64,000 nt of DNA from Nonomuraea fuscirosea (lineage in GTDB: Bacteria > Actinomycetota > Actinomycetes > Streptosporangiales > Streptosporangiaceae): the NCBI RefSeq assembly GCF_003001935.1, contig NZ_PVNG01000035.1:1-64000 (forward strand), written 5' to 3'. The notes beneath the pieces were generated by a model. It did no database searches and had not been told where the DNA came from. It was given only the letters and a program-made list of their open reading frames with translations. Below are positions 1 through 64,000 of the stretch, piece by piece; the stretch's first letter is position 1; the number at the start of each line of letters is the position of its first letter. Position numbers and translations under genes: made by a program.

Positions 1-43
1 ACCCCACCCGCGACTACCAACCTCAGGCAAACCCCAACACGAC

Positions 44-75
44 GAAACCCCCGAACCCGTAGGTTCGAGGGTTTC
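44..75 (-). terminator. hairpin downstream of tRNA-Arg
   Basis: A 13-bp stem with one G-T wobble (arms 44-56 and 63-75, 6-nt loop) lies 25 bases beyond the 3' end of the tRNA in its direction of transcription. There is no T-run after it, which is common for actinobacterial terminators. The role is inferred from position and symmetry. Confidence 0.6.
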
Positions 76-99
76 CGATGTCGTGCGACATCACACAAG

Positions 100-171
100 T
101 GCCCCCTGTAGGATTCGAACCTACGCACCCGGCTCCGGAGGCCGGTGCTCTATCCCCTGAGCTAAGGGGGC
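100..171 (-). tRNA. tRNA-Arg (anticodon CCG)
   Basis: Read on the minus strand the sequence folds as a full cloverleaf: 7-bp acceptor stem GCCCCCT/AGGGGGC with discriminator A, D-arm GCTC/GAGC, anticodon stem CCGGC/GCCGG with loop CTCCGGA giving anticodon CCG, and T-arm GTAGG-TTCGAAT-CCTAC. The 3' CCA is not encoded. It decodes CGG arginine codons. I looked for a duplicated 3' tRNA end that would mark an integrated element and saw none. Confidence 0.97.
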
Positions 172-285
172 GCGTCGAGTGAAAGGCTATCAGTATCCCG
201 GCACTGCTCGGCACCAGATAAAGGTCCTTGAACACTTCCGGCGAAACCCGGCGTGACGGGCCCACTACAGGTTAGCTTTGCGCCC

Positions 286-681
286 GTGGGCGAGGTTCTT
301 GGGAAAGTACTGGTCGTGGATGACGATGAGGTCATCCGGCAGCTCATCGCGGTCAACCTGAACCTGGAGGGGTTCGAGGTGTCTACCGCCACGGATGGGC
401 AGGATTGTCTGGATCGGGTGCTCGACGTGATGCCTGATGTGATCACGCTCGATGTGATGATGCCGTTCCTGGACGGGTGGACGACGGCGCATCGGTTGCG
501 TACGGAGGAGGCCACCAGTCACATCAAGGTCGTGCTCATCACGGCCAGGGCTCAGGACGATGACCGGACCCGGGGGCTGGGGATCGGGGTGGACGCGTAC
601 TTGACCAAGCCGTTCGATCCGGCTGAGTTGATCGAGGTCGTGCGGGATCTGGCCTTGAGGGGTGGTCAGGGGCGTAGCTGA
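286..681 (+). CDS. orphan response regulator receiver-domain protein
   Basis: About 131 aa, almost entirely a CheY-like receiver domain with no output domain. It begins with the acidic pocket VLVVDDDE, carries the phospho-acceptor in TLDVMMPFLDG, the conserved Thr in VLITAR and the Lys in LTKPFDP. The GTG at 286 (VGEVLGKVLVV) is preferred because an upstream start at 253 only adds non-homologous residues. No histidine kinase is adjacent, so its partner is unknown; single-domain receivers usually act as phosphorelay shuttles or by protein-protein contact. Its stop codon lies in the first unit of a 31-bp tandem array (679-810). Confidence 0.85.
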   Translation: MGEVLGKVLVVDDDEVIRQLIAVNLNLEGFEVSTATDGQDCLDRVLDVMPDVITLDVMMPFLDGWTTAHRLRTEEATSHIKVVLITARAQDDDRTRGLGIGVDAYLTKPFDPAELIEVVRDLALRGGQGRS

Positions 682-810
682 GCCCAGCTTGCTGGTCCCT
701 GGTAGTCGGTCTTGGCGGTCGGGTGTCGGCTGTCCGTGGCTGAGGGCTGGTCGGGTGGCGCGTGCCGGGGTTGAGGGCTGGTGGGGTGGCGCGGGCGGGG
801 GTTGAGGGCG
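679..810 (+). repeat. 31-bp degenerate tandem array starting on the receiver gene stop codon
   Basis: The motif TGAG followed by a G-rich GGGCTGGTSGGGTGG stretch recurs at 679, 741, 772 and 803. Spacing is 31 bp between the last three and 62 (2 x 31) between the first two, with a decayed copy near 710. The TGA of the first unit is the stop codon of the upstream gene. Confidence 0.75.
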
Positions 811-875
811 CGCGTTCTTGGTGGATTGTTCGTACGCTGGCCGCATCGCCTCCTCTCCCCGAAAGGCCGGCCAAC

Positions 876-1544
876 GTGCGTAGCTCCATCTTCAACAACC
901 TCGACTCCCAGCAGCTCCCCCCGGGCTTCGTCCTGGAGAACCACAAGATGTTGCGGGTTCAGCTTCCGCACGAGGTGCTGGCCAAGCAGGGGTCCATGGT
1001 GGCCTTTCAGGGGCAGATGGACTTCGACTACGAGGGGTCGGGCGGGCTCGGGAAGCTGTTCAAGAAGGCCATGACGGGGGAGGGCGCCTCGCTCATGCGG
1101 GTACGGGGCGACGGGCTGCTGTATCTGGCGGACAACGCCGATGACATTCATCTGTTCTTCCTGGAGAACGACGGGCTCACGGTCAACGGGCGCAACCTGC
1201 TGGCGTTCCAGCCGCAGCTCACGTGGGACATCAAGCGGGTTCAGGGGGCCGGCGTGGCGGCCGGAGGGCTGTTCAACACGACGGTTGCCGGGACCGGGTG
1301 GGTGGCGGTGACGACGCACGGGACGCCGGTGTTGCTCGATGTGGCGCGGATGCCGACGTTCGCCGACGGGCAGTCGGCCGTGTGCTGGAGCACCGGGCTG
1401 GAGGTCGGGATCAACCGGACGATGAAGGTGGGGGCCTTGATCGGGCGGGGGAGTGGGGAGGCCATGCAGTTGGCGTTCAGGGGGCAGGGGTTCGTGTTGG
1501 TGCAGGCCAGTGAAGGGGCTCCTGTCCCGGCTCCCTCCGCATGA
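876..1544 (+). CDS. AIM24 family protein
   Basis: About 222 aa from a GTG at 876, which has GAAAGG ten bases upstream; the open frame extends to 762 but that part is intergenic repeat. The protein matches the AIM24/DUF124 beta-sandwich family: an N-terminal segment ending VLAKQGSMVAFQGQMDF, the glycine-rich MTGEGASLMRVRGDG loop, a central ENDGLTVNGRNLLAF and a C-terminal GSGEAMQLAFRGQGFVLVQ. Bacterial members have no firmly assigned activity; the yeast namesake is mitochondrial. No signal peptide or membrane segment is seen, so it is probably cytoplasmic. Confidence 0.85.
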   Translation: MRSSIFNNLDSQQLPPGFVLENHKMLRVQLPHEVLAKQGSMVAFQGQMDFDYEGSGGLGKLFKKAMTGEGASLMRVRGDGLLYLADNADDIHLFFLENDGLTVNGRNLLAFQPQLTWDIKRVQGAGVAAGGLFNTTVAGTGWVAVTTHGTPVLLDVARMPTFADGQSAVCWSTGLEVGINRTMKVGALIGRGSGEAMQLAFRGQGFVLVQASEGAPVPAPSA

Positions 1545-1581
1545 AGCACTTGAGGGTTCTCGATGCCATCCTCAGTAGACA

Positions 1582-1599
1582 GGTAATTAGCTAATTGCC
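1582..1599. promoter_or_regulatory. palindromic operator candidate upstream of the ArsR-YbaK pair
   Basis: AATTAGCTAATT (1585-1596) is a perfect 12-bp palindrome, extendable to an 18-bp imperfect one, in an AT-rich island within very GC-rich DNA. It lies 15 bases before the ArsR start and next to a CATAAT -10-like element (1599-1604), so a bound dimer would block initiation. ArsR-family regulators typically bind such sites; autoregulation is inferred. Confidence 0.55.
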
Positions 1600-1610
1600 A
1601 TAATGGCTTA

Positions 1611-1913
1611 GTGATGGATGTGGACCTGATCAAGGCGCTGGCCAACGACAAGCGGCTGCTGATCCTGGAGTGGTTGCGCGATCCCGTGCGTCACTTCCCG
1701 CCGCAGCGCGACGGCGATCTCGTACGGGACGGCGTCTGTTCGCTGTTCATCGCCGAGAAGCTGGGCGTGAGCCAGCCGACCTGCGGCGAGCACCTCAAGG
1801 TGCTGGCCAAGGCGGGGCTGGTTCGCGGCACCAAGATCAGGCAGTGGGTGTTCTACCAGCGCGACGAGGAGCGGATCGCCGCGGCGAAGGAGTTGTTGAG
1901 CGGTGAATGGTGA
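1611..1913 (+). CDS. ArsR/SmtB-type winged-helix regulator
   Basis: About 100 aa (GTG at 1611 or ATG at 1614; neither has a strong ribosome site and the message may be leaderless). The sequence has the ArsR layout: ANDKRLLILEWLRD helix, the recognition helix-turn-helix IAEKLGVSQPTCGEHLKVLAKAGLV, then the wing GTKIRQWVFYQRDEE. It lacks the CxCxxC-type metal site of classical ArsR, so a non-metal signal is likely. An insertion, FPPQRDGDLVRDGVCS, sits between the first helices and the HTH. It overlaps the YbaK-like gene by 11 bases, so the two are cotranscribed. Confidence 0.85.
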   Translation: MMDVDLIKALANDKRLLILEWLRDPVRHFPPQRDGDLVRDGVCSLFIAEKLGVSQPTCGEHLKVLAKAGLVRGTKIRQWVFYQRDEERIAAAKELLSGEW

Positions 1914-2397
1914 GCCGAACGGCGCCTACGAGCGCCTGATCGCCGACATGGACGCCGGCGGGGCGCGCTACCGGGTGATCGAGCACGCGCCCGAAGGGCG
2001 GACCGAGCTGGTCAGCGCCCTGCGCGGGCACGATGTGGCGCAGGCCGCCAAGTGCCTGATCGTGATGGTCAAGGTGGGCAAGAAGCAGACGCGCCACGTG
2101 CTGGCCGTCGTTCCCGGTGACGCCCGGCTCGATCTGCAGGCCGTCAAGGCGCTGCACGACGGCACGTACGTGTCCTTCGCCGGCAAGGAGAAGGCCGAGG
2201 AGCTGGCGGGGAGCGTGAGCGGGACGGTGTTGCCGTTCAGCTACGACCCCAGGCTCGAACTGGTCGCCGATCCGTCCCTGCTGGACCAGCCCGAGTTGTA
2301 CTTCAACGCGGGGCGGCTCGATCGTTCCGTGGCGTTGGCGACCGATGATTATGTGCGGCTGGCGGCCCCGAGGATGGCGAACATCACCGCCACATAG
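1903..2397 (+). CDS. YbaK/EbsC-type aminoacyl-tRNA deacylase
   Basis: 164 aa from a GTG overlapping the ArsR gene. Matches the YbaK/ProX trans-editing family that hydrolyses mischarged tRNA: AAKCLIVMVKVGKKQTRHVLAVVPGD contains the catalytic-lysine region, followed by YVSFAGKEKAEELAGSVSGTVLPFSYD, the usual ligand-loop region. Substrate (Cys-, Pro- or Ala-mischarged tRNA) cannot be told from sequence alone. Coupling to an ArsR regulator is unusual for a housekeeping editing enzyme. The gene ends eight bases from the convergent SGNH esterase gene, leaving no room for a separate terminator. Confidence 0.85.
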   Translation: MNGEPNGAYERLIADMDAGGARYRVIEHAPEGRTELVSALRGHDVAQAAKCLIVMVKVGKKQTRHVLAVVPGDARLDLQAVKALHDGTYVSFAGKEKAEELAGSVSGTVLPFSYDPRLELVADPSLLDQPELYFNAGRLDRSVALATDDYVRLAAPRMANITAT

Positions 2398-2404
2398 TTC
2401 GAGG

Positions 2405-3424
2405 TCAGGCTGTGCAGCTGGGCACAGGGGCGGTGTTGGCGCCGGTCCAGGAGGCGAGGAAGCCGAACGCCGTCGACGCGCCCGGCGCGAGCTGCCCGTT
2501 CCACCCCGCGTTCCGTACCGTCACCGAGGACCCGTTCGCGCTCAGCGTCCCGCCCCACAGCTGCGTGATCCGCTGACCGTCGGCGAACGTCCACGTCACC
2601 GTCCAGGCGCTGACCGGCGCGGTGCCGGTGTTCCTGACGGTGACCTCGCCCTGGAAGCCGCCCTGCCACTGGCCGGTGCCCTGGTACGTGGCCGCGCACC
2701 CTCCAGAGGGCGGCGGCGAGACAGAGGTGCCCAGGGCCTCCACCAGAGCGGGGTACCACTTGTCGGACATCTTCTGGTCGCCCGCCGCGTTCGGATGCAC
2801 CCCGTCGTACGTGTCGCCGCCGGTGCTGAAGCCCGTCCACTGGTCCACCACCGTGATCGGCGACTGCGGGGTGGTCGTGGCGGCGGCCCAGCCGGGGATG
2901 GCGTTGTTGAAGGTCACGGCACGCTGGGCGCAGTCGGCGCAGCTGGAGGGGTTCATGGGGATGATCTTGGCGACGAGGATCTTCATGGCCGGGTTGCTCG
3001 CCCGCATCTGGTTCACCATCGTGGTGAACGCGTCGAGGATCGTCGCGGGGGCGATGTTGCTCCACACGTCGTTGGTGCCGAAGTGCATGAGCACCACGTC
3101 GGGCCGGGTGGCGGCGAGCCAGCCGGTCAGCAGGCCCTGGTTCGCCACATTGGTGGCCAGGTAGCCGCCGTGCCCCTCGTTGTCTCCGTCGTGCGCCACC
3201 CCGCAGCCCTGGGGCGGCAGGGTGCCGACGAAGTCCACGTTCGTGTGGCCGGTGCTCTGGAGGCGGTTCCACAGCAGGGCGCGCCAGCAGCCGGGGGAGC
3301 CGGTGATCGAGTCGCCCAGAGGCATGATCCTGATGGGGGCGGCGCTCGCCGTGGCCGTGGTGGCGAACAACGCCGCCGCGGCCAGCGCCACCATCGCGGC
3401 CAGCACGGAGCCGATCCTGCGCAT
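2405..3424 (-). CDS. secreted SGNH/GDSL esterase with C-terminal CBM2
   Basis: 339 aa. Residues 1-29 form a signal peptide (cut near ATASA-AP). The catalytic domain (about 30-230) shows block I PLGDSIT (Ser39), block III FGTNDVW and block V DGVHPN with the Asp/His pair, as in CE3-like acetylxylan esterases of the SGNH fold. A short SPPPSGG linker leads to a family 2 carbohydrate-binding module (about 238-339) bounded by two cysteines and with the WTVTWTF and NAGWNG motifs. Role: extracellular deacetylation of plant polysaccharide while bound to cellulose or xylan. ATG start is preceded by GGGAGAG. Confidence 0.9.
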   Translation of the reverse strand: MRRIGSVLAAMVALAAAALFATTATASAAPIRIMPLGDSITGSPGCWRALLWNRLQSTGHTNVDFVGTLPPQGCGVAHDGDNEGHGGYLATNVANQGLLTGWLAATRPDVVLMHFGTNDVWSNIAPATILDAFTTMVNQMRASNPAMKILVAKIIPMNPSSCADCAQRAVTFNNAIPGWAAATTTPQSPITVVDQWTGFSTGGDTYDGVHPNAAGDQKMSDKWYPALVEALGTSVSPPPSGGCAATYQGTGQWQGGFQGEVTVRNTGTAPVSAWTVTWTFADGQRITQLWGGTLSANGSSVTVRNAGWNGQLAPGASTAFGFLASWTGANTAPVPSCTA

Positions 3425-3532
3425 CGTCCGCTCTCCCGTCGTCAGCCCGCGCAGATCGTAGGACCGCGGGTGGCGCGCCGGGAAGAGTGACGATCAGGAC
3501 AGAGGCCTGACCTGGGGGTACAAATGTAAGTT

Positions 3533-4366
3533 TCAGCCGCGGACCACCGCGACGGGGCAGGGCGTGTGGTGCAGGAGGGCCTGGCTGATCGAGCCGAGCA
3601 GCATCCCCGCGAGCTGCCCATGACCACGCGACCCCACCACCAGCAGGTCGGCGCCGGCGGCCGCCTCGCGGAGCACCTCGACCGGATGGCCGTGCACGAC
3701 CTCCTCCACCACCTCGACGCCGGGATGCCGCTCCCGGTGCTCGGTCAGCGACTCCTTGAGCCGGCGCAGCGTGTCCTGCTCGCTGCCGCGGTCGGCCGGT
3801 GGGAAGCCGCCGGCCTGCGGCCAGGCCCACGCCCAGACGGCACGCAGCCTGGCCCCGCGCAGCTCGGCCTCGGTGAAGGCGAACTCCAGGGCCCGCCCGG
3901 CGCTGGGCGAGCCGTCGGTGCCGGCGACGATCTCGCCCCGGGTGAGCGAGGGGCGTTCGTGGACGAGGACGACGTTCGTCCGCGTGTGCGCCGCGACGCC
4001 GTACGCGACGGATCCGACGAGCAGGCCGCGCACGCCGCCGATGCCGCTGCTGCCCACGACCAGCAGCTCGGCCTCCTCGGAGGCCTTGATCAGCGCGGTA
4101 CGGGGATCGCCCGGCAGCAGCACGGCCTCCACCGGGACCTGCGGCGACTCCCGCAGGACCCGGTCGCGGGCCGACGCGAGCACGGTGTCGGCGCCCTCGC
4201 GCATCCACCGGGCGACCTCGGCGTAACGTACGGTGTCCTCCTCGCACACCCACTTGGGCACGGCGTGCGCCACGGTCAGCGGCGATCCGCGCAGCGTGGC
4301 CTCGGCGGCGGCCCAGCCGGCGGCCTCCAGGCCGGCGCGTGAGCCGTCCACCCCCACGATGATCAC
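3533..4366 (-). CDS. universal stress protein, tandem UspA domains
   Basis: 277 aa, two Usp domains in tandem (about 1-140 and 145-277). Each has the ATP-binding G-2x-G-9x-G(S/T) type loop: VVGSSGIGGVRGLLVGSVAYGV in the first and VVGSRGHGQLAGMLLGSISQALL in the second, and each starts with a VGVDGS or AGTDGS strand. Actinobacterial double Usp proteins are linked to hypoxia and stationary survival. GTG start with GAGGAG nine bases upstream. The preceding secreted-protein gene ends 12 bases before it, so they form one unit. Confidence 0.92.
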   Translation of the reverse strand: MIIVGVDGSRAGLEAAGWAAAEATLRGSPLTVAHAVPKWVCEEDTVRYAEVARWMREGADTVLASARDRVLRESPQVPVEAVLLPGDPRTALIKASEEAELLVVGSSGIGGVRGLLVGSVAYGVAAHTRTNVVLVHERPSLTRGEIVAGTDGSPSAGRALEFAFTEAELRGARLRAVWAWAWPQAGGFPPADRGSEQDTLRRLKESLTEHRERHPGVEVVEEVVHGHPVEVLREAAAGADLLVVGSRGHGQLAGMLLGSISQALLHHTPCPVAVVRG

Positions 4367-4378
4367 TGGTTCAGCTCC

Positions 4379-4729
4379 TCAGGACAGCGCGTAGCACTCG
4401 ACCTCTGCGCGGCGGAAAGAGATCCCCTTCGCTTGGGAGTCACGGACGCAGGCGCGCTCGGACTTGCTGAGCCGCAGCGTGCCGCAGACGGTCACGCCGG
4501 AGTAGGTGCGGCAGTCGAGTCGCCTGTCGGTGGTGCCGACGCGGTACATCTCCCTGACCGCGGCCCGGCATTTGGCCTTGCCCGTGTCGGCGTAGCGGCA
4601 CTGGGCGATGAGAGTGTCGTACTGTTCCTGGCCGACTTCGTGCTGGTCCATGCCGTCTCCGGCGGCTGCGGTGGCGCCGGACGCGGCCATCACGACGAGT
4701 AGTCCTGCGACAGCAGCGAATCTCTTCAT
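4379..4729 (-). CDS. small secreted cysteine-rich protein, function unknown
   Basis: 116 aa from the ATG at 4729 (MKRFAAVAGLL), which follows AGGGGGA at the right spacing; a longer frame to 4771 has no such site. A signal peptide ends near SGATAAAG. The mature part (about 95 aa) has six cysteines, compatible with three disulphides, in the regions QCRYAD, KAKC, LDC, VTVC, ERACV and EVEC. I do not recognise the family. It is cotranscribed with the universal stress gene and divergent from the thiC riboswitch. Confidence 0.75.
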   Translation of the reverse strand: MKRFAAVAGLLVVMAASGATAAAGDGMDQHEVGQEQYDTLIAQCRYADTGKAKCRAAVREMYRVGTTDRRLDCRTYSGVTVCGTLRLSKSERACVRDSQAKGISFRRAEVECYALS

Positions 4730-4740
4730 GTTCCCCCTGA

Positions 4741-6468
<1,728 letters not shown>

Positions 6469-6534
6469 TGAATTGTCCAATGTCCGAAAACCCGGGCCGG
6501 CCTGAGGCCTGGACAAAGATCGGCTGAGGGGCCG

Positions 6535-6606
6535 CTCTTCTGGTGGCAACGTGGCAGTCGTGCCCGGCGCGACAAGCGGCCGGGGTTCCCATGACCACCA
6601 GAAGAG
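6535..6606 (+). promoter_or_regulatory. long-range inverted repeat covering a ribosome binding site
   Basis: CTCTTCTGGTGG (6535-6546) is the exact reverse complement of CCACCAGAAGAG (6595-6606), 48 bases apart. The second arm runs into the AGAGGGGA ribosome site of the secreted-protein gene at 6616. In the mRNA the pairing would hide that site, so it could act as a switch; alternatively it terminates thiC transcripts. What is seen is the symmetry; the role is inferred. Confidence 0.5.
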
Positions 6607-6615
6607 GGGATTCTC

Positions 6616-6960
6616 ATGTCCTTCAGTGCTCGTATGGCCGGTCTGCGCAACCGTGCGGCGGTCGTCGCCGCGGCCTCCGTCGTCGCCGCCGGCCTGGGAG
6701 CGGGGCTCGGCGCCGCTCCGGCCGCCGCGGACGTCCATCGGGGGGTGGCCGGGTGTTTCGCCTGGTCCTGGGGCGACGGGAACACCTCGGTGACCGTCTA
6801 CTGGCACAACCGGTGCAAGACCCGGCACAAGCTCACCATCAAGTACAGCCTCAGCTGGACGACCAAGACCTACACCGCGAAGGTCGGCGGCGACGGCAAG
6901 GGACACAAGAGGTTCCAGACCGCCTCGATCGTGTCCATCAAGGACTCGGGCCGGGTCTAA
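6616..6960 (+). CDS. small secreted protein, function unknown
   Basis: 114 aa. Residues 1-38 are a signal peptide with a Leu/Ala/Val core ending AAPAAA-DV. The mature protein is about 76 aa, basic, rich in Thr, Lys and aromatic residues, with two cysteines (AGCFAW and HNRCKT), suggesting one disulphide in a small beta-sandwich. I do not recognise the family. It follows thiC by 147 bases and its stop overlaps by four bases the stop of the convergent SDR gene. The ribosome site AGAGGGGA forms part of a perfect inverted repeat. Confidence 0.8.
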   Translation: MSFSARMAGLRNRAAVVAAASVVAAGLGAGLGAAPAAADVHRGVAGCFAWSWGDGNTSVTVYWHNRCKTRHKLTIKYSLSWTTKTYTAKVGGDGKGHKRFQTASIVSIKDSGRV

Positions 6961-7808
6961 CCCGGCAGGGTCTCGCCGCCGATCGGGGCCAGGACCTCGC
7001 CGGTGTAGTACGACGACAGCCGGTTGGAGGCGAAGAACACGTACGAGGGGGCGATCTCGTCGGGATCGGCGGCTCGCCCCATCGGCACCTGTTCGCCGAA
7101 CGACTCCACCTTCTCCTCGGGGAAGGTGGCCGGGATCAGCGGCGTCCACACCGGCCCCGGGGCGACGGCGTTGATCCGGATGCCGCGATCGACCAGGTTC
7201 TGCGCCATGGCGTAGGTGAAGGCGTTGATCGCCCCCTTGGTGGCGGAGTAGTCGATGAGGGTCTTGTTGCCGCGCAGGCCGTTGATCGACGAGGTGTTGA
7301 CGATCGCGCCGCCCTTGCCCATGTGGGCGAGGGCGGCCTTCGTGACGCGGAAGTAGCTGTGGATGTTGACCGCGAACGTGTGCTCCCACTGCTCGTCCGA
7401 CAACTCCTCCAGGCCGTCCACCGGCTCCTGGTAGGCCACGTTGTTCACCAGGACGTCCAGGCCGCCCAGCTCGGAGACGGCCTGCTCGACGACCGAGGCG
7501 CAGTGGGCGCGGTCGCCGAGGTCGCCCGGCAGCAGCACGCAGCGCCGCCCGGCCGCCTCGATCAGCGAGGAGGTGTGGGCGGCGTCCTCGTGCTCGCTCA
7601 GGTACGCGATCGCGACGTCGGCCCCCTCCTTGGCGAAGGCCACCGCGACCGCCCGGCCGATGCCCGAGTCACCGCCAGTGACGAGGGCCTTCTTGCCGTC
7701 CAGCAGGCCGCGGCCCGCGTAGTCGCGCATCTCGTCACGCGGCTGCGGCGACATCTCGCCGCTCCGGCCCGGGTACGGCTGGCTCTGGGGTGGTGGTGTC
7801 TGCGACAT
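6957..7808 (-). CDS. SDR oxidoreductase, YghA/GSP39-like
   Basis: 283 aa with the roughly 45-residue N-terminal extension typical of the general-stress-protein-39 / YghA group (SQTPPPQSQPYPGRSGEM, then MRDYAGRGLLDGKKALVTG). Classical SDR motifs follow: cofactor loop TGGDSGIG, NNVAY in place of NNAG, catalytic Ser in VNTSSING, and YSATK for the Tyr/Lys pair. These enzymes reduce or oxidise small carbonyl or polyol substrates with NAD(P)H; the true substrate is not known. Convergent with, and overlapping by four bases, the gene before it. Confidence 0.9.
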   Translation of the reverse strand: MSQTPPPQSQPYPGRSGEMSPQPRDEMRDYAGRGLLDGKKALVTGGDSGIGRAVAVAFAKEGADVAIAYLSEHEDAAHTSSLIEAAGRRCVLLPGDLGDRAHCASVVEQAVSELGGLDVLVNNVAYQEPVDGLEELSDEQWEHTFAVNIHSYFRVTKAALAHMGKGGAIVNTSSINGLRGNKTLIDYSATKGAINAFTYAMAQNLVDRGIRINAVAPGPVWTPLIPATFPEEKVESFGEQVPMGRAADPDEIAPSYVFFASNRLSSYYTGEVLAPIGGETLPG

Positions 7809-7855
7809 GCCCTCCGGCCTGCCCTTGATCGGGTATGGCTAACGCCAGCGGACGG

Positions 7856-8824
7856 CTATCTGACGAAACCCTCCGACCGCAGCCAGTCGCGGGCGACCAG
7901 CACAGGCACGTCGCCGTCCACGTCCACCTGGGCGTTGAGCTTCCTGATCACGTCGTCGGTGAGCTTGGCGCTGATGGGCGCGAAGATGCGGGCGATCTCC
8001 GGATGGGCCTCGGCCACCTGGCTGCGGATGGTCACGGCCGCGTTGTACTGCGGGAAGAAGTGCTTGTCGTCCTCCAGCAGCACCAGGTTGAGCGCGTCGA
8101 TCCGGCCGTCCGTGGTGGTGATCATGCCGAGCGCGCACTGGCCGGCCGCGATCGCGTTGTAGAGCACGCCGGTCGACATGCGGCGCACGTTGTTGCGGGG
8201 GACGTCCTTCCCGTACTCGAGGCCGTAGCCCTTGAGCATGCCGAGGAAGCCGTCGTCGCGGCCGAAGGTCTCGTGGTCGACGCAGAAGGTGCGCTGGGCG
8301 ACGGGGATCTTCGTCATGTCGGAGATCGTCTTCAGACCGTACTTCTCGGCCGTGGCGCGGGTGGCGCCCATCGAGTAGCTGTTGTTCAGCGGGGCGGGCG
8401 GGAGCCAGACGATGCCGTTCTCGCGCAGGTCGAGGTCGCGTACGGCCTCGTACTGCTTCTCCGCGTCGGGGATGGCCTCCGTCTGGCCGAGGTAGGTGAT
8501 CCAGCCGGTGCCGGTGTACTCCCACATCAGGTCGGCGTCGCCGCGGGTCAGCGAGGTGCGGGCGTTGACGCTGCCCTGCACGTTCGTCTGGTCGGTCACG
8601 TCCGCACCGGCGGCGGTGAGCGCGACCACGGCGATCTTGCCGAGCACGAGCTGCTCGGTGAACTCCTTGGACGTCACCCGCACCTTGACGCCTTCGAGCG
8701 AGGGGATCGGGCGGATGCTGCCCGGCTCGATCGGCGGCACGAACGACGACGCGGGGCGCAGCCCGCACGCCGTGACCGCGACGATCACGACCAGCAGGGC
8801 CATCACGACGGCGCGAGCCCTCAT
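7856..8824 (-). CDS. glycine betaine/choline-type ABC substrate-binding lipoprotein
   Basis: 322 aa from the ATG at 8824, which overlaps the stop of the permease by ATGA. The N-terminus is a lipoprotein signal with lipobox VTAC (Cys20). The body matches OpuAC-type binding proteins: VRVTSKEFTEQLVLGKI at the start, LMWEYTGTGWITYLG near the binding site, and FFPQYNAAVTIRSQ toward the C-terminus. Probable ligand is a quaternary amine osmolyte such as glycine betaine, choline or carnitine; the aromatic cage cannot be resolved from sequence. Last gene of the four-gene transporter operon. Confidence 0.88.
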   Translation of the reverse strand: MRARAVVMALLVVIVAVTACGLRPASSFVPPIEPGSIRPIPSLEGVKVRVTSKEFTEQLVLGKIAVVALTAAGADVTDQTNVQGSVNARTSLTRGDADLMWEYTGTGWITYLGQTEAIPDAEKQYEAVRDLDLRENGIVWLPPAPLNNSYSMGATRATAEKYGLKTISDMTKIPVAQRTFCVDHETFGRDDGFLGMLKGYGLEYGKDVPRNNVRRMSTGVLYNAIAAGQCALGMITTTDGRIDALNLVLLEDDKHFFPQYNAAVTIRSQVAEAHPEIARIFAPISAKLTDDVIRKLNAQVDVDGDVPVLVARDWLRSEGFVR

Positions 8825-9597
8825 GATAGGCCCTTCGGCGCCAGGTAGCGCTGGGCGAGACCGCCCAGCCAGTCGATGATGAGCGCCAGCACGGCGATCA
8901 GCACACATCCGGTGACGAGGATCAGGTTGCGCTGCGTGCTCACGCCCGTGGTGATCAGGTCACCGAGCCCGCCGGAGCCGATGAACGCCGCGATGCCCGC
9001 CGTGCCCACGTTCAGCACCAGCGTGGTCCGTACGCCCGACAGGATGACCGGAGCCGCCATCGGCAGCTCCACCTTGAACAGCACCCCCGCCGCCGACATG
9101 CCGATGCCCCGCCCCGCGTCGGTCAGCCGCGGATCGACCTGGTCGAGGCCGACCATCGTGTTGCGCAGCGTCGGCAGCAGGCTGTAGGCGAACAACGCCG
9201 CCACCGCCGTCCAGAAGCCGATCTGGAACACCACCGCCAGCAGCACCACGAGCCCCACCGCCGGGGTCGCCTGCCCCACGTTGACCAGGGCCAGCACGTA
9301 CGGCGTCGCCCGGCGCAGGCCGCGCCGGGTGAGCAGCACGCCCAGCGGCAGCGCCACCAGGAGCACCAGCACGGTGGAGAAGAAGACGAGCTGGATGTGC
9401 TCCCACGTGCGGCGGAGCAGGAACGGCAGGTTGAGCGAGCCGCGTTCGATGCTGTCGAGCGGCGCCAGCTGCGTGTAGACGACCATCGCGACGCCCACGG
9501 CCAGGTAGCCCAGCAGGGGCAGGAAGACGTGCCACGACCGGCCGATCTCCGGCTCTGGAGTCGTGGCCTCCCTGGCGGCGGCGCTGTCGACCGTCAC
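8821..9597 (-). CDS. osmolyte ABC transporter permease (second)
   Basis: 258 aa from GTG 9597, which overlaps the ATPase stop; the open frame runs back to 9855 but that part lies inside the ATPase gene. About six membrane segments, with the BPD permease EAA-type loop near DAGRGIGMSAAGVLFKVELPMAAPVILSGVRT. It belongs to the OpuCB/OpuCD (ProW-like) family and shares organisation with the permease at 10762-11430, so the membrane unit is probably a heterodimer. Confidence 0.9.
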   Translation of the reverse strand: MTVDSAAAREATTPEPEIGRSWHVFLPLLGYLAVGVAMVVYTQLAPLDSIERGSLNLPFLLRRTWEHIQLVFFSTVLVLLVALPLGVLLTRRGLRRATPYVLALVNVGQATPAVGLVVLLAVVFQIGFWTAVAALFAYSLLPTLRNTMVGLDQVDPRLTDAGRGIGMSAAGVLFKVELPMAAPVILSGVRTTLVLNVGTAGIAAFIGSGGLGDLITTGVSTQRNLILVTGCVLIAVLALIIDWLGGLAQRYLAPKGLS

Positions 9598-10769
9598 TGC
9601 GCCTCGACCCTGCGCAGCCGCCGCTCCCGCTCGCGGGCCTTGATCGCGGCGATCGCGTTCTGCACCGTCGCCAGCGAGAGCGAGCCCGCGTACGCCTGCC
9701 GCCGGCCCACCACGGGGACGTTGTCGGTGTCGGCGTTGAGCAGCTCTTCCAGGGCGTCCTGCAAGGTCATGCGGTGGCTGATGGTGCCCGTGATCGCGTC
9801 GCCGGTGGCGCCGACCGGGCCCTCGCGTCCTTCGAGATGGTCCCGGCCGATCCATCGGAGCGGGCGGCGCATGCCGTCGGTGATCAGCGCGTAGCCGCGT
9901 CCGTCGCGTTCGATGTCGGCCCGCAGCTCCTGCGCGTCGGCGTCCTCGGAGGCGTAGAGGACCTGGTCGAGCTCGATGTCGCCCACCTTGGTCAGGCGCA
10001 GCAGCCGCATGGAGGAGCCGGCGCCGAGGAACTGCTCGACGTAGTCGTTCGCCGGGTTGGTGAGGATCTCGGCGGGTCTGGCGTACTGCACGATGTGGCC
10101 CGGCCGCTGCATGACCGCGATGTGGTCGCCGATCTTGAGCGCCTCGTCCACGTCGTGGGTGACGAAGACGATCGTCTTGGCCAGGTCGTCCTGGAGGCGG
10201 AGCAGCTCGTCCTGGAGACGTTCGCGGCTGATGGGGTCGAGGGCGCCGAACGGCTCGTCCATGAGCAGCACGGGCGGGTCGGCGGCCAGCGCCCTGGCCA
10301 CGCCGACGCGCTGCTGCTGGCCGCCGGACAGGCGGCGCGGGTAGGTGTCGCGGTAGGTGCCGGGCTCCAGGCCGACCAGTTCGAGCAGTTCGTCCACGCG
10401 CTCGGCGATGCGCTGCTTGTCCCAGCCGAGCATCTTGGGCACCTGCGCGATGTTGGCCGCCACGGTCATGTGGGGGAACAGCCCGGCCTGCTGGATCACG
10501 TAGCCGATGTGGCGGCGCAGCCGGTCGGGGTCGATGCCGCGGGAGTTCTGGCCGCCGATGAGGATGTCGCCCGACGTGGGCTCGATCAGGCGGTTGATCA
10601 TGCGCATGGTCGTGGTCTTGCCGCAGCCGGAGGGGCCGAGCAGGACGACGATCTCGCCGGCCGGGATGTCGAGGTCGAGCTCGCGCACGGCCGGTTCGCC
10701 GCCGCCGGGGAACGCCTTGGTCACCTTGCGCAGCTCGATCGGCACGCCGCTGGTGGGCTGGTCAGCCAC
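9594..10769 (-). CDS. osmolyte ABC transporter ATPase with CBS domains
   Basis: 391 aa. ABC domain (about 1-250) with Walker A LLGPSGCGKTTT, signature LSGGQQQRVG, Walker B VLLMDEPFGALD and switch His in VFVTHDVDEA. The C-terminal third (about 255-380) contains two CBS motifs, one ending PLRWIGRDH, the other VPVVGRRQAYAGSLSLATV. In OpuA/OpuC-type systems CBS modules sense ionic strength or c-di-AMP and gate uptake, suggesting osmotic control here. It overlaps both neighbours. Confidence 0.93.
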   Translation of the reverse strand: MADQPTSGVPIELRKVTKAFPGGGEPAVRELDLDIPAGEIVVLLGPSGCGKTTTMRMINRLIEPTSGDILIGGQNSRGIDPDRLRRHIGYVIQQAGLFPHMTVAANIAQVPKMLGWDKQRIAERVDELLELVGLEPGTYRDTYPRRLSGGQQQRVGVARALAADPPVLLMDEPFGALDPISRERLQDELLRLQDDLAKTIVFVTHDVDEALKIGDHIAVMQRPGHIVQYARPAEILTNPANDYVEQFLGAGSSMRLLRLTKVGDIELDQVLYASEDADAQELRADIERDGRGYALITDGMRRPLRWIGRDHLEGREGPVGATGDAITGTISHRMTLQDALEELLNADTDNVPVVGRRQAYAGSLSLATVQNAIAAIKARERERRLRRVEAQ

Positions 10770-11430
10770 GAGCGCCTCCCATCGCGGCCCGGCGTTCGCC
10801 GGGGGTGGTGAACCGGCCGAGCAGCACGAACGCGGCGTCGAAGAGCAGCGCCAGGATCGCCACCCCGATCGTCCCCGTCAGCGCGGAGTTGACCGCGTTC
10901 GCGCCGCCCAGCCGGGCCAGGCCCGAGAAGATCTGCTCACCCAGCCCCGGGCCCGAGACGTAGGCGGCGACAGCGCCGATGCCCATGGCCAGCTGTGTGG
11001 AGACTCTGATGCCGGTGAGGATCACCGGCCAGGCCAGCGGCAGCTCGATCCTGGTCAGCAGCCGGCGGCGGCTCATGCCGATGCCGCGGGCCGCGTCCAC
11101 CAGCAGGGGGTCGACGCCCTGCAGGCCGACGATGGTGTTGCGGATGATGGGCAGCAGCGCGTACACGACGATCGCCGTCACGCTCGGCGCCACGCCCAGG
11201 CCGAGCGGCGGGATCAGCAGGCCCAGCAGGGCCAGCGACGGGATCGTGAACAGCACGCCCGCGATGGTCGTGGCGAGCGCCGACGGTCTGGGACGGCGGT
11301 AGGCCGCCACGCCGATGAGCACGCCCAGAATGGCCGCTATCAGGACGCATTGGGCCACCATGCTGGCGTGCTGGACCGTTTCGAAGAGGATGAGGTCCCA
11401 TCGATCCTCGACGTATTCCCACAGGCTCAT
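10762..11430 (-). CDS. osmolyte ABC transporter permease (first)
   Basis: 222 aa, five to six membrane segments, first gene of the operon. BPD-permease loop at DAARGIGMSRRRLLTRIELPLAWPVILTGIR; the start MSLWEYVEDRWDLILFETVQHAS resembles OpuCB proteins. A TTGACA (minus strand) lies about 20 bases upstream of the start codon, too close for a classical -10, so the true promoter or start is uncertain. Overlaps the ATPase start by eight bases. Confidence 0.9.
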   Translation of the reverse strand: MSLWEYVEDRWDLILFETVQHASMVAQCVLIAAILGVLIGVAAYRRPRPSALATTIAGVLFTIPSLALLGLLIPPLGLGVAPSVTAIVVYALLPIIRNTIVGLQGVDPLLVDAARGIGMSRRRLLTRIELPLAWPVILTGIRVSTQLAMGIGAVAAYVSGPGLGEQIFSGLARLGGANAVNSALTGTIGVAILALLFDAAFVLLGRFTTPGERRAAMGGARG

Positions 11431-11491
11431 CCCTTAGAACTTAACCCGGCTTGTCAACCTCAAACGCCACAGACGTCACTTCTGTCACGTT

Positions 11492-11521
11492 CGGTGAGGT
11501 CGTGCCGGTACGGCCTCACCG
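11492..11521 (-). terminator. terminator hairpin at the SDR stop codon
   Basis: Arms 11492-11503 and 11510-11521 pair over 12 bp with one G-T wobble around a 6-nt loop. The stop codon of the SDR gene lies inside the right arm, and the osmolyte operon starts downstream, so the hairpin could separate the two units. Confidence 0.5.
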
Positions 11522-12298
11522 GGTCAGATCGGCGGTGAAGTGGGCCATGGTGGCCAGCCAGCGGTCCGGGTCCTCGGCCTTGCGGCGGGCCATGTCGGCG
11601 ACCTCGGGGTGCGGGAAGATGTGGAAGCGCTCGGCGGCCAGGCCGTCGATGACCGCCGTGGCCACGTCGGCCGGATCGAGGATGGCTCCCGCGGCGTGCA
11701 CCGCCTTCGCGGTCGGGTGATCGGTCTCGATGCCGTGCTCCAGCATCGCCGTACGCACGCCCTGGGGGCACAGGACGCTGACCTTGACGCCCTGGGTCGC
11801 GTAGTGAACGGCCACCCACTCGGCGAACGCGATCGCCGCCGCCTTTGTGACCGCGTACGGGGCGTCGCCGGGGCAGCCGAGCAGACCCGCGGCCGAGCAG
11901 GTGTTGAGCAGGTAGCCGCCGCCGCGGGCGACCATGGAGGGGACGGCGGCGCGGGCGGCGTACACGTGGGACATGAGGTTGACCGAGAAGAGGCTGTTCC
12001 AGTCCTGGTCGGTGGCGTCCAGGCCGCGGCCGTCGATGATGCCGGCGTTGGAGCAGAACAGGTCCACCGGGCCGAACGGGGTGTCGACCAGGGCGGCCAC
12101 GTCGGACTCTCTGGAGACGTCCGCGCGTACGGGGACGGCTCTGTCGCCGATCTCCTTGGCCACCGCGGCGGCGCCCGCCTCGTCCAGGTCGGCGACGACC
12201 ACGCCGGCCGCGCCCTCCTCGGCGAACCTGAGGGCCAGGCTGCGGCCGATGCCGCTTGCTGCTCCTGTGACGACGACGACCTTGTCCCGTACCAGCAT
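11516..12298 (-). CDS. SDR family NAD(P)-dependent oxidoreductase
   Basis: 260 aa classical SDR: TGAASGIG cofactor loop, acidic residue in VVADLDEAG at the end of strand 2 (suggesting NAD), CSNAG, Ser in LLNTCSAAG and the YAVTK catalytic pair. The C-terminal part (FPHPEVADMARRKAEDPDRWLATM) resembles actinobacterial SDRs annotated near steroid or fatty-acid catabolism, but no pathway neighbour supports a substrate. Single gene, divergent from the acidic secreted protein. Confidence 0.88.
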   Translation of the reverse strand: MLVRDKVVVVTGAASGIGRSLALRFAEEGAAGVVVADLDEAGAAAVAKEIGDRAVPVRADVSRESDVAALVDTPFGPVDLFCSNAGIIDGRGLDATDQDWNSLFSVNLMSHVYAARAAVPSMVARGGGYLLNTCSAAGLLGCPGDAPYAVTKAAAIAFAEWVAVHYATQGVKVSVLCPQGVRTAMLEHGIETDHPTAKAVHAAGAILDPADVATAVIDGLAAERFHIFPHPEVADMARRKAEDPDRWLATMAHFTADLTR

Positions 12299-12425
12299 GA
12301 TCGCTCCTCCGTGCCGGGGCCGGCTGCTGCGCGATTAGAACATGATTCTACTGCGGTGGAGCGCTTTCAGATGAGAGGTTTCTCATCTGTGCCTCAGCGT
12401 GGTCTCCTCGAAGGACGACAGGGTC

Positions 12426-12842
12426 ATGCTCATGAAACATCGGGGAGCGTTGATCCTGCTCGGTCTCGGGGTGGCGGCGGCGGGGCTCATGTCCATACAG
12501 CTGGTGCGGGCCGCCGAGGTGGGGCCGGACCTGGGCGGGCCGGTCGTGGTCTCCCCCTCTCCGTCGGTGTCTCCCTCGTCGGGCCGGCGTACGGGGACGT
12601 CGTCACCGTCGCCCTCGCCCTCGCCCTCGCCCTCGTCCTCGGCTCCGGCGGACGGAAGGAGCGCGCGGCCTTCGGGCGGCGCCAGGGCCACGGCTTCGGC
12701 GACGGCTTCGGACGATGCGGGCAGGACCGGGCGGTCCACGGTGCGCAGATCGAGAGCCGAGCCGGTCGAGCCGCCCGCGCCCAGACCCGGGGGCGGCGAC
12801 GATGACGACGGTGGTGGTGACGACGATGACGGCGATGACTGA
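12426..12842 (+). CDS. acidic low-complexity secreted or anchored protein in a two-component operon
   Basis: 138 aa from ATG 12426 (alternatively 12432) behind GACAGGG. A single hydrophobic segment (ALILLGLGVAAAGLM) ends near VRAAEV and can be a signal peptide or anchor; no lipobox. The remainder is low complexity: a Ser-Pro run, then basic/Ala/Ser sequence, a PPAPRPGGG hinge and a C-terminal tail of ten Asp among 14 residues. It ends 12 bases before the sensor kinase, so it is likely cotranscribed. Family unknown; an accessory extracytoplasmic partner binding cations is possible but unproven. Confidence 0.65.
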   Translation: MLMKHRGALILLGLGVAAAGLMSIQLVRAAEVGPDLGGPVVVSPSPSVSPSSGRRTGTSSPSPSPSPSPSSSAPADGRSARPSGGARATASATASDDAGRTGRSTVRRSRAEPVEPPAPRPGGGDDDDGGGDDDDGDD

Positions 12843-12854
12843 TGGGGCGGGCGC

Positions 12855-14276
12855 ATGCGGGTGAGCGCCCGGGCCCGGATCGTGGGCTGGATGCTCACTG
12901 TCGTCGGCCTCGCCCTGTCGGTGGCGATCTTCGCGACCTGGACGATCCTGCTCGCCCGGCTCGACGACCGGATCGCGGCCGAGCTGCGCAACGAGGTCGC
13001 CAAACTGCGCATCTACGCCGGCAGCGCGCTCGCCCCCGGGTCCGGAGCGCGGGTGAGCGACGTCGACGACCTGCTCACCGGCTATCTCCGGCTCAACGCC
13101 CCCGACCGGTGGGAGACCTTCTTCACCATCATCGACGGCAAGGCCAGCAAGGCCAGCTTCATCGCGCCGCCCGTCCCCATCGACGGCGACGATGCGCTGG
13201 TCGCCCGGATGGCCACCGCGACCAGGGTCGCCCGCGCCGAGCTGGAGACCACGCAGGGAACGGTCCAGTACGCCGTCGTCCCGGTCACCGTGGCCGGCGA
13301 TCCCCGCCGGGGGCATCTCGTGGTGGCGATCTTCTACGACCTGCACCGCGCCGAGATCGTCGACGCCGTACGCGTGCTCGGGCTGTCCGCGCTGGCCGCG
13401 ATGGGGCTGGCGGGGGCGGCCGGATGGTTCGTGGCGGGGCGGGTGCTGGCGCCCGTCCGGCTCGTGCGGATGACGGCGGAGCAGATCAGCGACTCCACCG
13501 ACCTCACCCGCCGGCTCGACGTGCCCGGCGACGACGACGTGGCGGCGCTCGCGGGGACGTTCAACCACATGATCGACCGGCTCGAACAGGCCTTCGTCGT
13601 GCAGCGGCACTTCATGGACGACGCCGGCCACGAGCTGCGCACCCCGATCACCGTCATTCGCGGCCACCTGGAGCTCATGGGCGACGACCCCGACGAACGC
13701 GCCGAAACCCTCGCGCTCGTCACCGACGAGCTCGACCGGATGAACCGCATCGTCGACGACCTGCTCATCCTGGCCAAGGCCGAGCAGCCGGGCTTCCTCA
13801 CGCTCGACAACGTCGAGCTGGCCGATCTCACGGTCAGCGTGGTCGCCAAGGCCCGCGCGCTCGGCGCGCGCCGCTGGCGGGTGGACGAGGTGGCCGAGGC
13901 CCGTCTGCCCGCCGACCGGCATCGGCTCACGCAGGCGCTCATGCAACTCGTGGCCAACGCCGTGCGCCACACCGGCGACGACGACCTGATCGCCGTCGGC
14001 TCCGCCGTCCGCGACGGCCGGGTCGAGCTGTGGGTACGCGACAGCGGCCCCGGCGTCGCCCCCGCCGAGCGCGAACGGATCTTCGGCCGGTTCGTCCGCG
14101 GCGCGAGCAGGACCGGCGTCCCCGACGGCGCTCCCGACGGGGCCGGCCTGGGCCTGGCCATCGTCAGATCCATCGCCCAGGCGCACGGAGGCAACGTCGC
14201 GGTGACGGACGCTCCCGGCGGCGGCGCCTGCTTCGTCATGTCCCTTCCCATGTGGGAGTTGTGGAGGCTGCATTGA
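12855..14276 (+). CDS. sensor histidine kinase, HisKA type
   Basis: 473 aa. Two membrane helices (about 9-32 and 168-190) enclose an extracellular sensor region of about 135 residues, followed by a HAMP linker, the H-box DDAGHELRTPITV, N-box LMQLVANAVRHT, G1 DSGPGV and G2 GAGLGLAIV. All catalytic boxes are intact. The start MRVSARARIVG follows a GGGGCGGG site. The stop overlaps the TTG start of the OmpR-type regulator, its cognate partner. Signal unknown. Confidence 0.93.
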   Translation: MRVSARARIVGWMLTVVGLALSVAIFATWTILLARLDDRIAAELRNEVAKLRIYAGSALAPGSGARVSDVDDLLTGYLRLNAPDRWETFFTIIDGKASKASFIAPPVPIDGDDALVARMATATRVARAELETTQGTVQYAVVPVTVAGDPRRGHLVVAIFYDLHRAEIVDAVRVLGLSALAAMGLAGAAGWFVAGRVLAPVRLVRMTAEQISDSTDLTRRLDVPGDDDVAALAGTFNHMIDRLEQAFVVQRHFMDDAGHELRTPITVIRGHLELMGDDPDERAETLALVTDELDRMNRIVDDLLILAKAEQPGFLTLDNVELADLTVSVVAKARALGARRWRVDEVAEARLPADRHRLTQALMQLVANAVRHTGDDDLIAVGSAVRDGRVELWVRDSGPGVAPAERERIFGRFVRGASRTGVPDGAPDGAGLGLAIVRSIAQAHGGNVAVTDAPGGGACFVMSLPMWELWRLH

Positions 14277-14935
14277 ACCGGATCCTGATCGCCGAGGACG
14301 AGGCCAGAATCGCCTCCTTCGTGGAGAAGGGGCTGCGCGCCAACGGCTTCGTCACGGCCGTGGTCGGCGACGGGGTGGCGGCCTACGACCTGGCCGGCGC
14401 GGGCGGGTTCGATCTGCTCATCCTCGACATCGGGCTGCCGCTGAGCGACGGGTTCACGGTGCTGCGGCGGCTGCGGGGCGCGATGGTGAACATCCCGGTG
14501 ATCATCCTGACCGCGCGCGACAGCGTGAGCGACACGGTGGCGGGCCTGGAGGGCGGCGCCGACGACTACATCGCCAAGCCCTTCGCCTTCGAGGAGCTCC
14601 TGGCCAGGGTACGGCTGCGGCTGCGGGCCGACCGTACGCCCGAGGTGACCGTGCTGCGCGTCGCGGACCTGTCCCTCGACCTGCGGACCAGGCGGGTCTA
14701 CGTCGGGGAGCGCGCCGTGGACCTGTCCACCAGGGAGTTCGCGCTGGCGGAGATCTTCTGCCGCCACCCCGACCAGGTGCTGACCCGCGAGCAGCTGCTC
14801 AGCCACGTGTGGGGCTTCGACTTCGACCCCGGCTCCAACGTGGTCGACGTCTACGTGCGTTACCTGCGACGCAAGATCGGCGCGGACCGCATCGAGACCG
14901 TGCGCGGCACCGGCTATCGAATGAGAGTCTCCTAA
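14273..14935 (+). CDS. OmpR/PhoB-family response regulator
   Basis: 220 aa. TTG 14273 is chosen because GGAGG lies five bases upstream and the TTGA overlaps the kinase stop; a GTG at 14261 would add four residues. Receiver domain with acidic pair IAEDEAR, phospho-Asp in LLILDIGLPLSDG, Thr in IILTARD and Lys in YIAKPF. C-terminal winged helix (about 125-220) with the LSTREFALAEIF helix and NVVDVYVRYLRRKIG recognition segment. Partner of the preceding kinase; the neighbouring DUF4956/VTC genes are possible targets. Confidence 0.93.
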   Translation: MNRILIAEDEARIASFVEKGLRANGFVTAVVGDGVAAYDLAGAGGFDLLILDIGLPLSDGFTVLRRLRGAMVNIPVIILTARDSVSDTVAGLEGGADDYIAKPFAFEELLARVRLRLRADRTPEVTVLRVADLSLDLRTRRVYVGERAVDLSTREFALAEIFCRHPDQVLTREQLLSHVWGFDFDPGSNVVDVYVRYLRRKIGADRIETVRGTGYRMRVS

Positions 14936-14959
14936 TCATCACCTCACCGCCGCCTCACC

Positions 14960-15064
14960 CCGCCCCGCCAAGCTCTTCACCGAGAGCACCACCCTCTCGG
15001 CCGGCAGCTTGTCCAGGGCACCACCCCTCGGCAGGTGTCCGGCCGGGAGCACTACCGAAGGAGC
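14960..15064 (+). repeat. degenerate repeat upstream of the DUF4956 gene
   Basis: Between the regulator stop and the DUF4956 start the motif GCACCACCC followed by TCGGC recurs (near 14985 and 15019), with a partial copy GCACTACCG at 15049. Unit about 31-34 bp, 2.5 copies. No gene is seen. Confidence 0.4.
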
Positions 15065-15068
15065 GGCC

Positions 15069-15626
15069 TTGCTGACCGGACTCGCGATGGACCTCGTGGC
15101 GATCATCGCGCTCGCCTACGGTCTCTACTACCGGCGCCACCACCGGCGTGACCTGCTGTTCGCCTACCTGGCGCTCAACGTGGGCATCTTCGCCGTCGTG
15201 TCGCTGCTGCTGGTGCAGCGGGTCGACATCGCCGTCGGCTTCGGCCTGTTCGGCGTGCTGTCCATCATCCGGCTCCGATCGAGCGAGATCACCCAGCAGG
15301 AGATCGCCTACTACTTCGTCGCGATCGTCCTCGGCCTGGTCAACGGCATCGCCGCCGCCTGGCCCCTGACCGCACTACTGCTCAACGGTGTGCTCCTGGG
15401 CGTGATGTACCTCGCCGACCACCCCGGCCTCCTCGGCCGAACCCGCCACCAGGTGGTGACCCTCGACGTGGTGCACACCGACCCGGACGCCCTCCGGCTC
15501 GACTTGGAGAGCCGGTTGCGGGGCCGGGTGCTCCACTGCGTGGTCACCCAGATCGACTACGTCCGCGACGTGACCGTGGTGGACGTCCGCTACGCCGCCG
15601 CGAACGCCAAGGTAAGGGTTCGCTGA
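15069..15626 (+). CDS. DUF4956 membrane protein
   Basis: 185 aa from TTG 15069 with GAAGGAG five bases upstream; the frame continues to 15009 without a ribosome site. The N-terminal half has about four membrane helices (ALAYGLYY, FAYLALNVGIFAVVSLLLV, GFGLFGVLSIIRL, IAYYFVAIVLGLVNGI) and the family motif LFGVLSIIRLRSSEITQQEIAYYF. The C-terminal 80 residues are cytoplasmic and mixed alpha/beta. DUF4956 genes commonly sit beside VTC-domain genes, as here, suggesting a joint membrane complex. Function unproven. Its stop codon lies in the first unit of a long tandem array. Confidence 0.85.
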   Translation: MLTGLAMDLVAIIALAYGLYYRRHHRRDLLFAYLALNVGIFAVVSLLLVQRVDIAVGFGLFGVLSIIRLRSSEITQQEIAYYFVAIVLGLVNGIAAAWPLTALLLNGVLLGVMYLADHPGLLGRTRHQVVTLDVVHTDPDALRLDLESRLRGRVLHCVVTQIDYVRDVTVVDVRYAAANAKVRVR

Positions 15627-16250
15627 TGAGAGCGATGGTCGGCCGGCCAAGTGGTGGTCCGTTGATGGCAGGAGCCGGATGCCGGGGTGGGGAACCGCCG
15701 ATGGGGGCGGGGCTGGACGCCGGAGGTGAGGATCCGCTGCTGGGGACGGGGGCTGGAGTCGAGGTGAGACCCCGCTTATGGGACGGGCGCCGGAAGCTTG
15801 GGTGAGGGTTCGTCGAAGGTGGGGGTCGGGTGCAGGGATACGGGGTTCGTTGATGGCCTTGACGGCCTTGATGGCGGAGTCCGGGCCGCGACGGGAGGGC
15901 CCGATGGGCGAGCTGTGGGCGTGCATGGGGATCGGACGCCGGGGGTTGGGTCATTTATGGCGGGGTGGGGTTGGACGCGACGGCGCGTGCCTGATGGGGG
16001 AGCCGTGTGTGAGTGGGGTCGGATACGGGGTGAGGCCGTTGACAGTGGCGTCGGACCCGACGTCGAGTGCCTGAGACGTCGAGTGCCTGATGAGTAAGCC
16101 GGGTGTGCGGACGGGGGTGCGGTGATGGTGGGCCGGGCGTCTGGACCGAGGGCGCGAGCCGGGACACGGGGATGAGTGAGGCGCGTATGTGCACGGGGGT
16201 GCGGTGATGTGTGAGCCGTGTGCGGATGGGGGTGCGGTGATGGGTGAGTC
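15611..16250 (+). repeat. about 600-bp degenerate G-rich tandem array between DUF4956 and VTC genes
   Basis: No gene is seen in 15627-16239. Anchors of form CG(C/T)TGATG recur at 15621, 15660, 15696, 15735, 15773, 15811 and 15848, a spacing of 36-39 bp; the first contains the DUF4956 stop. Weaker copies continue to the VTC start. Within them GACGTCGAGTGCCTGA is duplicated exactly in tandem (16059-16074, 16075-16090) and GGGGGTGCGGTGATG occurs at 16113, 16195 and 16228, the last including the VTC ATG. The plus strand is strongly G-rich. Confidence 0.8.
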
Positions 16251-17040
16251 GTATGCCGATGCGTTGCTGGCGGGGGTCGCGGCCGGTATGCCGCCGATCG
16301 GGCTGGAGGAGGTGCCGGAGCTGATGAGCCGGGTCGATCGCAAATACCTCGTGACGGCCTCGACCATGGCCCGGCTCGCGGCCGAAGCGGGGGATCGGCT
16401 CTGTGTGCTGCGGATCGCCGGGCGGCGGCAGTTCCGCTACACCTCCACCTACTTCGACACCCCCGACCTGCTCACCTACCGCCAGCACCGCCAGGGCCGG
16501 CGACGCAGGTTCAAGCTCCGCACCCGGACCTACCTCGACGGGGGCGGCCGATGGCTGGAGCTCAAGCTCAGCGGCGCACGAGGCAGCACCGACAAACACC
16601 GCATCCCCTACGACGGGACGCCGAGCGGCACGCTCACGGAGGAGGCACTCGACTTCGTCCGCGACACGCTCCTCAGCGAGATGCGCCTCATCATGCCCGA
16701 GACGCTGGAGCCGGTGCTGGCCACCGACTACAGACGGGTGACGCTCATCGACCGGTCCGGCGGGGCCCGCCTCACCTGCGACACCAGCCTGCTGTGCCGA
16801 GACGGGTCGCGCAGCACTCCGGCTCGGGGCGACCTGGTCCTGCTGGAGTCGAAGTCGGCGGACGGGAAGGCGATGGTCGACACGCTGCTGCGCCGGTTGG
16901 GGGTGCGTCCGGTCAACGTGAGCAAATACTGCCTGGCGGTCGCCGCACTCCGCGACCTACCCGCCAACCGCTGGCACCCTGTCCTGCACCGCTACCTACC
17001 CCACCGCCCCGCTCCCCGCCAACCGCTCGTTGTCGGTTGA
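16240..17040 (+). CDS. polyphosphate polymerase (VTC) domain protein
   Basis: 266 aa from ATG 16240; upstream ATGs lie in repeat copies. A single VTC tunnel domain whose basic and acidic wall residues are all present: VDRKYLV, RYTSTYFDTPDL, RRRFKLRTRTYLD, WLELKL, DKHRIPYD, ATDYRRVTL, LVLLESKS and NVSKYCL. In yeast Vtc4 this fold makes polyphosphate from ATP; bacterial stand-alone VTC proteins pair with DUF4956 and often a CotH-like kinase. No CotH gene is in this window. Activity is inferred from the intact tunnel. The stop codon starts a 49-bp tandem array. Confidence 0.88.
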   Translation: MGESYADALLAGVAAGMPPIGLEEVPELMSRVDRKYLVTASTMARLAAEAGDRLCVLRIAGRRQFRYTSTYFDTPDLLTYRQHRQGRRRRFKLRTRTYLDGGGRWLELKLSGARGSTDKHRIPYDGTPSGTLTEEALDFVRDTLLSEMRLIMPETLEPVLATDYRRVTLIDRSGGARLTCDTSLLCRDGSRSTPARGDLVLLESKSADGKAMVDTLLRRLGVRPVNVSKYCLAVAALRDLPANRWHPVLHRYLPHRPAPRQPLVVG

Positions 17041-17200
17041 GGGCTGGATTCGCCGTCGTGTTGTTCGCTGATCGTCCGTTCCGGGTCGAGGGCAGGGTCC
17101 GCTGTGGTGTCGTATGGCGGCCGTCCGTTGCCGGCTGAGTGCGGGCTCGCCGGCCTGTTGCACTCCGGTCGGCCGTCTTCGCCGACTGCGGTGCCCAGCG
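17020..17200 (+). repeat. 49-bp degenerate tandem array starting on the VTC stop codon
   Basis: CGTTGTCGGTTGAG (17028), CGTTCCGGGTCGAG (17077) and CGTTGCCGGCTGAG (17126) are spaced exactly 49 bp apart, each followed by a GGGC...TCGC stretch, with a fading fourth copy near 17174. The TGA in the first is the VTC stop. Confidence 0.75.
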
Positions 17201-17650
17201 TCGTGTTCTCCGCTCTCCGTGACTGGTACGTCCCCGTCTGGTGCCGATGGCCGTGTCTGTACTGAGATGCCGGTCGTCACGCTTTTGTCTGCCGCCCTGG
17301 TCTCCGCTGGGTGGCCCGTCGGACGACTCCTATCCCTGCCCGCCGTAGCACCAAGAAGGGGGGCTGGATTGCTTGATCTCCTTGCGGGGACGGGTGGATT
17401 GGCTGGTTGGGGGATTTTGGCTTGAGTTGTCAGGTTTTGTGGGGTGGTTTCTGGTGCCTTGTTGGGGTTGCTTGATGGTGGGGACAGTGGGGCGCGCCGG
17501 GCTGAGCCGGGGAAAGTCGGTAAGTGGGATGGCATGGTGATAGGTAGGGAATGACCAGGGATGATGGGTTGCTGTTGCTGCGTCCTGGTCGATGATTATG
17601 GGCGTGGTGGGGTGAATTGTGGACGTGCTGGTTTCGGGGGGAAATTTCTG
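17201..17650. other. intergenic stretch without a recognisable gene
   Basis: About 450 bases, lower in GC and strongly G+T biased on the plus strand (for example 17390-17480). I see no coding region with plausible composition, no RNA gene and no clear promoter other than whatever serves the DUF6879 gene. The bias may reflect decayed repeats or acquired DNA. Confidence 0.5.
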
Positions 17651-18256
17651 ATGCTTGAGCGGATTCATGAGATACCGGGAGTTCTGCTGGGTGCGGATGA
17701 GTATCTTGATGATTTCTGGCCTAATTTTCGGAAGATTGATGGCGTTTTTTGGAAGCTTGAACGGGTGCAGAGCTTTCGGGAGCCGAACGAGCCCAGTTGG
17801 GTCGCGATGCTGGAGGGCGACTGGGAACGGTCGATGAAGCTGGTCGATGGGCGGAGCGGTGTGGCGGGGGAGGGGGAGGGCCGGGTCGAGCGGTTCTCCC
17901 GGCGGCGGATCAGGATCGTCGAGCAGCCCGTCACGCCGTACGTGCAGTGGGAGATGCACGTACTCGCGCTGAGAGAGGCGGCTGCTGAGCAGGTGCGGGT
18001 GCTCGACGCCGGTGAGGTGGCCGAGCAGGAGGTCGGCCGCCGGCTGCCGGAGTTGGTCGTGCTGGGGACGGTGGCCATGTACGAGGTGACGTACGACGCG
18101 TCGGGCCGGCACAGCGGGGCGCGGCGGATCGACGATCGGGAAGTGATCGCGGCCTGCCGGGGGGAACTGGACAAGATGTTCGCGGCGGGGGAGGAGTTTC
18201 GGGCCTACTACGAGCGTGAGATCGTGCCGCTGCCCGCCCCGGAGATGAGTGTTTGA
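17651..18256 (+). CDS. DUF6879 family protein
   Basis: 201 aa from the ATG at 17651, about ten bases after a G-run; the open frame back to 17561 has poor composition. The sequence (LGADEYLDDFWPNF, KLERVQSFREPNEPSWVAMLEGDW, RIRIVEQPVTPYVQWEMHVL, CRGELDKMFAAGEEF) matches the actinobacterial DUF6879 group, usually found beside XRE-type regulators; no such regulator is present here. Function unknown. The first 40 codons are markedly AT-richer than the rest. Confidence 0.75.
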   Translation: MLERIHEIPGVLLGADEYLDDFWPNFRKIDGVFWKLERVQSFREPNEPSWVAMLEGDWERSMKLVDGRSGVAGEGEGRVERFSRRRIRIVEQPVTPYVQWEMHVLALREAAAEQVRVLDAGEVAEQEVGRRLPELVVLGTVAMYEVTYDASGRHSGARRIDDREVIAACRGELDKMFAAGEEFRAYYEREIVPLPAPEMSV

Positions 18257-18344
18257 GGGGACGGCCTGCTGGGATGGCGTTGGGTGCACTCTTCGCCGTG
18301 TGGGGATCGATGAGTGGCTCGGCGTCGCAGGAAAGTCCGCCTGG

Positions 18345-19019
18345 TCAGGTTTCTGTGTTGTCGGCGAAGCCGGTGCGGTAGGCGAAGACCACGGCTTGGA
18401 CGCGGTCGCGTAGGTCGAGTTTGGTGAGGATGCGGGAGACGTACGTGCGGACGGTCTCGAAGCTGATGACCAGTTCTGCGGCTATCTCGGCGTTGGACAG
18501 GCCGCGGGCGATCAGGCGTAGCACCTCGCGTTCGCGGGGGGCCAGGACGGCCAAGGGGTCCTCGGTGGCGGCAGGGGTCGAGGGGCGGAGGCGGTCGGCG
18601 AAGCGGCCGATGAGGGTGCGGGTCACGGTGGGGGAGAGCAGTGACTCGCCACGGGCGACGGTGCGAACGCCGTTCACCAGCTCCAGGAGGGGAGCGTCCT
18701 TGAGCAGGAAGCCGCTGGCGCCGGCGCGCAGGGCGTCGTAGACGTACTGGTCGACGTTGAACGTGGTCACGACCAGCACCTTCGGCGGTGCGATGATGCC
18801 GGGGCCGGCGATGCGTCTCGTCACCTCGATGCCGTCCATCAGGGGCATGTGGATGTCCATGACCACCACGTCGGGCTTCAGGGCGGTGACCGCCTCGACC
18901 GCGGCCGGGCCGTCGGCGGCCACGCCGATCACCGTCATGTCCGGCTGTGCGTCGAACGCCGTCTGGTAGCCGGTGCGGACGATCTCCTGGTCCTCGCAGA
19001 TCATGACGCGGATGGTCAT
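18345..19019 (-). CDS. NarL/LuxR-family response regulator
   Basis: 224 aa from ATG 19019, inside repeat copy 1 of the junction array. Receiver domain with MICEDQEIV, phospho-Asp in VVVMDIHMPLMDG, Thr in VVTTFN and Lys in FLLKDAPL; LuxR-type HTH (about 150-215) with LAPREREVLRLIARGLSNAEIA and VRTYVSRILTKLDLRDRVQ. Partner of the kinase upstream, but the two genes are separated by a 166-base repeat array rather than overlapping. Targets unknown. Confidence 0.93.
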   Translation of the reverse strand: MTIRVMICEDQEIVRTGYQTAFDAQPDMTVIGVAADGPAAVEAVTALKPDVVVMDIHMPLMDGIEVTRRIAGPGIIAPPKVLVVTTFNVDQYVYDALRAGASGFLLKDAPLLELVNGVRTVARGESLLSPTVTRTLIGRFADRLRPSTPAATEDPLAVLAPREREVLRLIARGLSNAEIAAELVISFETVRTYVSRILTKLDLRDRVQAVVFAYRTGFADNTET

Positions 19020-19206
19020 TCGGCACCGCCTGTGGGGGTCGGGGTCATTCGGCACCGCCTGCGGGCTGGTCTTCCGGCACCGGCTGTGGACGTCGTGGTC
19101 ATTCGGCGACGCTTACCAGGATCATGGTCATTCGACACCGACTGCGGGCTCAGTGGTGATTCGGCGACGGGTGCGGGCGTCCTGGTCATTCGGTGTCGCT
19201 TAGGGG
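19014..19206 (-). repeat. seven-copy 29-bp array built from the kinase/regulator junction
   Basis: GGTCATTCGG-type units start (plus strand) at 19014, 19043, 19068, 19097, 19126, 19155 and 19184: spacings 29, 25, 29, 29, 29, 29. On the coding strand the core is CCGAATGACC. The kinase stop TGA (19188-19186) is in copy 7 and the regulator start ATG (19019-19017) is in copy 1, at the same position of the unit. Five of the seven copies still carry ATGA. Confidence 0.92.
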
Positions 19207-20361
19207 GATTGACGCGCGGAGTTGGAAACCGCCGTCGGGTTGGTCGCTTGCGGTCAGCTCGCCGCCCAGGGCGTCTATGCGGCTGCGGAGGCCGGGCAGG
19301 CCGCGGCCGCCGGACAGGCCGCTTCTCGCGCCGACCGATACCGCGGCGGCGGCGTTCGTCACCTCGACCTCCACGTGGTCGTTCCGGTAGCCGACCCGCA
19401 CCGTGGTCGGGCTGCCTTCGGCGTATTTGACGGCGTTCGTCAGGCCCTCCTGGACCACGCGGTACACGGCCAGGCTCACGCCGACCGGGAGTGGGGGCTG
19501 GGCGCCGTCCTCCACCAGTTCGACCGGCTGGCCGCCGCTGCGGGTCTGTTCGACCAGGTCTCGTACGCTGCCCATGACAGGGGACGCCGACTCTCCGGTC
19601 GCCTCGAGTACGTCCAGCAGGTGGCGCAGTTCGGCCAGGGCGCGGCGGCCGGAGCCGCCGATCGTGGACAGTGCCGTGACCACCCGGTCCGGCGACGTGG
19701 CCACGAACTGGGTGGCGTCGGCCTGCACGACGATGCCGGTGACGTGGTGGGTCACCACGTCGTGCAGCTCGCGCGCGATGCGCGCCCGCTCGGCGGTGGT
19801 CGCGGCCACGGCGGCGAGCCGGCGGCGCTCGGCCTCCTGGAGTCGTTGCCCGCGGACGAAGGCGCCGCCCATCCAGCACGCGGCGAACAGCAGGTAGAAC
19901 ACCAGAAACTCGCTCAGCGTCCCCGGTGAGCCGAGCAGGAGCATGGCGACGCACAGGACGACGTACGCGGCCGACGACACGACGGTGATGGCGCGGCGGA
20001 ACCGCTCCTGGTGCGCGCCCGCCGAGTACAGCGCGACGTAGATCGTCACGGTGCCGAACTGCATCGGGTAGGCGAGCGTCTCGTGGACCACGAAGGCGGC
20101 GCCGTTGATCGCCAGGCACGCGGCGGGCCACCGGGTGCGTACGGCGAGCGGCAGCGTCTGGGCCAGGATCAGCACGAGCGTGAACGCGTCGGCGGGACGT
20201 TCCGGCAGGTCGCCGAACTGGACGCTCATGATCGTCAGCGCCGGTACGAACGCCAGCCCGGTGAAGCCGGCGGCCAGCCAGCGATCCCACACCGTGGCGT
20301 CGTAGACGCGCCAGACGTTCAGCAACCTGCGGAAGAGGTCGCCGGCCAAGGTCCCCGGCAT
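19186..20361 (-). CDS. sensor histidine kinase, HisKA_3 (NarL partner) type
   Basis: 391 aa. The N-terminal 170 residues form about five membrane helices, then a coiled linker (RLQEAERRRLAAV), the HisKA_3 H-box ERARIARELHDVVTHHVTG and a HATPase domain with N-box VQEGLTNAVKYA and GGRGLPGLRSRI. The G1 box is less typical than usual for the family, though such kinases often show this. It ends in SDTE, with the stop inside copy 7 of the junction array. Divergent from the TAP-like hydrolase. Confidence 0.9.
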   Translation of the reverse strand: MPGTLAGDLFRRLLNVWRVYDATVWDRWLAAGFTGLAFVPALTIMSVQFGDLPERPADAFTLVLILAQTLPLAVRTRWPAACLAINGAAFVVHETLAYPMQFGTVTIYVALYSAGAHQERFRRAITVVSSAAYVVLCVAMLLLGSPGTLSEFLVFYLLFAACWMGGAFVRGQRLQEAERRRLAAVAATTAERARIARELHDVVTHHVTGIVVQADATQFVATSPDRVVTALSTIGGSGRRALAELRHLLDVLEATGESASPVMGSVRDLVEQTRSGGQPVELVEDGAQPPLPVGVSLAVYRVVQEGLTNAVKYAEGSPTTVRVGYRNDHVEVEVTNAAAAVSVGARSGLSGGRGLPGLRSRIDALGGELTASDQPDGGFQLRASIPLSDTE

Positions 20362-20510
20362 GGCTCAGAGCCTAGCGATCTCCGATCGCCGATGTTGCCG
20401 CGTTTGTCCCTCATGTGAGCCACACGGAATGTCCGCAGCGCGGTGATTCGGGACAGGGCCCTCGACTCCTACTTTTTCCTTACCAGCGGCCGGCAAGCAC
20501 GGTCGGCCGC

Positions 20511-20579
20511 GAATCCGGATCACGACACCACGGGAAGCCGGATCGCACCGTCACGGGAATCGGGATCGCGGCACTACAG
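20511..20579 (+). repeat. three 23-bp tandem copies in the leader of the TAP-like hydrolase gene
   Basis: Copies at 20511-20533, 20534-20556 and 20557-20579 share GAA(T/G)CSGGATC and a CACGG end. They sit just upstream of the GGAAGGGCAG ribosome site. Possible operators or slippage products; no strong dyad within one unit. Confidence 0.65.
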
Positions 20580-20599
20580 GGCTTCGGAAGGGCAGCATC

Positions 20600-22162
20600 A
20601 TGGAGAGCAACAGCATTCGGGTACGCATCGTCATCGCCGGCAGCCTGGCCGCGGTCGCGGCGGCAGGGGCGGTCATCGGCGGGCAGCCGGCGAGCGCCGA
20701 GGTCGAGGTGAGTGCCGGTGACGTGCAGAAGTCGATCAAGTGGGGTGAGTGTCCGGAGCTTGCGCCGGGCGCCAAGCGGGATCCCCGGCAGACCTGCGGC
20801 ACCGTCAAGGTGCCTCTCGACTATCGCCGCCCCGGTGGGGAGAGCATCACCGTTGCGGTCTCCAGGATCGCCACCGCCAAGCCGGGTAAGAAGCGCGGCA
20901 ACCTGCTGTTCAACCCGGGAGGCCCGGGGTTGCAGGGGCTGGACATGCCCGGTCAGATGGCGCTCACACTGCCGAAGAAGGTGCGGGACTCGTACGATCT
21001 GATCGGGTTCGACCCGCGCGGTGTCGGCCACAGCACGCCGATGAGTTGCGGTCTGCCCGGCACCGCCGGCCTGCTCACCGTGTTCCCCTATCCCGGCGCC
21101 GGCGGCTCGATCAAGGAGAACGTCGCCACCGCGCGTGCCGTCGCCGCGCAGTGCGCCAAGGTCGGGGCCAAGCTCCAGTACTTCACCAGTGCGAACACGG
21201 CTCGTGACATGGATCGCATCCGCCGGGCGCTCGGCGTGCGGAAGATCTCCTACTGGGGCCAGTCCTTCGGCACCTACCTCGGCGCGGTCTACACCTCGCT
21301 GTTCCCCCGCAACACCGACCGGATGGTGCTGGAGGGCAACGTCGACCCGGACAAGGTGTGGGCGAAGATGCTGAACACCTGGAACCAGGGCATGAACGAC
21401 CGGTTCCCCGACGCCGCCCGCGTCGCCGCGGCGAACGACGCCGCCCTCGGGCTGGGCGACACCGTCGAGGAGGTCACCGACTCCTTCCTCGCGCTGGCCG
21501 ACCGCCTGGACCGGAAGCCGGCCACGGTGCCGGGCGCGTCGGTGACGGTCAACGGCGGGTTGCTGCGCGCTGTCACGTACCAGATGCTGCAGCACAACGA
21601 GACGCTCGCTCCGCTCACCCAGTTCTGGAAGGCGGTGGGCAGTCTGTCCGCCGGCAAGGCCCCGACGGACGCGGACGTCGCCGTGCTCCGGCAGATCTTC
21701 GCCGACACCCCGCCCGCGAAGGGCGTGCCGGCCGACAACCAGGTCACCATGGCTCTGGCCATGATCTGCGGGGACACCACCTGGTCGCGCGACGTGGACT
21801 CCTACGCCGCCGCCACCGCGGCCGCCCGCGCGAAGTACCCGTTGAGCGGCGGCATGCCGAACAACATCCTGCCGTGCGCGTTCTGGTCGAAGAAGCCGAT
21901 CGAGCCGCTGGTCAAGGTGACCTCGCACGGTCCGCGTAACGTGCTGATCCTGCAGAACCGCCGCGACAACGCCACGCCGTGGGCGGCGGGCCGAGGGATG
22001 CGTAAGGCGCTGGGTGACCGGGCCGGCTTCGTCGGTGTCCAGCACGGCGGGCACTTCGCCTACGGCACCGGCTCGGTCTGCGCCGACCAGGCCACCGTCG
22101 CGTTCCTGACCAAGGGGACCCTGCCGGCCAAGGACCTCTCCTGCGCCGGTCTCAAGTCCTGA
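20600..22162 (+). CDS. secreted alpha/beta hydrolase, TAP-like peptidase
   Basis: 520 aa. Signal peptide about 1-33 (cut near QPASA-EV). Alpha/beta fold with oxyanion stretch LLFNPGGPG, the DLIGFDPRGVGHS strand, nucleophile elbow GQSFGTYLG, then a TAP-like C-terminal domain holding the Asp in LQNRRDNATPW and the His in QHGGHFAYG. This is the layout of the Streptomyces tripeptidyl aminopeptidase family, releasing N-terminal tripeptides outside the cell. About length-typical. Followed by a 10-bp terminator hairpin. Confidence 0.9.
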   Translation: MESNSIRVRIVIAGSLAAVAAAGAVIGGQPASAEVEVSAGDVQKSIKWGECPELAPGAKRDPRQTCGTVKVPLDYRRPGGESITVAVSRIATAKPGKKRGNLLFNPGGPGLQGLDMPGQMALTLPKKVRDSYDLIGFDPRGVGHSTPMSCGLPGTAGLLTVFPYPGAGGSIKENVATARAVAAQCAKVGAKLQYFTSANTARDMDRIRRALGVRKISYWGQSFGTYLGAVYTSLFPRNTDRMVLEGNVDPDKVWAKMLNTWNQGMNDRFPDAARVAAANDAALGLGDTVEEVTDSFLALADRLDRKPATVPGASVTVNGGLLRAVTYQMLQHNETLAPLTQFWKAVGSLSAGKAPTDADVAVLRQIFADTPPAKGVPADNQVTMALAMICGDTTWSRDVDSYAAATAAARAKYPLSGGMPNNILPCAFWSKKPIEPLVKVTSHGPRNVLILQNRRDNATPWAAGRGMRKALGDRAGFVGVQHGGHFAYGTGSVCADQATVAFLTKGTLPAKDLSCAGLKS

Positions 22163-22193
22163 CCGTCACCTCACGACCCAGCCCCCAGCGTCC

Positions 22194-22221
22194 AGCCCCC
22201 GGTTCTCGGCCCGGGGGCTGA
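22194..22221 (+). terminator. intrinsic terminator after the TAP-like hydrolase
   Basis: CAGCCCCCGG and CCGGGGGCTG pair perfectly over 10 bp around an 8-base loop, 32 bases after the stop codon. No T-run follows. It may also stop transcripts arriving from the convergent methyltransferase operon. Confidence 0.7.
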
Positions 22222-22289
22222 GCCGTGTCCGCAGCGGGGATCCGGGAGTGCCGCTTTCTGGAAAGGCGGGTGGCTTCGGGGCTCGGTGC

Positions 22290-22386
22290 TTCCGCGCGTC
22301 GGCCGGGTCAGCAGCTTCGAGGGTTGGTCGGATCCGCGGGTTTCGAGGGTCGGTCGGATCAGGAATTCCGCGGGTTGGTCGGCTCA
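22290..22386 (-). repeat. 25-26-bp array starting on the methyltransferase stop codon
   Basis: On the plus strand CG(C/A)GSGT(T/C)GGYCGG-N-TC(A/C) ends at 22386, 22361, 22335 and 22310 (spacings 25, 26, 25). The TCA of the first, read on the minus strand, is the TGA stop of the gene; the other three copies extend beyond it. Confidence 0.8.
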
Positions 22387-23424
22387 GGGGGGTCGGCGGG
22401 CTATGAGGACCTTCAAGGTGACCGGTTCGGTGAAGCGGCCGGTCGGGACGGCCGTCAGCAGCGCGGTGGTGAGGTCGCGTTCGAAGGCGGGGCGGCAGTC
22501 GCCGAGCAGCCGGCGCAGGGGCAGCGAGGTCGAGTACAGGTAACCGATGATCCGGTCCACGGTCCAGATCCGCTCGAACTCGTGGACCACCGGGGTGACG
22601 TCCCGGAACGCGGACCGGGCCAGCAACTCCTCGTGCGATTCAGGCTGCTGACCTGCGACGTCCTGCCGTCCGGCCGAGGTTCGCGGCGCGCTGGCGGTCT
22701 GTGGCTCGGCTGAGGTTCGCGGAGCGCGGGGGCTCTGTGGCTCGGTCGCACGGCGTCGTCCACCGTTGCTCCGCAGTTCGTCGCGCGTTCGGAGGCCGGA
22801 GCCGGAGCCGGAGCCGGGGCCGGGGCCGGGGCCGGGACTGAGGCGGGGGATGGGGCTGGAGCTCGGACCCGGGCTCGGGCTCAGGCCGGTGCTGGGGCGG
22901 GAGCTGGAGCTCGGGTTCGGGCTCTGGAGGGGGTACGAGGAGGGGGGCAGGTAGCGGTGTTGTACGTCTTCGATGACCGCCTGCCAGGGAGCCGCCGCCA
23001 GCGCCATGCAGCCGTCGTTGGCGATCACCAGCCCGCCCTCGTCCTCCACCACCCCCGTCAGCCCCCGCAGCACCCGCTCACGATCCGTCCAGTGGAACGA
23101 CCGTCCCATGGTCACCAGCCGGAAGCGCCCGAGCTCGCCCGCCAGATCGGCGGCGTCCCCTTGGATCCAGGTGAGGTTGCGCGCTCCGGCCGCGCGAGCC
23201 TGCTGGGCCGCCTGGGCGAGCATGCCGGGGTCGGGGTCCAGGCCGACCGCCTGCTCGACGTGCTCGGCCAGGGGGATGGTCAGCTGGCCGGTGCCGCAGC
23301 CGAGGTCGAGGGAGCGGCCGGTGCCGTTCAGGGCGAACCGGGTGACCACGTCGGAGAAGAATGCCTGCGGATAGCCGGGACGGAAACGGGCGTAGTAGGG
23401 GGCGGTGCCGGAGAAAAGACCCAT
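22384..23424 (-). CDS. class I SAM-dependent methyltransferase with a low-complexity insertion
   Basis: 346 aa. The N-terminal 165 residues are a Methyltransf_11/25-type Rossmann domain (LDLGCGTGQLTIPLA SAM loop, VGLDPDPGM, WIQGDAADL, MGRSFHWTD). Residues about 170-268 are a Ser/Pro/Gly and Arg/Thr/Ala-rich insertion, partly made of repeats, and the family sequence resumes at HEELLARSAFRDVTPVVHEFERIW. Homologues are generally about 250 aa, so the insertion is an addition. It starts six bases after the acyl-CoA dehydrogenase stop and is probably the last gene of the TetR-flanked operon. Substrate unknown. Confidence 0.85.
   Translation of the reverse strand: MGLFSGTAPYYARFRPGYPQAFFSDVVTRFALNGTGRSLDLGCGTGQLTIPLAEHVEQAVGLDPDPGMLAQAAQQARAAGARNLTWIQGDAADLAGELGRFRLVTMGRSFHWTDRERVLRGLTGVVEDEGGLVIANDGCMALAAAPWQAVIEDVQHRYLPPSSYPLQSPNPSSSSRPSTGLSPSPGPSSSPIPRLSPGPGPGPGSGSGSGLRTRDELRSNGGRRRATEPQSPRAPRTSAEPQTASAPRTSAGRQDVAGQQPESHEELLARSAFRDVTPVVHEFERIWTVDRIIGYLYSTSLPLRRLLGDCRPAFERDLTTALLTAVPTGRFTEPVTLKVLIARRPP
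22672..22845 (-). repeat. intragenic repeats inside the methyltransferase gene
   Basis: Two 36-bp copies (from 22672 and 22708) encode 12-residue units sharing APRTSA, and 22795-22843 is a run of GAGCCG/GGGCCG hexamers encoding Gly/Pro/Ser repeats. Both keep the reading frame. Confidence 0.75.
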
Positions 23425-23430
23425 CCCAGG

Positions 23431-24654
23431 TCAGAGGGGGAGGTCGCCGGTGGCGGCGCTGGTGGAGCCGGTCGCCTGGTAGGCGGCGATCGTGCGTTCC
23501 GCGATGCGCATCTGGTGGATCTCGTCGGCCCCGTCGGCGAAGCGGGCCCAGCGGGCGTGCTGGAACATGGAGGCCAGCGGAGTGTCGGTCGAGTAGCCGA
23601 GGGCCCCGTGCACCTGGATCGCGCGGTCGATGATGCGGTTGAGGCTGTTCGCCACGAAGTGTTTGGCCATCGACACCTCCGTACGGAAGTCCTCGCCCTT
23701 GTCGATCTTGGAGGCGGCGTGCAGGACCATGAGCTTGCACTGGTAGAGCTCCATGGCCGAGTCGGCGATCAGCCACTGGATGCCCTGCTTCTCCGCCAGC
23801 AGCGAGCCGTGGCTGTACCGCTTGAGCGCGCGGTCGACCATCATGTCCAGGGCCGTCTCCGCCTGCGAGATCCAGCGCATGCAATGGGCCAGGCGGGCCG
23901 GGCCGAGCCGGTACTGGCCCAGGCGGTGCCCGTTGCCGCGACCGCCGAGGATGGCGGTGCCGGGCAGGCGCAGGTCGGTGATGACGATCTCGCTGTGGCC
24001 GGTGGAGCCGTGCATGGTCTCGACCTCGCGCACGTCGTTCCAGCCCGGATTGGGCAGGTCGACGAGGAACGCGGTGTTGGCCCCGCGCGACCCCTCCGGC
24101 ACGTCCTGCTCCGTCCTGGCGATGAGGATGGCGAAGCTGGCCCGGCGGGCGTTGGAGATGAACCATTTGTGGCCGTTGATCACCCACTCGTCGCCGTCCT
24201 GGACCGCCTCCGTACGGATCAGCGTGGGGTCGGAGCCGGCCACCTCGGGCTCGGTCATGGCGAAGCAGGACATCTGGACGCCGTCGAGCAGCGGACGCAG
24301 GTACTTCTCCTTCTGCTCGTCGTCCGCCCAGTGCAGCAGGGTGTGCATGTTGCCCTCGTCCGGCGCCTGACAGTTCAGCACCCACGGGCCGATCCGGGTC
24401 TTGGCCGCCTCCGACTGCACCATGGCCAGCTCCACGTGCCCCAGGCCCATGCCGCCCCACTCCTTCGGCATGTGCGGCAGCCAGAGCCCCTCGGCCTTGG
24501 CGAGGGAGCGCAGGTGGAAGATCGCGCGGAGGTACGCGTCGCGCTCGCCCTCCCCCACCTCCGCCATCGCGGGAACGACCGTGCCCTGGATGAAGGCGCG
24601 GACCCGCTTGCGGATCTCCTCGTGCTCGGGGGAGAGGGTGAAATCGATGGCCAT
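23431..24654 (-). CDS. acyl-CoA dehydrogenase family protein
   Basis: 407 aa from ATG 24654 (MAIDFTLSPEHEEIRKRVR) with AGGAG upstream; longer frames run into the ABC gene. FAD enzyme: FAMTEPEVAGSDPT and WFISNARRASFAI in the middle domain, and the C-terminal QVHGALGYSTDTPLASMFQHARWARFADGADEIHQM. The position before LASM carries a Thr-Asp-Thr rather than a recognisable catalytic Glu, but placement needs an alignment. Sits 14 bases after dppF-like ATPase in a peptide-type transporter operon, an unusual location suggesting that the imported substrate is acyl-like or is oxidised after uptake. Confidence 0.88.
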   Translation of the reverse strand: MAIDFTLSPEHEEIRKRVRAFIQGTVVPAMAEVGEGERDAYLRAIFHLRSLAKAEGLWLPHMPKEWGGMGLGHVELAMVQSEAAKTRIGPWVLNCQAPDEGNMHTLLHWADDEQKEKYLRPLLDGVQMSCFAMTEPEVAGSDPTLIRTEAVQDGDEWVINGHKWFISNARRASFAILIARTEQDVPEGSRGANTAFLVDLPNPGWNDVREVETMHGSTGHSEIVITDLRLPGTAILGGRGNGHRLGQYRLGPARLAHCMRWISQAETALDMMVDRALKRYSHGSLLAEKQGIQWLIADSAMELYQCKLMVLHAASKIDKGEDFRTEVSMAKHFVANSLNRIIDRAIQVHGALGYSTDTPLASMFQHARWARFADGADEIHQMRIAERTIAAYQATGSTSAATGDLPL

Positions 24655-24668
24655 GCTCACTCCTTGTA

Positions 24669-25658
24669 TCAAGCGGGGGCAGGTGGTGTCTCCGGGTAGT
24701 GGCAGGCGAGCCAGTGGTCCGCGCCGATCCGCCGGATCCTGGGCTCCTCCTCGGCGCACCGCGCCGCCGCCCGCGGGCAGCGGGTACGGAAGCGGCACCC
24801 CGTCGGCGGGCTGACCGGCGACGGCGGCTCGCCACTGATGAGCTGGTCCGCGGGCGGGAGGTCCAGGCCGCCGCCGGGGATGGAGGCGATCAGGGCCCGC
24901 GTGTACGGATGCGCCGGCCGGCTGATCAGATCGGCGCTCGGCGCCAGCTCGCACACCTTGCCCAGGTACATCACCATGATCCGGTCACTGACGTTCTTCA
25001 CCACGGCCAGGTCGTGGGCGATGAAGACGAGCGTGAGCCGGTAGCGGTCCTTGAGGTCCTCCAGCAGGCCGAGGATCTGGGCCTGCACCGAGACGTCCAG
25101 CGCCGACACCGGCTCGTCGCAGATCACCACCTCGGGATCGAGGATCAGCGCCCTGGCGATCGAGATGCGCTGGCACTGCCCGCCGGAGAACTCGTGCGGC
25201 CGCCGTACCGCCGCCGTCGCCGGATCCAGCCCGACCGCCTCCAGCACCTCGTCCACCCGGTCGCCCGGCAGGTCCCACACGCGCGGGCCCTCGCCGACGA
25301 TCTCGCGGACGCGGCGGCGGGGGTTGAGCGAGGAGATCGGGTCCTGGAAGATCATCTGCAGGCGGCGGCGGGTCCTGCGCAGGGCTTCGCCGCGCAGCTC
25401 GGTCAGTTCGAGACCGTCCAGCCGGACGGAGCCCGAGCGGGGCGGCGGGAGCTGCACGAGAGCCCGCGCCGCGCTGGACTTGCCGCAGCCCGACTCGCCG
25501 ACGATACCCAGCGTCTCGCCGCGCGCCAGGTCGAAGCTCACCCCCGAGACCGCCCTGACGGTACGGCCGCGGCCGGCGGGGAACTCCACGACCAGATCCT
25601 CCACCCGCAGCAGCACCTCGTCACGAGGGCGCAGGTGAGCGCTACCGCTACCGGCCAC
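24669..25658 (-). CDS. oligopeptide ABC transporter ATPase (DppF/OppF-like)
   Basis: 329 aa from GTG 25658. Walker A IVGESGCGKSSAA, signature FSGGQCQRISIARAL, Walker B VVICDEPVSALDVSVQ, switch His in LVFIAHDLAVV, and the C-terminal oligopeptide-transporter extension with CRFRTRCPRAAARC. Works with the DppD-like half fused in the previous gene. Its start codon is in the last unit of a repeat whose first unit holds the previous gene's stop. Confidence 0.92.
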   Translation of the reverse strand: MAGSGSAHLRPRDEVLLRVEDLVVEFPAGRGRTVRAVSGVSFDLARGETLGIVGESGCGKSSAARALVQLPPPRSGSVRLDGLELTELRGEALRRTRRRLQMIFQDPISSLNPRRRVREIVGEGPRVWDLPGDRVDEVLEAVGLDPATAAVRRPHEFSGGQCQRISIARALILDPEVVICDEPVSALDVSVQAQILGLLEDLKDRYRLTLVFIAHDLAVVKNVSDRIMVMYLGKVCELAPSADLISRPAHPYTRALIASIPGGGLDLPPADQLISGEPPSPVSPPTGCRFRTRCPRAAARCAEEEPRIRRIGADHWLACHYPETPPAPA

Positions 25659-25740
25659 CGCCGTCAGCTCCTTCCGTAAGGTGAGCGCTTCCGCCGCCGG
25701 CCACGGCCGTCGGCTGAGCGCGTCCGCTACCGGCCACCGC
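25636..25740 (-). repeat. three-copy array built from an ABC gene stop/start junction
   Basis: CCGGCCAC occurs at 25651, 25697 and 25730, each embedded in a TGAGCGC...CCGGCCAC(C/G)G context (plus strand); spacing 46 and 33 bp. On the coding strand the core is GTGGCCGGTAG: in one end copy its TAG is the fused permease-ATPase stop, in the other its GTG is the next gene's start. Confidence 0.85.
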
Positions 25741-27640
25741 TCTCAGCCCCTTCCGCGACATCCGTGACGTCGGAGGACGGCGCCGCCGCCGTCCCGTCCT
25801 GAGCCTGCGTGCGCGGATGCCAGCAGGCATAACGGCGACGGTCGTGGCCGTCCTCGAACAGCGGCGGCGCCTCCCGCTCGCAGCGTTCGTCCGCGTACGC
25901 GCACCGCGCCCGGAACGCGCACCCCTCGGGCAGGTCCACCAGGTCGGGCGGCCGGCCGGGGATGACCCGGAGCCGGTGGTGCACGGGGTCGGTCAACCGG
26001 GGCGCCGCCTGGAGCAGAGCCTCGGTGTACGGCATCCGGGGCCGGGCGAACACCTCGGCCGCAGGCCCCCGTTCGACCACCTTGCCGGCGTACATGACGA
26101 TCACCTCGTCCGCCCACCTGGCCACCACGGACAGGTCGTGGCTGACCAGGACCACGGCCATGTCCCGCTCCTCGCGCTGCCGGTGCAGCAGCCGCAGCAC
26201 CTGGTCCTGGATGGTCACGTCGAGCGCGGTGGTGGGCTCGTCCGCGAACAGCACGTCGGGCCGGCACGACAGCGCCATCGCGATCGTCACCCGCTGCCGC
26301 ATCCCGCCGGAGAGCTGGTGCGGGTAGCGGCGCAAGATCCGGACGGGATCGGGGATGCCGACGGAGGCCAGCAGCTTCGCCGCCTCCGCGCGGGCCTGCC
26401 TGCGGGTCAGGCTCATGTGCACCCGCAGCGGCTCCATGACCTGGGTGCCGATGGTGCGCACCGGGTTCAGCGCGGTCATCGGGTCCTGGAACACGGTGCC
26501 GAGCCGCGGTCCGAGCACCGAGCGCATCTCGGCGGCGGTGTAGGAGGTCAGGTCGTCGCCCGCCAGGTACACGTTCCCGCCCCGGACCGAGGTGCCGGGC
26601 AGCAGGCCCAGGATGGAGCGGATCAGCATGGACTTGCCCGATCCCGACTCGCCGACGATGGCCAGCGTCCGGCCGCGCTCCAGGGTGAAGGAGACCCCGT
26701 CCACCGCCTTGACCAGGCCGCGCGGCGTGACGAAGTGGGTGCGCAGGTCCTCGACCTGGAGCAGGACGTCGCGGACGGGGTGCGTGGTGGCGGGCAGCGC
26801 GGGGGCGGCCTGGCGCACCGGTTCGAGGCCGCTCTCCCGGACGTCCGTCAGCGACCGCAGCCGGTCGCCCACCAGGTTGAACGACAGCACGGTCAGGAAC
26901 ATGGCGATCGAGGGCGCCAGCACCACGTGCGGCGCGGTCTCCATCAGCGTGCGGCCCTCGTTGATCAGCCCGCCCCAGGTCGGGGTGGGCGCCTGGACGG
27001 ACAGGCCGAGGAAGGCCAGGCTGCCCTCGGCGACGACGACCACGGCCATGCCGATGAACGCGTACGACGCCGCCGGCACCGCCACGTTCGGCACGATCTC
27101 CCGCCACAGGATGCGCCGGTCACGGGTGCCGAGCACGCGGGCGGCCAGCACGAACTCGCGCTCGGCGAAGGTGAGGGTGGCGCCCCTGATGAGGCGGACC
27201 CAGGAGGGGACGCCGAGCACGCCGAGCACGATCAGCACGTTACGCAGGTTGGCGCCGGCGAAGGCGACCACGGCCAGCGCGAACACCAGTGCGGGGAACG
27301 CCTGCGCCACGTCGTTGACCGCCATGATGACCGCGTCCGCGGCCTTGCGCCGGTAGCCGGCCAGGATGCCGAGCGGGGCGCCGATGCCCAGGCCGAGCAG
27401 GACGGCGCCGATGCCGACGCCGAGGGAGACGCGGGCGCCGTACACGACCCTGCTGAGCACGTCGCGGCCGAGGCCGTCGGTGCCGAACGGGTGCGCGGCG
27501 CTGGGACCTGACTGCGGCGGCCCGGCGAGCGTCTCGTCGTAGCGGGCGAACGGCAGCAGGTCGGCCAGCAGCGCGGCGAGCAGGATCAGCCCGATCCAGC
27601 CGAGCGCCAGCCAGAAGCCGAGCCCTTGCCGCCTACGCAC
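25727..27640 (-). CDS. fused oligopeptide ABC permease-ATPase (DppC-DppD)
   Basis: 637 aa in one frame. Residues 1-275 are a DppC-type permease with about six helices and the loop ARVLGTRDRRILWREIVPNV; residues 285-610 an ABC ATPase with Walker A IVGESGSGKSMLI, signature LSGGMRQRVTIAMAL, Walker B VLFADEPTTALD and VLVSHDLSVV, ending in the Cys-rich CAFRARCAYADERC segment. Such fusions are known in actinobacteria. Overlaps the DppB-like gene by eight bases. The last residues AEGAESGGR precede a stop inside a repeat. Confidence 0.92.
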   Translation of the reverse strand: MRRRQGLGFWLALGWIGLILLAALLADLLPFARYDETLAGPPQSGPSAAHPFGTDGLGRDVLSRVVYGARVSLGVGIGAVLLGLGIGAPLGILAGYRRKAADAVIMAVNDVAQAFPALVFALAVVAFAGANLRNVLIVLGVLGVPSWVRLIRGATLTFAEREFVLAARVLGTRDRRILWREIVPNVAVPAASYAFIGMAVVVVAEGSLAFLGLSVQAPTPTWGGLINEGRTLMETAPHVVLAPSIAMFLTVLSFNLVGDRLRSLTDVRESGLEPVRQAAPALPATTHPVRDVLLQVEDLRTHFVTPRGLVKAVDGVSFTLERGRTLAIVGESGSGKSMLIRSILGLLPGTSVRGGNVYLAGDDLTSYTAAEMRSVLGPRLGTVFQDPMTALNPVRTIGTQVMEPLRVHMSLTRRQARAEAAKLLASVGIPDPVRILRRYPHQLSGGMRQRVTIAMALSCRPDVLFADEPTTALDVTIQDQVLRLLHRQREERDMAVVLVSHDLSVVARWADEVIVMYAGKVVERGPAAEVFARPRMPYTEALLQAAPRLTDPVHHRLRVIPGRPPDLVDLPEGCAFRARCAYADERCEREAPPLFEDGHDRRRYACWHPRTQAQDGTAAAPSSDVTDVAEGAESGGR

Positions 27641-28571
27641 GCCTGATCCTGGGGTCGACGGCGGCGTACACCAGGTCCACGGTGAAGTTGACGACCACGT
27701 AGCCGACCGAGATCAGCACGACGCCTCCCTGAACCGTCAGGTAGTCGCGGGAAAAGATGGAGTCGACGATGAGCCGCCCGACGCCGGGCAGGCCGAAGAG
27801 CGTCTCGATGATCACGGTGCCGCCGATGAGCGCGCCCAGGTTGAGGCCGACGGCGGTGATCAGGGTGATCGCGGAGGGGCGCAGCGCGTGCCGCCACAGG
27901 ATGCGGCGCGGGGACAGGCCGCGGGCGCGCGCCAGCGTGATGTAGTCCTCCTGGAGGGTGGCGATCAGGTCCGTACGGAGCAGCCGCGCGTACACCGCCA
28001 GTTGCCCGGCGCCCAGCGTGACGGCGGGCAGGATCACCGAGGTGAGGTTCCAGCCGAGGTCGAGGGAGATGGGCGTCCACCCGGTCGCGGGCACCACCTG
28101 CCAGGTGACCGCGAACACGAGGATCAGCAGCACGCCCAGCACGAACACGGGCGTGGACAGCAGCGCGAAGCTGAGCGCGGTGAGCGCCTGGTCCAGCGCG
28201 CGGCCCGCGCGGCGGGCGGCGGCCACGCCCACGGGGATCGCCAGCCCGAGCGCGATGACCTGCGCCGCGACCAGCAGTTCCAGCGTGACGGGCAGCCGCT
28301 CGGCCAGCTCGGAGCCGACCGGCATCCGGGTGATGTAGGAGGTGCCGAAGTCGCCGGTGGCCAGGCCGCCGAGCCAGTCGAGATAGCGCACCAGCAGCGG
28401 CTGGTCCAGCCCGAGCTCCTGGCGGAGCTGGGCGCGGGCCTCCTCGGTCGCCGACAGGCCCAGGATCTGCGTGACCGGGTCGCCGGGCAGCAGGTTGAGC
28501 AGGACGAAGGAGAGGAAGGTCACCACGACCAGCACCACCAGGAGCCGGATCAGCCGGTGGAGGACGATCAC
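27633..28571 (-). CDS. oligopeptide ABC permease (DppB-like)
   Basis: 312 aa from GTG 28571, overlapping the binding-protein stop as GTGA; the frame extends upstream only as a shadow. N-terminal LLRLL-like helix, family motif LLPGDPVTQILG, six helices, and permease loop YITLARARGLSPRRILWRHALRPS. Partner of the DppC half. Second gene of the operon. Confidence 0.92.
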   Translation of the reverse strand: MIVLHRLIRLLVVLVVVTFLSFVLLNLLPGDPVTQILGLSATEEARAQLRQELGLDQPLLVRYLDWLGGLATGDFGTSYITRMPVGSELAERLPVTLELLVAAQVIALGLAIPVGVAAARRAGRALDQALTALSFALLSTPVFVLGVLLILVFAVTWQVVPATGWTPISLDLGWNLTSVILPAVTLGAGQLAVYARLLRTDLIATLQEDYITLARARGLSPRRILWRHALRPSAITLITAVGLNLGALIGGTVIIETLFGLPGVGRLIVDSIFSRDYLTVQGGVVLISVGYVVVNFTVDLVYAAVDPRIRRA

Positions 28572-30190
28572 CGTTCGCTGACCCAGAGCTGGCCGAACGG
28601 GTGGTACGGGATGGGCGACCCGGTCAGCGGCAGGCCCTTGCCGCCGTCGGGCAGCACGTGCTCGCCGATGCCGCGCACCTTGGTCTTGGCCACGATGGCC
28701 CCGGTGTTGAGATGGTCGATGAAGACGTAGGGCACCAGCTCGCGCAGCCGTTCCTGCACGGTCTTGTACGCGGCCTTGCGCGCGGCCTCGTCCGGGTTCA
28801 TCCGGCCGACGTCGAAGGCCTTGCTCAGCTCGTCGTCCTTGAGCCTGGTCATGTTGAGCGAGATGTCGCCGACGGGCTTGGCGTAGCCCTGGTGCATCCA
28901 GATGTACTCGCCGTCGGGGTCCTGGGCGGAGAACTGCGTCCACACGGTGGCCGCGAAGTTGCCGGTGATGGCGCGGTTGATCAGGTCGGCCTGGTCGGCC
29001 TGCTTGATCGAGACCTCGATGCCGGCCTTGCGCCACATGTCCTGGGCCAGCTCGACGCCCTGCATGGTGTTGGGGTCGGGGGTGGAGATCAGCTCGAACC
29101 GGATCGGGCCCTTCTCCGCCTCGACCTCCTTGACCAGCGCGGACGCCTTGGCCAGGTCGTAGTCGGGATAGCCGCCCGGGGTGTACCACTTGGAGTCCTT
29201 CGACCACGGGCCGTCGGCCTGCTCGGTCAGCCCGCCGCGCAGGGTCGAGATGACGGCTTTCCGGTCGGTGGCGTGGGCCATGGCCTTGCGCACCCGCACG
29301 TCGTCGAGCGGGGCCACCTCGGTGTTGAGCAGGAACATGTACTCGGCCACGGCCATGCCCTGCGCCCGGTGGATGGTGTAGGCGTCCTTCAGCGCGCCGA
29401 ACTTGGTCAGGTCCTCGTCGCGGGAGGTGCCGATGGCGTCCACGCCGCCCGCTTCGAGGGTCTGCGCCCTGGTCTGGCTGTCGGGCAGGATCCTGAACTC
29501 GACCTCGTCCAGGTACGGCAGGCCCTGACGCCAGTAGCGCGGGTTGCGGGTGACGACCATGCGGTTGTCCGGCACGTACTCCTTGAAGATGAACGGTCCG
29601 GTGCCGACCGGCTTGAGGCTGGCCGCCTTGGGGTCGTTCAGCGAGGCCGGCGGGACGATCATGCCGGTCTGCGTGGACAGGTAGTAGGGGAAGGCCACCC
29701 ACGGCTGGTTCAGCACGACCTTGACCGTCATGGGGTCGGCCAGCTCGAACGACTTGATCGGCACGAAGACGGCCGCGGTCAGCGGCGACTTCTTCTGCGC
29801 CTCCAGGTTGGCCTTGACGATGTCACCGGTCAGGGACATGCCGTCGGAGAAGGAGATACCCGACCTGACCTTGATGGTCCATTCGTCGTACTTGTCGTTC
29901 GGGGTGAGCGACTCGGCCAGGTACGGCTTCCAGTCGCCCTCGGCGTCCACGCTCACCAGCGCTTCGATGATCGTGCCGGCCATGCTGTAGCTCTGTGCCG
30001 CGAACTGGTCGGTGATCGGGTTGAACCCGTTGGCGTCCGCGCTGAGCGCGTACACCAGGCGTCCGCCCTGTACGGGCCCGGTCGCGGGCGCGCCCGACTG
30101 CGGCGGCCCCGCGACCGGTCGTTGCCCGCTGCAGGCCAGCATCACCGTCGCGGCCAGTAACAACGTGGCCGCCGTCCTCCAGCGTCCCAT
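28568..30190 (-). CDS. oligopeptide-type ABC substrate-binding lipoprotein
   Basis: 540 aa SBP family 5. Lipobox MLAC-S (Cys20), start ADANGFNPITDQF, family signature region LAESLTPNDKYDEWTIKVRSGISFSDG, and RVRKAMAHATDRKAVI in the second lobe. SBP_5 proteins bind peptides, nickel, glutathione or oligosaccharides; with an acyl-CoA dehydrogenase and methyltransferase downstream a non-peptide ligand is possible. First gene of the operon; transcription starts in the region holding the TetR palindrome. Confidence 0.92.
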   Translation of the reverse strand: MGRWRTAATLLLAATVMLACSGQRPVAGPPQSGAPATGPVQGGRLVYALSADANGFNPITDQFAAQSYSMAGTIIEALVSVDAEGDWKPYLAESLTPNDKYDEWTIKVRSGISFSDGMSLTGDIVKANLEAQKKSPLTAAVFVPIKSFELADPMTVKVVLNQPWVAFPYYLSTQTGMIVPPASLNDPKAASLKPVGTGPFIFKEYVPDNRMVVTRNPRYWRQGLPYLDEVEFRILPDSQTRAQTLEAGGVDAIGTSRDEDLTKFGALKDAYTIHRAQGMAVAEYMFLLNTEVAPLDDVRVRKAMAHATDRKAVISTLRGGLTEQADGPWSKDSKWYTPGGYPDYDLAKASALVKEVEAEKGPIRFELISTPDPNTMQGVELAQDMWRKAGIEVSIKQADQADLINRAITGNFAATVWTQFSAQDPDGEYIWMHQGYAKPVGDISLNMTRLKDDELSKAFDVGRMNPDEAARKAAYKTVQERLRELVPYVFIDHLNTGAIVAKTKVRGIGEHVLPDGGKGLPLTGSPIPYHPFGQLWVSER

Positions 30191-30225
30191 TCACGCCCTC
30201 CTCCCGGCTGATCCCCCGAGAGCAA

Positions 30226-30251
30226 TTTCACCGATAGTACTATCGGTGAAA
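30226..30251. promoter_or_regulatory. perfect 26-bp palindrome, TetR operator candidate
   Basis: Half-sites TTTCACCGATAGT and ACTATCGGTGAAA are exact reverse complements. It lies between the divergent transporter operon (start 30190) and the TetR gene (start 30298), the standard position for a TetR operator controlling both. Binding by this TetR is inferred. Confidence 0.85.
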
Positions 30252-30297
30252 ATCCGCACAAGTGCCGCGGGAGAATCGTTACGAGGGGAGGGGATCG

Positions 30298-30981
30298 ATG
30301 ACGGACACACGGCTGACCAGAAGCGAGGCCAAGGATCTGACCAGGCGCCGGCTCATCCGCGCCGCGCTGGCGATCCTGGACGAGGAGGGCGAGGCGGGCC
30401 TGTCCACGGTCAAGGTCGCCAAGGCCGCCGGGATCGCGCAGTCCAGCTTCTACGTGCACTTCAAGGACATGCAGGAGCTGCTGCGGGTGCTCGCGGACGA
30501 GGGCGGCGAGCGGCTGTTCGAGGCCATGCGCGCGGCCCGCCGCAAGGCCCGCGAGGCCCCCGACGACCTCGAACGGCACCGCGACACGTTCCGCATCCCG
30601 CTGGTCGCCATCTGCCGCCATCCCGAGCTGCTGCGCATCCAGCTCAGAGCCAGGTACGACCCCTCGTCCTCGCTGCGCGACTTCGCCGTGGCCACGGCGG
30701 CGGCCCACCGCGAGCACCACGCCGCCGACCTGGCCGCGCTCGGCTACACCGCCGACGACGAACGCGACCGGCGGCGGCTGGAGATGATCGCGGAGGGGAT
30801 CAACGCGGCCACCAACGCGCTGGCCATGGGGCACCTGGAGGGGCGCTACCCCGACCTGGACGAGGCCGCCGACATCCTGACGGCCCTGTCCAGGGGCGCC
30901 CTCCGGCTGCTGCGCAGCACGTCGGCGAAGACCACCCCCGCGGAGGCGGACGTGATCAGTGAGCCTCCCGCACGATCCTGA
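30298..30981 (+). CDS. TetR-family regulator
   Basis: 227 aa from ATG 30298 behind GAGGGGAGGGG; the frame opens at 30262. N-terminal HTH: RRRLIRAALAILDEEG, LSTVKVAKAAGIAQSSFYVHFKDMQELL. The ligand domain (about 75-215) has no recognised signature. Likely repressor of the divergent ABC operon and of itself through the 26-bp palindrome. Its last codons overlap the remnant of a beta-galactosidase gene on the other strand. Confidence 0.9.
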   Translation: MTDTRLTRSEAKDLTRRRLIRAALAILDEEGEAGLSTVKVAKAAGIAQSSFYVHFKDMQELLRVLADEGGERLFEAMRAARRKAREAPDDLERHRDTFRIPLVAICRHPELLRIQLRARYDPSSSLRDFAVATAAAHREHHAADLAALGYTADDERDRRRLEMIAEGINAATNALAMGHLEGRYPDLDEAADILTALSRGALRLLRSTSAKTTPAEADVISEPPARS

Positions 30982-31219
30982 CCGCCCCGGCCGGCACCGT
31001 CAGTGAGCCGTCCACCGGCGTGCCGTCCAGCGTCATGCCCTTGACCGGCCGGCGCCTTGTCCAGGTAGACGGGGGAGCTGGGGCAGAACGCCTGCCGGCT
31101 GCCCGGTCACAGCCGGCGTCCGTCGGCGTCCTCGGGCAGCGCCTCGGGGTGGCGCTGCCCGAACCACGGCGGCGGGGAGGCGGTCGGCGTGGACAGGTGG
31201 GCCCGGATGCCGGCGTCGC
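30956..31219 (-). pseudogene. GH42 beta-galactosidase remnant
   Basis: On the minus strand the stretch 31219-31107 reads LRRDAGIRAHLSTPTASPP then WFGQRHPEALPEDADGRRL and a stop: the start of the GH42 catalytic barrel. About 30 bases later SSPVYLDKAPA, a one-base frame change, then VKGMTLDGTPVDGSLTVPAG ending REAH and a stop resemble the GH42 C-terminal domain. Roughly 550 residues between are missing, as is the N-terminus. No start or full domain remains, so it cannot be functional. Confidence 0.65.
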
Positions 31220-31222
31220 GCC

Positions 31223-33190
31223 TCAGAGCCTCACATCGGCGGCGAGTACCGACACCTCCTCCGCGCTCAGCCTGCCGTCCGCGACGACCGTGACCACCCG
31301 CCGGGTCAGCGTGCCCTCCATGACCAGCGGCGTGTCCCAGGCCAGTGCCTGGCCCACGCCCGGATACTCCTCGACCCGGACGAACCACGGGTCGTCGTCC
31401 GCCTGGACGAAGATCAGCGTCCAGTCCCGGCCTTCCGGCGTGCGGCCCGACAGGGCGATCCACGGCTCCCGGCTGCCGTGCACCGCCCGCTCGTCGCCGG
31501 GGAGCGTGGTGCGGGCGTGGGAGGTGCCGGGGGCGCGCCAGAAGAAGCCGCCGTAACCGGCGCCCGCCCGGCCCTTGGTGGCTGAGCTCTGGATCGTCAG
31601 CGGGGCATCGGTGAGGTTGGTGAGCGTGAACGCGAAGTCCAGCGCCCACGCGGCTCCCACCGGTGGTTCCGCGGCGTCCGGCGTCCAGGCCGTCCCGACC
31701 GGGCGGGCCGTGACCGTGCGTTCCTCGCGGGCCATCAGGCCGGCCGGCCCGATCCACTCGACCTGCTCGGCGAAGCCGCCGTCCTCCAGCCTGGTGAACG
31801 CCACGTGCCGCTGCCGGCCGTGATCCGCCAGCCAGGCCGGCCCCTGGTCCTTGACGTACGTGCGCCCGCCCCAGAAGTTCGCCCCGCCGAGGTCGGAGAT
31901 CGCCACGCCGACGCCCAGGTGGTGCACGTGGTCCTCAGGACGGACCTCGCTCACCTCCACGCCGCCGAGCGTGCGCACCCCGTGCAGGTAGGGGCGGGGC
32001 GAGTCGGTGGCGGGCAGGTCCGGACGCCAGTCGTAGGCGGCCACCTCGCGGCCCGACACCAGCAGCTCCACCCGCGTCCACGCCGCGCCCAGCTCCGAGT
32101 AGAGCGCCAGCTCCCTGGCGCTGAGGTCGGTCAGCCCGACCGCGCCGGGCAGCACCCGGCCGGTCACCTCGCCCGTCTCGTCCCGGTGCACGATCTGGTG
32201 CCGCTCGGGGATCGGCACCGGTTCAGGGGCCAGCCGGATCGCGTCCAGCACGCGGGTGAACCGTTCGGTGCCGGCCAGCGGCACCAGCAGCTCCGCGCCC
32301 GTGCGCGCGTGGTCGATGAGGTTCTCCAGCAGGCCCGTCCGCTCGTACGTGGTCGTCGTGACCGAGCCGTCCGCCCGTTCCACCGTGAGCCGGTCCTGCG
32401 TGTAGTGAAGCGTGGCGTGGCCCGCGTCGCCGTGCACGGTCACGTAGGGCTCGTGCCGCGGCTGCTCGTCGGGCGCGCACAACGTCACCGCGATCGTGAT
32501 CGTCAGCCCGTCCTCCAGCCGGACGCGCAGGCAGGAGGTGTCGTCCGACTCGATCGGGTTCGCGTGGTAGAGCTCGGTCTCGATCTCCGCGATCGGAGCG
32601 TCGGAAACGGCCAGCGCGGTCGCGACGGCGTGCGCGAACGGGTTCGTCAGCGCGCCGTCCATCACGTCCACGCCGTTCAGCCGGCGCCGGCCCGCCCAGG
32701 GGGAGCGGGTGAAGTAGGAGGCGGGACGCGCCCAGGCGCCCGCGCCGCCGATGCCGCGCACCCGGCCGAGCGCGCCGCTCGCGATCAGCTCGCGCAGCGC
32801 CTGGACGGCCGTCGAACCGAGCGACTGGAACCCGACCTGGCAGGCCAGCCCGGTCTCCGCGACCGCCGCGGCGATCCTGCGGTGCTCGCCGGGGCTCGGC
32901 GCCGGGGGCTTCTCCAGCAGCACGTGCGAGCCGGCCCGCAGCGCGGTCACCGCGAGGTCGGCGTGCGTGTCGATCGGCGTGCAGACGATGGTGAACTCCG
33001 CGCCCGTCTTGGCGATCAGCTCGCCCAGGTCGGACGACTGCGGCGGCGCGGCGAAGTCCACCGCCACGGGCCGCAGGTCGCAGATCCCGGCCAACGTGAT
33101 CAGCCCGCGCCCGCTCAGCTCGCGCAGGATGCCCAGATGGTGCTGCCCGTGCCCCTGGGCTCCGGCCAGCACGACCTTCGCCGGCGTCAT
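31223..33190 (-). CDS. Gfo/Idh/MocA oxidoreductase fused to PmoA (DUF6807) domain
   Basis: 655 aa from ATG 33190, which overlaps the enolase-superfamily stop. Residues 1-330 are a Gfo/Idh/MocA dehydrogenase (VLAGAQGHGQHHLG nucleotide loop, LLEKPPAPS, then the C-terminal beta sheet domain). Residues 340-655 match PmoA/DUF6807 (RPYLHGVRTLGGVEVSEVRPEDHVHHLGVGVAISDLGG, YGGFFWRAPG). Both partners occur separately or fused in sugar-acid loci; the substrate is unknown but presumably a sugar or uronate derivative. Last gene of the LacI-flanked catabolic operon. Confidence 0.88.
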   Translation of the reverse strand: MTPAKVVLAGAQGHGQHHLGILRELSGRGLITLAGICDLRPVAVDFAAPPQSSDLGELIAKTGAEFTIVCTPIDTHADLAVTALRAGSHVLLEKPPAPSPGEHRRIAAAVAETGLACQVGFQSLGSTAVQALRELIASGALGRVRGIGGAGAWARPASYFTRSPWAGRRRLNGVDVMDGALTNPFAHAVATALAVSDAPIAEIETELYHANPIESDDTSCLRVRLEDGLTITIAVTLCAPDEQPRHEPYVTVHGDAGHATLHYTQDRLTVERADGSVTTTTYERTGLLENLIDHARTGAELLVPLAGTERFTRVLDAIRLAPEPVPIPERHQIVHRDETGEVTGRVLPGAVGLTDLSARELALYSELGAAWTRVELLVSGREVAAYDWRPDLPATDSPRPYLHGVRTLGGVEVSEVRPEDHVHHLGVGVAISDLGGANFWGGRTYVKDQGPAWLADHGRQRHVAFTRLEDGGFAEQVEWIGPAGLMAREERTVTARPVGTAWTPDAAEPPVGAAWALDFAFTLTNLTDAPLTIQSSATKGRAGAGYGGFFWRAPGTSHARTTLPGDERAVHGSREPWIALSGRTPEGRDWTLIFVQADDDPWFVRVEEYPGVGQALAWDTPLVMEGTLTRRVVTVVADGRLSAEEVSVLAADVRL

Positions 33191-34242
33191 GACGACCACC
33201 TCAGCCCGAGCCCGGCCCCGCCGCTCGCCCGCAGCACACCGCCGGAGATCTCCACCGGGTACGGCTCCGCCAGCAGCCCCAGCCGCCCGAACGAGGCGTC
33301 CTCCACGTCCTCCACCATCGACGGCAGCGGCAGGGCCAGGGCGAGCTGCCCCGACACCTCGCTCAGCAGGTGCGGATAGACCGGCACGTCGTAGGTCCTG
33401 GCCAGCTCCGCGATCCGCAGGAACGGCGTGATGCCGCCGACCCGCACCACGTTCGGCTGGACCACGTCGCACGCGCCCGCCGCCAGCAGGTCGCGGAAGC
33501 CGTACGTGGTGTAGACGTTCTCGCCCACCGCGATCGGCACGTCGACGGAGCGGCGCAGCTCCACGTGCCCGGCGACGTCGTCGGCGGGCAGCGGCTCCTC
33601 GATCCAGTGCGGGTCGAACTCGCGCAGCGCGGCCAGCGCCCGCCGCGCCCTGTGCAGGTCCCAGCGCTGGTTCGCGTCGATCATCAGCAGCCGGTCGGGG
33701 CCGATCACCGCGCGCACCGCGGCCACCCGGGCCACGTCCTCGGCCAGGTCCGGCCGGCCCACCTTGATCTTGACGCCCCGGTATCCGGCCGCGACCCAGC
33801 GCCCGGCCTGCTCGACCAGCTCCTCCAGCGAGTAGTGCAGGTTGACGCCGCTGCCGTACACGGGCAGCTCGTCGCGCCGGCGGCCGAGCACGTCGGGCAG
33901 CGCCTCGCCGCCGCAGCGCAGGTCCCACAGCGCCAGGTCGACGCCGGCCAGCGCGACCGTGGTGATCCCGCCGGGGCCCGCCTCGCGCAGGTGCCGCCAC
34001 AGGCGGTCCCACACCACCTCGGGGTGGGCGGGCAGCCCGATCAGCGCCTCGCGCAGGTCGTGGTCGAGCAGCGCCCGCACCGCGTGCGCGCCGATCTGCG
34101 GCGTCCACGAGAACCCGGTGCCGGTCCGCCCGTCGGCGAGCGTGACGTGGGTGACGATCACGTGGTTGGCCGGCACGTCCGCGCCCCACGGACGCGGCAG
34201 CGCCGCGGTGCGCAGCTCGGTGCGCAGGTTCGCGATGGTCAT
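33187..34242 (-). CDS. enolase-superfamily sugar-acid dehydratase or cycloisomerase
   Basis: 351 aa, mandelate racemase/muconate-lactonising subgroup. Metal ligands in MIDANQRW, WIEEPL and AVGENV; the lysine pair in GVKIKVG and a His/Glu end YPHLLSEVSG. Beside kdgD and a uronate-dehydrogenase-like gene the best guess is a glucarate or galactarate dehydratase or a galactaro-lactone cycloisomerase; sequence does not separate these. Overlaps both neighbours by four bases. Confidence 0.85.
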   Translation of the reverse strand: MTIANLRTELRTAALPRPWGADVPANHVIVTHVTLADGRTGTGFSWTPQIGAHAVRALLDHDLREALIGLPAHPEVVWDRLWRHLREAGPGGITTVALAGVDLALWDLRCGGEALPDVLGRRRDELPVYGSGVNLHYSLEELVEQAGRWVAAGYRGVKIKVGRPDLAEDVARVAAVRAVIGPDRLLMIDANQRWDLHRARRALAALREFDPHWIEEPLPADDVAGHVELRRSVDVPIAVGENVYTTYGFRDLLAAGACDVVQPNVVRVGGITPFLRIAELARTYDVPVYPHLLSEVSGQLALALPLPSMVEDVEDASFGRLGLLAEPYPVEISGGVLRASGGAGLGLRWSS

Positions 34243-35111
34243 GACGCCACCCGTTCCAGCCCGGTCTTGATCAGCGCCTCCAGCTCCTCCAGGTGCTCGC
34301 CGCTCACCTCCACCAGCGGCGGGCGTACGGCGCCCACGTCCAGGCCGCGCAGCCGGACGCCGGCCTTGACCAGCGAGACGGGGTAGCCGGGGACCTTGCC
34401 GCGCAGGCGGACGAGCGGGGCGTAGAACTCGGTGAGCAGCCGCTCCTCGCCGTTCAGGTAGGCCAGGGCGATCTCGGGCGCGAAGGCGAACACCGCGCTG
34501 GAGTACAGCTCGACCCCGAGGCCCCGGTAGGCGGGCATGGTCAGCTCGGCCGTCGGCAGCCCGTTGAAGAACAGGAAGTCCGGGTACGACTCGCGTACGG
34601 CGAGCACGATGCGCTGCATCCGGTCGATGTCGCCCACGCCGTCCTTGAGCCCGATCACCCCGGGCAGACCCGCCAGCGCGACCGCGGCCTCCGGTTCGAG
34701 CACCACCGAGCCGCGCTGGTAGATGATCACCGGCAGCACCTCGGCCACCGCCCGCACGTACGCCTCGAAGCCGTGCCCCGGCCCCTGGGCCAGGTACGGC
34801 GGCATCAGCAGCAGCCCGTCCGCGCCGGCCTCCCTGGCGGCCCGCGCCTGGTTCAGCGCGGCGCCGAGCGGCCCGCCCGCGCCCGCGAACACCGGCACCC
34901 GGCCCGCCACGACCTCGGTGGCCACCCGCACTGCCCGCGCGTGCTCGGACTCCGACAGCGCGGAGAACTCGCCCGTGCCGCAGGCCGCGAACACGCCGCC
35001 CGGACCGTGCTCCATCCCCCGCCGCACGTGCTCGGCCAGCACCTCCTCGGCGAGCGCGCCGCCGGCGTCGAAGGGGGTCACGGGAAAGAACAGCACACCG
35101 CTGAGATTCAC
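34239..35111 (-). CDS. kdgD: 5-dehydro-4-deoxyglucarate dehydratase (KdgD-like)
   Basis: 290 aa from GTG 35111 with AAGGAG nine bases upstream. DapA-fold aldolase family with GTGEFSALS, the Schiff-base Lys in VIGLKDGVGD and Tyr in VIIYQRG (family usually YNR). KdgD decarboxylates and dehydrates 5-keto-4-deoxyglucarate to 2-ketoglutarate semialdehyde, the last step of oxidative uronate breakdown. Between it and the preceding gene lies a two-copy 33-bp repeat. Confidence 0.82.
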   Translation of the reverse strand: MNLSGVLFFPVTPFDAGGALAEEVLAEHVRRGMEHGPGGVFAACGTGEFSALSESEHARAVRVATEVVAGRVPVFAGAGGPLGAALNQARAAREAGADGLLLMPPYLAQGPGHGFEAYVRAVAEVLPVIIYQRGSVVLEPEAAVALAGLPGVIGLKDGVGDIDRMQRIVLAVRESYPDFLFFNGLPTAELTMPAYRGLGVELYSSAVFAFAPEIALAYLNGEERLLTEFYAPLVRLRGKVPGYPVSLVKAGVRLRGLDVGAVRPPLVEVSGEHLEELEALIKTGLERVAS

Positions 35112-35161
35112 GGAATCTCCTTGAGAATAGAAACCCCGGCCTTGTGGGCGGGACGGAAAGT

Positions 35162-35224
35162 CGGACATGTGCCGATGGAACCCTCGCGGGAGGCCGGACA
35201 GGTGCCGCCGAATCCCCTCACGGG
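35162..35224 (-). repeat. two 33-bp copies starting on the uronate dehydrogenase stop codon
   Basis: CGGACA-TGTGCCG...CCCTCGCGGG (35162-35190) and CGGACA-GGTGCCG...CCCCTCACGGG (35195-35224) are spaced 33 bp. The TCA in the second (35218-35220) is the minus-strand TGA stop of the gene; the first copy is outside the gene. Confidence 0.7.
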
Positions 35225-36144
35225 TGGCTGTGCGGGTCGGCCGCCCCGAGGAGAGGGGAATCGTCCTTCAGCTCGGTGCGCCAGCTGCGCTTGGGCTGCC
35301 AGCCGAGCAGGCGCTCCGCCTTGGCGGTCGAGAAGGCGGGCGCGGTGCCGGTGAGCCCGGCCGCGAACGGCTCGGTGCCGGGCACGACCTGGGGGAGCAG
35401 GTCCGCCAGCGGCTTCCTGGCCAGCGCGTCGGCGGCGCCGGCGAAGAAGATCTCGCCGTTCGGCAGCTCGGGCAGCGCCTCGCTGAGCACGCCGATCATC
35501 TCGGCGGCGTCGCGCGAGTCGATGTAGTTGAACAGCGACACCCCGCCCAGCTCGGGCCGGTCGAGCCGCTCCCGCACCGTGTGACCGGCCTGCGTCGGCG
35601 CGCCCGCCCACTCCTCGGGCGGGATCACGAAGCACGGCCGCACCGCGGCCAGCTTGGTCTTCCCCGCGCGGGCGAAGGCCCGCATCGTCTGCTCGGCGGT
35701 CACCTTGGACAGGTTGTACGCGTTCCACGGCAGAACAGGATGTTCCTCATCGATCGGCAGGTACTGCGGCGCCCAGCCGCCCGGCGCGCCGTACCCCATG
35801 ACGGTGGGACTGCTGGCCACCACCACGCCGGGCACGCCCAGGGCCACCGCCGCCTCGCACACGTTGAACGCGAGCCGGGTGTTGACCTTGAAGATGACCG
35901 ATTCGGGGTAACTGAACGGGGTGGCGATCGCGGCGAGGTGGATCACCGACTCCGGCCGGAACCTGGCGATCACCTCGAACGTCTCACCCGTGTCGGTGAG
36001 ATCGGCCGGTAACGTGACGGCCGCCTCCGCCGGGGTGCCCGGGGCGCGGTCCACGCCGATGACCTCGTGCCCGGCCGCCGCGAGCGTGCTGACCACGCTG
36101 CGGCCGAGGCGTCCTGCGCTTCCGGTGACGAGGACTCTGCTCAC
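35218..36144 (-). CDS. NAD-dependent epimerase/dehydratase family, uronate dehydrogenase-like
   Basis: 308 aa from GTG 36144 with GAAGGAG nine bases upstream; the frame opens at 36180. Extended SDR: nucleotide loop VTGSAGRLGRSV, VIGVDRAP, and catalytic YNLSK preceded by SSPTVMGYG. Uronate dehydrogenases of this family oxidise galacturonate or glucuronate to the aldarolactone, which would feed the enolase-superfamily enzyme and KdgD downstream. First gene of the minus-strand catabolic operon. Confidence 0.75.
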   Translation of the reverse strand: MSRVLVTGSAGRLGRSVVSTLAAAGHEVIGVDRAPGTPAEAAVTLPADLTDTGETFEVIARFRPESVIHLAAIATPFSYPESVIFKVNTRLAFNVCEAAVALGVPGVVVASSPTVMGYGAPGGWAPQYLPIDEEHPVLPWNAYNLSKVTAEQTMRAFARAGKTKLAAVRPCFVIPPEEWAGAPTQAGHTVRERLDRPELGGVSLFNYIDSRDAAEMIGVLSEALPELPNGEIFFAGAADALARKPLADLLPQVVPGTEPFAAGLTGTAPAFSTAKAERLLGWQPKRSWRTELKDDSPLLGAADPHSHP

Positions 36145-36165
36145 CGTGAGGGGCTCCTTCAAGAC

Positions 36166-36179
36166 TGCAAACAGTTGCA
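36166..36179. promoter_or_regulatory. LacI-type operator (udh-like operon)
   Basis: TGCAAACAGTTGCA, TGCAA-N4-TTGCA dyad, 22 bases before the uronate-dehydrogenase-like start. Same pattern as three further sites at 36296, 37285 and 37395 around the LacI gene. Confidence 0.65.
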
Positions 36180-36267
36180 CTAAACCTTCGGGTCAGCAAG
36201 GGTGAGGCGTCAAGAGGTGATTTCGTCACCGGCCGTCTAGCTGGGGGTTCCCGGCGAGGTCGGGCGG

Positions 36268-36309
36268 CAAGCGCTTTCACCGACTTCCCAGTGTCTGCAA
36301 GCGGTTGCG
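36268..36309. promoter_or_regulatory. LacI-type operators before the LacI gene
   Basis: A CAAGCGCTTTC element (36268-36278) and TGCAAGCGGTTGCG (36296-36309) lie 15 to 56 bases before the LacI start, consistent with autoregulation. Confidence 0.6.
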
Positions 36310-36323
36310 TTAGGGTGTGCGAC

Positions 36324-37277
36324 GTGACAGTGACGATTCGTGATGTGGCCAGAGCGTCCGGGGTCCATGTGTCGACCGTGTCCCGGACCTTCTCCGCGCC
36401 CCACATGGTGAACGCCGCCACCCGCTCCAGGGTGCTCACGGTGGCCGAGGAACTGGGGTACCGGCCCAACCGGGCGGCCAGGGCGCTCACGACCGGGCGC
36501 ACCCACAATCTCGGCCTGATCGTGGCCGACATCGCCAACCCGTTCTTCCCGCCGCTGATCAAGGCGGCCCACGCGGCGGCCCGCCAGCGCGACTACCACC
36601 TGTTCGTGGCCGACACCGACGAGGAGCCGGCCGCGGAGGAGGAGCTGGTGCAGGCGTTCTCCAAGCAGGTGGACGGCGTGGTGCTGTGCAGCCCGCGCTC
36701 GTCCAACAAGGCGCTCGAACGGCTGGCCGAGCGGGTGCCGTTCGTGGTGATCAACCGGCGGCTGCGCGGCGCGGCCACCGTGCTGATGGACGTGGGTCAC
36801 GGCGCCAGGCTGGCGGTCGAGCACCTGGCCGGGCTCGGCCACACCCGGGTCGCGCTGGTGTCGGGGCCGGCCGGCTCGTGGACGAGCGCCGAGATCCGCA
36901 CGGCCGCCGAGCAGGTGCCGGGCGTCGATCTCGTCGTCGTCGGCCCCAACGCGCCCACCGAGCGCGGCGGGTACGCCGCGGCGGCCCGCCTGCGGGACTC
37001 GGGGGTGACCGGCGTGCTGGCCTACAACGACCTGGTCGCGATCGGCCTCATCGAGGGGCTCGGCGACCTCGGGCTGAGCGTGCCGGGGGACGTGAGCGTG
37101 GTGGGCATCGACGATATCGTTCCCGGGCGGCTGAACCGGCCGAAGCTCACCACGGTCGCCATGCCCACGGCCGCCGCCGGGCGGCTGGCGGTCGATCTGC
37201 TCATCCAGGAGGTGACGGCCACCACGTCGCTGGAGACCCGCCTCGTCATCAGGGACTCCACCGCGGCTCCACGATAG
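36324..37277 (+). CDS. LacI-family regulator of the uronate/sugar region
   Basis: 317 aa from GTG 36324 (alternative GTG 36330). HTH: TIRDVARASGVHVSTVSRTFS, hinge YRPNRAARALTTGRT, then a periplasmic-binding-protein fold ending SVVGIDDIVPG and TRLVIRDST. Divergent from the udh-like operon and upstream of the ABC transporter, with TGCAA-N4-TTGCA-like dyads before all three units, so it probably represses all of them until a sugar-acid ligand binds. Confidence 0.92.
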   Translation: MTVTIRDVARASGVHVSTVSRTFSAPHMVNAATRSRVLTVAEELGYRPNRAARALTTGRTHNLGLIVADIANPFFPPLIKAAHAAARQRDYHLFVADTDEEPAAEEELVQAFSKQVDGVVLCSPRSSNKALERLAERVPFVVINRRLRGAATVLMDVGHGARLAVEHLAGLGHTRVALVSGPAGSWTSAEIRTAAEQVPGVDLVVVGPNAPTERGGYAAAARLRDSGVTGVLAYNDLVAIGLIEGLGDLGLSVPGDVSVVGIDDIVPGRLNRPKLTTVAMPTAAAGRLAVDLLIQEVTATTSLETRLVIRDSTAAPR

Positions 37278-37284
37278 CGGGCTC

Positions 37285-37298
37285 TGCAAACGGTTGTA
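37285..37298. promoter_or_regulatory. LacI-type operator downstream of the LacI gene
   Basis: TGCAAACGGTTGTA, eight bases after the LacI stop and about 185 bases before the transporter start. It may act with the site at 37395 by looping. Confidence 0.6.
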
Positions 37299-37394
37299 CT
37301 AAATCGGATCGTAACTCATCTGACTTATTGGCGGGACGGGCGTGCTAGCAGGGGAAACGCGGTCGCGATATATCGGTAACGGCTATGTAACGTC

Positions 37395-37443
37395 TGCAAA
37401 GGGTTGACGGAACTTTCCTGCCAGCTATAGGAAAGCGCTATCC
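37395..37443. promoter_or_regulatory. operator pair before the sugar ABC operon
   Basis: TGCAAAGGGTTGAC (37395-37408) matches one good half-site and a weaker one; GGAAAGCGCTATCC (37430-37443) is a near-perfect dyad of the general LacI/CcpA type. Both precede the permease start at 37470. Confidence 0.6.
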
Positions 37444-37469
37444 ATTCGCTTATTGCCGGAAGGTCCGTG

Positions 37470-38411
37470 ATGACTGAAGTTTCGGTGGCGAGCGGGCCGG
37501 CAGGTGGCGGCCACCGATCCACGCAACGGTCCCGCCGTGAGGCACGGGCCGCCTATCTCTTCCTGGCGCCCTGGTTCGTCGGCCTGCTCGTCATCACGAT
37601 CGGCCCGATCTTCGCCTCGCTCTACCTGTCGTTCACCGACTACAGCCTCCTGGAGGAGGCCAAGTGGGTCGGGCTCGACAACTACACCAAGATGTTCACC
37701 GAGGATCCGCGGTTCCTGAACTCGCTCCAGGTGACCACGATCTACGTGATCGTCTCGGTGCCGCTGCAACTGGCCTTCGCCCTCGCGCTGGCCCTGGTGC
37801 TCGACCGCGGGCTGCGCGGACTGCCCATCTACCGCTCGATCTTCTACCTGCCCTCGCTGCTCGGCGGCAGCGTCGCGATCGCGATCCTGTGGCGCAAGGT
37901 CTTCGGCGCCGACGGCCTGGTCAACGCGGTGCTGTCGGTCTTCGGCATCCAGGGGACCGGCTGGGTGGGTCACCCGGACTACGCGCTGGGCACGCTGATC
38001 CTCCTGCACGTGTGGACGTTCGGCGCGCCGATGATCATCTTCCTGGCCGGGCTGCGGCAGATCCCCAGCAGCTACTACGAGGCCGCCGCCGTGGACGGGG
38101 CCGGCGCGCTGCGCCAGTTCCGCTCCATCACGCTGCCGCTGCTGACACCGATCATCTTCTTCAACCTCGTGCTGGAGCTCATCAAGTCGTTCCAGTCGTT
38201 CACCCAGGCGTTCATCGTGAGCGGCGGCAGGGGCGGTCCGGCCGACTCCACCCTGTTCTACACGCTCTACCTCTATCTCCAGGGGTTCAAGAACTACGAC
38301 ATGGGCTACGCCGCCGCGATGGCCTGGGTCCTGCTGCTGATCATCGCCGGGCTGACCGGGGTGAACTTCCTCGCTTCCAAGTATTGGGTCTTCTATGGCG
38401 ACACGAAGTAG
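37470..38411 (+). CDS. sugar ABC transporter permease (first, MalF-like)
   Basis: 313 aa from ATG 37470; GGAAGG is six bases upstream. Six membrane helices beginning AAYLFLAPWFVGLLVITI, and the EAA loop YYEAAAVDGAGALRQFRSITLPLLTP. CUT1 family permease. Overlaps the second permease. No ATPase gene is in this operon, so a shared MsiK-type ATPase is expected. Confidence 0.93.
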   Translation: MTEVSVASGPAGGGHRSTQRSRREARAAYLFLAPWFVGLLVITIGPIFASLYLSFTDYSLLEEAKWVGLDNYTKMFTEDPRFLNSLQVTTIYVIVSVPLQLAFALALALVLDRGLRGLPIYRSIFYLPSLLGGSVAIAILWRKVFGADGLVNAVLSVFGIQGTGWVGHPDYALGTLILLHVWTFGAPMIIFLAGLRQIPSSYYEAAAVDGAGALRQFRSITLPLLTPIIFFNLVLELIKSFQSFTQAFIVSGGRGGPADSTLFYTLYLYLQGFKNYDMGYAAAMAWVLLLIIAGLTGVNFLASKYWVFYGDTK

Positions 38412-39261
38412 GCCGATCCCGGTGCTGTTCCGCCCGCTCAACGGCGGACCCGTGGTCAAGCACATTCTGCTGATCGGCTTCGGCCTGGTCATGCTCTATC
38501 CGCTGCTCTGGATGATCTCCAGTTCGCTCAAGCCGGAAGAGCTCATCTTCCGTGAGCCGGGACTGTGGCCGAGCCAGGTCACGACCGAGAACTACACCGA
38601 GGGCTGGTACGCGCTCAAGCACCCCTTCGGCTACTACCTGTGGAACTCCGCGGTGATCACCGTGCTGTCGGTGGTGGCGAACCTGGTGGCCTGCTCACTG
38701 GCGGCCTACGCCTTCGCCCGGCTGAACTTCCCGCTGAAGAAGCTCTGGTTCGCGATCATGCTCGGTACGATCATGCTGCCGTACCACGTGACGATCGTGC
38801 CGCAGTACATCATGTTCTCGAAGCTCGACCTGATCAACACGATCTGGCCGCTGGTCATGCCCAAGATCCTGGCCACCGACGCGTTCTTCATCTTCCTCAT
38901 GGTCCAGTTCATCCGCACGCTGCCGCGGGAGCTGGACGAGGCGGCGGAGATCGACGGCGCCGGCTACTGGCGCATCTTCATCAGGGTCGTCATGCCGCTG
39001 TGCATGCCGGCGCTGGCCACCACGGCGATCTTCACGTTCATCTGGACGTGGAACGACTTCCTCAGCCAGCTGCTGTATCTCAACAATCCCGATAATTTCA
39101 CCGTACCGGTAGCGTTGCGCACGTTCCTGGACGCCAGCAGCGACTCGTCGTGGGGCCCGATGTTCGCCATGTCGATCATCGCGCTCGGCCCCATCTTCGG
39201 GTTCTTCCTGGCAGGCCAGAAATACCTGATCCGTGGTGTGGCGACCACGGGCCTGAAGTAG
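38395..39261 (+). CDS. sugar ABC transporter permease (second, MalG-like)
   Basis: 288 aa, six helices, EAA loop LDEAAEIDGAGYWRIFIRVVMPLCMP. The 17-base overlap with the first permease indicates coupling. CUT1 family; together they form the channel for the binding protein that follows. Confidence 0.93.
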   Translation: MATRSRPIPVLFRPLNGGPVVKHILLIGFGLVMLYPLLWMISSSLKPEELIFREPGLWPSQVTTENYTEGWYALKHPFGYYLWNSAVITVLSVVANLVACSLAAYAFARLNFPLKKLWFAIMLGTIMLPYHVTIVPQYIMFSKLDLINTIWPLVMPKILATDAFFIFLMVQFIRTLPRELDEAAEIDGAGYWRIFIRVVMPLCMPALATTAIFTFIWTWNDFLSQLLYLNNPDNFTVPVALRTFLDASSDSSWGPMFAMSIIALGPIFGFFLAGQKYLIRGVATTGLK

Positions 39262-39307
39262 TTCGTCCACCCCCCAACAGAGAACATTCCCCCTAGGAGG
39301 TAGAGCC

Positions 39308-40597
39308 GTGAGCTCTGGCAAGAAGATGTGGTCGGCGGCCCTGCTCGCCACCGCTGTGCTGGCGGTCACCGCGGCCTGCGGCAGCGGCGGCGACGGCGGC
39401 GGCGAGACCGCCGACGGCAAGATCAAGCTGCGCTTCTCCTACTGGGGCAGCGACGCGCGGCAGAAGATGACCGAGGAGGCCATCAAGAAGTTCGAGGCGA
39501 AGAACCCGACGATCGACGTCGAGGGCGAGTTCTCGGACTGGGCCAGCTACTACGAGACGCTGTCCACGAAGGTCGCCGGCAGCGACGCGCCGGACGTCAT
39601 GAGCCTGGAGATCCGCGGCCTGCGCGAGTACGCCGAGCGCGGCACCCTGGCCGACCTGGCCAGCAAGGTCAACACCGCCGACGTCGACGCGAAGGTGCTG
39701 ACCACCGGCGCCATCGACGGCAAGCAGTTCGCCATCCCCACCGGCGTCAACGCCTTCTCGCTGCTGGTCAACAAGTCGCTGGTCGAGCAGGCCAAGGCGG
39801 AGCTGCCCGACGACAAGCAGTGGACCTGGGACGACTACATCGCCCTGTCCAACAAGGTCACCTCCGGCAGCGGCGGCAAGATCACCGGCACGCAGCTCAG
39901 CTGGAACCCGGCCTACCTGCAGATCTACGCCACGCAGAAGGGCGAGCAGTTCTACGCGGGCAACAAGCTCGGCCTGACGCCGGAGACCATCAAGGAATGG
40001 TGGTCGATCATGCAGAACCTGATCAAGGGCAAGGGCGCGCCCGACGCGGCCAAGAGCTCCGAGATCGGCGCCACCAGCATCGACCAGTCGCTGCTCGGCA
40101 CCAACACCGGCGCGATGGGCATGTGGTGGAGCAACCAGCTCGGCGCGGCGGCCAAGGCCTCGGGCTCGGAGCTCGACCTGCTGCGGATGCCGAAGATCAA
40201 GGGCGCCACCTCCGGCGGCATGTTCCTGCAGCCGGCCATGTTCTACAGCGCCTCGTCCAAGTCCGAGCACGCCGCCGAGGCGGCCAAGTTCATCGACTAC
40301 ATGATCAACGACCCCGAGGCGGGCGCGATCATCCTGAGCGATCGCGGCCTGCCCGCCAGCTCCAAGGTGCTCGCGGCGGTCAAGGACAAGCTGCCGGACG
40401 CCGACAAGAAGACGCTGGCCTTCCTCGACGAGGCCAAGGGCGAGCTCACCGACCCGCCCGCCGCGCCGCCGAAGGGCGCCAGCGCCATGGAGGACATCCT
40501 CACGCGCTACTCCGAGGAGGTCATGTTCGGCCGGATGACCCCCGACGACGCCGCGCAGAAGTTCATCACGGAGGCCAACGCCTCCATCGCCGGTTGA
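39308..40597 (+). CDS. sugar ABC transporter substrate-binding lipoprotein
   Basis: 429 aa from GTG 39308 with CTAGGAGGT upstream. Lipobox VTAAC-G, then a family 1 extracellular solute-binding fold (LRFSYWGSDARQKM, DWASYYETLSTKVAGSDAPDVMSLEIRGLREYAERGTLADL). Ligand probably an oligogalacturonide, uronate-containing oligosaccharide or other plant sugar, judged from neighbours only. Confidence 0.92.
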   Translation: MSSGKKMWSAALLATAVLAVTAACGSGGDGGGETADGKIKLRFSYWGSDARQKMTEEAIKKFEAKNPTIDVEGEFSDWASYYETLSTKVAGSDAPDVMSLEIRGLREYAERGTLADLASKVNTADVDAKVLTTGAIDGKQFAIPTGVNAFSLLVNKSLVEQAKAELPDDKQWTWDDYIALSNKVTSGSGGKITGTQLSWNPAYLQIYATQKGEQFYAGNKLGLTPETIKEWWSIMQNLIKGKGAPDAAKSSEIGATSIDQSLLGTNTGAMGMWWSNQLGAAAKASGSELDLLRMPKIKGATSGGMFLQPAMFYSASSKSEHAAEAAKFIDYMINDPEAGAIILSDRGLPASSKVLAAVKDKLPDADKKTLAFLDEAKGELTDPPAAPPKGASAMEDILTRYSEEVMFGRMTPDDAAQKFITEANASIAG

Positions 40598-40607
40598 TAG
40601 GAGAAGC

Positions 40608-41888
40608 ATGAGGTACGCGTTCGTCGGGCTCGGGCACCGCGCGCAGATGTACGTCGACGCGCTGCTCGGGGAGTGGCGCGACGCCGGCACCATCGTCGCC
40701 CTGTGCGACGTGAACCGAACCCGCATGGACTACTACGCCGAGCGGATCGGTCATGAGGTGCCACGCTTCGCGCCCGCGGAGTTCGGCAAGGCGCTCGAGC
40801 TCGCCGACGCGGTCATCGTCACCACCGTCGACGCCACGCACGCCACGTACGTGTGCGCGGCGCTCGACGCCGGGCGGGACGTCATCGTGGAGAAGCCGCT
40901 CACGATCGACGCCGACGGTTGCGCGGCCATCGCCGCGGCCGCCGAGCGCAGCTCCGGCAAGCTGATCGTAACCTTCAACTACCGTTACTCGCCGCGCAAC
41001 TCCGCCGTGCGCCGTCTGCTGATGGAGGGCGCGATCGGCGAGGTGACCTCGGTGCACTTCGAGTGGATGCTGGACACCATCCACGGCGCCGACTACTTCC
41101 GCCGCTGGCACCGCGGCCGGGCCAACTCCGGCGGGCTGCTGGTGCACAAGTCCACCCACCACTTCGACCTGATGAACTGGTGGCTCGGCTCGGCGCCGGA
41201 GATGGTCTTCGCGCAGACCGGGCTGCGTTTCTACGGCGCCGACAACGCCAGGAAGCGCGGTCTGGGCGAGCGTCCGGAGCGGGCCCAGGGCGCGCCGGGT
41301 CTGGGCACGGACCCGTACCTGCTGGACATCTCCAAGGACGAGCGGCTGCGGCGCCTCTACCTGGAGGCCGAGCACGAGGACGGCTACGTCCGCGACCAGG
41401 ACGTCTTCGGCGAGGGCATCGACATCGACGACAACATGTCGGTGATGGTCCGCTACGCCAACCGCGCCGTCATGACCTACTCCCTGCACGCCCACTCCCC
41501 GTGGGAGGGCTACCGGGTGGCCTTCAACGGCACGGCCGGGCGGCTGGAGCTGGACGTGGTGGAGCGGGAGTGGACGCCCCAGCACGCCGCCATCGACCCG
41601 AGCGCGGCCGCCAAGGAGCACGCGACCGGCTCCTCGGAGCGGCTCACGCTGCGCCGGCACTGGAGCGAGCCGGAGGAGGTGCCCATCGAGACCGGGGCCG
41701 GCGGGCACGGCGGCGGCGACCGGCTGCTGCTGAACGACGTCTTCCGCGGCCCCGACGGCGACCCGCTGGCCCGCCAGGCCGGCTACCGCGACGGCATCCG
41801 TAGCGTGCTGACCGGCCACGCGGCCAACGTCTCCGCCCGTACCGGGGCTCCCGTGCACCTCACGGACGGCGGTACGCGTGTTCGCTGA
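40608..41888 (+). CDS. Gfo/Idh/MocA family oxidoreductase
   Basis: 426 aa, ten bases after the binding-protein gene, with AGGAG. N-terminal Rossmann loop FVGLGHRAQMYV and VEKPLTI with the conserved Lys, C-terminal domain with NYRYSPRNSAVRRLL, HFEWMLDTIHGADYFRRWH and the HKSTHHFDLMNWW motif. Such enzymes oxidise sugar or uronic acid carbons with NAD(P). Longer than the typical 340-390 because of the ERPERAQGAPGLGTD insertion. The last 11 bases overlap the esterase gene. Confidence 0.9.
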   Translation: MRYAFVGLGHRAQMYVDALLGEWRDAGTIVALCDVNRTRMDYYAERIGHEVPRFAPAEFGKALELADAVIVTTVDATHATYVCAALDAGRDVIVEKPLTIDADGCAAIAAAAERSSGKLIVTFNYRYSPRNSAVRRLLMEGAIGEVTSVHFEWMLDTIHGADYFRRWHRGRANSGGLLVHKSTHHFDLMNWWLGSAPEMVFAQTGLRFYGADNARKRGLGERPERAQGAPGLGTDPYLLDISKDERLRRLYLEAEHEDGYVRDQDVFGEGIDIDDNMSVMVRYANRAVMTYSLHAHSPWEGYRVAFNGTAGRLELDVVEREWTPQHAAIDPSAAAKEHATGSSERLTLRRHWSEPEEVPIETGAGGHGGGDRLLLNDVFRGPDGDPLARQAGYRDGIRSVLTGHAANVSARTGAPVHLTDGGTRVR

Positions 41889-42918
41889 GCTGGAAGGGGT
41901 CGCGCGCACGCAGCTCGGCCTCTATCCCAGCCTGCCGGGGCCGGAGCTGGCCGCGGCGGCGCGCGAGGCCGCCGGGGTGCTCGACCTCGTGGCGGCCGAC
42001 GTGCGGGTCGAGCGCACCTGGACCGCGGACGGCCTGGACGGCGAGGAGCTGTCGTGGTCGGTGGGCTTCGGGCCGCGCACCCGCGCGTACCTGCTCAAGC
42101 CGGCGGGCGCGAATGGCCCGCTGCCCGGCGTGGTGGCGCTGCACTGCCACGCGGGGATGAAATGGGCCGGCAAGGAGAAGATCGCGGACGGGCCCGAGGG
42201 GCCGTCGCCCGAGGTGCGGCGGCTGCGGGAGGAGATCTACGGCGGGCGCGCCTTCGCCGGCGAGCTGGCCCGGCGCGGGTTCGCGGTGCTGGCCCACGAC
42301 GTGTTCGTGTGGGGCAGCCGCCGCTTCCCGCTGGACGTCCCGGACGGGCCGCTCAGCGAGGCCGACCGCTACGACCGGGCCGCCAGGGAGCACGAGCACG
42401 TCGTGGCCAAGCACTGCGCCGCGCTCGGCACCTCGTTCACCGGCGTCGTGGCGGGCGAGGACCTCGCGGCGGCGGCCTACCTGCGCTCGCGTCCCGACGT
42501 GAGCGTGGTCGGCTGCGCGGGCCTGTCGGGCGGCGGGCTGAGGGCCGCGCTGCTCGGCGCGTTCGACCCCGGCATCAGAGCGGTCGTGATCGCCGCGATG
42601 ATGTCCTGCTTCCGGGACATGCTCGGCGGGCACGTCGAGAAGCACACCTGGATGTTGTGGCCGCCCGGCCTGCCGCGGCTGGGCGACTACCCCGACCTGG
42701 CGGCCGCGCGCGCCCCCCGGCCGCTCATGGTCCAGTACGCCATGCGCGACGAGCTCTTCCCCGAGGACGGCATGCGCCGCGCCCACACCATCATCGGCGA
42801 CCGGTACGCGCAGGCTCCAGAGGCCTACGCGGCGGTCTTCGCCGACGTGCCGCACAGCTTCGACGTGCCCATGCAGGAGCGGGCCTTCGACTGGCTGGGC
42901 GAGCACCTGAAGGGCTGA
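41878..42918 (+). CDS. alpha/beta hydrolase, acetylxylan-esterase-like
   Basis: 346 aa, no signal peptide. Alpha/beta fold with strand ending VVALHCHAGMK, nucleophile elbow GCAGLSGGGLRA, Asp in RDELFPEDG and His in VPHSFDVPMQ. Related to the dienelactone/acetyl-xylan esterase-type hydrolases encoded with Gfo/Idh genes in plant-polysaccharide loci; probably removes an ester from an imported sugar. Last gene of the operon, followed by a strong hairpin. Confidence 0.82.
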   Translation: MFAELEGVARTQLGLYPSLPGPELAAAAREAAGVLDLVAADVRVERTWTADGLDGEELSWSVGFGPRTRAYLLKPAGANGPLPGVVALHCHAGMKWAGKEKIADGPEGPSPEVRRLREEIYGGRAFAGELARRGFAVLAHDVFVWGSRRFPLDVPDGPLSEADRYDRAAREHEHVVAKHCAALGTSFTGVVAGEDLAAAAYLRSRPDVSVVGCAGLSGGGLRAALLGAFDPGIRAVVIAAMMSCFRDMLGGHVEKHTWMLWPPGLPRLGDYPDLAAARAPRPLMVQYAMRDELFPEDGMRRAHTIIGDRYAQAPEAYAAVFADVPHSFDVPMQERAFDWLGEHLKG

Positions 42919-42950
42919 CCGCCGCCCGTTCCTGCCACGGGCGGCGGTCG
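42917..42950 (+). terminator. strong terminator between convergent operons
   Basis: GACCGCCGCCCG and CGGGCGGCGGTC pair perfectly over 12 bp with a 9-10-base loop, directly at the esterase stop and eight bases before the glpV stop on the other strand; probably works in both directions. Confidence 0.8.
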
Positions 42951-42955
42951 TCCGC

Positions 42956-44740
42956 TCAGTTCCCCTGCTTCCAGGTGGCGATCAGCTTGTCGTAGTCGAC
43001 CGTCTCCGGCTTGCCGCGCTCGTCGGCCAGTTTCGGCGCGGGCGCGCCCGGCTGGTCGAACCAGTACTGGGCGGGGCGCTCCTGGTTGAGCTTGGGCGCG
43101 CACTGGCCGCCGTACCCCTGCCGCTCGCGCGACAGGCGCTCCAGGCGGGCCAGGATGTCGTCCTGCTGCTTGGCCAGGTTGTCCATCGACTGCTGCGGCG
43201 TGGTCTCACCGGTCACGGCGGTGGCCACGTTCTGCCACCACAGCTGCGCCAGCTTCGGGTAGTCGGGCACGTTCGTGCCGGTCGGCGTCCACTGCACGCG
43301 GGCCGGCGAGCCGTAGAACTCGATCAGGCCGCCGTACTTCTCGGCGTTGTCGGCGAAGTAGTCGCTCTTGATGTCCGACTCGCGGATGAAGGTCAGGCCG
43401 GTGATCGACTTCTTCAGCGAGACCGTCTTCGACGTGACGAACTGCGCGTACAGCCAGGCCGCGGCCCTGCGGTCCTGCGGGGTGTTCTTCAGCAGCGTCC
43501 ACGAGCCGGCGTCCTGGTAGCCCAGCTTGTTGCCGTCCTTCCAGTACGCGCCGTGCGGGCTCGGCGCGATGCGCCACTTGGGCGTGCCGTCGCCGTTGAC
43601 GACCGGCAGCCCCTCCTTGGTCATGTCGGCGGTGAACGAGGTGTACCAGAAGATCTGCTGGGCGACGGCGCCCTGGGCGGGGACGGGGCCCGCCTCGCTG
43701 AAGTTCATGCCCGCGGCTTCCCTGGGCGCGTACTTCTTCAGCCAGTCCACGTACTTGGTGAGCGCGTAGACCGCGGCCGGGCCGTTGGTGTCGCCGCCGC
43801 GGGTCACCGAGGAGCCGACCGGGCGGCAGTTCTCCACCCTGATGCCCCAGTCGTCCACCGGCAGGCCGTTGGGGATGCCGGGGTCGCCGTTGCCCGCCAT
43901 GGACAGCCAGGCGTCGGTGAAGCGCCAGCCAAGCGACGGGTCCTTGCGGCCGTAGTCCATGTGGCCGTAGACCTTCTTGCCGTCGATGGTGCCGTCGCCG
44001 TTGACCTTGGTGGTGAAGAACTCGGCGATGTCCTCGTAGGCCGCCCAGTTGACCGGGACGCCGAGGTCGTAGCCGTACGCGGCCTTGAACTGCTTCTTGA
44101 TCTCCGGATCGGTGAACCAGTCGTAGCGGAACCAGTAGAGGTTCGCGAACTGCTGGTCGGGGAGCTGGTAGATCTTCTTGTCCGGGCCGGTGGTGAAGCT
44201 GATCCCGATGAAGTCGTCCAGGTCGAGCGTGGGGGAGGTGACGTTCTTGCCCTCGCCGGCCATGTAGTCCGACAGCGGCACCACGTAGTCGCCGCGCGAG
44301 TGGGTGCCGATCAGGTCGGAGTCGTTGACGTAGGCGTCGTAGATGTTCTGGTCGCCCTGGATCTGCGTCTGCAGCTTCTCGACGACGTCGCCCTCCTGGA
44401 TCAGGTCGTGCTTGATCCTGATCCCGGTGATCTCGGCGAACGCCTTGGCGAGCTGCTGCGACTCGTACTCGTGCGTGGTGATGGTCTCGGAGACCACGTT
44501 GATCTGCATGCCCCGGTACGGCGCCGCGGCCTTGATGAACCAGTCCATCTCCGCGAGCTGCTGCTCCTTGGACAGCGTGCTCGGGGTGAACTGCTCCGTC
44601 ACCCATCTCTGGGCCGCGGCCCTGCCGTCGGCCTCCTTGAAGTCGCTGGTGGGCTTGTCCGCGCCCTGGGTGCAGCCTGCCGCTAACAGGACGAGCACTG
44701 TCAGACCTGCGGCCGCGGACCTGCCTGCCCGATGCCTCAT
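42956..44740 (-). CDS. glpV: glycerol-type ABC substrate-binding lipoprotein GlpV
   Basis: 594 aa. Lipobox LLAAGC-T (Cys23). The long SBP1 form (about 570-590 residues) with ETITTHEYESQQLAKAFAEITGI, QGDQNIYDAYVNDSDLIGTH, and the C-terminal repeated-domain end WWQNVATAVTGETTPQQSMDNLA is characteristic of GlpV of the Rhizobium-type glycerol transporter GlpSTPQUV. Binding of glycerol is inferred from family and operon, not shown. Last gene of the six-gene operon. Confidence 0.85.
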   Translation of the reverse strand: MRHRAGRSAAAGLTVLVLLAAGCTQGADKPTSDFKEADGRAAAQRWVTEQFTPSTLSKEQQLAEMDWFIKAAAPYRGMQINVVSETITTHEYESQQLAKAFAEITGIRIKHDLIQEGDVVEKLQTQIQGDQNIYDAYVNDSDLIGTHSRGDYVVPLSDYMAGEGKNVTSPTLDLDDFIGISFTTGPDKKIYQLPDQQFANLYWFRYDWFTDPEIKKQFKAAYGYDLGVPVNWAAYEDIAEFFTTKVNGDGTIDGKKVYGHMDYGRKDPSLGWRFTDAWLSMAGNGDPGIPNGLPVDDWGIRVENCRPVGSSVTRGGDTNGPAAVYALTKYVDWLKKYAPREAAGMNFSEAGPVPAQGAVAQQIFWYTSFTADMTKEGLPVVNGDGTPKWRIAPSPHGAYWKDGNKLGYQDAGSWTLLKNTPQDRRAAAWLYAQFVTSKTVSLKKSITGLTFIRESDIKSDYFADNAEKYGGLIEFYGSPARVQWTPTGTNVPDYPKLAQLWWQNVATAVTGETTPQQSMDNLAKQQDDILARLERLSRERQGYGGQCAPKLNQERPAQYWFDQPGAPAPKLADERGKPETVDYDKLIATWKQGN

Positions 44741-44756
44741 CGTTCCGCTCCTCTTC

Positions 44757-44800
44757 TGTCGGCCTCACATGCCTGTCAGCCCCGAATACCTGTCAGCCCC
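44757..44800 (-). repeat. three 17-bp copies starting on the glpU stop codon
   Basis: GTCAGCCCC occurs at 44792 and 44775 (17 bp apart) and GTCGGCCTC at 44758. The TCA at 44793-44795 is the minus-strand TGA stop of glpU; the others are intergenic. The third merges with the glpV ribosome-site region. Confidence 0.7.
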
Positions 44801-45068
44801 ACCTGCCGATCACGAGCGCCACCAGCAGCGCGCAGCCGAGCGCGAGCCACATGGACAGGTCGGTGACGGCGATCCAGCCGGCCAGGACGACGGCCGCGCT
44901 GATCAACCCGATGTAGAGCCGGTCGCCCCGGTCGGTCTCGATCCGCAGGAAGCCCCGCCTGGCCACGGGAGGGGAGATCCGGCCCCAGACCGCCATCGCG
45001 GCCAGCAGCACGACCAGCCCGGCGAACACCAGGGCGGTGGGGACGGTCCAGACCATCCAGTCGAGCAC
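44793..45068 (-). CDS. glpU: DUF2160 small membrane protein GlpU
   Basis: 91 aa from GTG 45068. Three hydrophobic helices (WMVWTVPTALVFAGLVVLLAAMAVWG, YIGLISAAVVLAGWIAV, WLALGCALLVALVIG) with PPVARRGFLRIETDRGDRLYIG between; matches DUF2160, the small subunit encoded only in glycerol ABC operons and of unproven function. Sits between glpQ and glpV as in rhizobia. Confidence 0.88.
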   Translation of the reverse strand: MLDWMVWTVPTALVFAGLVVLLAAMAVWGRISPPVARRGFLRIETDRGDRLYIGLISAAVVLAGWIAVTDLSMWLALGCALLVALVIGRWG

Positions 45069-45070
45069 GG

Positions 45071-45892
45071 CTAGACCCTTCCCAGGGCGAAGCCCTTGGC
45101 GATGTAGTTGCGCACGAACCAGATCACGATCGCGCCGGGCACGATCGTCAGCACTCCCGCCGCCGCGAGCAGGCCCCAGTCCACACCCGCCGCGCTCACC
45201 GTCCGCGTCATCGTCGCGGCGATCGGCTTCGCGTTCACCGAGGTGATCGTCCTGGCGATCAACAGCTCGACCCAGCTGAACATGAAGCAGAAGAACGCGG
45301 TCACGCCGATCGCGGACCGGATCATCGGCAGAAATATCCTGACGAAGAAACGCGGCAGCGAATATCCGTCGATCGCCGCGGTCTCGTCTATTTCCCGGGG
45401 AATGCCGGACATGAAGCCTTCCAGGATCCACACCGCCAGCGGCACGTTGAAGAGCATGTGCGCGATGGCCACGCCCAGATGCGTGTCGAACAGGCCGACG
45501 CTCTGATAAATCTGGAAGAACGGCAGCAGGAAAACCGCGGGCGGGGCCATGCGATTGGTCAGCAGCCAGAAGAACAGATGCTTGTCCCCGGCGAACCGGA
45601 AACGCGAGAAGGCGTAGGCCGCGGGCAACGCCACGATGAGCGACATGACCGCGTTCAACGAGGTGTAGACGATGGAGTTCAGATAGCTCGAATACCACGA
45701 GGAGTCGGTGAAGAAGGTGACGTAGTTGTCGAACGTCACGCGCTGCGGGACGAGCGAGAAGCTGCCGAGGATGTCCTCGTTCGGGCGGATCGACATGCCG
45801 AACATCCACAGCAGCGGCAGCATGAGCGTGGCCACGTAGAGCCAGAAGACCGTGCGCGCCCAGGGCAGCCGCCGGCCGGTGGTCCTGGTCAT
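45071..45892 (-). CDS. glpQ: glycerol-type ABC permease GlpQ
   Basis: 273 aa from ATG 45892. Six helices, EAA loop EIDETAAIDGYSLPRFFVRIFLPMIRS, C-terminal VWFVRNYIAKGFALGRV typical of the MalG side. The longer open frame reaching 46732 is a shadow of glpP. Spacing to glpP is five bases, to glpU two. Confidence 0.9.
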   Translation of the reverse strand: MTRTTGRRLPWARTVFWLYVATLMLPLLWMFGMSIRPNEDILGSFSLVPQRVTFDNYVTFFTDSSWYSSYLNSIVYTSLNAVMSLIVALPAAYAFSRFRFAGDKHLFFWLLTNRMAPPAVFLLPFFQIYQSVGLFDTHLGVAIAHMLFNVPLAVWILEGFMSGIPREIDETAAIDGYSLPRFFVRIFLPMIRSAIGVTAFFCFMFSWVELLIARTITSVNAKPIAATMTRTVSAAGVDWGLLAAAGVLTIVPGAIVIWFVRNYIAKGFALGRV

Positions 45893-45897
45893 GGTCC

Positions 45898-46805
<908 letters not shown>

Positions 46806-46809
<4 letters not shown>

Positions 46810-47900
46810 TCCTCGCCCCTTCCGTTCAGGGGTGCGAGCGAGCCGCACCTGACCTGGTCCCTGAACAGGAACGTGCGCTCGGCGGGGAAGTGCAGGAACG
46901 CGAGCGCGCCCGGCTCGTGGGACGAGCCGGCCTCCGTCTTGGCGATCATCTGATGCTCGCCGACCCTGGTGTGGACCAGGTCGTACGCGCCCATCCGGTC
47001 GGTACCCGTCACCCGGGCCGGCACCCCGGGGGAGGTACGTTCGCCGGCGATCCGGACGAACTCCGGGCGCACCCCGATCCGCACCGGGCCAGGAGGCAGG
47101 TCGCCCTTGACCGCGCCCGCCGTGCTCTTGCCGACGCGGACGATGTCGCCGGTCACCTCGGCGGGCAGCATGTTCATGCCGGGGGAGCCGATGAAGTGGC
47201 CCACGAACTCGTGCGCCGGAGACAGGAACAGCTCCGCCGGCTCGCCCGTCTGCACGATCGCGCCGTCGTTGAGCACCACCACCTCGTCGGCGAACGTCAG
47301 CGCCTCCGTCTGGTCGTGCGTGACGTAGACCAGCGTGTGGCCGGTGTCGCGGTGGATCTCCTTCAGCTTGCTGCGCAGCGTCCACTTCAGCGCCGGATCC
47401 ACCACGGTGAGCGGCTCGTCCAGCAGGACCGCGGCCACCTCGGGGCGCACCAGGCCGCGGCCCAGGCTGACGATCTGCTGCCGGCCCGGGTCGAGCCGTC
47501 GCGAGCGGCGGCGCAGCACCTCGTCCAGGCCGAGCAGCGCCGACACCTGGCGGACGCGGCGGTCGATCTCCTGCCTGGGCACCTTGCGGTTGCGCAGCGG
47601 GAAGGCGAGGTTGTCGTAGACCGACATCTCCTCGTACAGGACGGGGAACTGGAAGACCTGCGCGATGTTGCGGCCCGCGGTGGGCACGCCGGTCACCTCG
47701 CGGTCGTCGAACCAGATCCGGCCGACCGTGGGGGTGAGCAGGCCGGAGATGATGTTCAGGAGTGTGGTCTTGCCGCAGCCGCTGGGGCCGAGCAGCGCGT
47801 ACGCCCTGGCGCCGCGCCAGGTCCAGGTCATCGGTTTCAGCGCCCACGTCCGGCCGCCGTCGTAACTGTGGCCGACGCCCTCCAGCCGGATGTCAGCCAT
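46806..47900 (-). CDS. glpT: glycerol-type ABC ATPase GlpT with degenerate signature motif
   Basis: 364 aa. Walker A LLGPSGCGKTTLL, Walker B AVLLDEPLTVVD and switch His in VYVTHDQTEA are intact, but the signature LSGGQ is replaced by LDPGRQQIVSLGRGL. A TOBE-type C-terminal domain follows (VRIGVRPEFVRI). It works with GlpS as a heterodimer, where the opposite motif set is defective. Overlaps glpS by eight bases. Confidence 0.9.
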
Positions 47901-49023
47901 GCAGGTCCACCTCCGCGGCGCTGGTGCCGAGCAGCCGGCCGCCGTCCTGCTCGGCGCCCTTCTCCTCGCCCGCCTGGTCGAAGACGAAGACGTGCGCGGG
48001 GTCCACGTACGCGAGCGTGGTCTCGCCGGGGGTGAACAGCTGGGTGCCCGGCAGGTGGGCGACCAGGTGGTGGCCGTCCTGGAGGAGCAGGTGCAGGAAG
48101 GTCGCGCTGCCGGTCACCTCGGCGAGCCTGATCTCGGCCGGCAGCTCCAGCGCGGCGGGGCCGGCGGTGTCCGGGGCCCGGCCGATCGTGACCTGGTGGG
48201 GGCGTACGCCGAGGACGACCCCGTGGCCGGTGGCGTGCGCGCGGGGCGCGGGGAGTGAGGCGCCGAGCACCTCGATGCGGCCGTCGCGGACGACGCCCGG
48301 CAGCAGGTTGAGCGGGGGATCGCTGAGCGTGGCCGCCACGGCCAGCGTGGGCGGGTGGGCGTACATGTCGGCGACGTCCCCGACGTGCCGGACCCTGCCC
48401 TCGCCCAGCACCACGGTCGGCGCGGCGAACGTCAGCGCCTCGTTCGGGTCGGCGGTGGACCAGAGCACGACGCCGCCGGAATCGGCGAACATGGCCTTCA
48501 GGTCGGCGCGCAACTGCTCGCGCAGCTTGAAGTCCAGGTTGGCCAGCGGCTCGTCCAGCAGCAGCAGGTCCACGGGGCGGGCCAGGGCGCGGGCGATGGC
48601 GGTGCGCTGCTGCTGCCCGCCGGACAGCTCGGCCGGCCTGCGCCCCAGCAGCTCGGCGAGGCCCATGAGCTCGGCCACCTCGCGTACCCGGCGGTCGACG
48701 CCGTCGCGGCGGAAGCGGGAGTCGAGGCGGAGCGGGGAGGCGATGTTCTCGTAGACGGTCAGCGACGGGTAATTGATGAATTGCTGATAGACGAAGGCGA
48801 CCGATCTTTTTCGCACCGATATTCCGGTGACGTCTTTTCCGTTGACCGTCACCCGGCCTGTTTCCGGGGCCAGCAAACCTGCTGCGACGCGCATCAGCGT
48901 CGTCTTTCCCGCCATCATCGGGCCGATGACGGTGGTCATTCCTGGAGCTAATTCGAGATTGACGTCGTCCAGCCAGGTCTCCCCGTGCCGGCGCACGGAG
49001 ATGCCGTCGAGAATCACCGTCAC
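47893..49023 (-). CDS. glpS: glycerol-type ABC ATPase GlpS lacking the switch histidine
   Basis: 376 aa from GTG 49023, first gene of the operon. Walker A IGPMMAGKTTLM (GxxxxGKT kept), signature LSGGQQQRTAIARAL intact, Walker B LLLLDEPLANLD, but the switch region reads LWSTADPNEA, with Ala where the catalytic His normally is. TOBE domain at the C-terminus with LGVRPHQVTIG. Together with GlpT this predicts one competent and one degenerate ATP site. Confidence 0.9.
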   Translation of the reverse strand: MTVILDGISVRRHGETWLDDVNLELAPGMTTVIGPMMAGKTTLMRVAAGLLAPETGRVTVNGKDVTGISVRKRSVAFVYQQFINYPSLTVYENIASPLRLDSRFRRDGVDRRVREVAELMGLAELLGRRPAELSGGQQQRTAIARALARPVDLLLLDEPLANLDFKLREQLRADLKAMFADSGGVVLWSTADPNEALTFAAPTVVLGEGRVRHVGDVADMYAHPPTLAVAATLSDPPLNLLPGVVRDGRIEVLGASLPAPRAHATGHGVVLGVRPHQVTIGRAPDTAGPAALELPAEIRLAEVTGSATFLHLLLQDGHHLVAHLPGTQLFTPGETTLAYVDPAHVFVFDQAGEEKGAEQDGGRLLGTSAAEVDLHG

Positions 49024-49355
49024 GGTGCCCGGTCCTCTCTGCTTCCCTCCCTTCTAACATGACTTCAAGGTGTGCGCAAAGCTTTGTTCTGGTGCCTTTG
49101 ATAGCGGAGTGACAGATGTTTTCCGTCATTGTCAAGGTCGGGAAGGGCGTGAACGGCATCGGCTATCGCCGTGGCGGCCCGCGGCCAGGTCATCGCGGTT
49201 GGTGGGGGATATTTCGCGACATGACGGCATAGGGCGGGACTGGGGGTGGTGGTCTGGTCAGCGCTCGTTGGCCAACAAGCGTTGACATCTCAGGGTGCCC
49301 CGATTACCGTCAACATGTGTTGGCCAACAGATGTTGGCCTATCCGAGGAGGAACC
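49024..49355. promoter_or_regulatory. divergent promoter region of glpS and the FAD monooxygenase
   Basis: 332 bases without a gene. On the glp side there is TTGACA (minus strand, 49135-49130) and the palindrome CAAAGCTTTG (49077-49086). On the other side lie the TTGACA-17-TACCGT promoter and TTGGCCAA dyads listed separately. No regulator gene is adjacent. Confidence 0.55.
49267..49329 (+). promoter_or_regulatory. promoter with paired TTGGCCAA operators for the FAD monooxygenase
   Basis: TTGACA (49282-49287) and TACCGT (49305-49310), 17 bases apart, fit an actinobacterial -35/-10 pair. GTTGGCCAAC (49267-49276) lies just upstream and TGTTGGCCAACA (49318-49329), a perfect 12-bp dyad, at the expected transcription start. 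A repressor dimer bound to both would occlude the promoter; the protein is not encoded nearby. Confidence 0.65.
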
Positions 49356-50495
49356 ATGATCGCCACAGACGTGCTCGTCGTCGGCGCCGGCCCTGTGGGG
49401 CTCACCGCCGCCGTCGTCCTCACCCAGCTCGGCCACGACGTCGTCATCGTGGACGGGCAGGCCGAGGGCGCGAACACCTCCAGGGCCGCCGTCGTGCACC
49501 CGCGCACGCTGGAGCTGCTGGAGCCGTACGGGGTCAGCCAGGCCCTGGACGCGCGCGGGGTGCACACGCCGCGCTTCACCATCCGCGACCGCGACCGGCT
49601 GCTGGTGCCGGTGCCCTTCGAGGGGCTGCCGACGCGGTACCCGTACACGCTGATGATCTCCCAGGCGGACACCGAGGCGTTCCTGCTGGCCCGGCTGGAG
49701 GAGCTGGGCGGGAAGGTGCTGCGGCCGGTCCAGGTGACCGCGATCGAGCAGGACGACTCCGGCGTCACCGCCACCTTCGGCGACGGCCGCACCCTGCGCG
49801 CCTCCTACCTGGTGGGGGCCGACGGGATGCACAGCCTCGTGCGCGAGCAGTCCGGCATCGGCTTCGGCGGCGGCACGTACGCCGAGTCGTTCACCCTGGC
49901 CGACGTGCGGCTGAGCGGCGGGGTGCCGGACGGCGAGGTCATCCTGTACTTCTCGCCCGACGGCCTGGTGGTCGTCGCCCCGCTGCCCGACGGGCTGCAC
50001 CGGATCGTGGCCACCATCGAGGAAGCCCCGCGCGAGCCCGACGCGGCGTTCGTACAGCGCCTGCTCGACACGCGCGGGCCCGAGGCCGAGCCCGCCGTGG
50101 TGAAGGAGGTCCTCTGGGGCTCCCGCTTCCGGGTGCACCACCGGATCGCCGACACCTACCGGCACGGCCGGGTCCTGCTCGCCGGGGACGCGGCGCACGT
50201 GCACTCGCCGGCCGGCGGGCAGGGCATGAACCTCGGCGTCGAGGACGCGGTGAAGCTGGGCGAGGCGCTGGCCGGGGTGCTGGCGGGCGGCCCCGGCTCC
50301 CTGCTCGACGCCTACGCGGGCGCGCGCCGGCCGGTGGCGGAGAAGGTCGTCGGGCTGGCGAGCCGGCTGACCTCGCTGGCCACCGCGAACGCCGCCCTGC
50401 GCCCGCTGCGCAACGCGGTGCTGCGGCTCGCCGGCCGCCTCCCCGTCGTACGCCGGCGCCTGGCCTGGCAGCTGTCCGGCCTCGACCGCCGCTGA
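49356..50495 (+). CDS. FAD-dependent monooxygenase (PHBH/UbiH fold)
   Basis: 379 aa from ATG 49356 with GAGGAGG upstream; in-frame codons back to 49317 lie in the operator. FAD motifs: GxGxxG in VVGAGPVGLTAAV, the DG motif LVGADGMHSLV, and GDAAHVHSPAGGQGMNLGVEDAVKLG. Hydroxylates aromatic or polyketide substrates, or inactivates an antibiotic (TetX/rifampicin-monooxygenase relatives). A tightly repressed single gene suits induction by the substrate. Confidence 0.88.
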   Translation: MIATDVLVVGAGPVGLTAAVVLTQLGHDVVIVDGQAEGANTSRAAVVHPRTLELLEPYGVSQALDARGVHTPRFTIRDRDRLLVPVPFEGLPTRYPYTLMISQADTEAFLLARLEELGGKVLRPVQVTAIEQDDSGVTATFGDGRTLRASYLVGADGMHSLVREQSGIGFGGGTYAESFTLADVRLSGGVPDGEVILYFSPDGLVVVAPLPDGLHRIVATIEEAPREPDAAFVQRLLDTRGPEAEPAVVKEVLWGSRFRVHHRIADTYRHGRVLLAGDAAHVHSPAGGQGMNLGVEDAVKLGEALAGVLAGGPGSLLDAYAGARRPVAEKVVGLASRLTSLATANAALRPLRNAVLRLAGRLPVVRRRLAWQLSGLDRR

Positions 50496-50601
50496 CCGCC
50501 CGACCCGACGTCACATCCCCAGACGCAATCGCTCCGAGGGAGCTCAGACGCCGGAGCATTCCTTCCCGGGGAGCCCGGTCGCCTTCGCTGGGGAGCGCGA
50601 C

Positions 50602-51408
50602 CTACGGCAGGATCGCGTCCACGTAACCGCCGTCCACCCGCACCGCGCCGCCCGTCGTCGCGGAGGCGAGCGCCGAGCTGAGGTAGACCACCATGTTCGC
50701 GATCTCCTCGGGCTCGATCAGCCGCTGGATCAGCGACTGCGGCCGATGCAGCCGCATGAACTCCCGCTGCGCCTCCTCCCAGGGCAACTGCTCGTCCACG
50801 AGCTGGTAGACGAACTCCTCCACGCCGCCCGTGTGCGTCGGCCCCGCGATCACCGAGTTGACCGTGACCCCGCTGCCCGCCGCCTCCTTGGCGAAGCCTC
50901 TGGAGACCGCCAGCAGCGCCGTCTTCGACATGCCGTAGTGGATCATCTCGGCGGGCGTGACGATCGCCGAGTCGCTGGCGATGTATTGGATCCGGCCCCA
51001 GCCGCGCTCGCGCATCGCCGGCAGGTACGCGCGGGTCAGGCGGACCGCGGCCAGCACGTTGACCTCGAAGAAGCGGCGCCACTCGGCGTCGCTGATCTCC
51101 AGCGGCGGCTTGGCCTCGAAGATGCCCAGGTTGTTGACCAGGATGTCCACCTGCGGCAGCGTGCCCAGCACCTGCTCGCAGCCTTCGTCAGAGGAGACGT
51201 CGCCGGGAGCGGCGACCAGGTCGGCGCCCGGCCCCTCGCCCTTTAGATCGCCGGTGATCCGCTCGATCGCCGCCGTCACCGACCGCTCGCTGCGGCCGTT
51301 GATCCCCACCCGGGCTCCGGCCCTGGCCAGCCCCGTGGCGATGGCCGCCCCGATGCCCTGGGTCGAGCCGGTGACCAGCGCGGTCTTTCCGCTGAGGTCG
51401 ATACGCAT
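50602..51408 (-). CDS. SDR family oxidoreductase
   Basis: 268 aa from ATG 51408 (MRIDLSGKTALVTGSTQGIG). NADP-type TGSTQGIG with basic GRSERS after strand 2, NNLG, catalytic SDSAIVTPAEMIHYGMSK and C-terminal PEEIANMVVYLSSALASATTGGAVRVDGG. Close to 3-oxoacyl-ACP reductase-like SDRs; substrate unknown. Convergent with the FAD monooxygenase, 106 bases apart. Confidence 0.9.
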   Translation of the reverse strand: MRIDLSGKTALVTGSTQGIGAAIATGLARAGARVGINGRSERSVTAAIERITGDLKGEGPGADLVAAPGDVSSDEGCEQVLGTLPQVDILVNNLGIFEAKPPLEISDAEWRRFFEVNVLAAVRLTRAYLPAMRERGWGRIQYIASDSAIVTPAEMIHYGMSKTALLAVSRGFAKEAAGSGVTVNSVIAGPTHTGGVEEFVYQLVDEQLPWEEAQREFMRLHRPQSLIQRLIEPEEIANMVVYLSSALASATTGGAVRVDGGYVDAILP

Positions 51409-51491
51409 GCTGTCCCACCCCCTCCCGTCATTGTCCGCGATCACCTCGGGGCGGCCCGCACCGGGGGTGCGATGCGTAGGCTGGGTGGGGC

Positions 51492-53060
51492 GTGGAAGGG
51501 GCGTGGGTGCAGCGGATCCTGTGGCTCGTCGTGGCGGTCGCCTTCGTGGCGGGCATGGTCATCCCCCGAGACGTCGAGCCGGAGGAGGAGTGCCCGGCCC
51601 GCGACACCCGCGTCACGGCCCCCTACGCGGTGACCGGCTACTGGGTGATGCCGCGCGCCGACCTGTGCGTCACGCGGCGCATGGTCGAGGCCGTCCACGC
51701 CATCGGCGGCGACACGCTGATCACCTTCGGCCCCCGGTTAACCGCCGGTCAGGACCCCGGCTTCGACGGCTGTCTCCTCGACGGCCGGCCGTGCGCCGAG
51801 GTGCCAGGCAAGCGGATCCGCCAGGTCTACTCGTACGCGAGCAGCGAGGAGTTCGGGCCTGGCCTGCTCCGCTGCCCCGGGATCGACCGGCGGTTCGAGA
51901 CCGGCGACCGGGTCGTCTACCGGCTCTCGCTGGCCGGGTCCTGCTCCGACGCCGAGCACGACCTCGTCCTGATCTCCACCGACGGCGACGGGCTCGGCCA
52001 CCTGATGCGCGAGGCTAGCGCGTACGGGATGACGGTCTTCCCCGGCCTGCCCGCCGCGCCGCAGCGGGCGGCCAAGCCGTGGGAGCCCGACCTCGGCCAC
52101 CTCGCCGCGCTCAACGCCTTCACCGCGCGGGTGCTGGCCGACTACGGGCGGCGGTTCGGCGGGCTGAGCGCCTTCGGCGGGATGTACCAGTCGTTCGAGC
52201 TGGCCATGCGGTCGCGGTCCGGCCGCGATCCGATCATCGAGCTGTACGCGGCCCAGCACAAGGTGGTCGCCGCCGCGTTGCCGGGGAAGAAGCTGGTGGT
52301 CAGCCCGTACATCGACGCGCGAAAGGGGCGCGGCTTCCCGCCCGCGCAGGCGGGGGAGGGGCTGGCGGACATCGCGGCGACCCGCGCCGGCCTGCCCATG
52401 GCGGTCGCCGTGCAGGACGGGCGAGGCACCGGCAAGGTGCCGGTGTACGCGCCGCATGAGGCCGGGGCCGAGGTCGCGCCCCGGCTGGTGCCGGTCGTGG
52501 GCGAGGTGAGCAACGCGGAGGCGTACCACGGCTCCACCGGCGACTACGTCGAGGCGGCGGCGCGGCGGGTGCCGGACGGGGTGGAGCTCTGGGTGAACGT
52601 GGAGGGCTTCGAACCCACGCCCGCCCCCGGGGAGTGCGGGCGGCTCGACCCGCTGCCGCCGCGCGGGCGGACCACGAAGAGCCGGCTCGACCTCCAGGTC
52701 ATGGCGGCGGGGCCGCAGGCCGCGAAGGTCATCTCGTACGGGTGGGACCCGTTCTTCACCTGCCAGTCCCGCTACGACACGCCGTCGCTGGCCGACGACA
52801 TCGCGGCCGGGTGGCAGCAGCCGATCATAGTGAACGCGTACCGGAAGGAGCTCGGCGGGCGGCCCGGGGTCCTCGTCGAGGGCCACAACCTGCGCGGGGG
52901 GACGCTGAGCTTCGCGGGGGTGGCGGTGCGGCAGGAGTGGTACGGACGGGGCCGGCTCGAATCGGCCTGGGCCCCCTACACGCCCGCGGCCCCCTGGACC
53001 CCGGTCACGGCCACCAACGCGGCCGGCCACTCCAGCACGAACCCATACGTGCTGCCTTAG
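51492..53060 (+). CDS. secreted DUF4434-type (glycosidase-fold) protein
   Basis: 522 aa; GTG 51492 or GTG 51507. A short N-terminal hydrophobic helix (ILWLVVAVAFVAGMVI) is a signal or anchor. The centre (VTGYWVMPR, VEAVHAIGGDTLITFGPR, ASAYGMTVFPGLP, LVVSPYID, VAVQDGRG and VELWVNVEGFEP) fits the DUF4434 TIM-barrel group, predicted glycosidases. Ten or so cysteines suggest disulphides. Function unknown. The stop codon is in the first unit of a 26-bp array. Confidence 0.7.
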   Translation: MEGAWVQRILWLVVAVAFVAGMVIPRDVEPEEECPARDTRVTAPYAVTGYWVMPRADLCVTRRMVEAVHAIGGDTLITFGPRLTAGQDPGFDGCLLDGRPCAEVPGKRIRQVYSYASSEEFGPGLLRCPGIDRRFETGDRVVYRLSLAGSCSDAEHDLVLISTDGDGLGHLMREASAYGMTVFPGLPAAPQRAAKPWEPDLGHLAALNAFTARVLADYGRRFGGLSAFGGMYQSFELAMRSRSGRDPIIELYAAQHKVVAAALPGKKLVVSPYIDARKGRGFPPAQAGEGLADIAATRAGLPMAVAVQDGRGTGKVPVYAPHEAGAEVAPRLVPVVGEVSNAEAYHGSTGDYVEAAARRVPDGVELWVNVEGFEPTPAPGECGRLDPLPPRGRTTKSRLDLQVMAAGPQAAKVISYGWDPFFTCQSRYDTPSLADDIAAGWQQPIIVNAYRKELGGRPGVLVEGHNLRGGTLSFAGVAVRQEWYGRGRLESAWAPYTPAAPWTPVTATNAAGHSSTNPYVLP

Positions 53061-53112
53061 TCACGAACCCGTACGTGCCCGCCTTGGTCGCGAACCGGCA
53101 CGTGCTGCTTCA
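53036..53112 (+). repeat. 26-27-bp array starting on the DUF4434 stop codon
   Basis: ACGAACCCATACGTGCTGCC (53037), ACGAACCCGTACGTGCCCGC (53063) and GCGAACCGGCACGTGCTGC (53090) are spaced 26 and 27. The first includes the last codons of the gene with its TAG stop; the third runs into the stop of the convergent arginase-family gene. Confidence 0.8.
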
Positions 53113-54021
53113 CTTTCCGGTTCCGGTCAGTGCGGCGACCAGGATGTCGGCCAGCAGTGCGGCCTGACTGCCGTCCTCGTCCAGGTCGGGGTCCAGGATC
53201 GTCACCTCCAGCCCGGCGGCTCCGGGCAGCGCCAGCAGCCCGCGCAGCAGCTCGGTGAGCTGGGCGGCGTCGAGTCCGCCCGGGGTGGGGGAGTCGACGG
53301 CGGGCAGGATGGACGGGTCGAGCACGTCCGCGTCCACGTGGATCCAGAACCCGTCGAGCTCGTCACGGCCGAGCACCTGCGTGGCGCGCTCGATCGCCAG
53401 GTCGCCGCCGGGGCTTCCGGGGCTTCCGGGGACGTAGGCCAGCCCGCTGTCCGCGATGTCCCGCAGGTCCTCCTCGTCCCGTACGCCCAGCACGATCACG
53501 TCCTCGTCCCTGACGTACGGCCGCAGCCCGCCGATGTCGGTCAGGTAGTCCTCGCCCCGGCCGGTGACCAGCGCCAGATCCTCACCGGCCGCCGAGCCGA
53601 CGTGCGGGGAGTTGCCCAGGTGGCGGAAGTCGGCGTGCGCGTCCAGGTACGCCAGCCCGTACCGGCCGGCTTCACGCAGCGCCAGCGCGGGGCCGAGCAG
53701 GATCGAGCAGTCGCCGCCGAGCAGAACGGGGAACCCGCCGTCCCGCCTGATGCCGCTCACCCGGTCGGCCAGGGCGCGGGCGTAGGCGGCGATGGCGGGC
53801 CCGTTGCGCACGCCGTCGCCCGGCTTCCATGTGGCCACGTAGCGGGGCGGGACGAGCGCGCCCGCGTCGTCCGCGCCGAGCCGGCGCACGAGCCCGGCGT
53901 CCCGCAGCGCCCACGGGGCCTTGTAGCACCCGGGGACGACGTCGGGGGCCGGCGGGCGCAGACCGAGGTTGGACGGGGCATCGAGGACGACCAGACGTCT
54001 GTCAGTGGTTATAGTGTTCAT
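53110..54021 (-). CDS. arginase/agmatinase-family ureohydrolase
   Basis: 303 aa from ATG 54021. The Mn-binding motifs are present: GGDCSILLG, LDAHADFR, HVDADVLDPS, with SPTPGGL. Could be arginase, agmatinase, formimidoylglutamase or guanidinobutyrase; without an amino-acid catabolic neighbour it is left general. Divergent, by 28 bases, from the CGNR gene, so promoters overlap. Confidence 0.88.
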   Translation of the reverse strand: MNTITTDRRLVVLDAPSNLGLRPPAPDVVPGCYKAPWALRDAGLVRRLGADDAGALVPPRYVATWKPGDGVRNGPAIAAYARALADRVSGIRRDGGFPVLLGGDCSILLGPALALREAGRYGLAYLDAHADFRHLGNSPHVGSAAGEDLALVTGRGEDYLTDIGGLRPYVRDEDVIVLGVRDEEDLRDIADSGLAYVPGSPGSPGGDLAIERATQVLGRDELDGFWIHVDADVLDPSILPAVDSPTPGGLDAAQLTELLRGLLALPGAAGLEVTILDPDLDEDGSQAALLADILVAALTGTGK

Positions 54022-54049
54022 AGTCCTGACGCTAGCAAGAGGAGAGCGA

Positions 54050-54820
54050 ATGCGCCAGTACGCCGAGACCGGCCTCGTGACGATCGACCTGGCCAACACA
54101 TGGGACGAATACCTGGACGACCCGGAACGCCTACCGGACGTTTCCTCCCTACACCGCTTCTGCATGGAACTAGGCGTGCCGGCGCTCTCCGACCCCGTTG
54201 CCCTACCAGGCGACTCGGATCCCGACGCCGATCCTGCGGACGTGCCGGGCGTCTCTGATCCGGATGCCGACCTCGTGGGTGTGCCGGGCGACTCCGAGCC
54301 GCGCGCCGTTCCTGCGGACGTGCTGGGCGACTCCGAGCCCGATGCCGAGTCGGTGGGCACGGCGAGGGAGCCCGATCCCGGGGCCGGTCCGGTGGGCACG
54401 GCGAGGGAGTCCGTTCCCGGTGCTGGTCCGGTGAGCCCGGCGGATCTGGACGAGGTGCGGGCCGTGCGGTCGCGGTTGCGGGAGGTCCTGGACGGCGATC
54501 CGGCGCAGCGGGCGCGCGCCCTGGCGCGATGGGTGGAGGAGGCGCCGATGCGCGCGGTCGTGGCGGAGTCGGCCGGCACGCCGGTCCTGCGGCTCGCCGG
54601 CCCCCCGGCCGCCACCCTCGGTCAGCGGTTGACGGTGCGGGCGGTGACGGAACTGCTGGACCTCGCCGCGGCGGGCGACTGGGACCGGCTGCGGCTGTGC
54701 GCGGCGAGCCCCTGCCAGGACGCCTTCGTCGACAGAAGCCGCCCGGGCCGGCGCCAGTTCTGCTCGACCCGCTGCGCCAACCGCGCCCACGCCGCCGCCT
54801 CCCGGGCCCGCCACCGCTGA
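54050..54820 (+). CDS. CGNR zinc-finger protein with an internal 13-residue repeat
   Basis: 256 aa from ATG 54050 with AGAGGAGAG. N-terminal ABATE-like region (YAETGLVTIDLANTWDEYLDDPERLPD, about 1-50), then six tandem 13-residue units (53-130), then the remainder of ABATE and the C-terminal CGNR finger (about 218-256): CAASPCQDAFVDRSRPGRRQFCSTRCANRAH, all four Cys present. These proteins are thought to be DNA-binding regulators. The repeat splits the ABATE domain, which normally runs without interruption. Stop codon is in the first unit of a 37-38-bp array. Confidence 0.85.
   Translation: MRQYAETGLVTIDLANTWDEYLDDPERLPDVSSLHRFCMELGVPALSDPVALPGDSDPDADPADVPGVSDPDADLVGVPGDSEPRAVPADVLGDSEPDAESVGTAREPDPGAGPVGTARESVPGAGPVSPADLDEVRAVRSRLREVLDGDPAQRARALARWVEEAPMRAVVAESAGTPVLRLAGPPAATLGQRLTVRAVTELLDLAAAGDWDRLRLCAASPCQDAFVDRSRPGRRQFCSTRCANRAHAAASRARHR
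54206..54439 (+). repeat. in-frame 39-bp minisatellite, six copies
   Basis: Residues 53-130 are six 13-residue units: PGDSDPDADPADV, PGVSDPDADLVGV, PGDSEPRAVPADV, LGDSEPDAESVGT, AREPDPGAGPVGT and ARESVPGAGPVSP. Divergence increases to the 3' side. Confidence 0.85.
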
Positions 54821-54899
54821 CCGGGCAGCGCCGCCCCTGCGCGCACCCGTCCCCTGACCGCCCACGCCGCCGCTTCCCGGACCCGTCACCACTGACCGT
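54783..54899 (+). repeat. 37-38-bp array starting on the CGNR stop codon
   Basis: CTGACCG recurs at 54817, 54854 and 54892. The copy ending at 54822 includes the last codons and stop; the third unit (from about 54860) repeats GCCCACGCCGCCGC and CCCGG-CCCG nearly exactly, the middle one is decayed. Confidence 0.75.
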
Positions 54900-54995
54900 G
54901 TGACTCCCGCACTCCCGATCACGCCGCCGGGCGGGAATTGTCGGTGCGGGCCGCTAACTTTCGATCATCACTCGATCCGAAGGAGTAGTTGGTCG

Positions 54996-55292
54996 ATGTA
55001 CCGCCAGGGCGACATCCTGCTCATGCCCATCCCCGAGGAGACCGCGCCCGTCGTGTCGCTCTCCCAGCCCAGGGACGCTCGCGGGCGGCTGGTGCTGTCC
55101 TACGGCGAGGGGACAGGCCACGCCCATGCCATCCCCGGCCCCGGCACGCTGTCCCGCGGGTTCCTGCACCTGCCGGTCGGCGGCCGGCTCGTGCACGAGG
55201 AGCACGCGGCGATCTCGCTGCCGAAGGGCTGGTACCGCGTGATCCGGCAGCCCAAGGATGTGCCGGGCCCGCACCGCGTGATGGCCGGCTGA
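54996..55292 (+). CDS. small protein of unknown function
   Basis: 98 aa from ATG 54996 with GAAGGAG about ten bases upstream. No signal peptide. MYRQGDILLMPIP, LSYGEGTGHAHAIPGPGTL, HEEHAAISLPKGWYRVIRQ: this resembles small proteins in actinobacteria and phages annotated only as hypothetical. Its stop is convergent, 34 bases from the sigma-partner gene. I cannot assign a function. Confidence 0.7.
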   Translation: MYRQGDILLMPIPEETAPVVSLSQPRDARGRLVLSYGEGTGHAHAIPGPGTLSRGFLHLPVGGRLVHEEHAAISLPKGWYRVIRQPKDVPGPHRVMAG

Positions 55293-55325
55293 TGACGGCA
55301 ACCTCACCCGGCGCCGGGCCGACGG

Positions 55326-56522
55326 TCACATCGCCCCGGGAGGCCCGGGAAGGGCCAGCTCGAAGACGCTCTGGGCGGTGTAGGCGGCCAGCCACCTGGC
55401 CTTGCCGCTCCTGACGTTCACCGCGTAGGTGTTCATCGTCAGGTACGGTGCGTCGATCACCGCCGGTTCGTCGTCCGGCACCTCCGAAGCCGACCTGCAC
55501 CGGACGGACGTCGTGAGCACCGTCACCTCGTCCGCGCTCAACCACGTGCGCAGATAGACCTGGCTGACGTCGGAGGCCAGACCGCTGATGGCCGTGCTCT
55601 TGCGCTTCTTGCCGGTGAGCGTGTCGAGGAGCACGAGACCGCCACGGCGGCAGGGCCTCTCCCCGGTGCTGAGGTTCTCGATCGCCGCCACGGTCTTCCC
55701 GTCGGGAGCCAGCGGGCTGAAGTCGTACCGCCTCGGCAGGATGACCGACGTCGAGTTGCCTGGCGAGGTGGCCGGCCACAGGTTCGAGATCGTGCGCAGC
55801 TGCGAGCTGGGCGAGTACTCCCCGAGCGTGATCGTGGCGCCGTCCGGCGACAGGCCGATGGGCACCCAGCGGTTCGGCAGTCGGCGGACGACCCGGTCGC
55901 GCATGTCGATGAGCAGCGCGGGGTCCTTGAAGTCCGGGACCTTGCTGAAGGCCACGAACCGGCCGTCGTCCGACAACATCAGCCACGAGATGCTGCCCAG
56001 CCACTTCACCGGCACCTCCACCGGAGCGGTCGTCTTCGCGCCCGAGGCCAGGTCCCGCACCTGGAAGGTGCGTTCCTTCCGGCTGTAGTAAGCGATCTTG
56101 CTCCCGTCCCGGCTGATCGCCAGCGGGCTGTTCCGCAGACCGGTCCGGCCGGGCGCGAGGCTCGGCAGCGCCTCCCGCACGTAGTAAGCCTTGCCGCTCC
56201 TGGTGACCACCCGCCAGCCACCGTCCCGGCAGCCCTTCGGCGCCTTCCCGACGGCCGGCTCACAGAAGGTCTTGTACGCGTGGCTCAACGGTTCCACCCC
56301 GCTCGCGGGCAGGTCGTCCTTGGAGGTGGCGGGTTCGGGGGCGTGCGGCGTCAGCCGTACGGCGAGGGTCGCGCCCAGCGCGGTGACCACGACCATGGCC
56401 GCCGCGAGCAGCGAGATCGTGGTGCGCCTCCTGCGGTCGCGCTGGGCGATCGTCCGCTCGGCCAGGTCCACCTGTGGCGTGTCGTCGGCCAGATCGACGA
56501 GTACGTCCCGCAGCCAGGTCAT
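55326..56522 (-). CDS. membrane-anchored beta-propeller-like protein paired with a sigma factor
   Basis: 398 aa. Cytoplasmic N-terminus of about 35 residues (DVLVDLADDTPQVDLAERTIAQRD), one membrane helix (TTISLLAAAMVVVTALGATLAV), and an extracytoplasmic region rich in beta strands with repeated GS-ITLGEYSP, LAPDGKTVAAIE, LSDDGRFVAFSK motifs, like WD40/TolB propellers. Overlaps the ECF sigma gene by four bases and so may restrain it, although no zinc-type anti-sigma HXXXCXXC motif is seen. Confidence 0.75.
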   Translation of the reverse strand: MTWLRDVLVDLADDTPQVDLAERTIAQRDRRRRTTISLLAAAMVVVTALGATLAVRLTPHAPEPATSKDDLPASGVEPLSHAYKTFCEPAVGKAPKGCRDGGWRVVTRSGKAYYVREALPSLAPGRTGLRNSPLAISRDGSKIAYYSRKERTFQVRDLASGAKTTAPVEVPVKWLGSISWLMLSDDGRFVAFSKVPDFKDPALLIDMRDRVVRRLPNRWVPIGLSPDGATITLGEYSPSSQLRTISNLWPATSPGNSTSVILPRRYDFSPLAPDGKTVAAIENLSTGERPCRRGGLVLLDTLTGKKRKSTAISGLASDVSQVYLRTWLSADEVTVLTTSVRCRSASEVPDDEPAVIDAPYLTMNTYAVNVRSGKARWLAAYTAQSVFELALPGPPGAM

Positions 56523-57040
56523 CGGAATGCCTCCTCGGTCTCCAGCCCGGCGAGCTTCGGCGCGAGCTCGGGCGCCAGGGTGCGCAGGCGGGCCAGGGCC
56601 TGGTGCGCCTGGCTCTTCACCGTCCCGACCGAACAGTTCATGAGCTCCGCGGTCTCACGTTCGGTCCGGTCCTCGTAGTACCGCAGCACGATCACCGCCC
56701 GCTGCCGGGGTGGCAGCCGCATGAGCGCCTGGCGCATGACGAGCCGGACGACGGTCGAGTCCTCGCTCGAGTACGGCCGTTCCGGCGGGTCGGCGGTCGG
56801 GAGCTCCGTCCTGACCCGGCGCCGCCGCCACGAGATGTGCTGGTTGACCAGCGCCTTACGCGCGTACGCCTCAGGATGCTCGACGCGCGAGAGCCTCGCC
56901 CAGCGCCCGAGCACCTTGAGCAGGACGTGCTGCAGCAGATCCTCGGCCTGGTGGGCGTCCCCCGTGAGCAGGTACGCGGTACGCATCAGGGCTTGCTGAT
57001 GGCCGGCGACGAACTCACGGAAGCTGTCATTGCGATCCAA
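56519..57040 (-). CDS. SigE-family ECF RNA polymerase sigma factor
   Basis: 173 aa. Sigma region 2 (ALMRTAYLLTGDAHQAEDLLQHVLLKVLGRW) and region 4 (LPPRQRAVIVLRYYEDRTERETAELMNCSVGTVKSQAHQALARLR), with the short 2-to-4 linker of the actinobacterial SigE group. The 93 bases before its start hold an AACC ... CGTC pair 17 bases apart (minus strand, near 57088 and 57067), a possible autoregulated promoter. Confidence 0.93.
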   Translation of the reverse strand: MDRNDSFREFVAGHQQALMRTAYLLTGDAHQAEDLLQHVLLKVLGRWARLSRVEHPEAYARKALVNQHISWRRRRVRTELPTADPPERPYSSEDSTVVRLVMRQALMRLPPRQRAVIVLRYYEDRTERETAELMNCSVGTVKSQAHQALARLRTLAPELAPKLAGLETEEAFR

Positions 57041-57133
57041 GACGACTCCTCTCGCCCGTTATGGACGCCCCCGAGAAGCCGAAAGGTTTGGTCCCAGCCG
57101 AAACCGAAAGGCGTTATCCCGTCCTGGCCGGCG

Positions 57134-58273
57134 TCACCTGCGGCGGTAGGGATCGTCGTAGGGTTGCGACGACTGCCTGACCGCCTCCATGACGGGTCGC
57201 ATGGCGGGCCCCGCGACGTAGTAGCGGCCTCGCGCCTGCCCCTCCGGTGTCAGCCAGCCGAGCCGGCACATCTCGCGGATGTCCCGCACGGCCTGTTGCG
57301 GGCTGAGGTCGGCGTCCTGCTGGTACACGGTCCGCCGTACGCGCGAGGCCCAGAAGGCGGGAAGGAGGGCGAAGACGGCCCGCTCGTCCAGCCCGTCGGT
57401 CACGGCCGCCTCCGACAGGGCGGACCAGGCCCGGCTCAGCAGATCGACCCTGCGCCTGGCCTGCTGGGCCATCAGATGGTGAGCGCGCAGGCAGAACCTG
57501 ATCCACCCGTGCGCCGACCGGTGCGGGCTCCACCCCCGGCCGCCCACCTCCTGCAGAATCTGGTAGTAGGAGTACGTGTTCTGCCCCCGTCCCAGCCACT
57601 CCTCGATGGAGGAGAACTCCGGCGGCAGCAGCGCCTCCCTGGCGAACACCAGCGTGGACAGCGCCCTGGACATACGTCCGTTCCCGTCGGCCCAGGGGTG
57701 GATCATGACGAGATTCAGGTGCGCCATCGAGGCCCGGACATGGACCGGCGCGTCCAGATCGCCTTCGTTGAGCCACCGGATGAGCTCGTCCATGAGCCCG
57801 GCCACCACGCTGGGGTCGGGCCCCGTGTAGGCGGCGACGGTCGGATCGTCAACGCTCGTGATGTAGACCGGCCCCTGCCGGAGACGGCCCGGCCGTTTTC
57901 TCCTGTGCGGCTCCTGCATCATGAAGTGCAGACCGTTCAGCAGCCCGAGGTCGTAGCGGAACTCGGCACCGGCATCGTAGAGCGCCTGGATGTAGGTCAT
58001 CGCCCGTTGGTAGTTCTCCAGCTCCCGCCGTGTCACGTCGCTGGTCTCCAGCGGCGCCTCCCCGGCCATCAGCGCCTCCATGTCGTCGACCGAGGCCGCA
58101 TATCCCTCGATGGTGTTCGAGCCGACGATGGCCCTGGCGGTGAGGCTGCGCCGCAGCTGTTTGGTCCATTGCTCCTCCGGACGGAGGTGTATGCGCAGGT
58201 CGTGCCGCATCTCTTCGATGTCCTCGAGAACATGGAGATCGGCGGCGGTCAGCTTCGGTGTTCCGTAGAGCAT
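57134..58273 (-). CDS. class II Fic protein with C-terminal winged helix
   Basis: 379 aa from ATG 58273; an ATG at 58300 lies in the dyad. Fic motif HPWADGNGRMSRAL (standard HPFxDGNGR with Trp at Phe) gives AMP transfer from ATP. The N-terminal inhibitory helix is intact: SNTIEG matches (S/T)xxxE(G/N), so it is self-inhibited. A winged helix (about 300-370, LSPQQAVRDIREMCRLGWLTPEGQARGRYYV) follows. No antitoxin partner is adjacent. Likely solo Fic regulating a host protein by AMPylation. Confidence 0.9.
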   Translation of the reverse strand: MLYGTPKLTAADLHVLEDIEEMRHDLRIHLRPEEQWTKQLRRSLTARAIVGSNTIEGYAASVDDMEALMAGEAPLETSDVTRRELENYQRAMTYIQALYDAGAEFRYDLGLLNGLHFMMQEPHRRKRPGRLRQGPVYITSVDDPTVAAYTGPDPSVVAGLMDELIRWLNEGDLDAPVHVRASMAHLNLVMIHPWADGNGRMSRALSTLVFAREALLPPEFSSIEEWLGRGQNTYSYYQILQEVGGRGWSPHRSAHGWIRFCLRAHHLMAQQARRRVDLLSRAWSALSEAAVTDGLDERAVFALLPAFWASRVRRTVYQQDADLSPQQAVRDIREMCRLGWLTPEGQARGRYYVAGPAMRPVMEAVRQSSQPYDDPYRRR

Positions 58274-58279
58274 AACTCG

Positions 58280-58300
58280 ATGATACCAAGATAGTGTCAT
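58280..58300. promoter_or_regulatory. dyad upstream of the Fic gene
   Basis: ATGATAC and GTGTCAT flank a 7-base spacer in a GC-poor spot directly before the chosen ATG. A possible autoregulatory site for the winged helix; also a possible -10 region. Confidence 0.45.
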
Positions 58301-58311
58301 CTATGCGCGCT

Positions 58312-58346
58312 GCCCGCTTCGCCGATAAGCGGCAGGCGAAGCGGGC
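58312..58346 (-). terminator. terminator after the GH5 operon
   Basis: GCCCGCTTCGCC (58312-58323) and GGCGAAGCGGGC (58335-58346) pair perfectly over 12 bp around an 11-base loop, 21 bases beyond the GH5 stop in its direction and near the divergent Fic promoter. Confidence 0.8.
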
Positions 58347-58366
58347 GACGCGCGGGGTGGTTCGAG

Positions 58367-59734
58367 TTACTGCTGGAGGTTGGTGGACAGGAGGTCGAGC
58401 AAGGGTTCGCGGCGGACGCAGCGTTCCAGGAGGAACGAGTCGGCCAGGGCGAGCAGGTCGTCGTCCCCGAGGTCGCGGAACAGCTCCGCGTACTCCGGCA
58501 GCAGCGCCTGGGCCAGGAGGATGTGCCTGATCAGGTCGTCGGACTGGTAGCGGGCGCCCCACGGGTACGGGTCCCAGCGGGGGGACTCCGTCTCGATCAG
58601 GGTGTGCAGCGGGGCCAGTTCGTCCGCCGACTCCTCCATGGTCGAGCCCCACCGGTCCACGCCGAGCCGTCGCTTCTTGGCGATGAAGGGGCCGAACCGG
58701 TCCAGGTACGCTCCCGCGGCGTGCACCAGGCCCTGCAGTCCCACGTCCTTGTACGTCCAGAGCGACCAGCCCGCCCCGTGCCCGTCGTAGATGTCGAGCT
58801 GGTCGCGCAGGATCTGGTAGCGCTGGGCGTCCACGGCCGGGTCGCCGGTGTAGACGGGGCCGAACTCGCCCACCCACAGCGGTGTGCCGGTCTCGCGCTG
58901 GAAGCGGGAGCGTTTGGCGAACGTACGCTCCAGTTCGTTCTTGTCGCACCACTCGCCGCGCGTGTATCCCGGGTACGGGCCCCCGTGGGCGAACCCGGCC
59001 AGCGCGTAGTCATGGAGGACAAAAACCGTGTTCTCATATACCTCCCGAAAAATCGAGAAATCGGTGGAGTAGGTGTTGCCGTCCAGGAACAGGATGTGGC
59101 CCGGATCGGCGGCTCTGATCGCCTTCACCAAGCGGTCGTAGAACGGCCCGATCACCTTGCCGGTCAGGTCACCCGGCTCGTTGACCGGGTTGTATCCCGC
59201 CACCCACGGATGGTCGCGATAGTGGTCCGCGATGACCTCCCACAGGTGCACCGCCCGGTCCTGGAAGTGCCGGTGCTGCCAGAAGGCGGCCACGTGGGTC
59301 GGGTTGTCGGAGTGCCAGTGCTGGTTCTGGGAGCCGGGCAGCGCGTGCAGGTCGATCACGCTGTAGACGCCGTGCTCGCCCAGCAGCCCGATCACCCGGT
59401 CGAGGTGACGGAAGCCGCGCCCGTCGATCTCCATCGGGCGGTCGTCGGACTCCCAGTGGCGGTAGTTGACCGGGATGCGCACACAGTTGACGCCCAGCCC
59501 GGCCAGCAGAGCGGCGTCCCGTTCGGTGAAGAACGAGGTCAGCAGCCGGTCGAAGAACAGCTCCGCCCGGTCGTCCCCGAGGACGGAGCGCACGGCGTGC
59601 CGCATGGAGGACTCGTTCGCCGGATAGCCGGTGATGAAGTTCTCCATGTTCATCCAGCCCCCGAGACCCACCCCCCGCAGGCGTACCGGTGTGTCGTCGT
59701 CCCGGACGAGATGGGTTCCGGACACGTGCAGCAT
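58367..59734 (-). CDS. GH5-type beta-glucanase
   Basis: 455 aa, no signal peptide, so it acts inside the cell. TIM-barrel signatures of family 5: LGVNCVRIPVNYRHWES, HALPGSQNQHW, acid/base Glu in GYNPVNEPGDL and nucleophile Glu in LWVGEFGPVY, with the aromatic TYKDVGLQG. Probably splits imported short beta-glucan oligosaccharides. The extra C-terminal 90 residues (ETESPRWDPYPWGARYQSDDL) are unassigned. Last gene of the LacI-flanked operon. Confidence 0.88.
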   Translation of the reverse strand: MLHVSGTHLVRDDDTPVRLRGVGLGGWMNMENFITGYPANESSMRHAVRSVLGDDRAELFFDRLLTSFFTERDAALLAGLGVNCVRIPVNYRHWESDDRPMEIDGRGFRHLDRVIGLLGEHGVYSVIDLHALPGSQNQHWHSDNPTHVAAFWQHRHFQDRAVHLWEVIADHYRDHPWVAGYNPVNEPGDLTGKVIGPFYDRLVKAIRAADPGHILFLDGNTYSTDFSIFREVYENTVFVLHDYALAGFAHGGPYPGYTRGEWCDKNELERTFAKRSRFQRETGTPLWVGEFGPVYTGDPAVDAQRYQILRDQLDIYDGHGAGWSLWTYKDVGLQGLVHAAGAYLDRFGPFIAKKRRLGVDRWGSTMEESADELAPLHTLIETESPRWDPYPWGARYQSDDLIRHILLAQALLPEYAELFRDLGDDDLLALADSFLLERCVRREPLLDLLSTNLQQ

Positions 59735-59743
59735 GAAGACTGA

Positions 59744-60592
59744 TCACCCCTTCGTGGCACCGGCGGTGAGCCCACCGACCAGATGACGTTCCGCTATGGC
59801 GTAGAACCCGAGCGCGGGCACCATGGCCAGGATGAGATAGGCCAGGATGCGGGCGGTGTCGGAGGCGTACTGGCCCTGGAACTGCTGGATGCCCAGCGGC
59901 AGCGTCCAGCTGCTCTCCTCGCTGAACACGACCAGTGGCAGCATGAAGTTGTTCCAGCTGCCGACCACGGCCAGCACGGAGACGGTGGCGATGGCGGGCC
60001 GGGCCATCGGCAGCAGGATCCGCCAGAAGAACCCGAACGGCGTGCACCCGTCGATCGTGGCCGCCTCCTCGATCTCGCCCGGGATGCTGCGGAAGAAGCC
60101 GCGCAGGATGATGATCGTCAGCGGCAGCCCGAAGGCGGCCTGGGTGAGGATCACGCCCAGCGGGTTGTCCAGCAGCCCGAACGTGCGCAGCAGCACGAAG
60201 ATCGGCAGGATCGCCACCGCGAACGGGAACATCAGCCCCGCGGTGAACAGGGTGAAGAACAGCTCCCTGCCGCGGAAGGCGAACCGGGCGAAGACGAACC
60301 CGGCCAGCGCCGCCAGCGCGACCGTCAGCACGGTCGTGATGACCGCGATGAACGTGCTGTTCCAGACCTGAAGCCAGAACGAGCCCGAACCGAGCACGTC
60401 GGTGTAGTTGGCCGTGATCCAGGACTCGGGCAGGCCGAACGGGTTGCCGGACAGCTCGCTGTTGTCCTTGAAGCCGCCGAGCAGCGCGTAGACGACCGGG
60501 ATGACCATGAACAGGCCCACCACGCTCGCGATCACGTGCAGAGGCAGCGTGTTGCGCCGGGGGGTGGCCGGTTTCGTCCGCTGGCGGCTCAT
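59744..60592 (-). CDS. sugar ABC permease (MalG-like)
   Basis: 282 aa, six helices, EAA loop EIEEAATIDGCTPFGFFWRILLPMARP, C-terminus YAIAERHLVGGLTAGATKG typical of CUT1. Overlaps the first permease by four bases. No ATPase gene in the operon. Confidence 0.93.
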   Translation of the reverse strand: MSRQRTKPATPRRNTLPLHVIASVVGLFMVIPVVYALLGGFKDNSELSGNPFGLPESWITANYTDVLGSGSFWLQVWNSTFIAVITTVLTVALAALAGFVFARFAFRGRELFFTLFTAGLMFPFAVAILPIFVLLRTFGLLDNPLGVILTQAAFGLPLTIIILRGFFRSIPGEIEEAATIDGCTPFGFFWRILLPMARPAIATVSVLAVVGSWNNFMLPLVVFSEESSWTLPLGIQQFQGQYASDTARILAYLILAMVPALGFYAIAERHLVGGLTAGATKG

Positions 60593-61548
60593 GGCCGGCC
60601 TCCCGCACTGGTGGTGGCGCCCTCAAGGTCGCGGCGCATGACGAAGCGCTGGTAGAGCAGGGCGAAGACGAGGCTGAGGCCGAACATCACCACGCTGATC
60701 GCGCTGGCGTAACCGACCTGGGAGCGCTTGAACCCCCAGTCCATCATCGTGACGGCCATCGTCTCCGAGGAGTGCGAGGGCCCGCCGCCGGTGAGGATCC
60801 AGACCAGGTCGAACAGCTGGATCGTGTAGATGACGGACAGGAAGACGCTGATCCGGATCGTCGGGCCGAGCAGTGGCAGCGTGACGTGCCGGAACGTCTT
60901 CCATCCCGTGGCCCCGTCGATCTGGGCGGCCTCGATCAGCTCGTTCGGGATGTTCTGCCGGCCGGCCAGATAGATCATCATGTGGAAGCCGAAGTACTTC
61001 CAGGTCATGACCAGGAACAGCGACGGCATCACGGTGTTCGGGTCGGCCAGCCACTCCGACTCCCAGCCGAACACCGACAGCAGCTGGTTCGCCATGCCTG
61101 AGCCGGGCGAGAGGATCAGCGAGAACAGCACGCCGGTGATGACCTCGGACAGCACGTACGGCGCGAAGAACAGCACCCGGTAGAGCGCCCGCCCGCGGAT
61201 GCGCTGGTTCAGCAGCATCGCGATGGCCAGCGAGAACGGCAGCTGCACGAAGATCGACAGCAGTACCAGGACCGCCAGGTGCCACAGGTCCTGGGCGAAG
61301 ATCTCGCTGGTGAACAGCCGGGTGAAGTTGTCCAGGCCGATGAAGTCGGTCGGCAGGCCGCCGAAGCCGTTCCACTTGAACACGCTCGAATAGATGGCCA
61401 CCAGCATGGGGGCCACGACGAGCATGAGGAACAGCACCAGAGCGGGCAGCAGGAACAGGACGATGCTCACCCAGCGCCCCCGGCGCCTGGCGGCGGGGGC
61501 GGGGGCCGGAAGCTTGACCGCTTCCGGCCCTCTCGTGAGAGTCGTCAT
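60589..61548 (-). CDS. sugar ABC permease (MalF-like)
   Basis: 319 aa, six helices (WVSIVLFLLPALVLFLMLVVAPMLVAI first), EAA loop ELIEAAQIDGATGWKTFRHVTLPLLGP. Overlaps the binding-protein stop as ATGA. Confidence 0.93.
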   Translation of the reverse strand: MTTLTRGPEAVKLPAPAPAARRRGRWVSIVLFLLPALVLFLMLVVAPMLVAIYSSVFKWNGFGGLPTDFIGLDNFTRLFTSEIFAQDLWHLAVLVLLSIFVQLPFSLAIAMLLNQRIRGRALYRVLFFAPYVLSEVITGVLFSLILSPGSGMANQLLSVFGWESEWLADPNTVMPSLFLVMTWKYFGFHMMIYLAGRQNIPNELIEAAQIDGATGWKTFRHVTLPLLGPTIRISVFLSVIYTIQLFDLVWILTGGGPSHSSETMAVTMMDWGFKRSQVGYASAISVVMFGLSLVFALLYQRFVMRRDLEGATTSAGGRP

Positions 61549-62834
61549 CCTTCGCTCTTCGCGACTTCTGAGATGTCCGCGCCGACCTCTTCCGGTGTCT
61601 TCGTACCGGCGATCAGCTCGGCCACGCTGTCGTTGACCTGCTGGCCGACGGCCGGCGGGTAGGCCTGGTCGAGGTAGAGCTGGTAGCCGCTGGCGCTGGC
61701 CAGCATGGTCGCCACCTGCTTGAGGTTGGGGTCCTTGACCGCGCTCTCCTCGCCCTTGAGCACCGGCAGCACGCCGCCCGCTTCGACGGCCTTGCTGTGG
61801 TTGCCCATCTCGGTCATGAACTTGACGAAGTCGACGGCCTCCTTGGGCGCGTCCGTGCCCACGGTCAGCCCGCCGCCGCCGCCGAAGGCGTCACCGGCCG
61901 AGCCCTTGCCGCCCTCGACGGAGGGGAAGGCGAAGAAGCCGAGGTCGTCGCCGAGGCCCTTGCCCGAGTCGGCCTGCACGCTGGGCGCCCACTGGCCCAT
62001 CAGCTCCATGGCCGCCTTGCCGTTGCTCACGGTCGCGGACTGGCCGTCGGGGGTGGAGTAGGCCGCGCCGAGGAATCCCTTCTGGAACGGCTGCAGGTCG
62101 GCCAGCGCCTTGACCTGCTGTCCCGCGGCCACGAAGTCGGGCTTGGTGAAGTCGTGGTCGGAGGCCGCCTGCTTGAGCGCGTCCAGGCCGGCGATGCGCA
62201 TCGCGAGGTAGGCCCAGTAGTAGTGGCCGGGCCACTTCTCCTTGCCGGCCAGCGCGATCGGGGTGACGCCCGCGGCCTTCAGCTTCTTGACGTCCTCGAG
62301 GAACGCCGACCAGGTGGCCGGGGCCTCGGTGATGCCCGCCTTCTCGAAAAGCTTCTTGTTGTACCAGAAGCCCACCATGCCGATGTCGGTCGGCAGGCCG
62401 TAGGTCTTGCCGTCGAGCTGGTACGCGCTCAGCGCCGCGGGCGTGAAGTTCGGCAGCACGTCGGCGACGTCGGCGGAGATGTCCTTGACCAGCCCGGCGT
62501 CGATCTGCTGCTTGAGCACACCGCCGCCCCAGCTGGCGAAGACGTCGGGGGCCTTGCCCGACTGCGTGATGGTGGTGAGCTTGGCCTTGTACGCCTCGTT
62601 CTCCAGCACCGTCGCCTTGATCGTGACGTGCGGGTTCTTGGCCTCGAACTCCTTGGCCCGCTGGGCCCAGAGCGACTTGAGCGGCTCGGCGGTCGACAGG
62701 TGCCACCACTCCAGCGTCACCTTCGCGGGCGCGCCGCCCGAGCTCTGCTGCGGAGCGGCCTCACCGCCTCCGCCACCACCACTACAGCCGGTCAGGAGGA
62801 TGACGGCGGCGGCTAACACCAGACTGCGTTTCAT
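61545..62834 (-). CDS. sugar ABC substrate-binding lipoprotein
   Basis: 429 aa. Lipobox LLTGC-S (Cys17), followed by a Gly-rich linker; SBP1 fold with WWHLSTAEPLKSLWAQRAKEFEAKNP and YGLPTDIGMVGFWYNKKLFEKAG. Probable ligand a beta-glucan oligosaccharide, judged from the GH5 partner. First gene after the LacI operator. Confidence 0.93.
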   Translation of the reverse strand: MKRSLVLAAAVILLTGCSGGGGGGEAAPQQSSGGAPAKVTLEWWHLSTAEPLKSLWAQRAKEFEAKNPHVTIKATVLENEAYKAKLTTITQSGKAPDVFASWGGGVLKQQIDAGLVKDISADVADVLPNFTPAALSAYQLDGKTYGLPTDIGMVGFWYNKKLFEKAGITEAPATWSAFLEDVKKLKAAGVTPIALAGKEKWPGHYYWAYLAMRIAGLDALKQAASDHDFTKPDFVAAGQQVKALADLQPFQKGFLGAAYSTPDGQSATVSNGKAAMELMGQWAPSVQADSGKGLGDDLGFFAFPSVEGGKGSAGDAFGGGGGLTVGTDAPKEAVDFVKFMTEMGNHSKAVEAGGVLPVLKGEESAVKDPNLKQVATMLASASGYQLYLDQAYPPAVGQQVNDSVAELIAGTKTPEEVGADISEVAKSEG

Positions 62835-62856
62835 AGGGGTCCCTTCCTCAGCTGGG

Positions 62857-62963
62857 CGAAAGTTTCGTGAACCCCCCGATAATTTCGATGCCGCGATCGT
62901 AAGTAAACGCTGTGTTAAGCGTCAACACCTCGGCTGGGAGCGATCCCAAACCGAAACTTTCGG
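62857..62963. promoter_or_regulatory. paired CGAAA-N-TTTCG operators between LacI and the GH5 operon
   Basis: CGAAAGTTTCG (62857-62867) is 23 bases before the binding-protein start; CCGAAACTTTCGG (62951-62963) is a perfect 13-bp dyad 15 bases before the LacI start. Both share the core and are about 94 bases apart, as expected for a LacI that controls itself and the operon. ACGCT...AGCGT at 62906-62921 is a further dyad. Confidence 0.75.
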
Positions 62964-62978
62964 ATACACTCCCGATTT

Positions 62979-63992
62979 GTGTCAGCGAAGAGGCGGGTGA
63001 CGATCGCACTGATCGCGGAGGAGGCCGGAGTCTCCATCCCGACGGTCTCCAAGGTCATCAACGGGCGCCCGGAGGTCGCCCCGGCGACCCGCCACCGGGT
63101 CGAACGGCTGCTCCAGGAGCACGGCTACCAGCGCCGGATCAGCCAGGACGACACCCCGGCGGGCCTGGTGGACCTGGTGTTCGCCGAGATCGAGTCGCCC
63201 TGGGCCATGGAGATCGTCCGCGGCGCGGAGAGCGCGGCCCACGAGGCCGGCGCCAGCGTCGTCGTCTCCGTCCTGCACACGCACGCCGGCCCCGGCCGCG
63301 ACTGGCTGGAACGCCTGGCGGCGCGGAGGACCGACGGCGTGGTGATCGTCGCCTCGCGCCTCTCGACCGGCATCCAGGCCCAGCTCAGCGCCCGCTCACT
63401 GCCGTTCGCCGTGGTGGATCCCGAAGGCGAGCCCGCGCCCGGCGTCGTGTCGGTCGGGGCGACCAACTGGAACGGCGGCCTCGCCGCCACCCGCCACCTC
63501 CTGGAGCTCGGTCACCGGCGCATCGGCATGATCAGCGGCCCGGCCGACATGCTGTGCAGCCAGGCGCGGATCGACGGCTATCGCGCGGCTCTGGAGACGG
63601 CCGGACTTCCGGTCATCCCCGACCTGATCAAACGTGGCACGTTCCTCGTCGACTCCGGCCACGACCAGGGTCACGCCCTGCTCTCGCTGCCGGAGCCGCC
63701 CACCGCCATCTTCGCCGGCAGCGACCTGATGGCCTTCGGCGTCTTCGAGGCGGCCCGCCAGCGCGGGCTGCGCGTTCCCGAGGACCTGAGCGTGGTGGGC
63801 TTCGACGACCTGCCGCTGGCCAAGTCGGCCTGGCCGCCGCTGACGACCGTACGCCAGCCGCTGCAGGAGATGGCGGCCCTGGCCACGCGGACGGTGCTGG
63901 CGATGGGGCACGGGGACGTACCGGAGACGAAACGGGTCGAACTGGCCACTGAGCTGATCGTCAGGGACAGCACGGCCCGCCACGAGCTCTAG
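62979..63992 (+). CDS. LacI-family regulator of the beta-glucan operon
   Basis: 337 aa from GTG 62979. HTH VTIALIAEEAGVSIPTVSKVINGRPEVAPATRHRVERLLQEHGYQRR, then the sugar-binding fold with DLVFAEIESPWAMEIVRGAESAA and LSVVGFDDLPLAKSAWPPLTTVRQP, ending AT-ELIVRDSTARHEL. Close in layout to CebR-type regulators of cello-oligosaccharide uptake, but its target sites here are CGAAA-N-TTTCG rather than TGGGAGCGCTCCCA. Confidence 0.92.
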   Translation: MSAKRRVTIALIAEEAGVSIPTVSKVINGRPEVAPATRHRVERLLQEHGYQRRISQDDTPAGLVDLVFAEIESPWAMEIVRGAESAAHEAGASVVVSVLHTHAGPGRDWLERLAARRTDGVVIVASRLSTGIQAQLSARSLPFAVVDPEGEPAPGVVSVGATNWNGGLAATRHLLELGHRRIGMISGPADMLCSQARIDGYRAALETAGLPVIPDLIKRGTFLVDSGHDQGHALLSLPEPPTAIFAGSDLMAFGVFEAARQRGLRVPEDLSVVGFDDLPLAKSAWPPLTTVRQPLQEMAALATRTVLAMGHGDVPETKRVELATELIVRDSTARHEL

Positions 63993-64000
63993 CAGTCCTG

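Follow-up and report, generated by a model that had tools for sequence, protein, structure and literature searches.

Tandem duplications across gene ends seem to be one source of new intergenic DNA in Nonomuraea fuscirosea

The window analysed here is a stretch of 64,000 nucleotides of the Nonomuraea fuscirosea genome (contig NZ_PVNG01000035.1, positions 1 to 64,000), in which genes were called with a home-made gene finder. A first-pass annotation had described degenerate tandem arrays lying across the stop codon at ten gene ends. All ten coordinates are ends of called genes, and the unit sizes, which differ between loci, broadly agree with the figures first given. The arrays were examined by self-alignment in which the first copy must cover the stop, with the score compared with 1000 shuffles per locus. 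Eight of the ten hold by this measure (stops at 17040, 19186, 22384, 25727, 35218, 44793, 53060 and 54820; scores 37–64, reached by 0/1000 shuffles at each locus). The remaining two are weak across the stop (681, score 27, reached by 16/1000 shuffles; 15626, score 29, reached by 12/1000), and their arrays, located with TRF, lie beyond it: three copies of 31 bp (717..809, forward strand) begin 36 bp past the stop at 681, and 38–39-bp units (15677..15794, forward strand) begin 51 bp past the stop at 15626. All ten places are thus minisatellite or tandem repeat loci, eight across the stop and two downstream of it. The estimate that one gene in six is affected is somewhat high; a score of at least 36 is found at 8/60 stops of the window and at 118/1115 in a 1.264-Mb genome sample that includes the window.

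One array is at 19186 (19013..19193, reverse strand; TRF, 29-bp units, 6.4 copies; score 62). It lies between a sensor histidine kinase gene (19186..20361, reverse strand; HisKA_3 and HATPase_c by Pfam), whose stop falls inside the first array unit, and a response regulator gene (18345..19019, reverse strand; Response_reg and GerE by Pfam). Its units derive from the end of the kinase gene with the TGA and from the beginning of the regulator gene, giving a 166-bp spacer. A 33-bp repeat (25659..25748, reverse strand; score 50) covers the stop of an ABC permease/ATPase gene of the oligopeptide transporter type (25727..27640, reverse strand; Pfam), with a spacer of 68 bp, and a second 33-bp repeat (35155..35244, reverse strand; score 42) covers the stop at 35218 of an epimerase-family gene, followed by a 106-bp spacer and a DHDPS-family gene. 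Also on the reverse strand are 25-bp units over the stop at 22384 (22316..22388; TRF, 2.9 copies; score 63) and 16–17-bp units, three copies by eye, over the stop at 44793 of a DUF2160 gene (44730..44801; score 37). On the forward strand, a 49-bp repeat crosses the stop at 17040 (17016..17147; score 54), 27-bp units cross the TAG at 53060 of a DUF4434 gene (53036..53108; TRF, 2.8 copies; score 57) and a 36/75-bp repeat crosses the TGA at 54820 of a CGNR zinc-finger gene (54784..54898; TRF; score 64).

Across the 1.264-Mb sample, 88 of 527 spaced stops carry a stop-crossing repeat (75 at a score of at least 40), against 5/527 after shuffling. At the same threshold few arrays cross starts (23/658), and 19/540 points deep within genes are covered. 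Repeats are found at 46/214 convergent gene ends and 29/313 co-directional ones, a difference that constraint from promoters and ribosome-binding sites would predict. In one relative, G024, stop-crossing repeats (8/107) show no excess over deep coding points (3/39).

Such an excess could arise if the stop codon, or the end of transcription, were a mutational hotspot that seeds duplication. Placed against a uniform distribution over all intergenic DNA, stop-crossing arrays are in excess (in C1, another contig of which 400 kb was analysed, 17 against 6.3 expected; in the window itself, 2 against 1.1), and the 5-prime edges of TRF arrays reach about double the density within the final 20 bp of genes (22, vs 11, 17, 9, 13 and 6 in the five following 20-bp bins). 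The gene ending at 17040 and its orthologues bear different stop arrays in three species (units of 23 and 42 bp in G024 and G010), with no array at threshold in the orthologues of G015, L152, L153 and N. gerenzanensis. However, the density of repeats does not peak at the stop; it is 2–4% within genes, 14% at the stop and 21–23% at +20 to +100. For stops with at least 100 bp free downstream, the anchor is covered at 51/353 stops vs 75, 81 and 79 of 353 at +20, +40 and +60 bp, and in gaps of at least 250 bp the counts are 9/104 at the stop vs 18/104 at +80. The stop is therefore a shoulder rather than a peak, and stop-crossing copies are tolerated not quite as well as intergenic ones. We read the excess of 5-prime edges as a putative pile-up at the coding boundary combined with slower decay of the coding first copy. 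The profile leads us to reject seeding at the stop or at transcription ends, one of the causes first suggested, as the main cause, and we consider it very improbable. Position as the common factor survives in part: stop-crossing arrays are far above shuffles and above random placement in all intergenic DNA, promoter sides included, but they are not enriched relative to DNA downstream of stops, which is richer still.

We consider it probable instead that slippage-like duplications survive wherever no protein is harmed, and that those which span a stop, or a stop/start overlap, become spacers, the stop being permissive and not a seed. Short tandem duplications (units of about 12–75 bp) would be frequent in these high-GC genomes and, where harmless, would be kept; their probable origin is slippage between short direct repeats. 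A duplication over a stop should leave the upstream protein unaltered, since the original stop is retained at the end of the first copy; one that also includes the next start, as at an ATGA-type overlap, should leave the downstream protein unaltered because translation would start in the last copy. In this way a junction at which genes overlap or abut would become a spacer, its sequence being decaying duplicates of the gene end. The stop would act as a permissive boundary, and the presence of promoters and ribosome-binding sites presumably shields starts.

Comparison with relatives (one genome per species) bears on this proposal at the individual loci of the window. Copy number differs between species, and a single unit is present in at least one relative at 19186, 25727, 44793, 53060 and 54820. 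For 19186 and 25727, most relatives have a gene overlap, and the spacer in N. fuscirosea is made up of copies of the overlapping junction that have since decayed. In G015, G018 and G024 there is a 4-bp overlap between the kinase and regulator genes, the 19186 unit is single-copy in four relatives, and the array copy adjoining the regulator equals the G015 kinase tail at 23/26 bases. Seven of 10 junctions orthologous to 25727 have an 11-bp overlap, as seen in N. gerenzanensis, with called gaps of 31, 43 and 48 bp in the other three; the copy adjoining the downstream gene matches a tail from a relative. The predictor used for gene starts is home-made, and some called gaps (339 bp in G016) look like start errors. 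At 35218 the overlap is 4 bp in G002, G010, G015, G024, L159 and N. gerenzanensis and 1 bp in L153; none of the relatives' gene tails gives a match to the spacer at p ≤ 0.01, and the upstream gene's own end is changed in the window. N. gerenzanensis and G010 have one copy at 44793 ahead of the same stretch resembling a ribosome-binding site. The unit at 53060 is single in G002, with a different 17-bp array in G010, and G002, the sole orthologue compared at 54820, has the same gene tail as a single copy. The N. gerenzanensis orthologue of the gene ending at 15626 has its own stop-crossing repeat (score 56), and no reciprocal orthologue above 55% identity was found for 22384 in the compared pieces of relatives.

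The same association is seen across orthologous junctions. Junctions that are spaced in N. fuscirosea and overlap in a relative carry a stop-crossing repeat in 9/17 cases, compared with 4/183 spacers that are long in every relative compared and 5/242 overlapping junctions (Fisher p about 1e-8, the instances not being independent). With at least two relatives overlapping, the count is 5/10. Where orthologous junctions differ by at least 25 bp, the repeat is in the longer member in 49/195 comparisons and in the shorter in 6/195; at differences of 6–24 bp the figures are 2/163 and 1/163, and for junctions equal within 5 bp 2/524 for each member. Among 24 expanded junctions, only 6 have a new spacer to which the gene tail of a relative can be matched at p ≤ 0.01 (best of up to four relatives). 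Eight of the 17 junctions have no stop-crossing repeat at threshold, and direction was set without a tree; we infer the direction of change at most junctions, and of the 17 only some give good support for it. That spacers result from arrays is supported by these comparisons, and the duplications seem to be one way in which new intergenic DNA is born with the proteins usually left intact.

Selection for the arrays, be it as terminators, as RNA structures or as regulatory spacers, would be a different reason for their presence. The arrays part genes whose counterparts in relatives overlap, the kinase and regulator among them, which should weaken translational coupling, and a spacer array upstream of M. 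tuberculosis fpg1 correlates with expression (PMC2734929). In folding, the regulatory aspect examined, array stops have no advantage over others (mean z −0.69, n = 51, vs −1.16 at 120 sampled of 259 other stops; z < −2 at 16% vs 31%), and the arrays differ between species or are absent. GC is 0.740 after array stops and 0.683 after other stops. Array stops as a group do not behave as intrinsic terminators or structured 3-prime elements, folding less strongly, although 16% still have z < −2. We regard selection of this kind as unlikely.

Slippage as the source, and near-neutrality as the fate, of the duplications are inferred, and a slippage-like origin, already raised in the first annotation, fits. 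Perfect two-copy non-coding duplications overrun one unit by a mean of 4.4, 7.4 and 10.6 bp (periods 10–15, 16–24 and 25–60; n = 42, 22 and 24) where 0.84 bp is expected without microhomology; these overruns are possibly inflated by remnants of older arrays, and values in coding duplications are similar. Blunt fill-in followed by end joining (Ku is present) is not favoured, since the flanking homology of perfect duplications exceeds chance, though ascertainment may bias this. In coding perfect duplications the period is divisible by 3 in 74/79, so selection filters coding duplications. A G-rich transcribed strand was rejected as a cause, the G/C skew being small (−0.032 at array stops, −0.019 at others). 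No match to MutS_V was found in this genome, and one is present in 11/14 control genomes. Loss of MutS is a lead to a cause; loops as large as these units are not known to be a MutS substrate.

Minisatellites, or VNTRs, are a known class of bacterial repeats. The present arrays resemble them in their degenerate head-to-tail units of 12–75 bp and differ in being tied to DNA downstream of stops. A MIRU lies at the two-component pair senX3-regX3. MIRUs likewise place units at stop/start junctions of co-directional genes (PMC12548453), and this similarity of position would suit a dispersed MIRU-like family inserting at stop/start overlaps. A junction of this kind is seen at 19186, 25727 and 35218, but arrays are commoner at convergent ends. 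MIRUs form one dispersed, apparently mobile family, whereas nearly all the present arrays have their own local sequence. In the 1.264-Mb sample 129/131 non-coding arrays have no match elsewhere, and the same is true of 48/49 stop-crossing arrays with periods of at least 15 bp; searching the 12.18-Mb genome with the 19186 array gives one weak match, of 41 bp. Units are unrelated between loci, just as first noted, and such locus-specific units refute a dispersed family as a general explanation for the sample, leaving it scarcely credible.

A closer parallel is VNTR3239/ETR-F, between rnc and fpg1 in the M. tuberculosis complex; this junction is 1–54 bp in other tabulated mycobacteria and holds 279–358 bp of tandem repeats in the complex (PMC2734929). 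As with the present arrays, a junction short elsewhere is filled with repeats confined to it. Unlike the present repeats, those of VNTR3239 are exact and begin 40 bp past the stop. They vary between strains, and this single locus is considered for a possible adaptive effect on expression rather than as an example of how spacers generally arise. Work on overlap loss in E. coli and relatives concerns the same event, in which an overlapping pair becomes separated; it names overlap loss as lacking a model, notes that published work had treated the creation and not the loss of overlaps, and proposes stop-codon shifts, with no match for 'duplication' in the main text (PMC4161906). Among the matches listed for the open-licence literature (titles and abstract openings), none reports that overlaps are lost through tandem duplication.

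Tandem duplication of a junction removes the overlap in one step and can keep both proteins intact, and it leaves a readable fossil, making rate, age and effect on translational coupling measurable from sequence. It is possible, though we would stop somewhat short of expecting it, that in the Streptosporangiaceae overlapping genes become separated mainly through such duplication, that much intergenic DNA began as gene-end copies and that this is a general birth mechanism in high-GC bacteria. High GC alone is not enough as a cause, as other high-GC replicons show few or no stop-crossing repeats. In small control sets, four of them plasmids, counted at stops with at least 60 bp free and a score of at least 40, repeats are found at 4/95 stops of a Streptomyces plasmid, 1/33 of an Azospirillum plasmid (its starts 2/43), 0/51 of a Methylobacterium plasmid and 0/59 of a Rhodococcus plasmid, at 0/68 in E. 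coli and at 0/131 in lower-GC Acidimicrobiia and others (loci of up to 8 kb dropped). N. gerenzanensis has a repeat at 9/73 stops vs 3/219 shuffled.

Gene calls in the window, which belongs to a genome of 12.18 Mb in 93 contigs, came from a purpose-written, codon-based gene finder that yielded 60 genes; later retraining altered a few starts and gained one small gene. All ten positions at which the first-pass annotation had degenerate tandem arrays starting on stop codons (681, 15626, 17040, 19186, 22384, 25727, 35218, 44793, 53060 and 54820) are called gene ends. Repeats were scored by self-alignment with the first copy forced over the stop, the null being shuffled downstream DNA. Eight of these stops score 37-64, a level reached by 0 of 1000 shuffles, but 681 (score 27, 16 of 1000 shuffles as high) and 15626 (score 29, 12 of 1000) are weak, and there the arrays found by Tandem Repeats Finder (TRF) begin 36 and 51 bp past the stop. 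In a 1.264-Mb sample made up of the window and 400 kb each of three other contigs of the genome (C1, C2 and C3), 118 of 1115 stops score at least 36 (8 of 60 in the window). Restricting the sample to the 527 stops that have 60 bp or more of free DNA gives 88 with a score of at least 36 and 75 with at least 40, the yardsticks at the latter threshold being 5/527 for shuffled DNA, 23/658 for starts and 19/540 for points deep in genes.

Under uniform placement over all intergenic DNA, contig C1 has an excess of stop-crossing arrays (17 observed, 6.3 expected) and a deficit of start-crossing ones (0 observed, 6.8 expected); the corresponding figures for the window are 2 against 1.1 and 1 against 1.7. 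Over the full sample, 53 TRF arrays span a stop, 8 span a start and 5 span both. Enrichment of stops over random intergenic placement thus holds in C1, but intergenic DNA is not uniform and the zone downstream is richer than the stop itself. Where 100 bp or more is free beyond the stop, the share of anchor points lying under a repeat is 15/353 at 300 bp inside the gene, 7/353 at -200, 28/353 at -20 and 51/353 on the stop itself, then 75/353, 81/353 and 79/353 at +20, +40 and +60, 66/292 at +80 and 50/232 at +100; TRF coverage likewise climbs smoothly, from about 0.01 to 0.13. Because both measures climb smoothly past it, the stop is only the shoulder of an array-rich zone; it is no magnet and is less special than it first appeared. 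The 5-prime edges of TRF arrays lean the other way, toward a special stop: the final 20 bp of genes contain 22, and the five 20-bp bins that follow contain 11, 17, 9, 13 and 6. Candidate causes of this excess, in our reading, are an accumulation of edges where coding DNA ends and a lower rate of decay in a first copy that is coding. Convergent ends are about twofold richer in stop-crossing arrays than co-directional ones (46/214 versus 29/313, summed over the sample). A rare start-crossing case is the 33-bp two-copy duplication at 16195-16261, which lies over the gene start called at 16237; this call may be wrong.

Comparison of 51 array stops with 120 others gave no sign of a terminator role. 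Folding is weaker at array stops (mean z -0.69, n=51) than at the others (-1.16, n=120 sampled of 259), G/C skew at array stops is small, and GC is 0.740 after array stops and 0.683 after the others.

Comparison of orthologous junctions across relatives gives a partial answer on how the arrays arose. At 19186, three relatives have a 4-bp overlap between the histidine kinase gene and the response regulator gene. A fourth (G016) is equally compact past the stop; its called gap of 339 bp has the look of an error in start calling. The spacer in the window measures 166 bp and consists of 29-bp copies of the kinase/regulator junction, and the copy adjoining the regulator matches the kinase tail of N. 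parvosata at 23 of 26 bases. At 25727 the genes overlap by 11 bp in seven of ten relatives (called gaps of 31, 43 and 48 bp in the other three) and likewise in N. gerenzanensis, and the window's final copy matches the gene tail of a relative. The 17-bp unit at 44793, read from the sequence, is present once in N. gerenzanensis and three times in the window, and at 53060 and 54820 the orthologue in one relative (G002) has a single copy. All six relatives overlap at 35218, by 4 bp or 1 bp; since the upstream gene's own end is altered in the window and the tail of no compared relative matches the spacer significantly, this locus does not count as a clean junction duplication. Three species have three different arrays at 17040 and four others none at threshold, and N. 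gerenzanensis carries its own strong stop-crossing repeat at 15626 (score 56). The genome pieces compared hold no orthologue of 22384 and no reciprocal orthologue of the gene at 22384-23424, inside which lie tandem repeats at 22671-22745 (36 bp) and 22825-22924 (42 bp); the gene at 23431-24654 has its closest orthologues in named Nonomuraea species. Two 39-bp tandem repeat blocks (54209-54442; 3.6 and 2.4 copies) lie inside the CGNR zinc-finger gene at 54050-54820 and keep its reading frame, the period being 13 codons.

Syntenic co-directional junctions of seven Nonomuraea genomes were compared in 882 pairs. Where the two junctions are equal within 5 bp, 2/524 of each member have a stop-crossing repeat; where they are 6-24 bp apart, 2/163 longer and 1/163 shorter members do; and at differences of at least 25 bp the counts are 49/195 longer versus 6/195 shorter members. 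Grouped by present state alone (683 junction instances, 207 families), a repeat is present in 9 of 17 instances with a spacer of at least 20 bp, an overlap in one or more relatives and a length difference of at least 25 bp, in 4/183 with a spacer of 20-200 bp and at least 20 bp in all compared relatives, and in 5/242 overlapping junctions. At about 1e-8, the Fisher value makes the evidence look stronger than it is because there is overlap among species pairs and families (of those 17 instances, three belong to one family and two more to another), but the contrast between junction states is large. In one family, which provides two of the nine positives, a single species overlaps and the overlap could be the newer state; among instances with at least two overlapping relatives, 5 of 10 have a repeat. 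Eight of the 17 lack one at threshold, two of these having weaker repeats (shuffle p 0.002 and 0.006). Of the 24 expanded junctions in a wider set, 11 have a repeat, and in six the new spacer is matched at p<=0.01 by the tail of a relative, the best of up to four being taken.

Array units are locus-specific within the 1.264-Mb sample, so a dispersed element is excluded as their general cause, as the first-pass annotation had held. Perfect two-copy duplications were sought in 2.98 Mb, made up of N. gerenzanensis, 22 named loci of presumed family and parts of seven Nonomuraea genomes. Non-coding duplications extend past one unit by a mean of 4.4, 7.4 and 10.6 bp (periods 10-15, 16-24 and 25-60; 0.84 expected) and coding ones by a similar 4.0, 5.6 and 9.5. 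Extension so far above chance is indicative of short homology in the flanks and of slippage-like events; older array remnants could inflate it. The period is divisible by three in 74 of 79 perfect duplications in coding DNA. Ku is present in the N. fuscirosea genome and a search of it for MutS_V gave no match; both are at most candidate factors.

In kind the arrays are ordinary minisatellites. What is unusual is their frequency in Streptosporangiaceae, together with a link between duplicated junctions and the origin of spacers at gene pairs that overlap in relatives; two window loci show this link directly, and across the genus it is statistical. Among published cases, the rnc-fpg1 junction of the M. 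tuberculosis complex has 279-358 bp of tandem repeats, with 1-54 bp in the other mycobacteria tabulated (PMC2734929); MIRUs are described as apparently mobile, entering at start codons with -4 coupling (PMC12548453); a study of overlapping genes states that overlap loss lacked a model and proposes stop shifts (PMC4161906); a simulation of overlap origin left indels out (PMC3887535); and a term search of a paper on short spacers (PMC2784483) found no mention of duplication. The portions of the literature searched hold no description of tandem duplication over a junction as a route to overlap loss.

Of stops with 60 bp or more free, the fraction scoring at least 40 is 75/528 in N. fuscirosea, 21/119 in N. 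parvosata, 11/102 in N. jabiensis, 8/107 in a further relative (G024), 9/73 in N. gerenzanensis, 8/54 in other named Nonomuraea and 12/85 in other Streptosporangiaceae; these per-genome fractions are rough because the deep coding points fluctuate at such small counts (5/48 in N. parvosata; 3/39 in G024, not below the figure for its stops). It is 6/93 in high-GC Acidimicrobiia and other loci, 0/131 in lower-GC Acidimicrobiia and others, 0/68 in E. coli, and 4/95, 1/33, 0/51 and 0/59 in Streptomyces, Azospirillum, Methylobacterium and Rhodococcus plasmids; shuffled controls in these sets give 0-1.4%. GC content alone does not account for the pattern, a conclusion tempered by four of the high-GC controls being plasmids. 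The N. gerenzanensis record (NZ_LT559118.1) is chromosome-like at 11.85 Mb, is titled 'plasmid I' and carries ten annotated features only.
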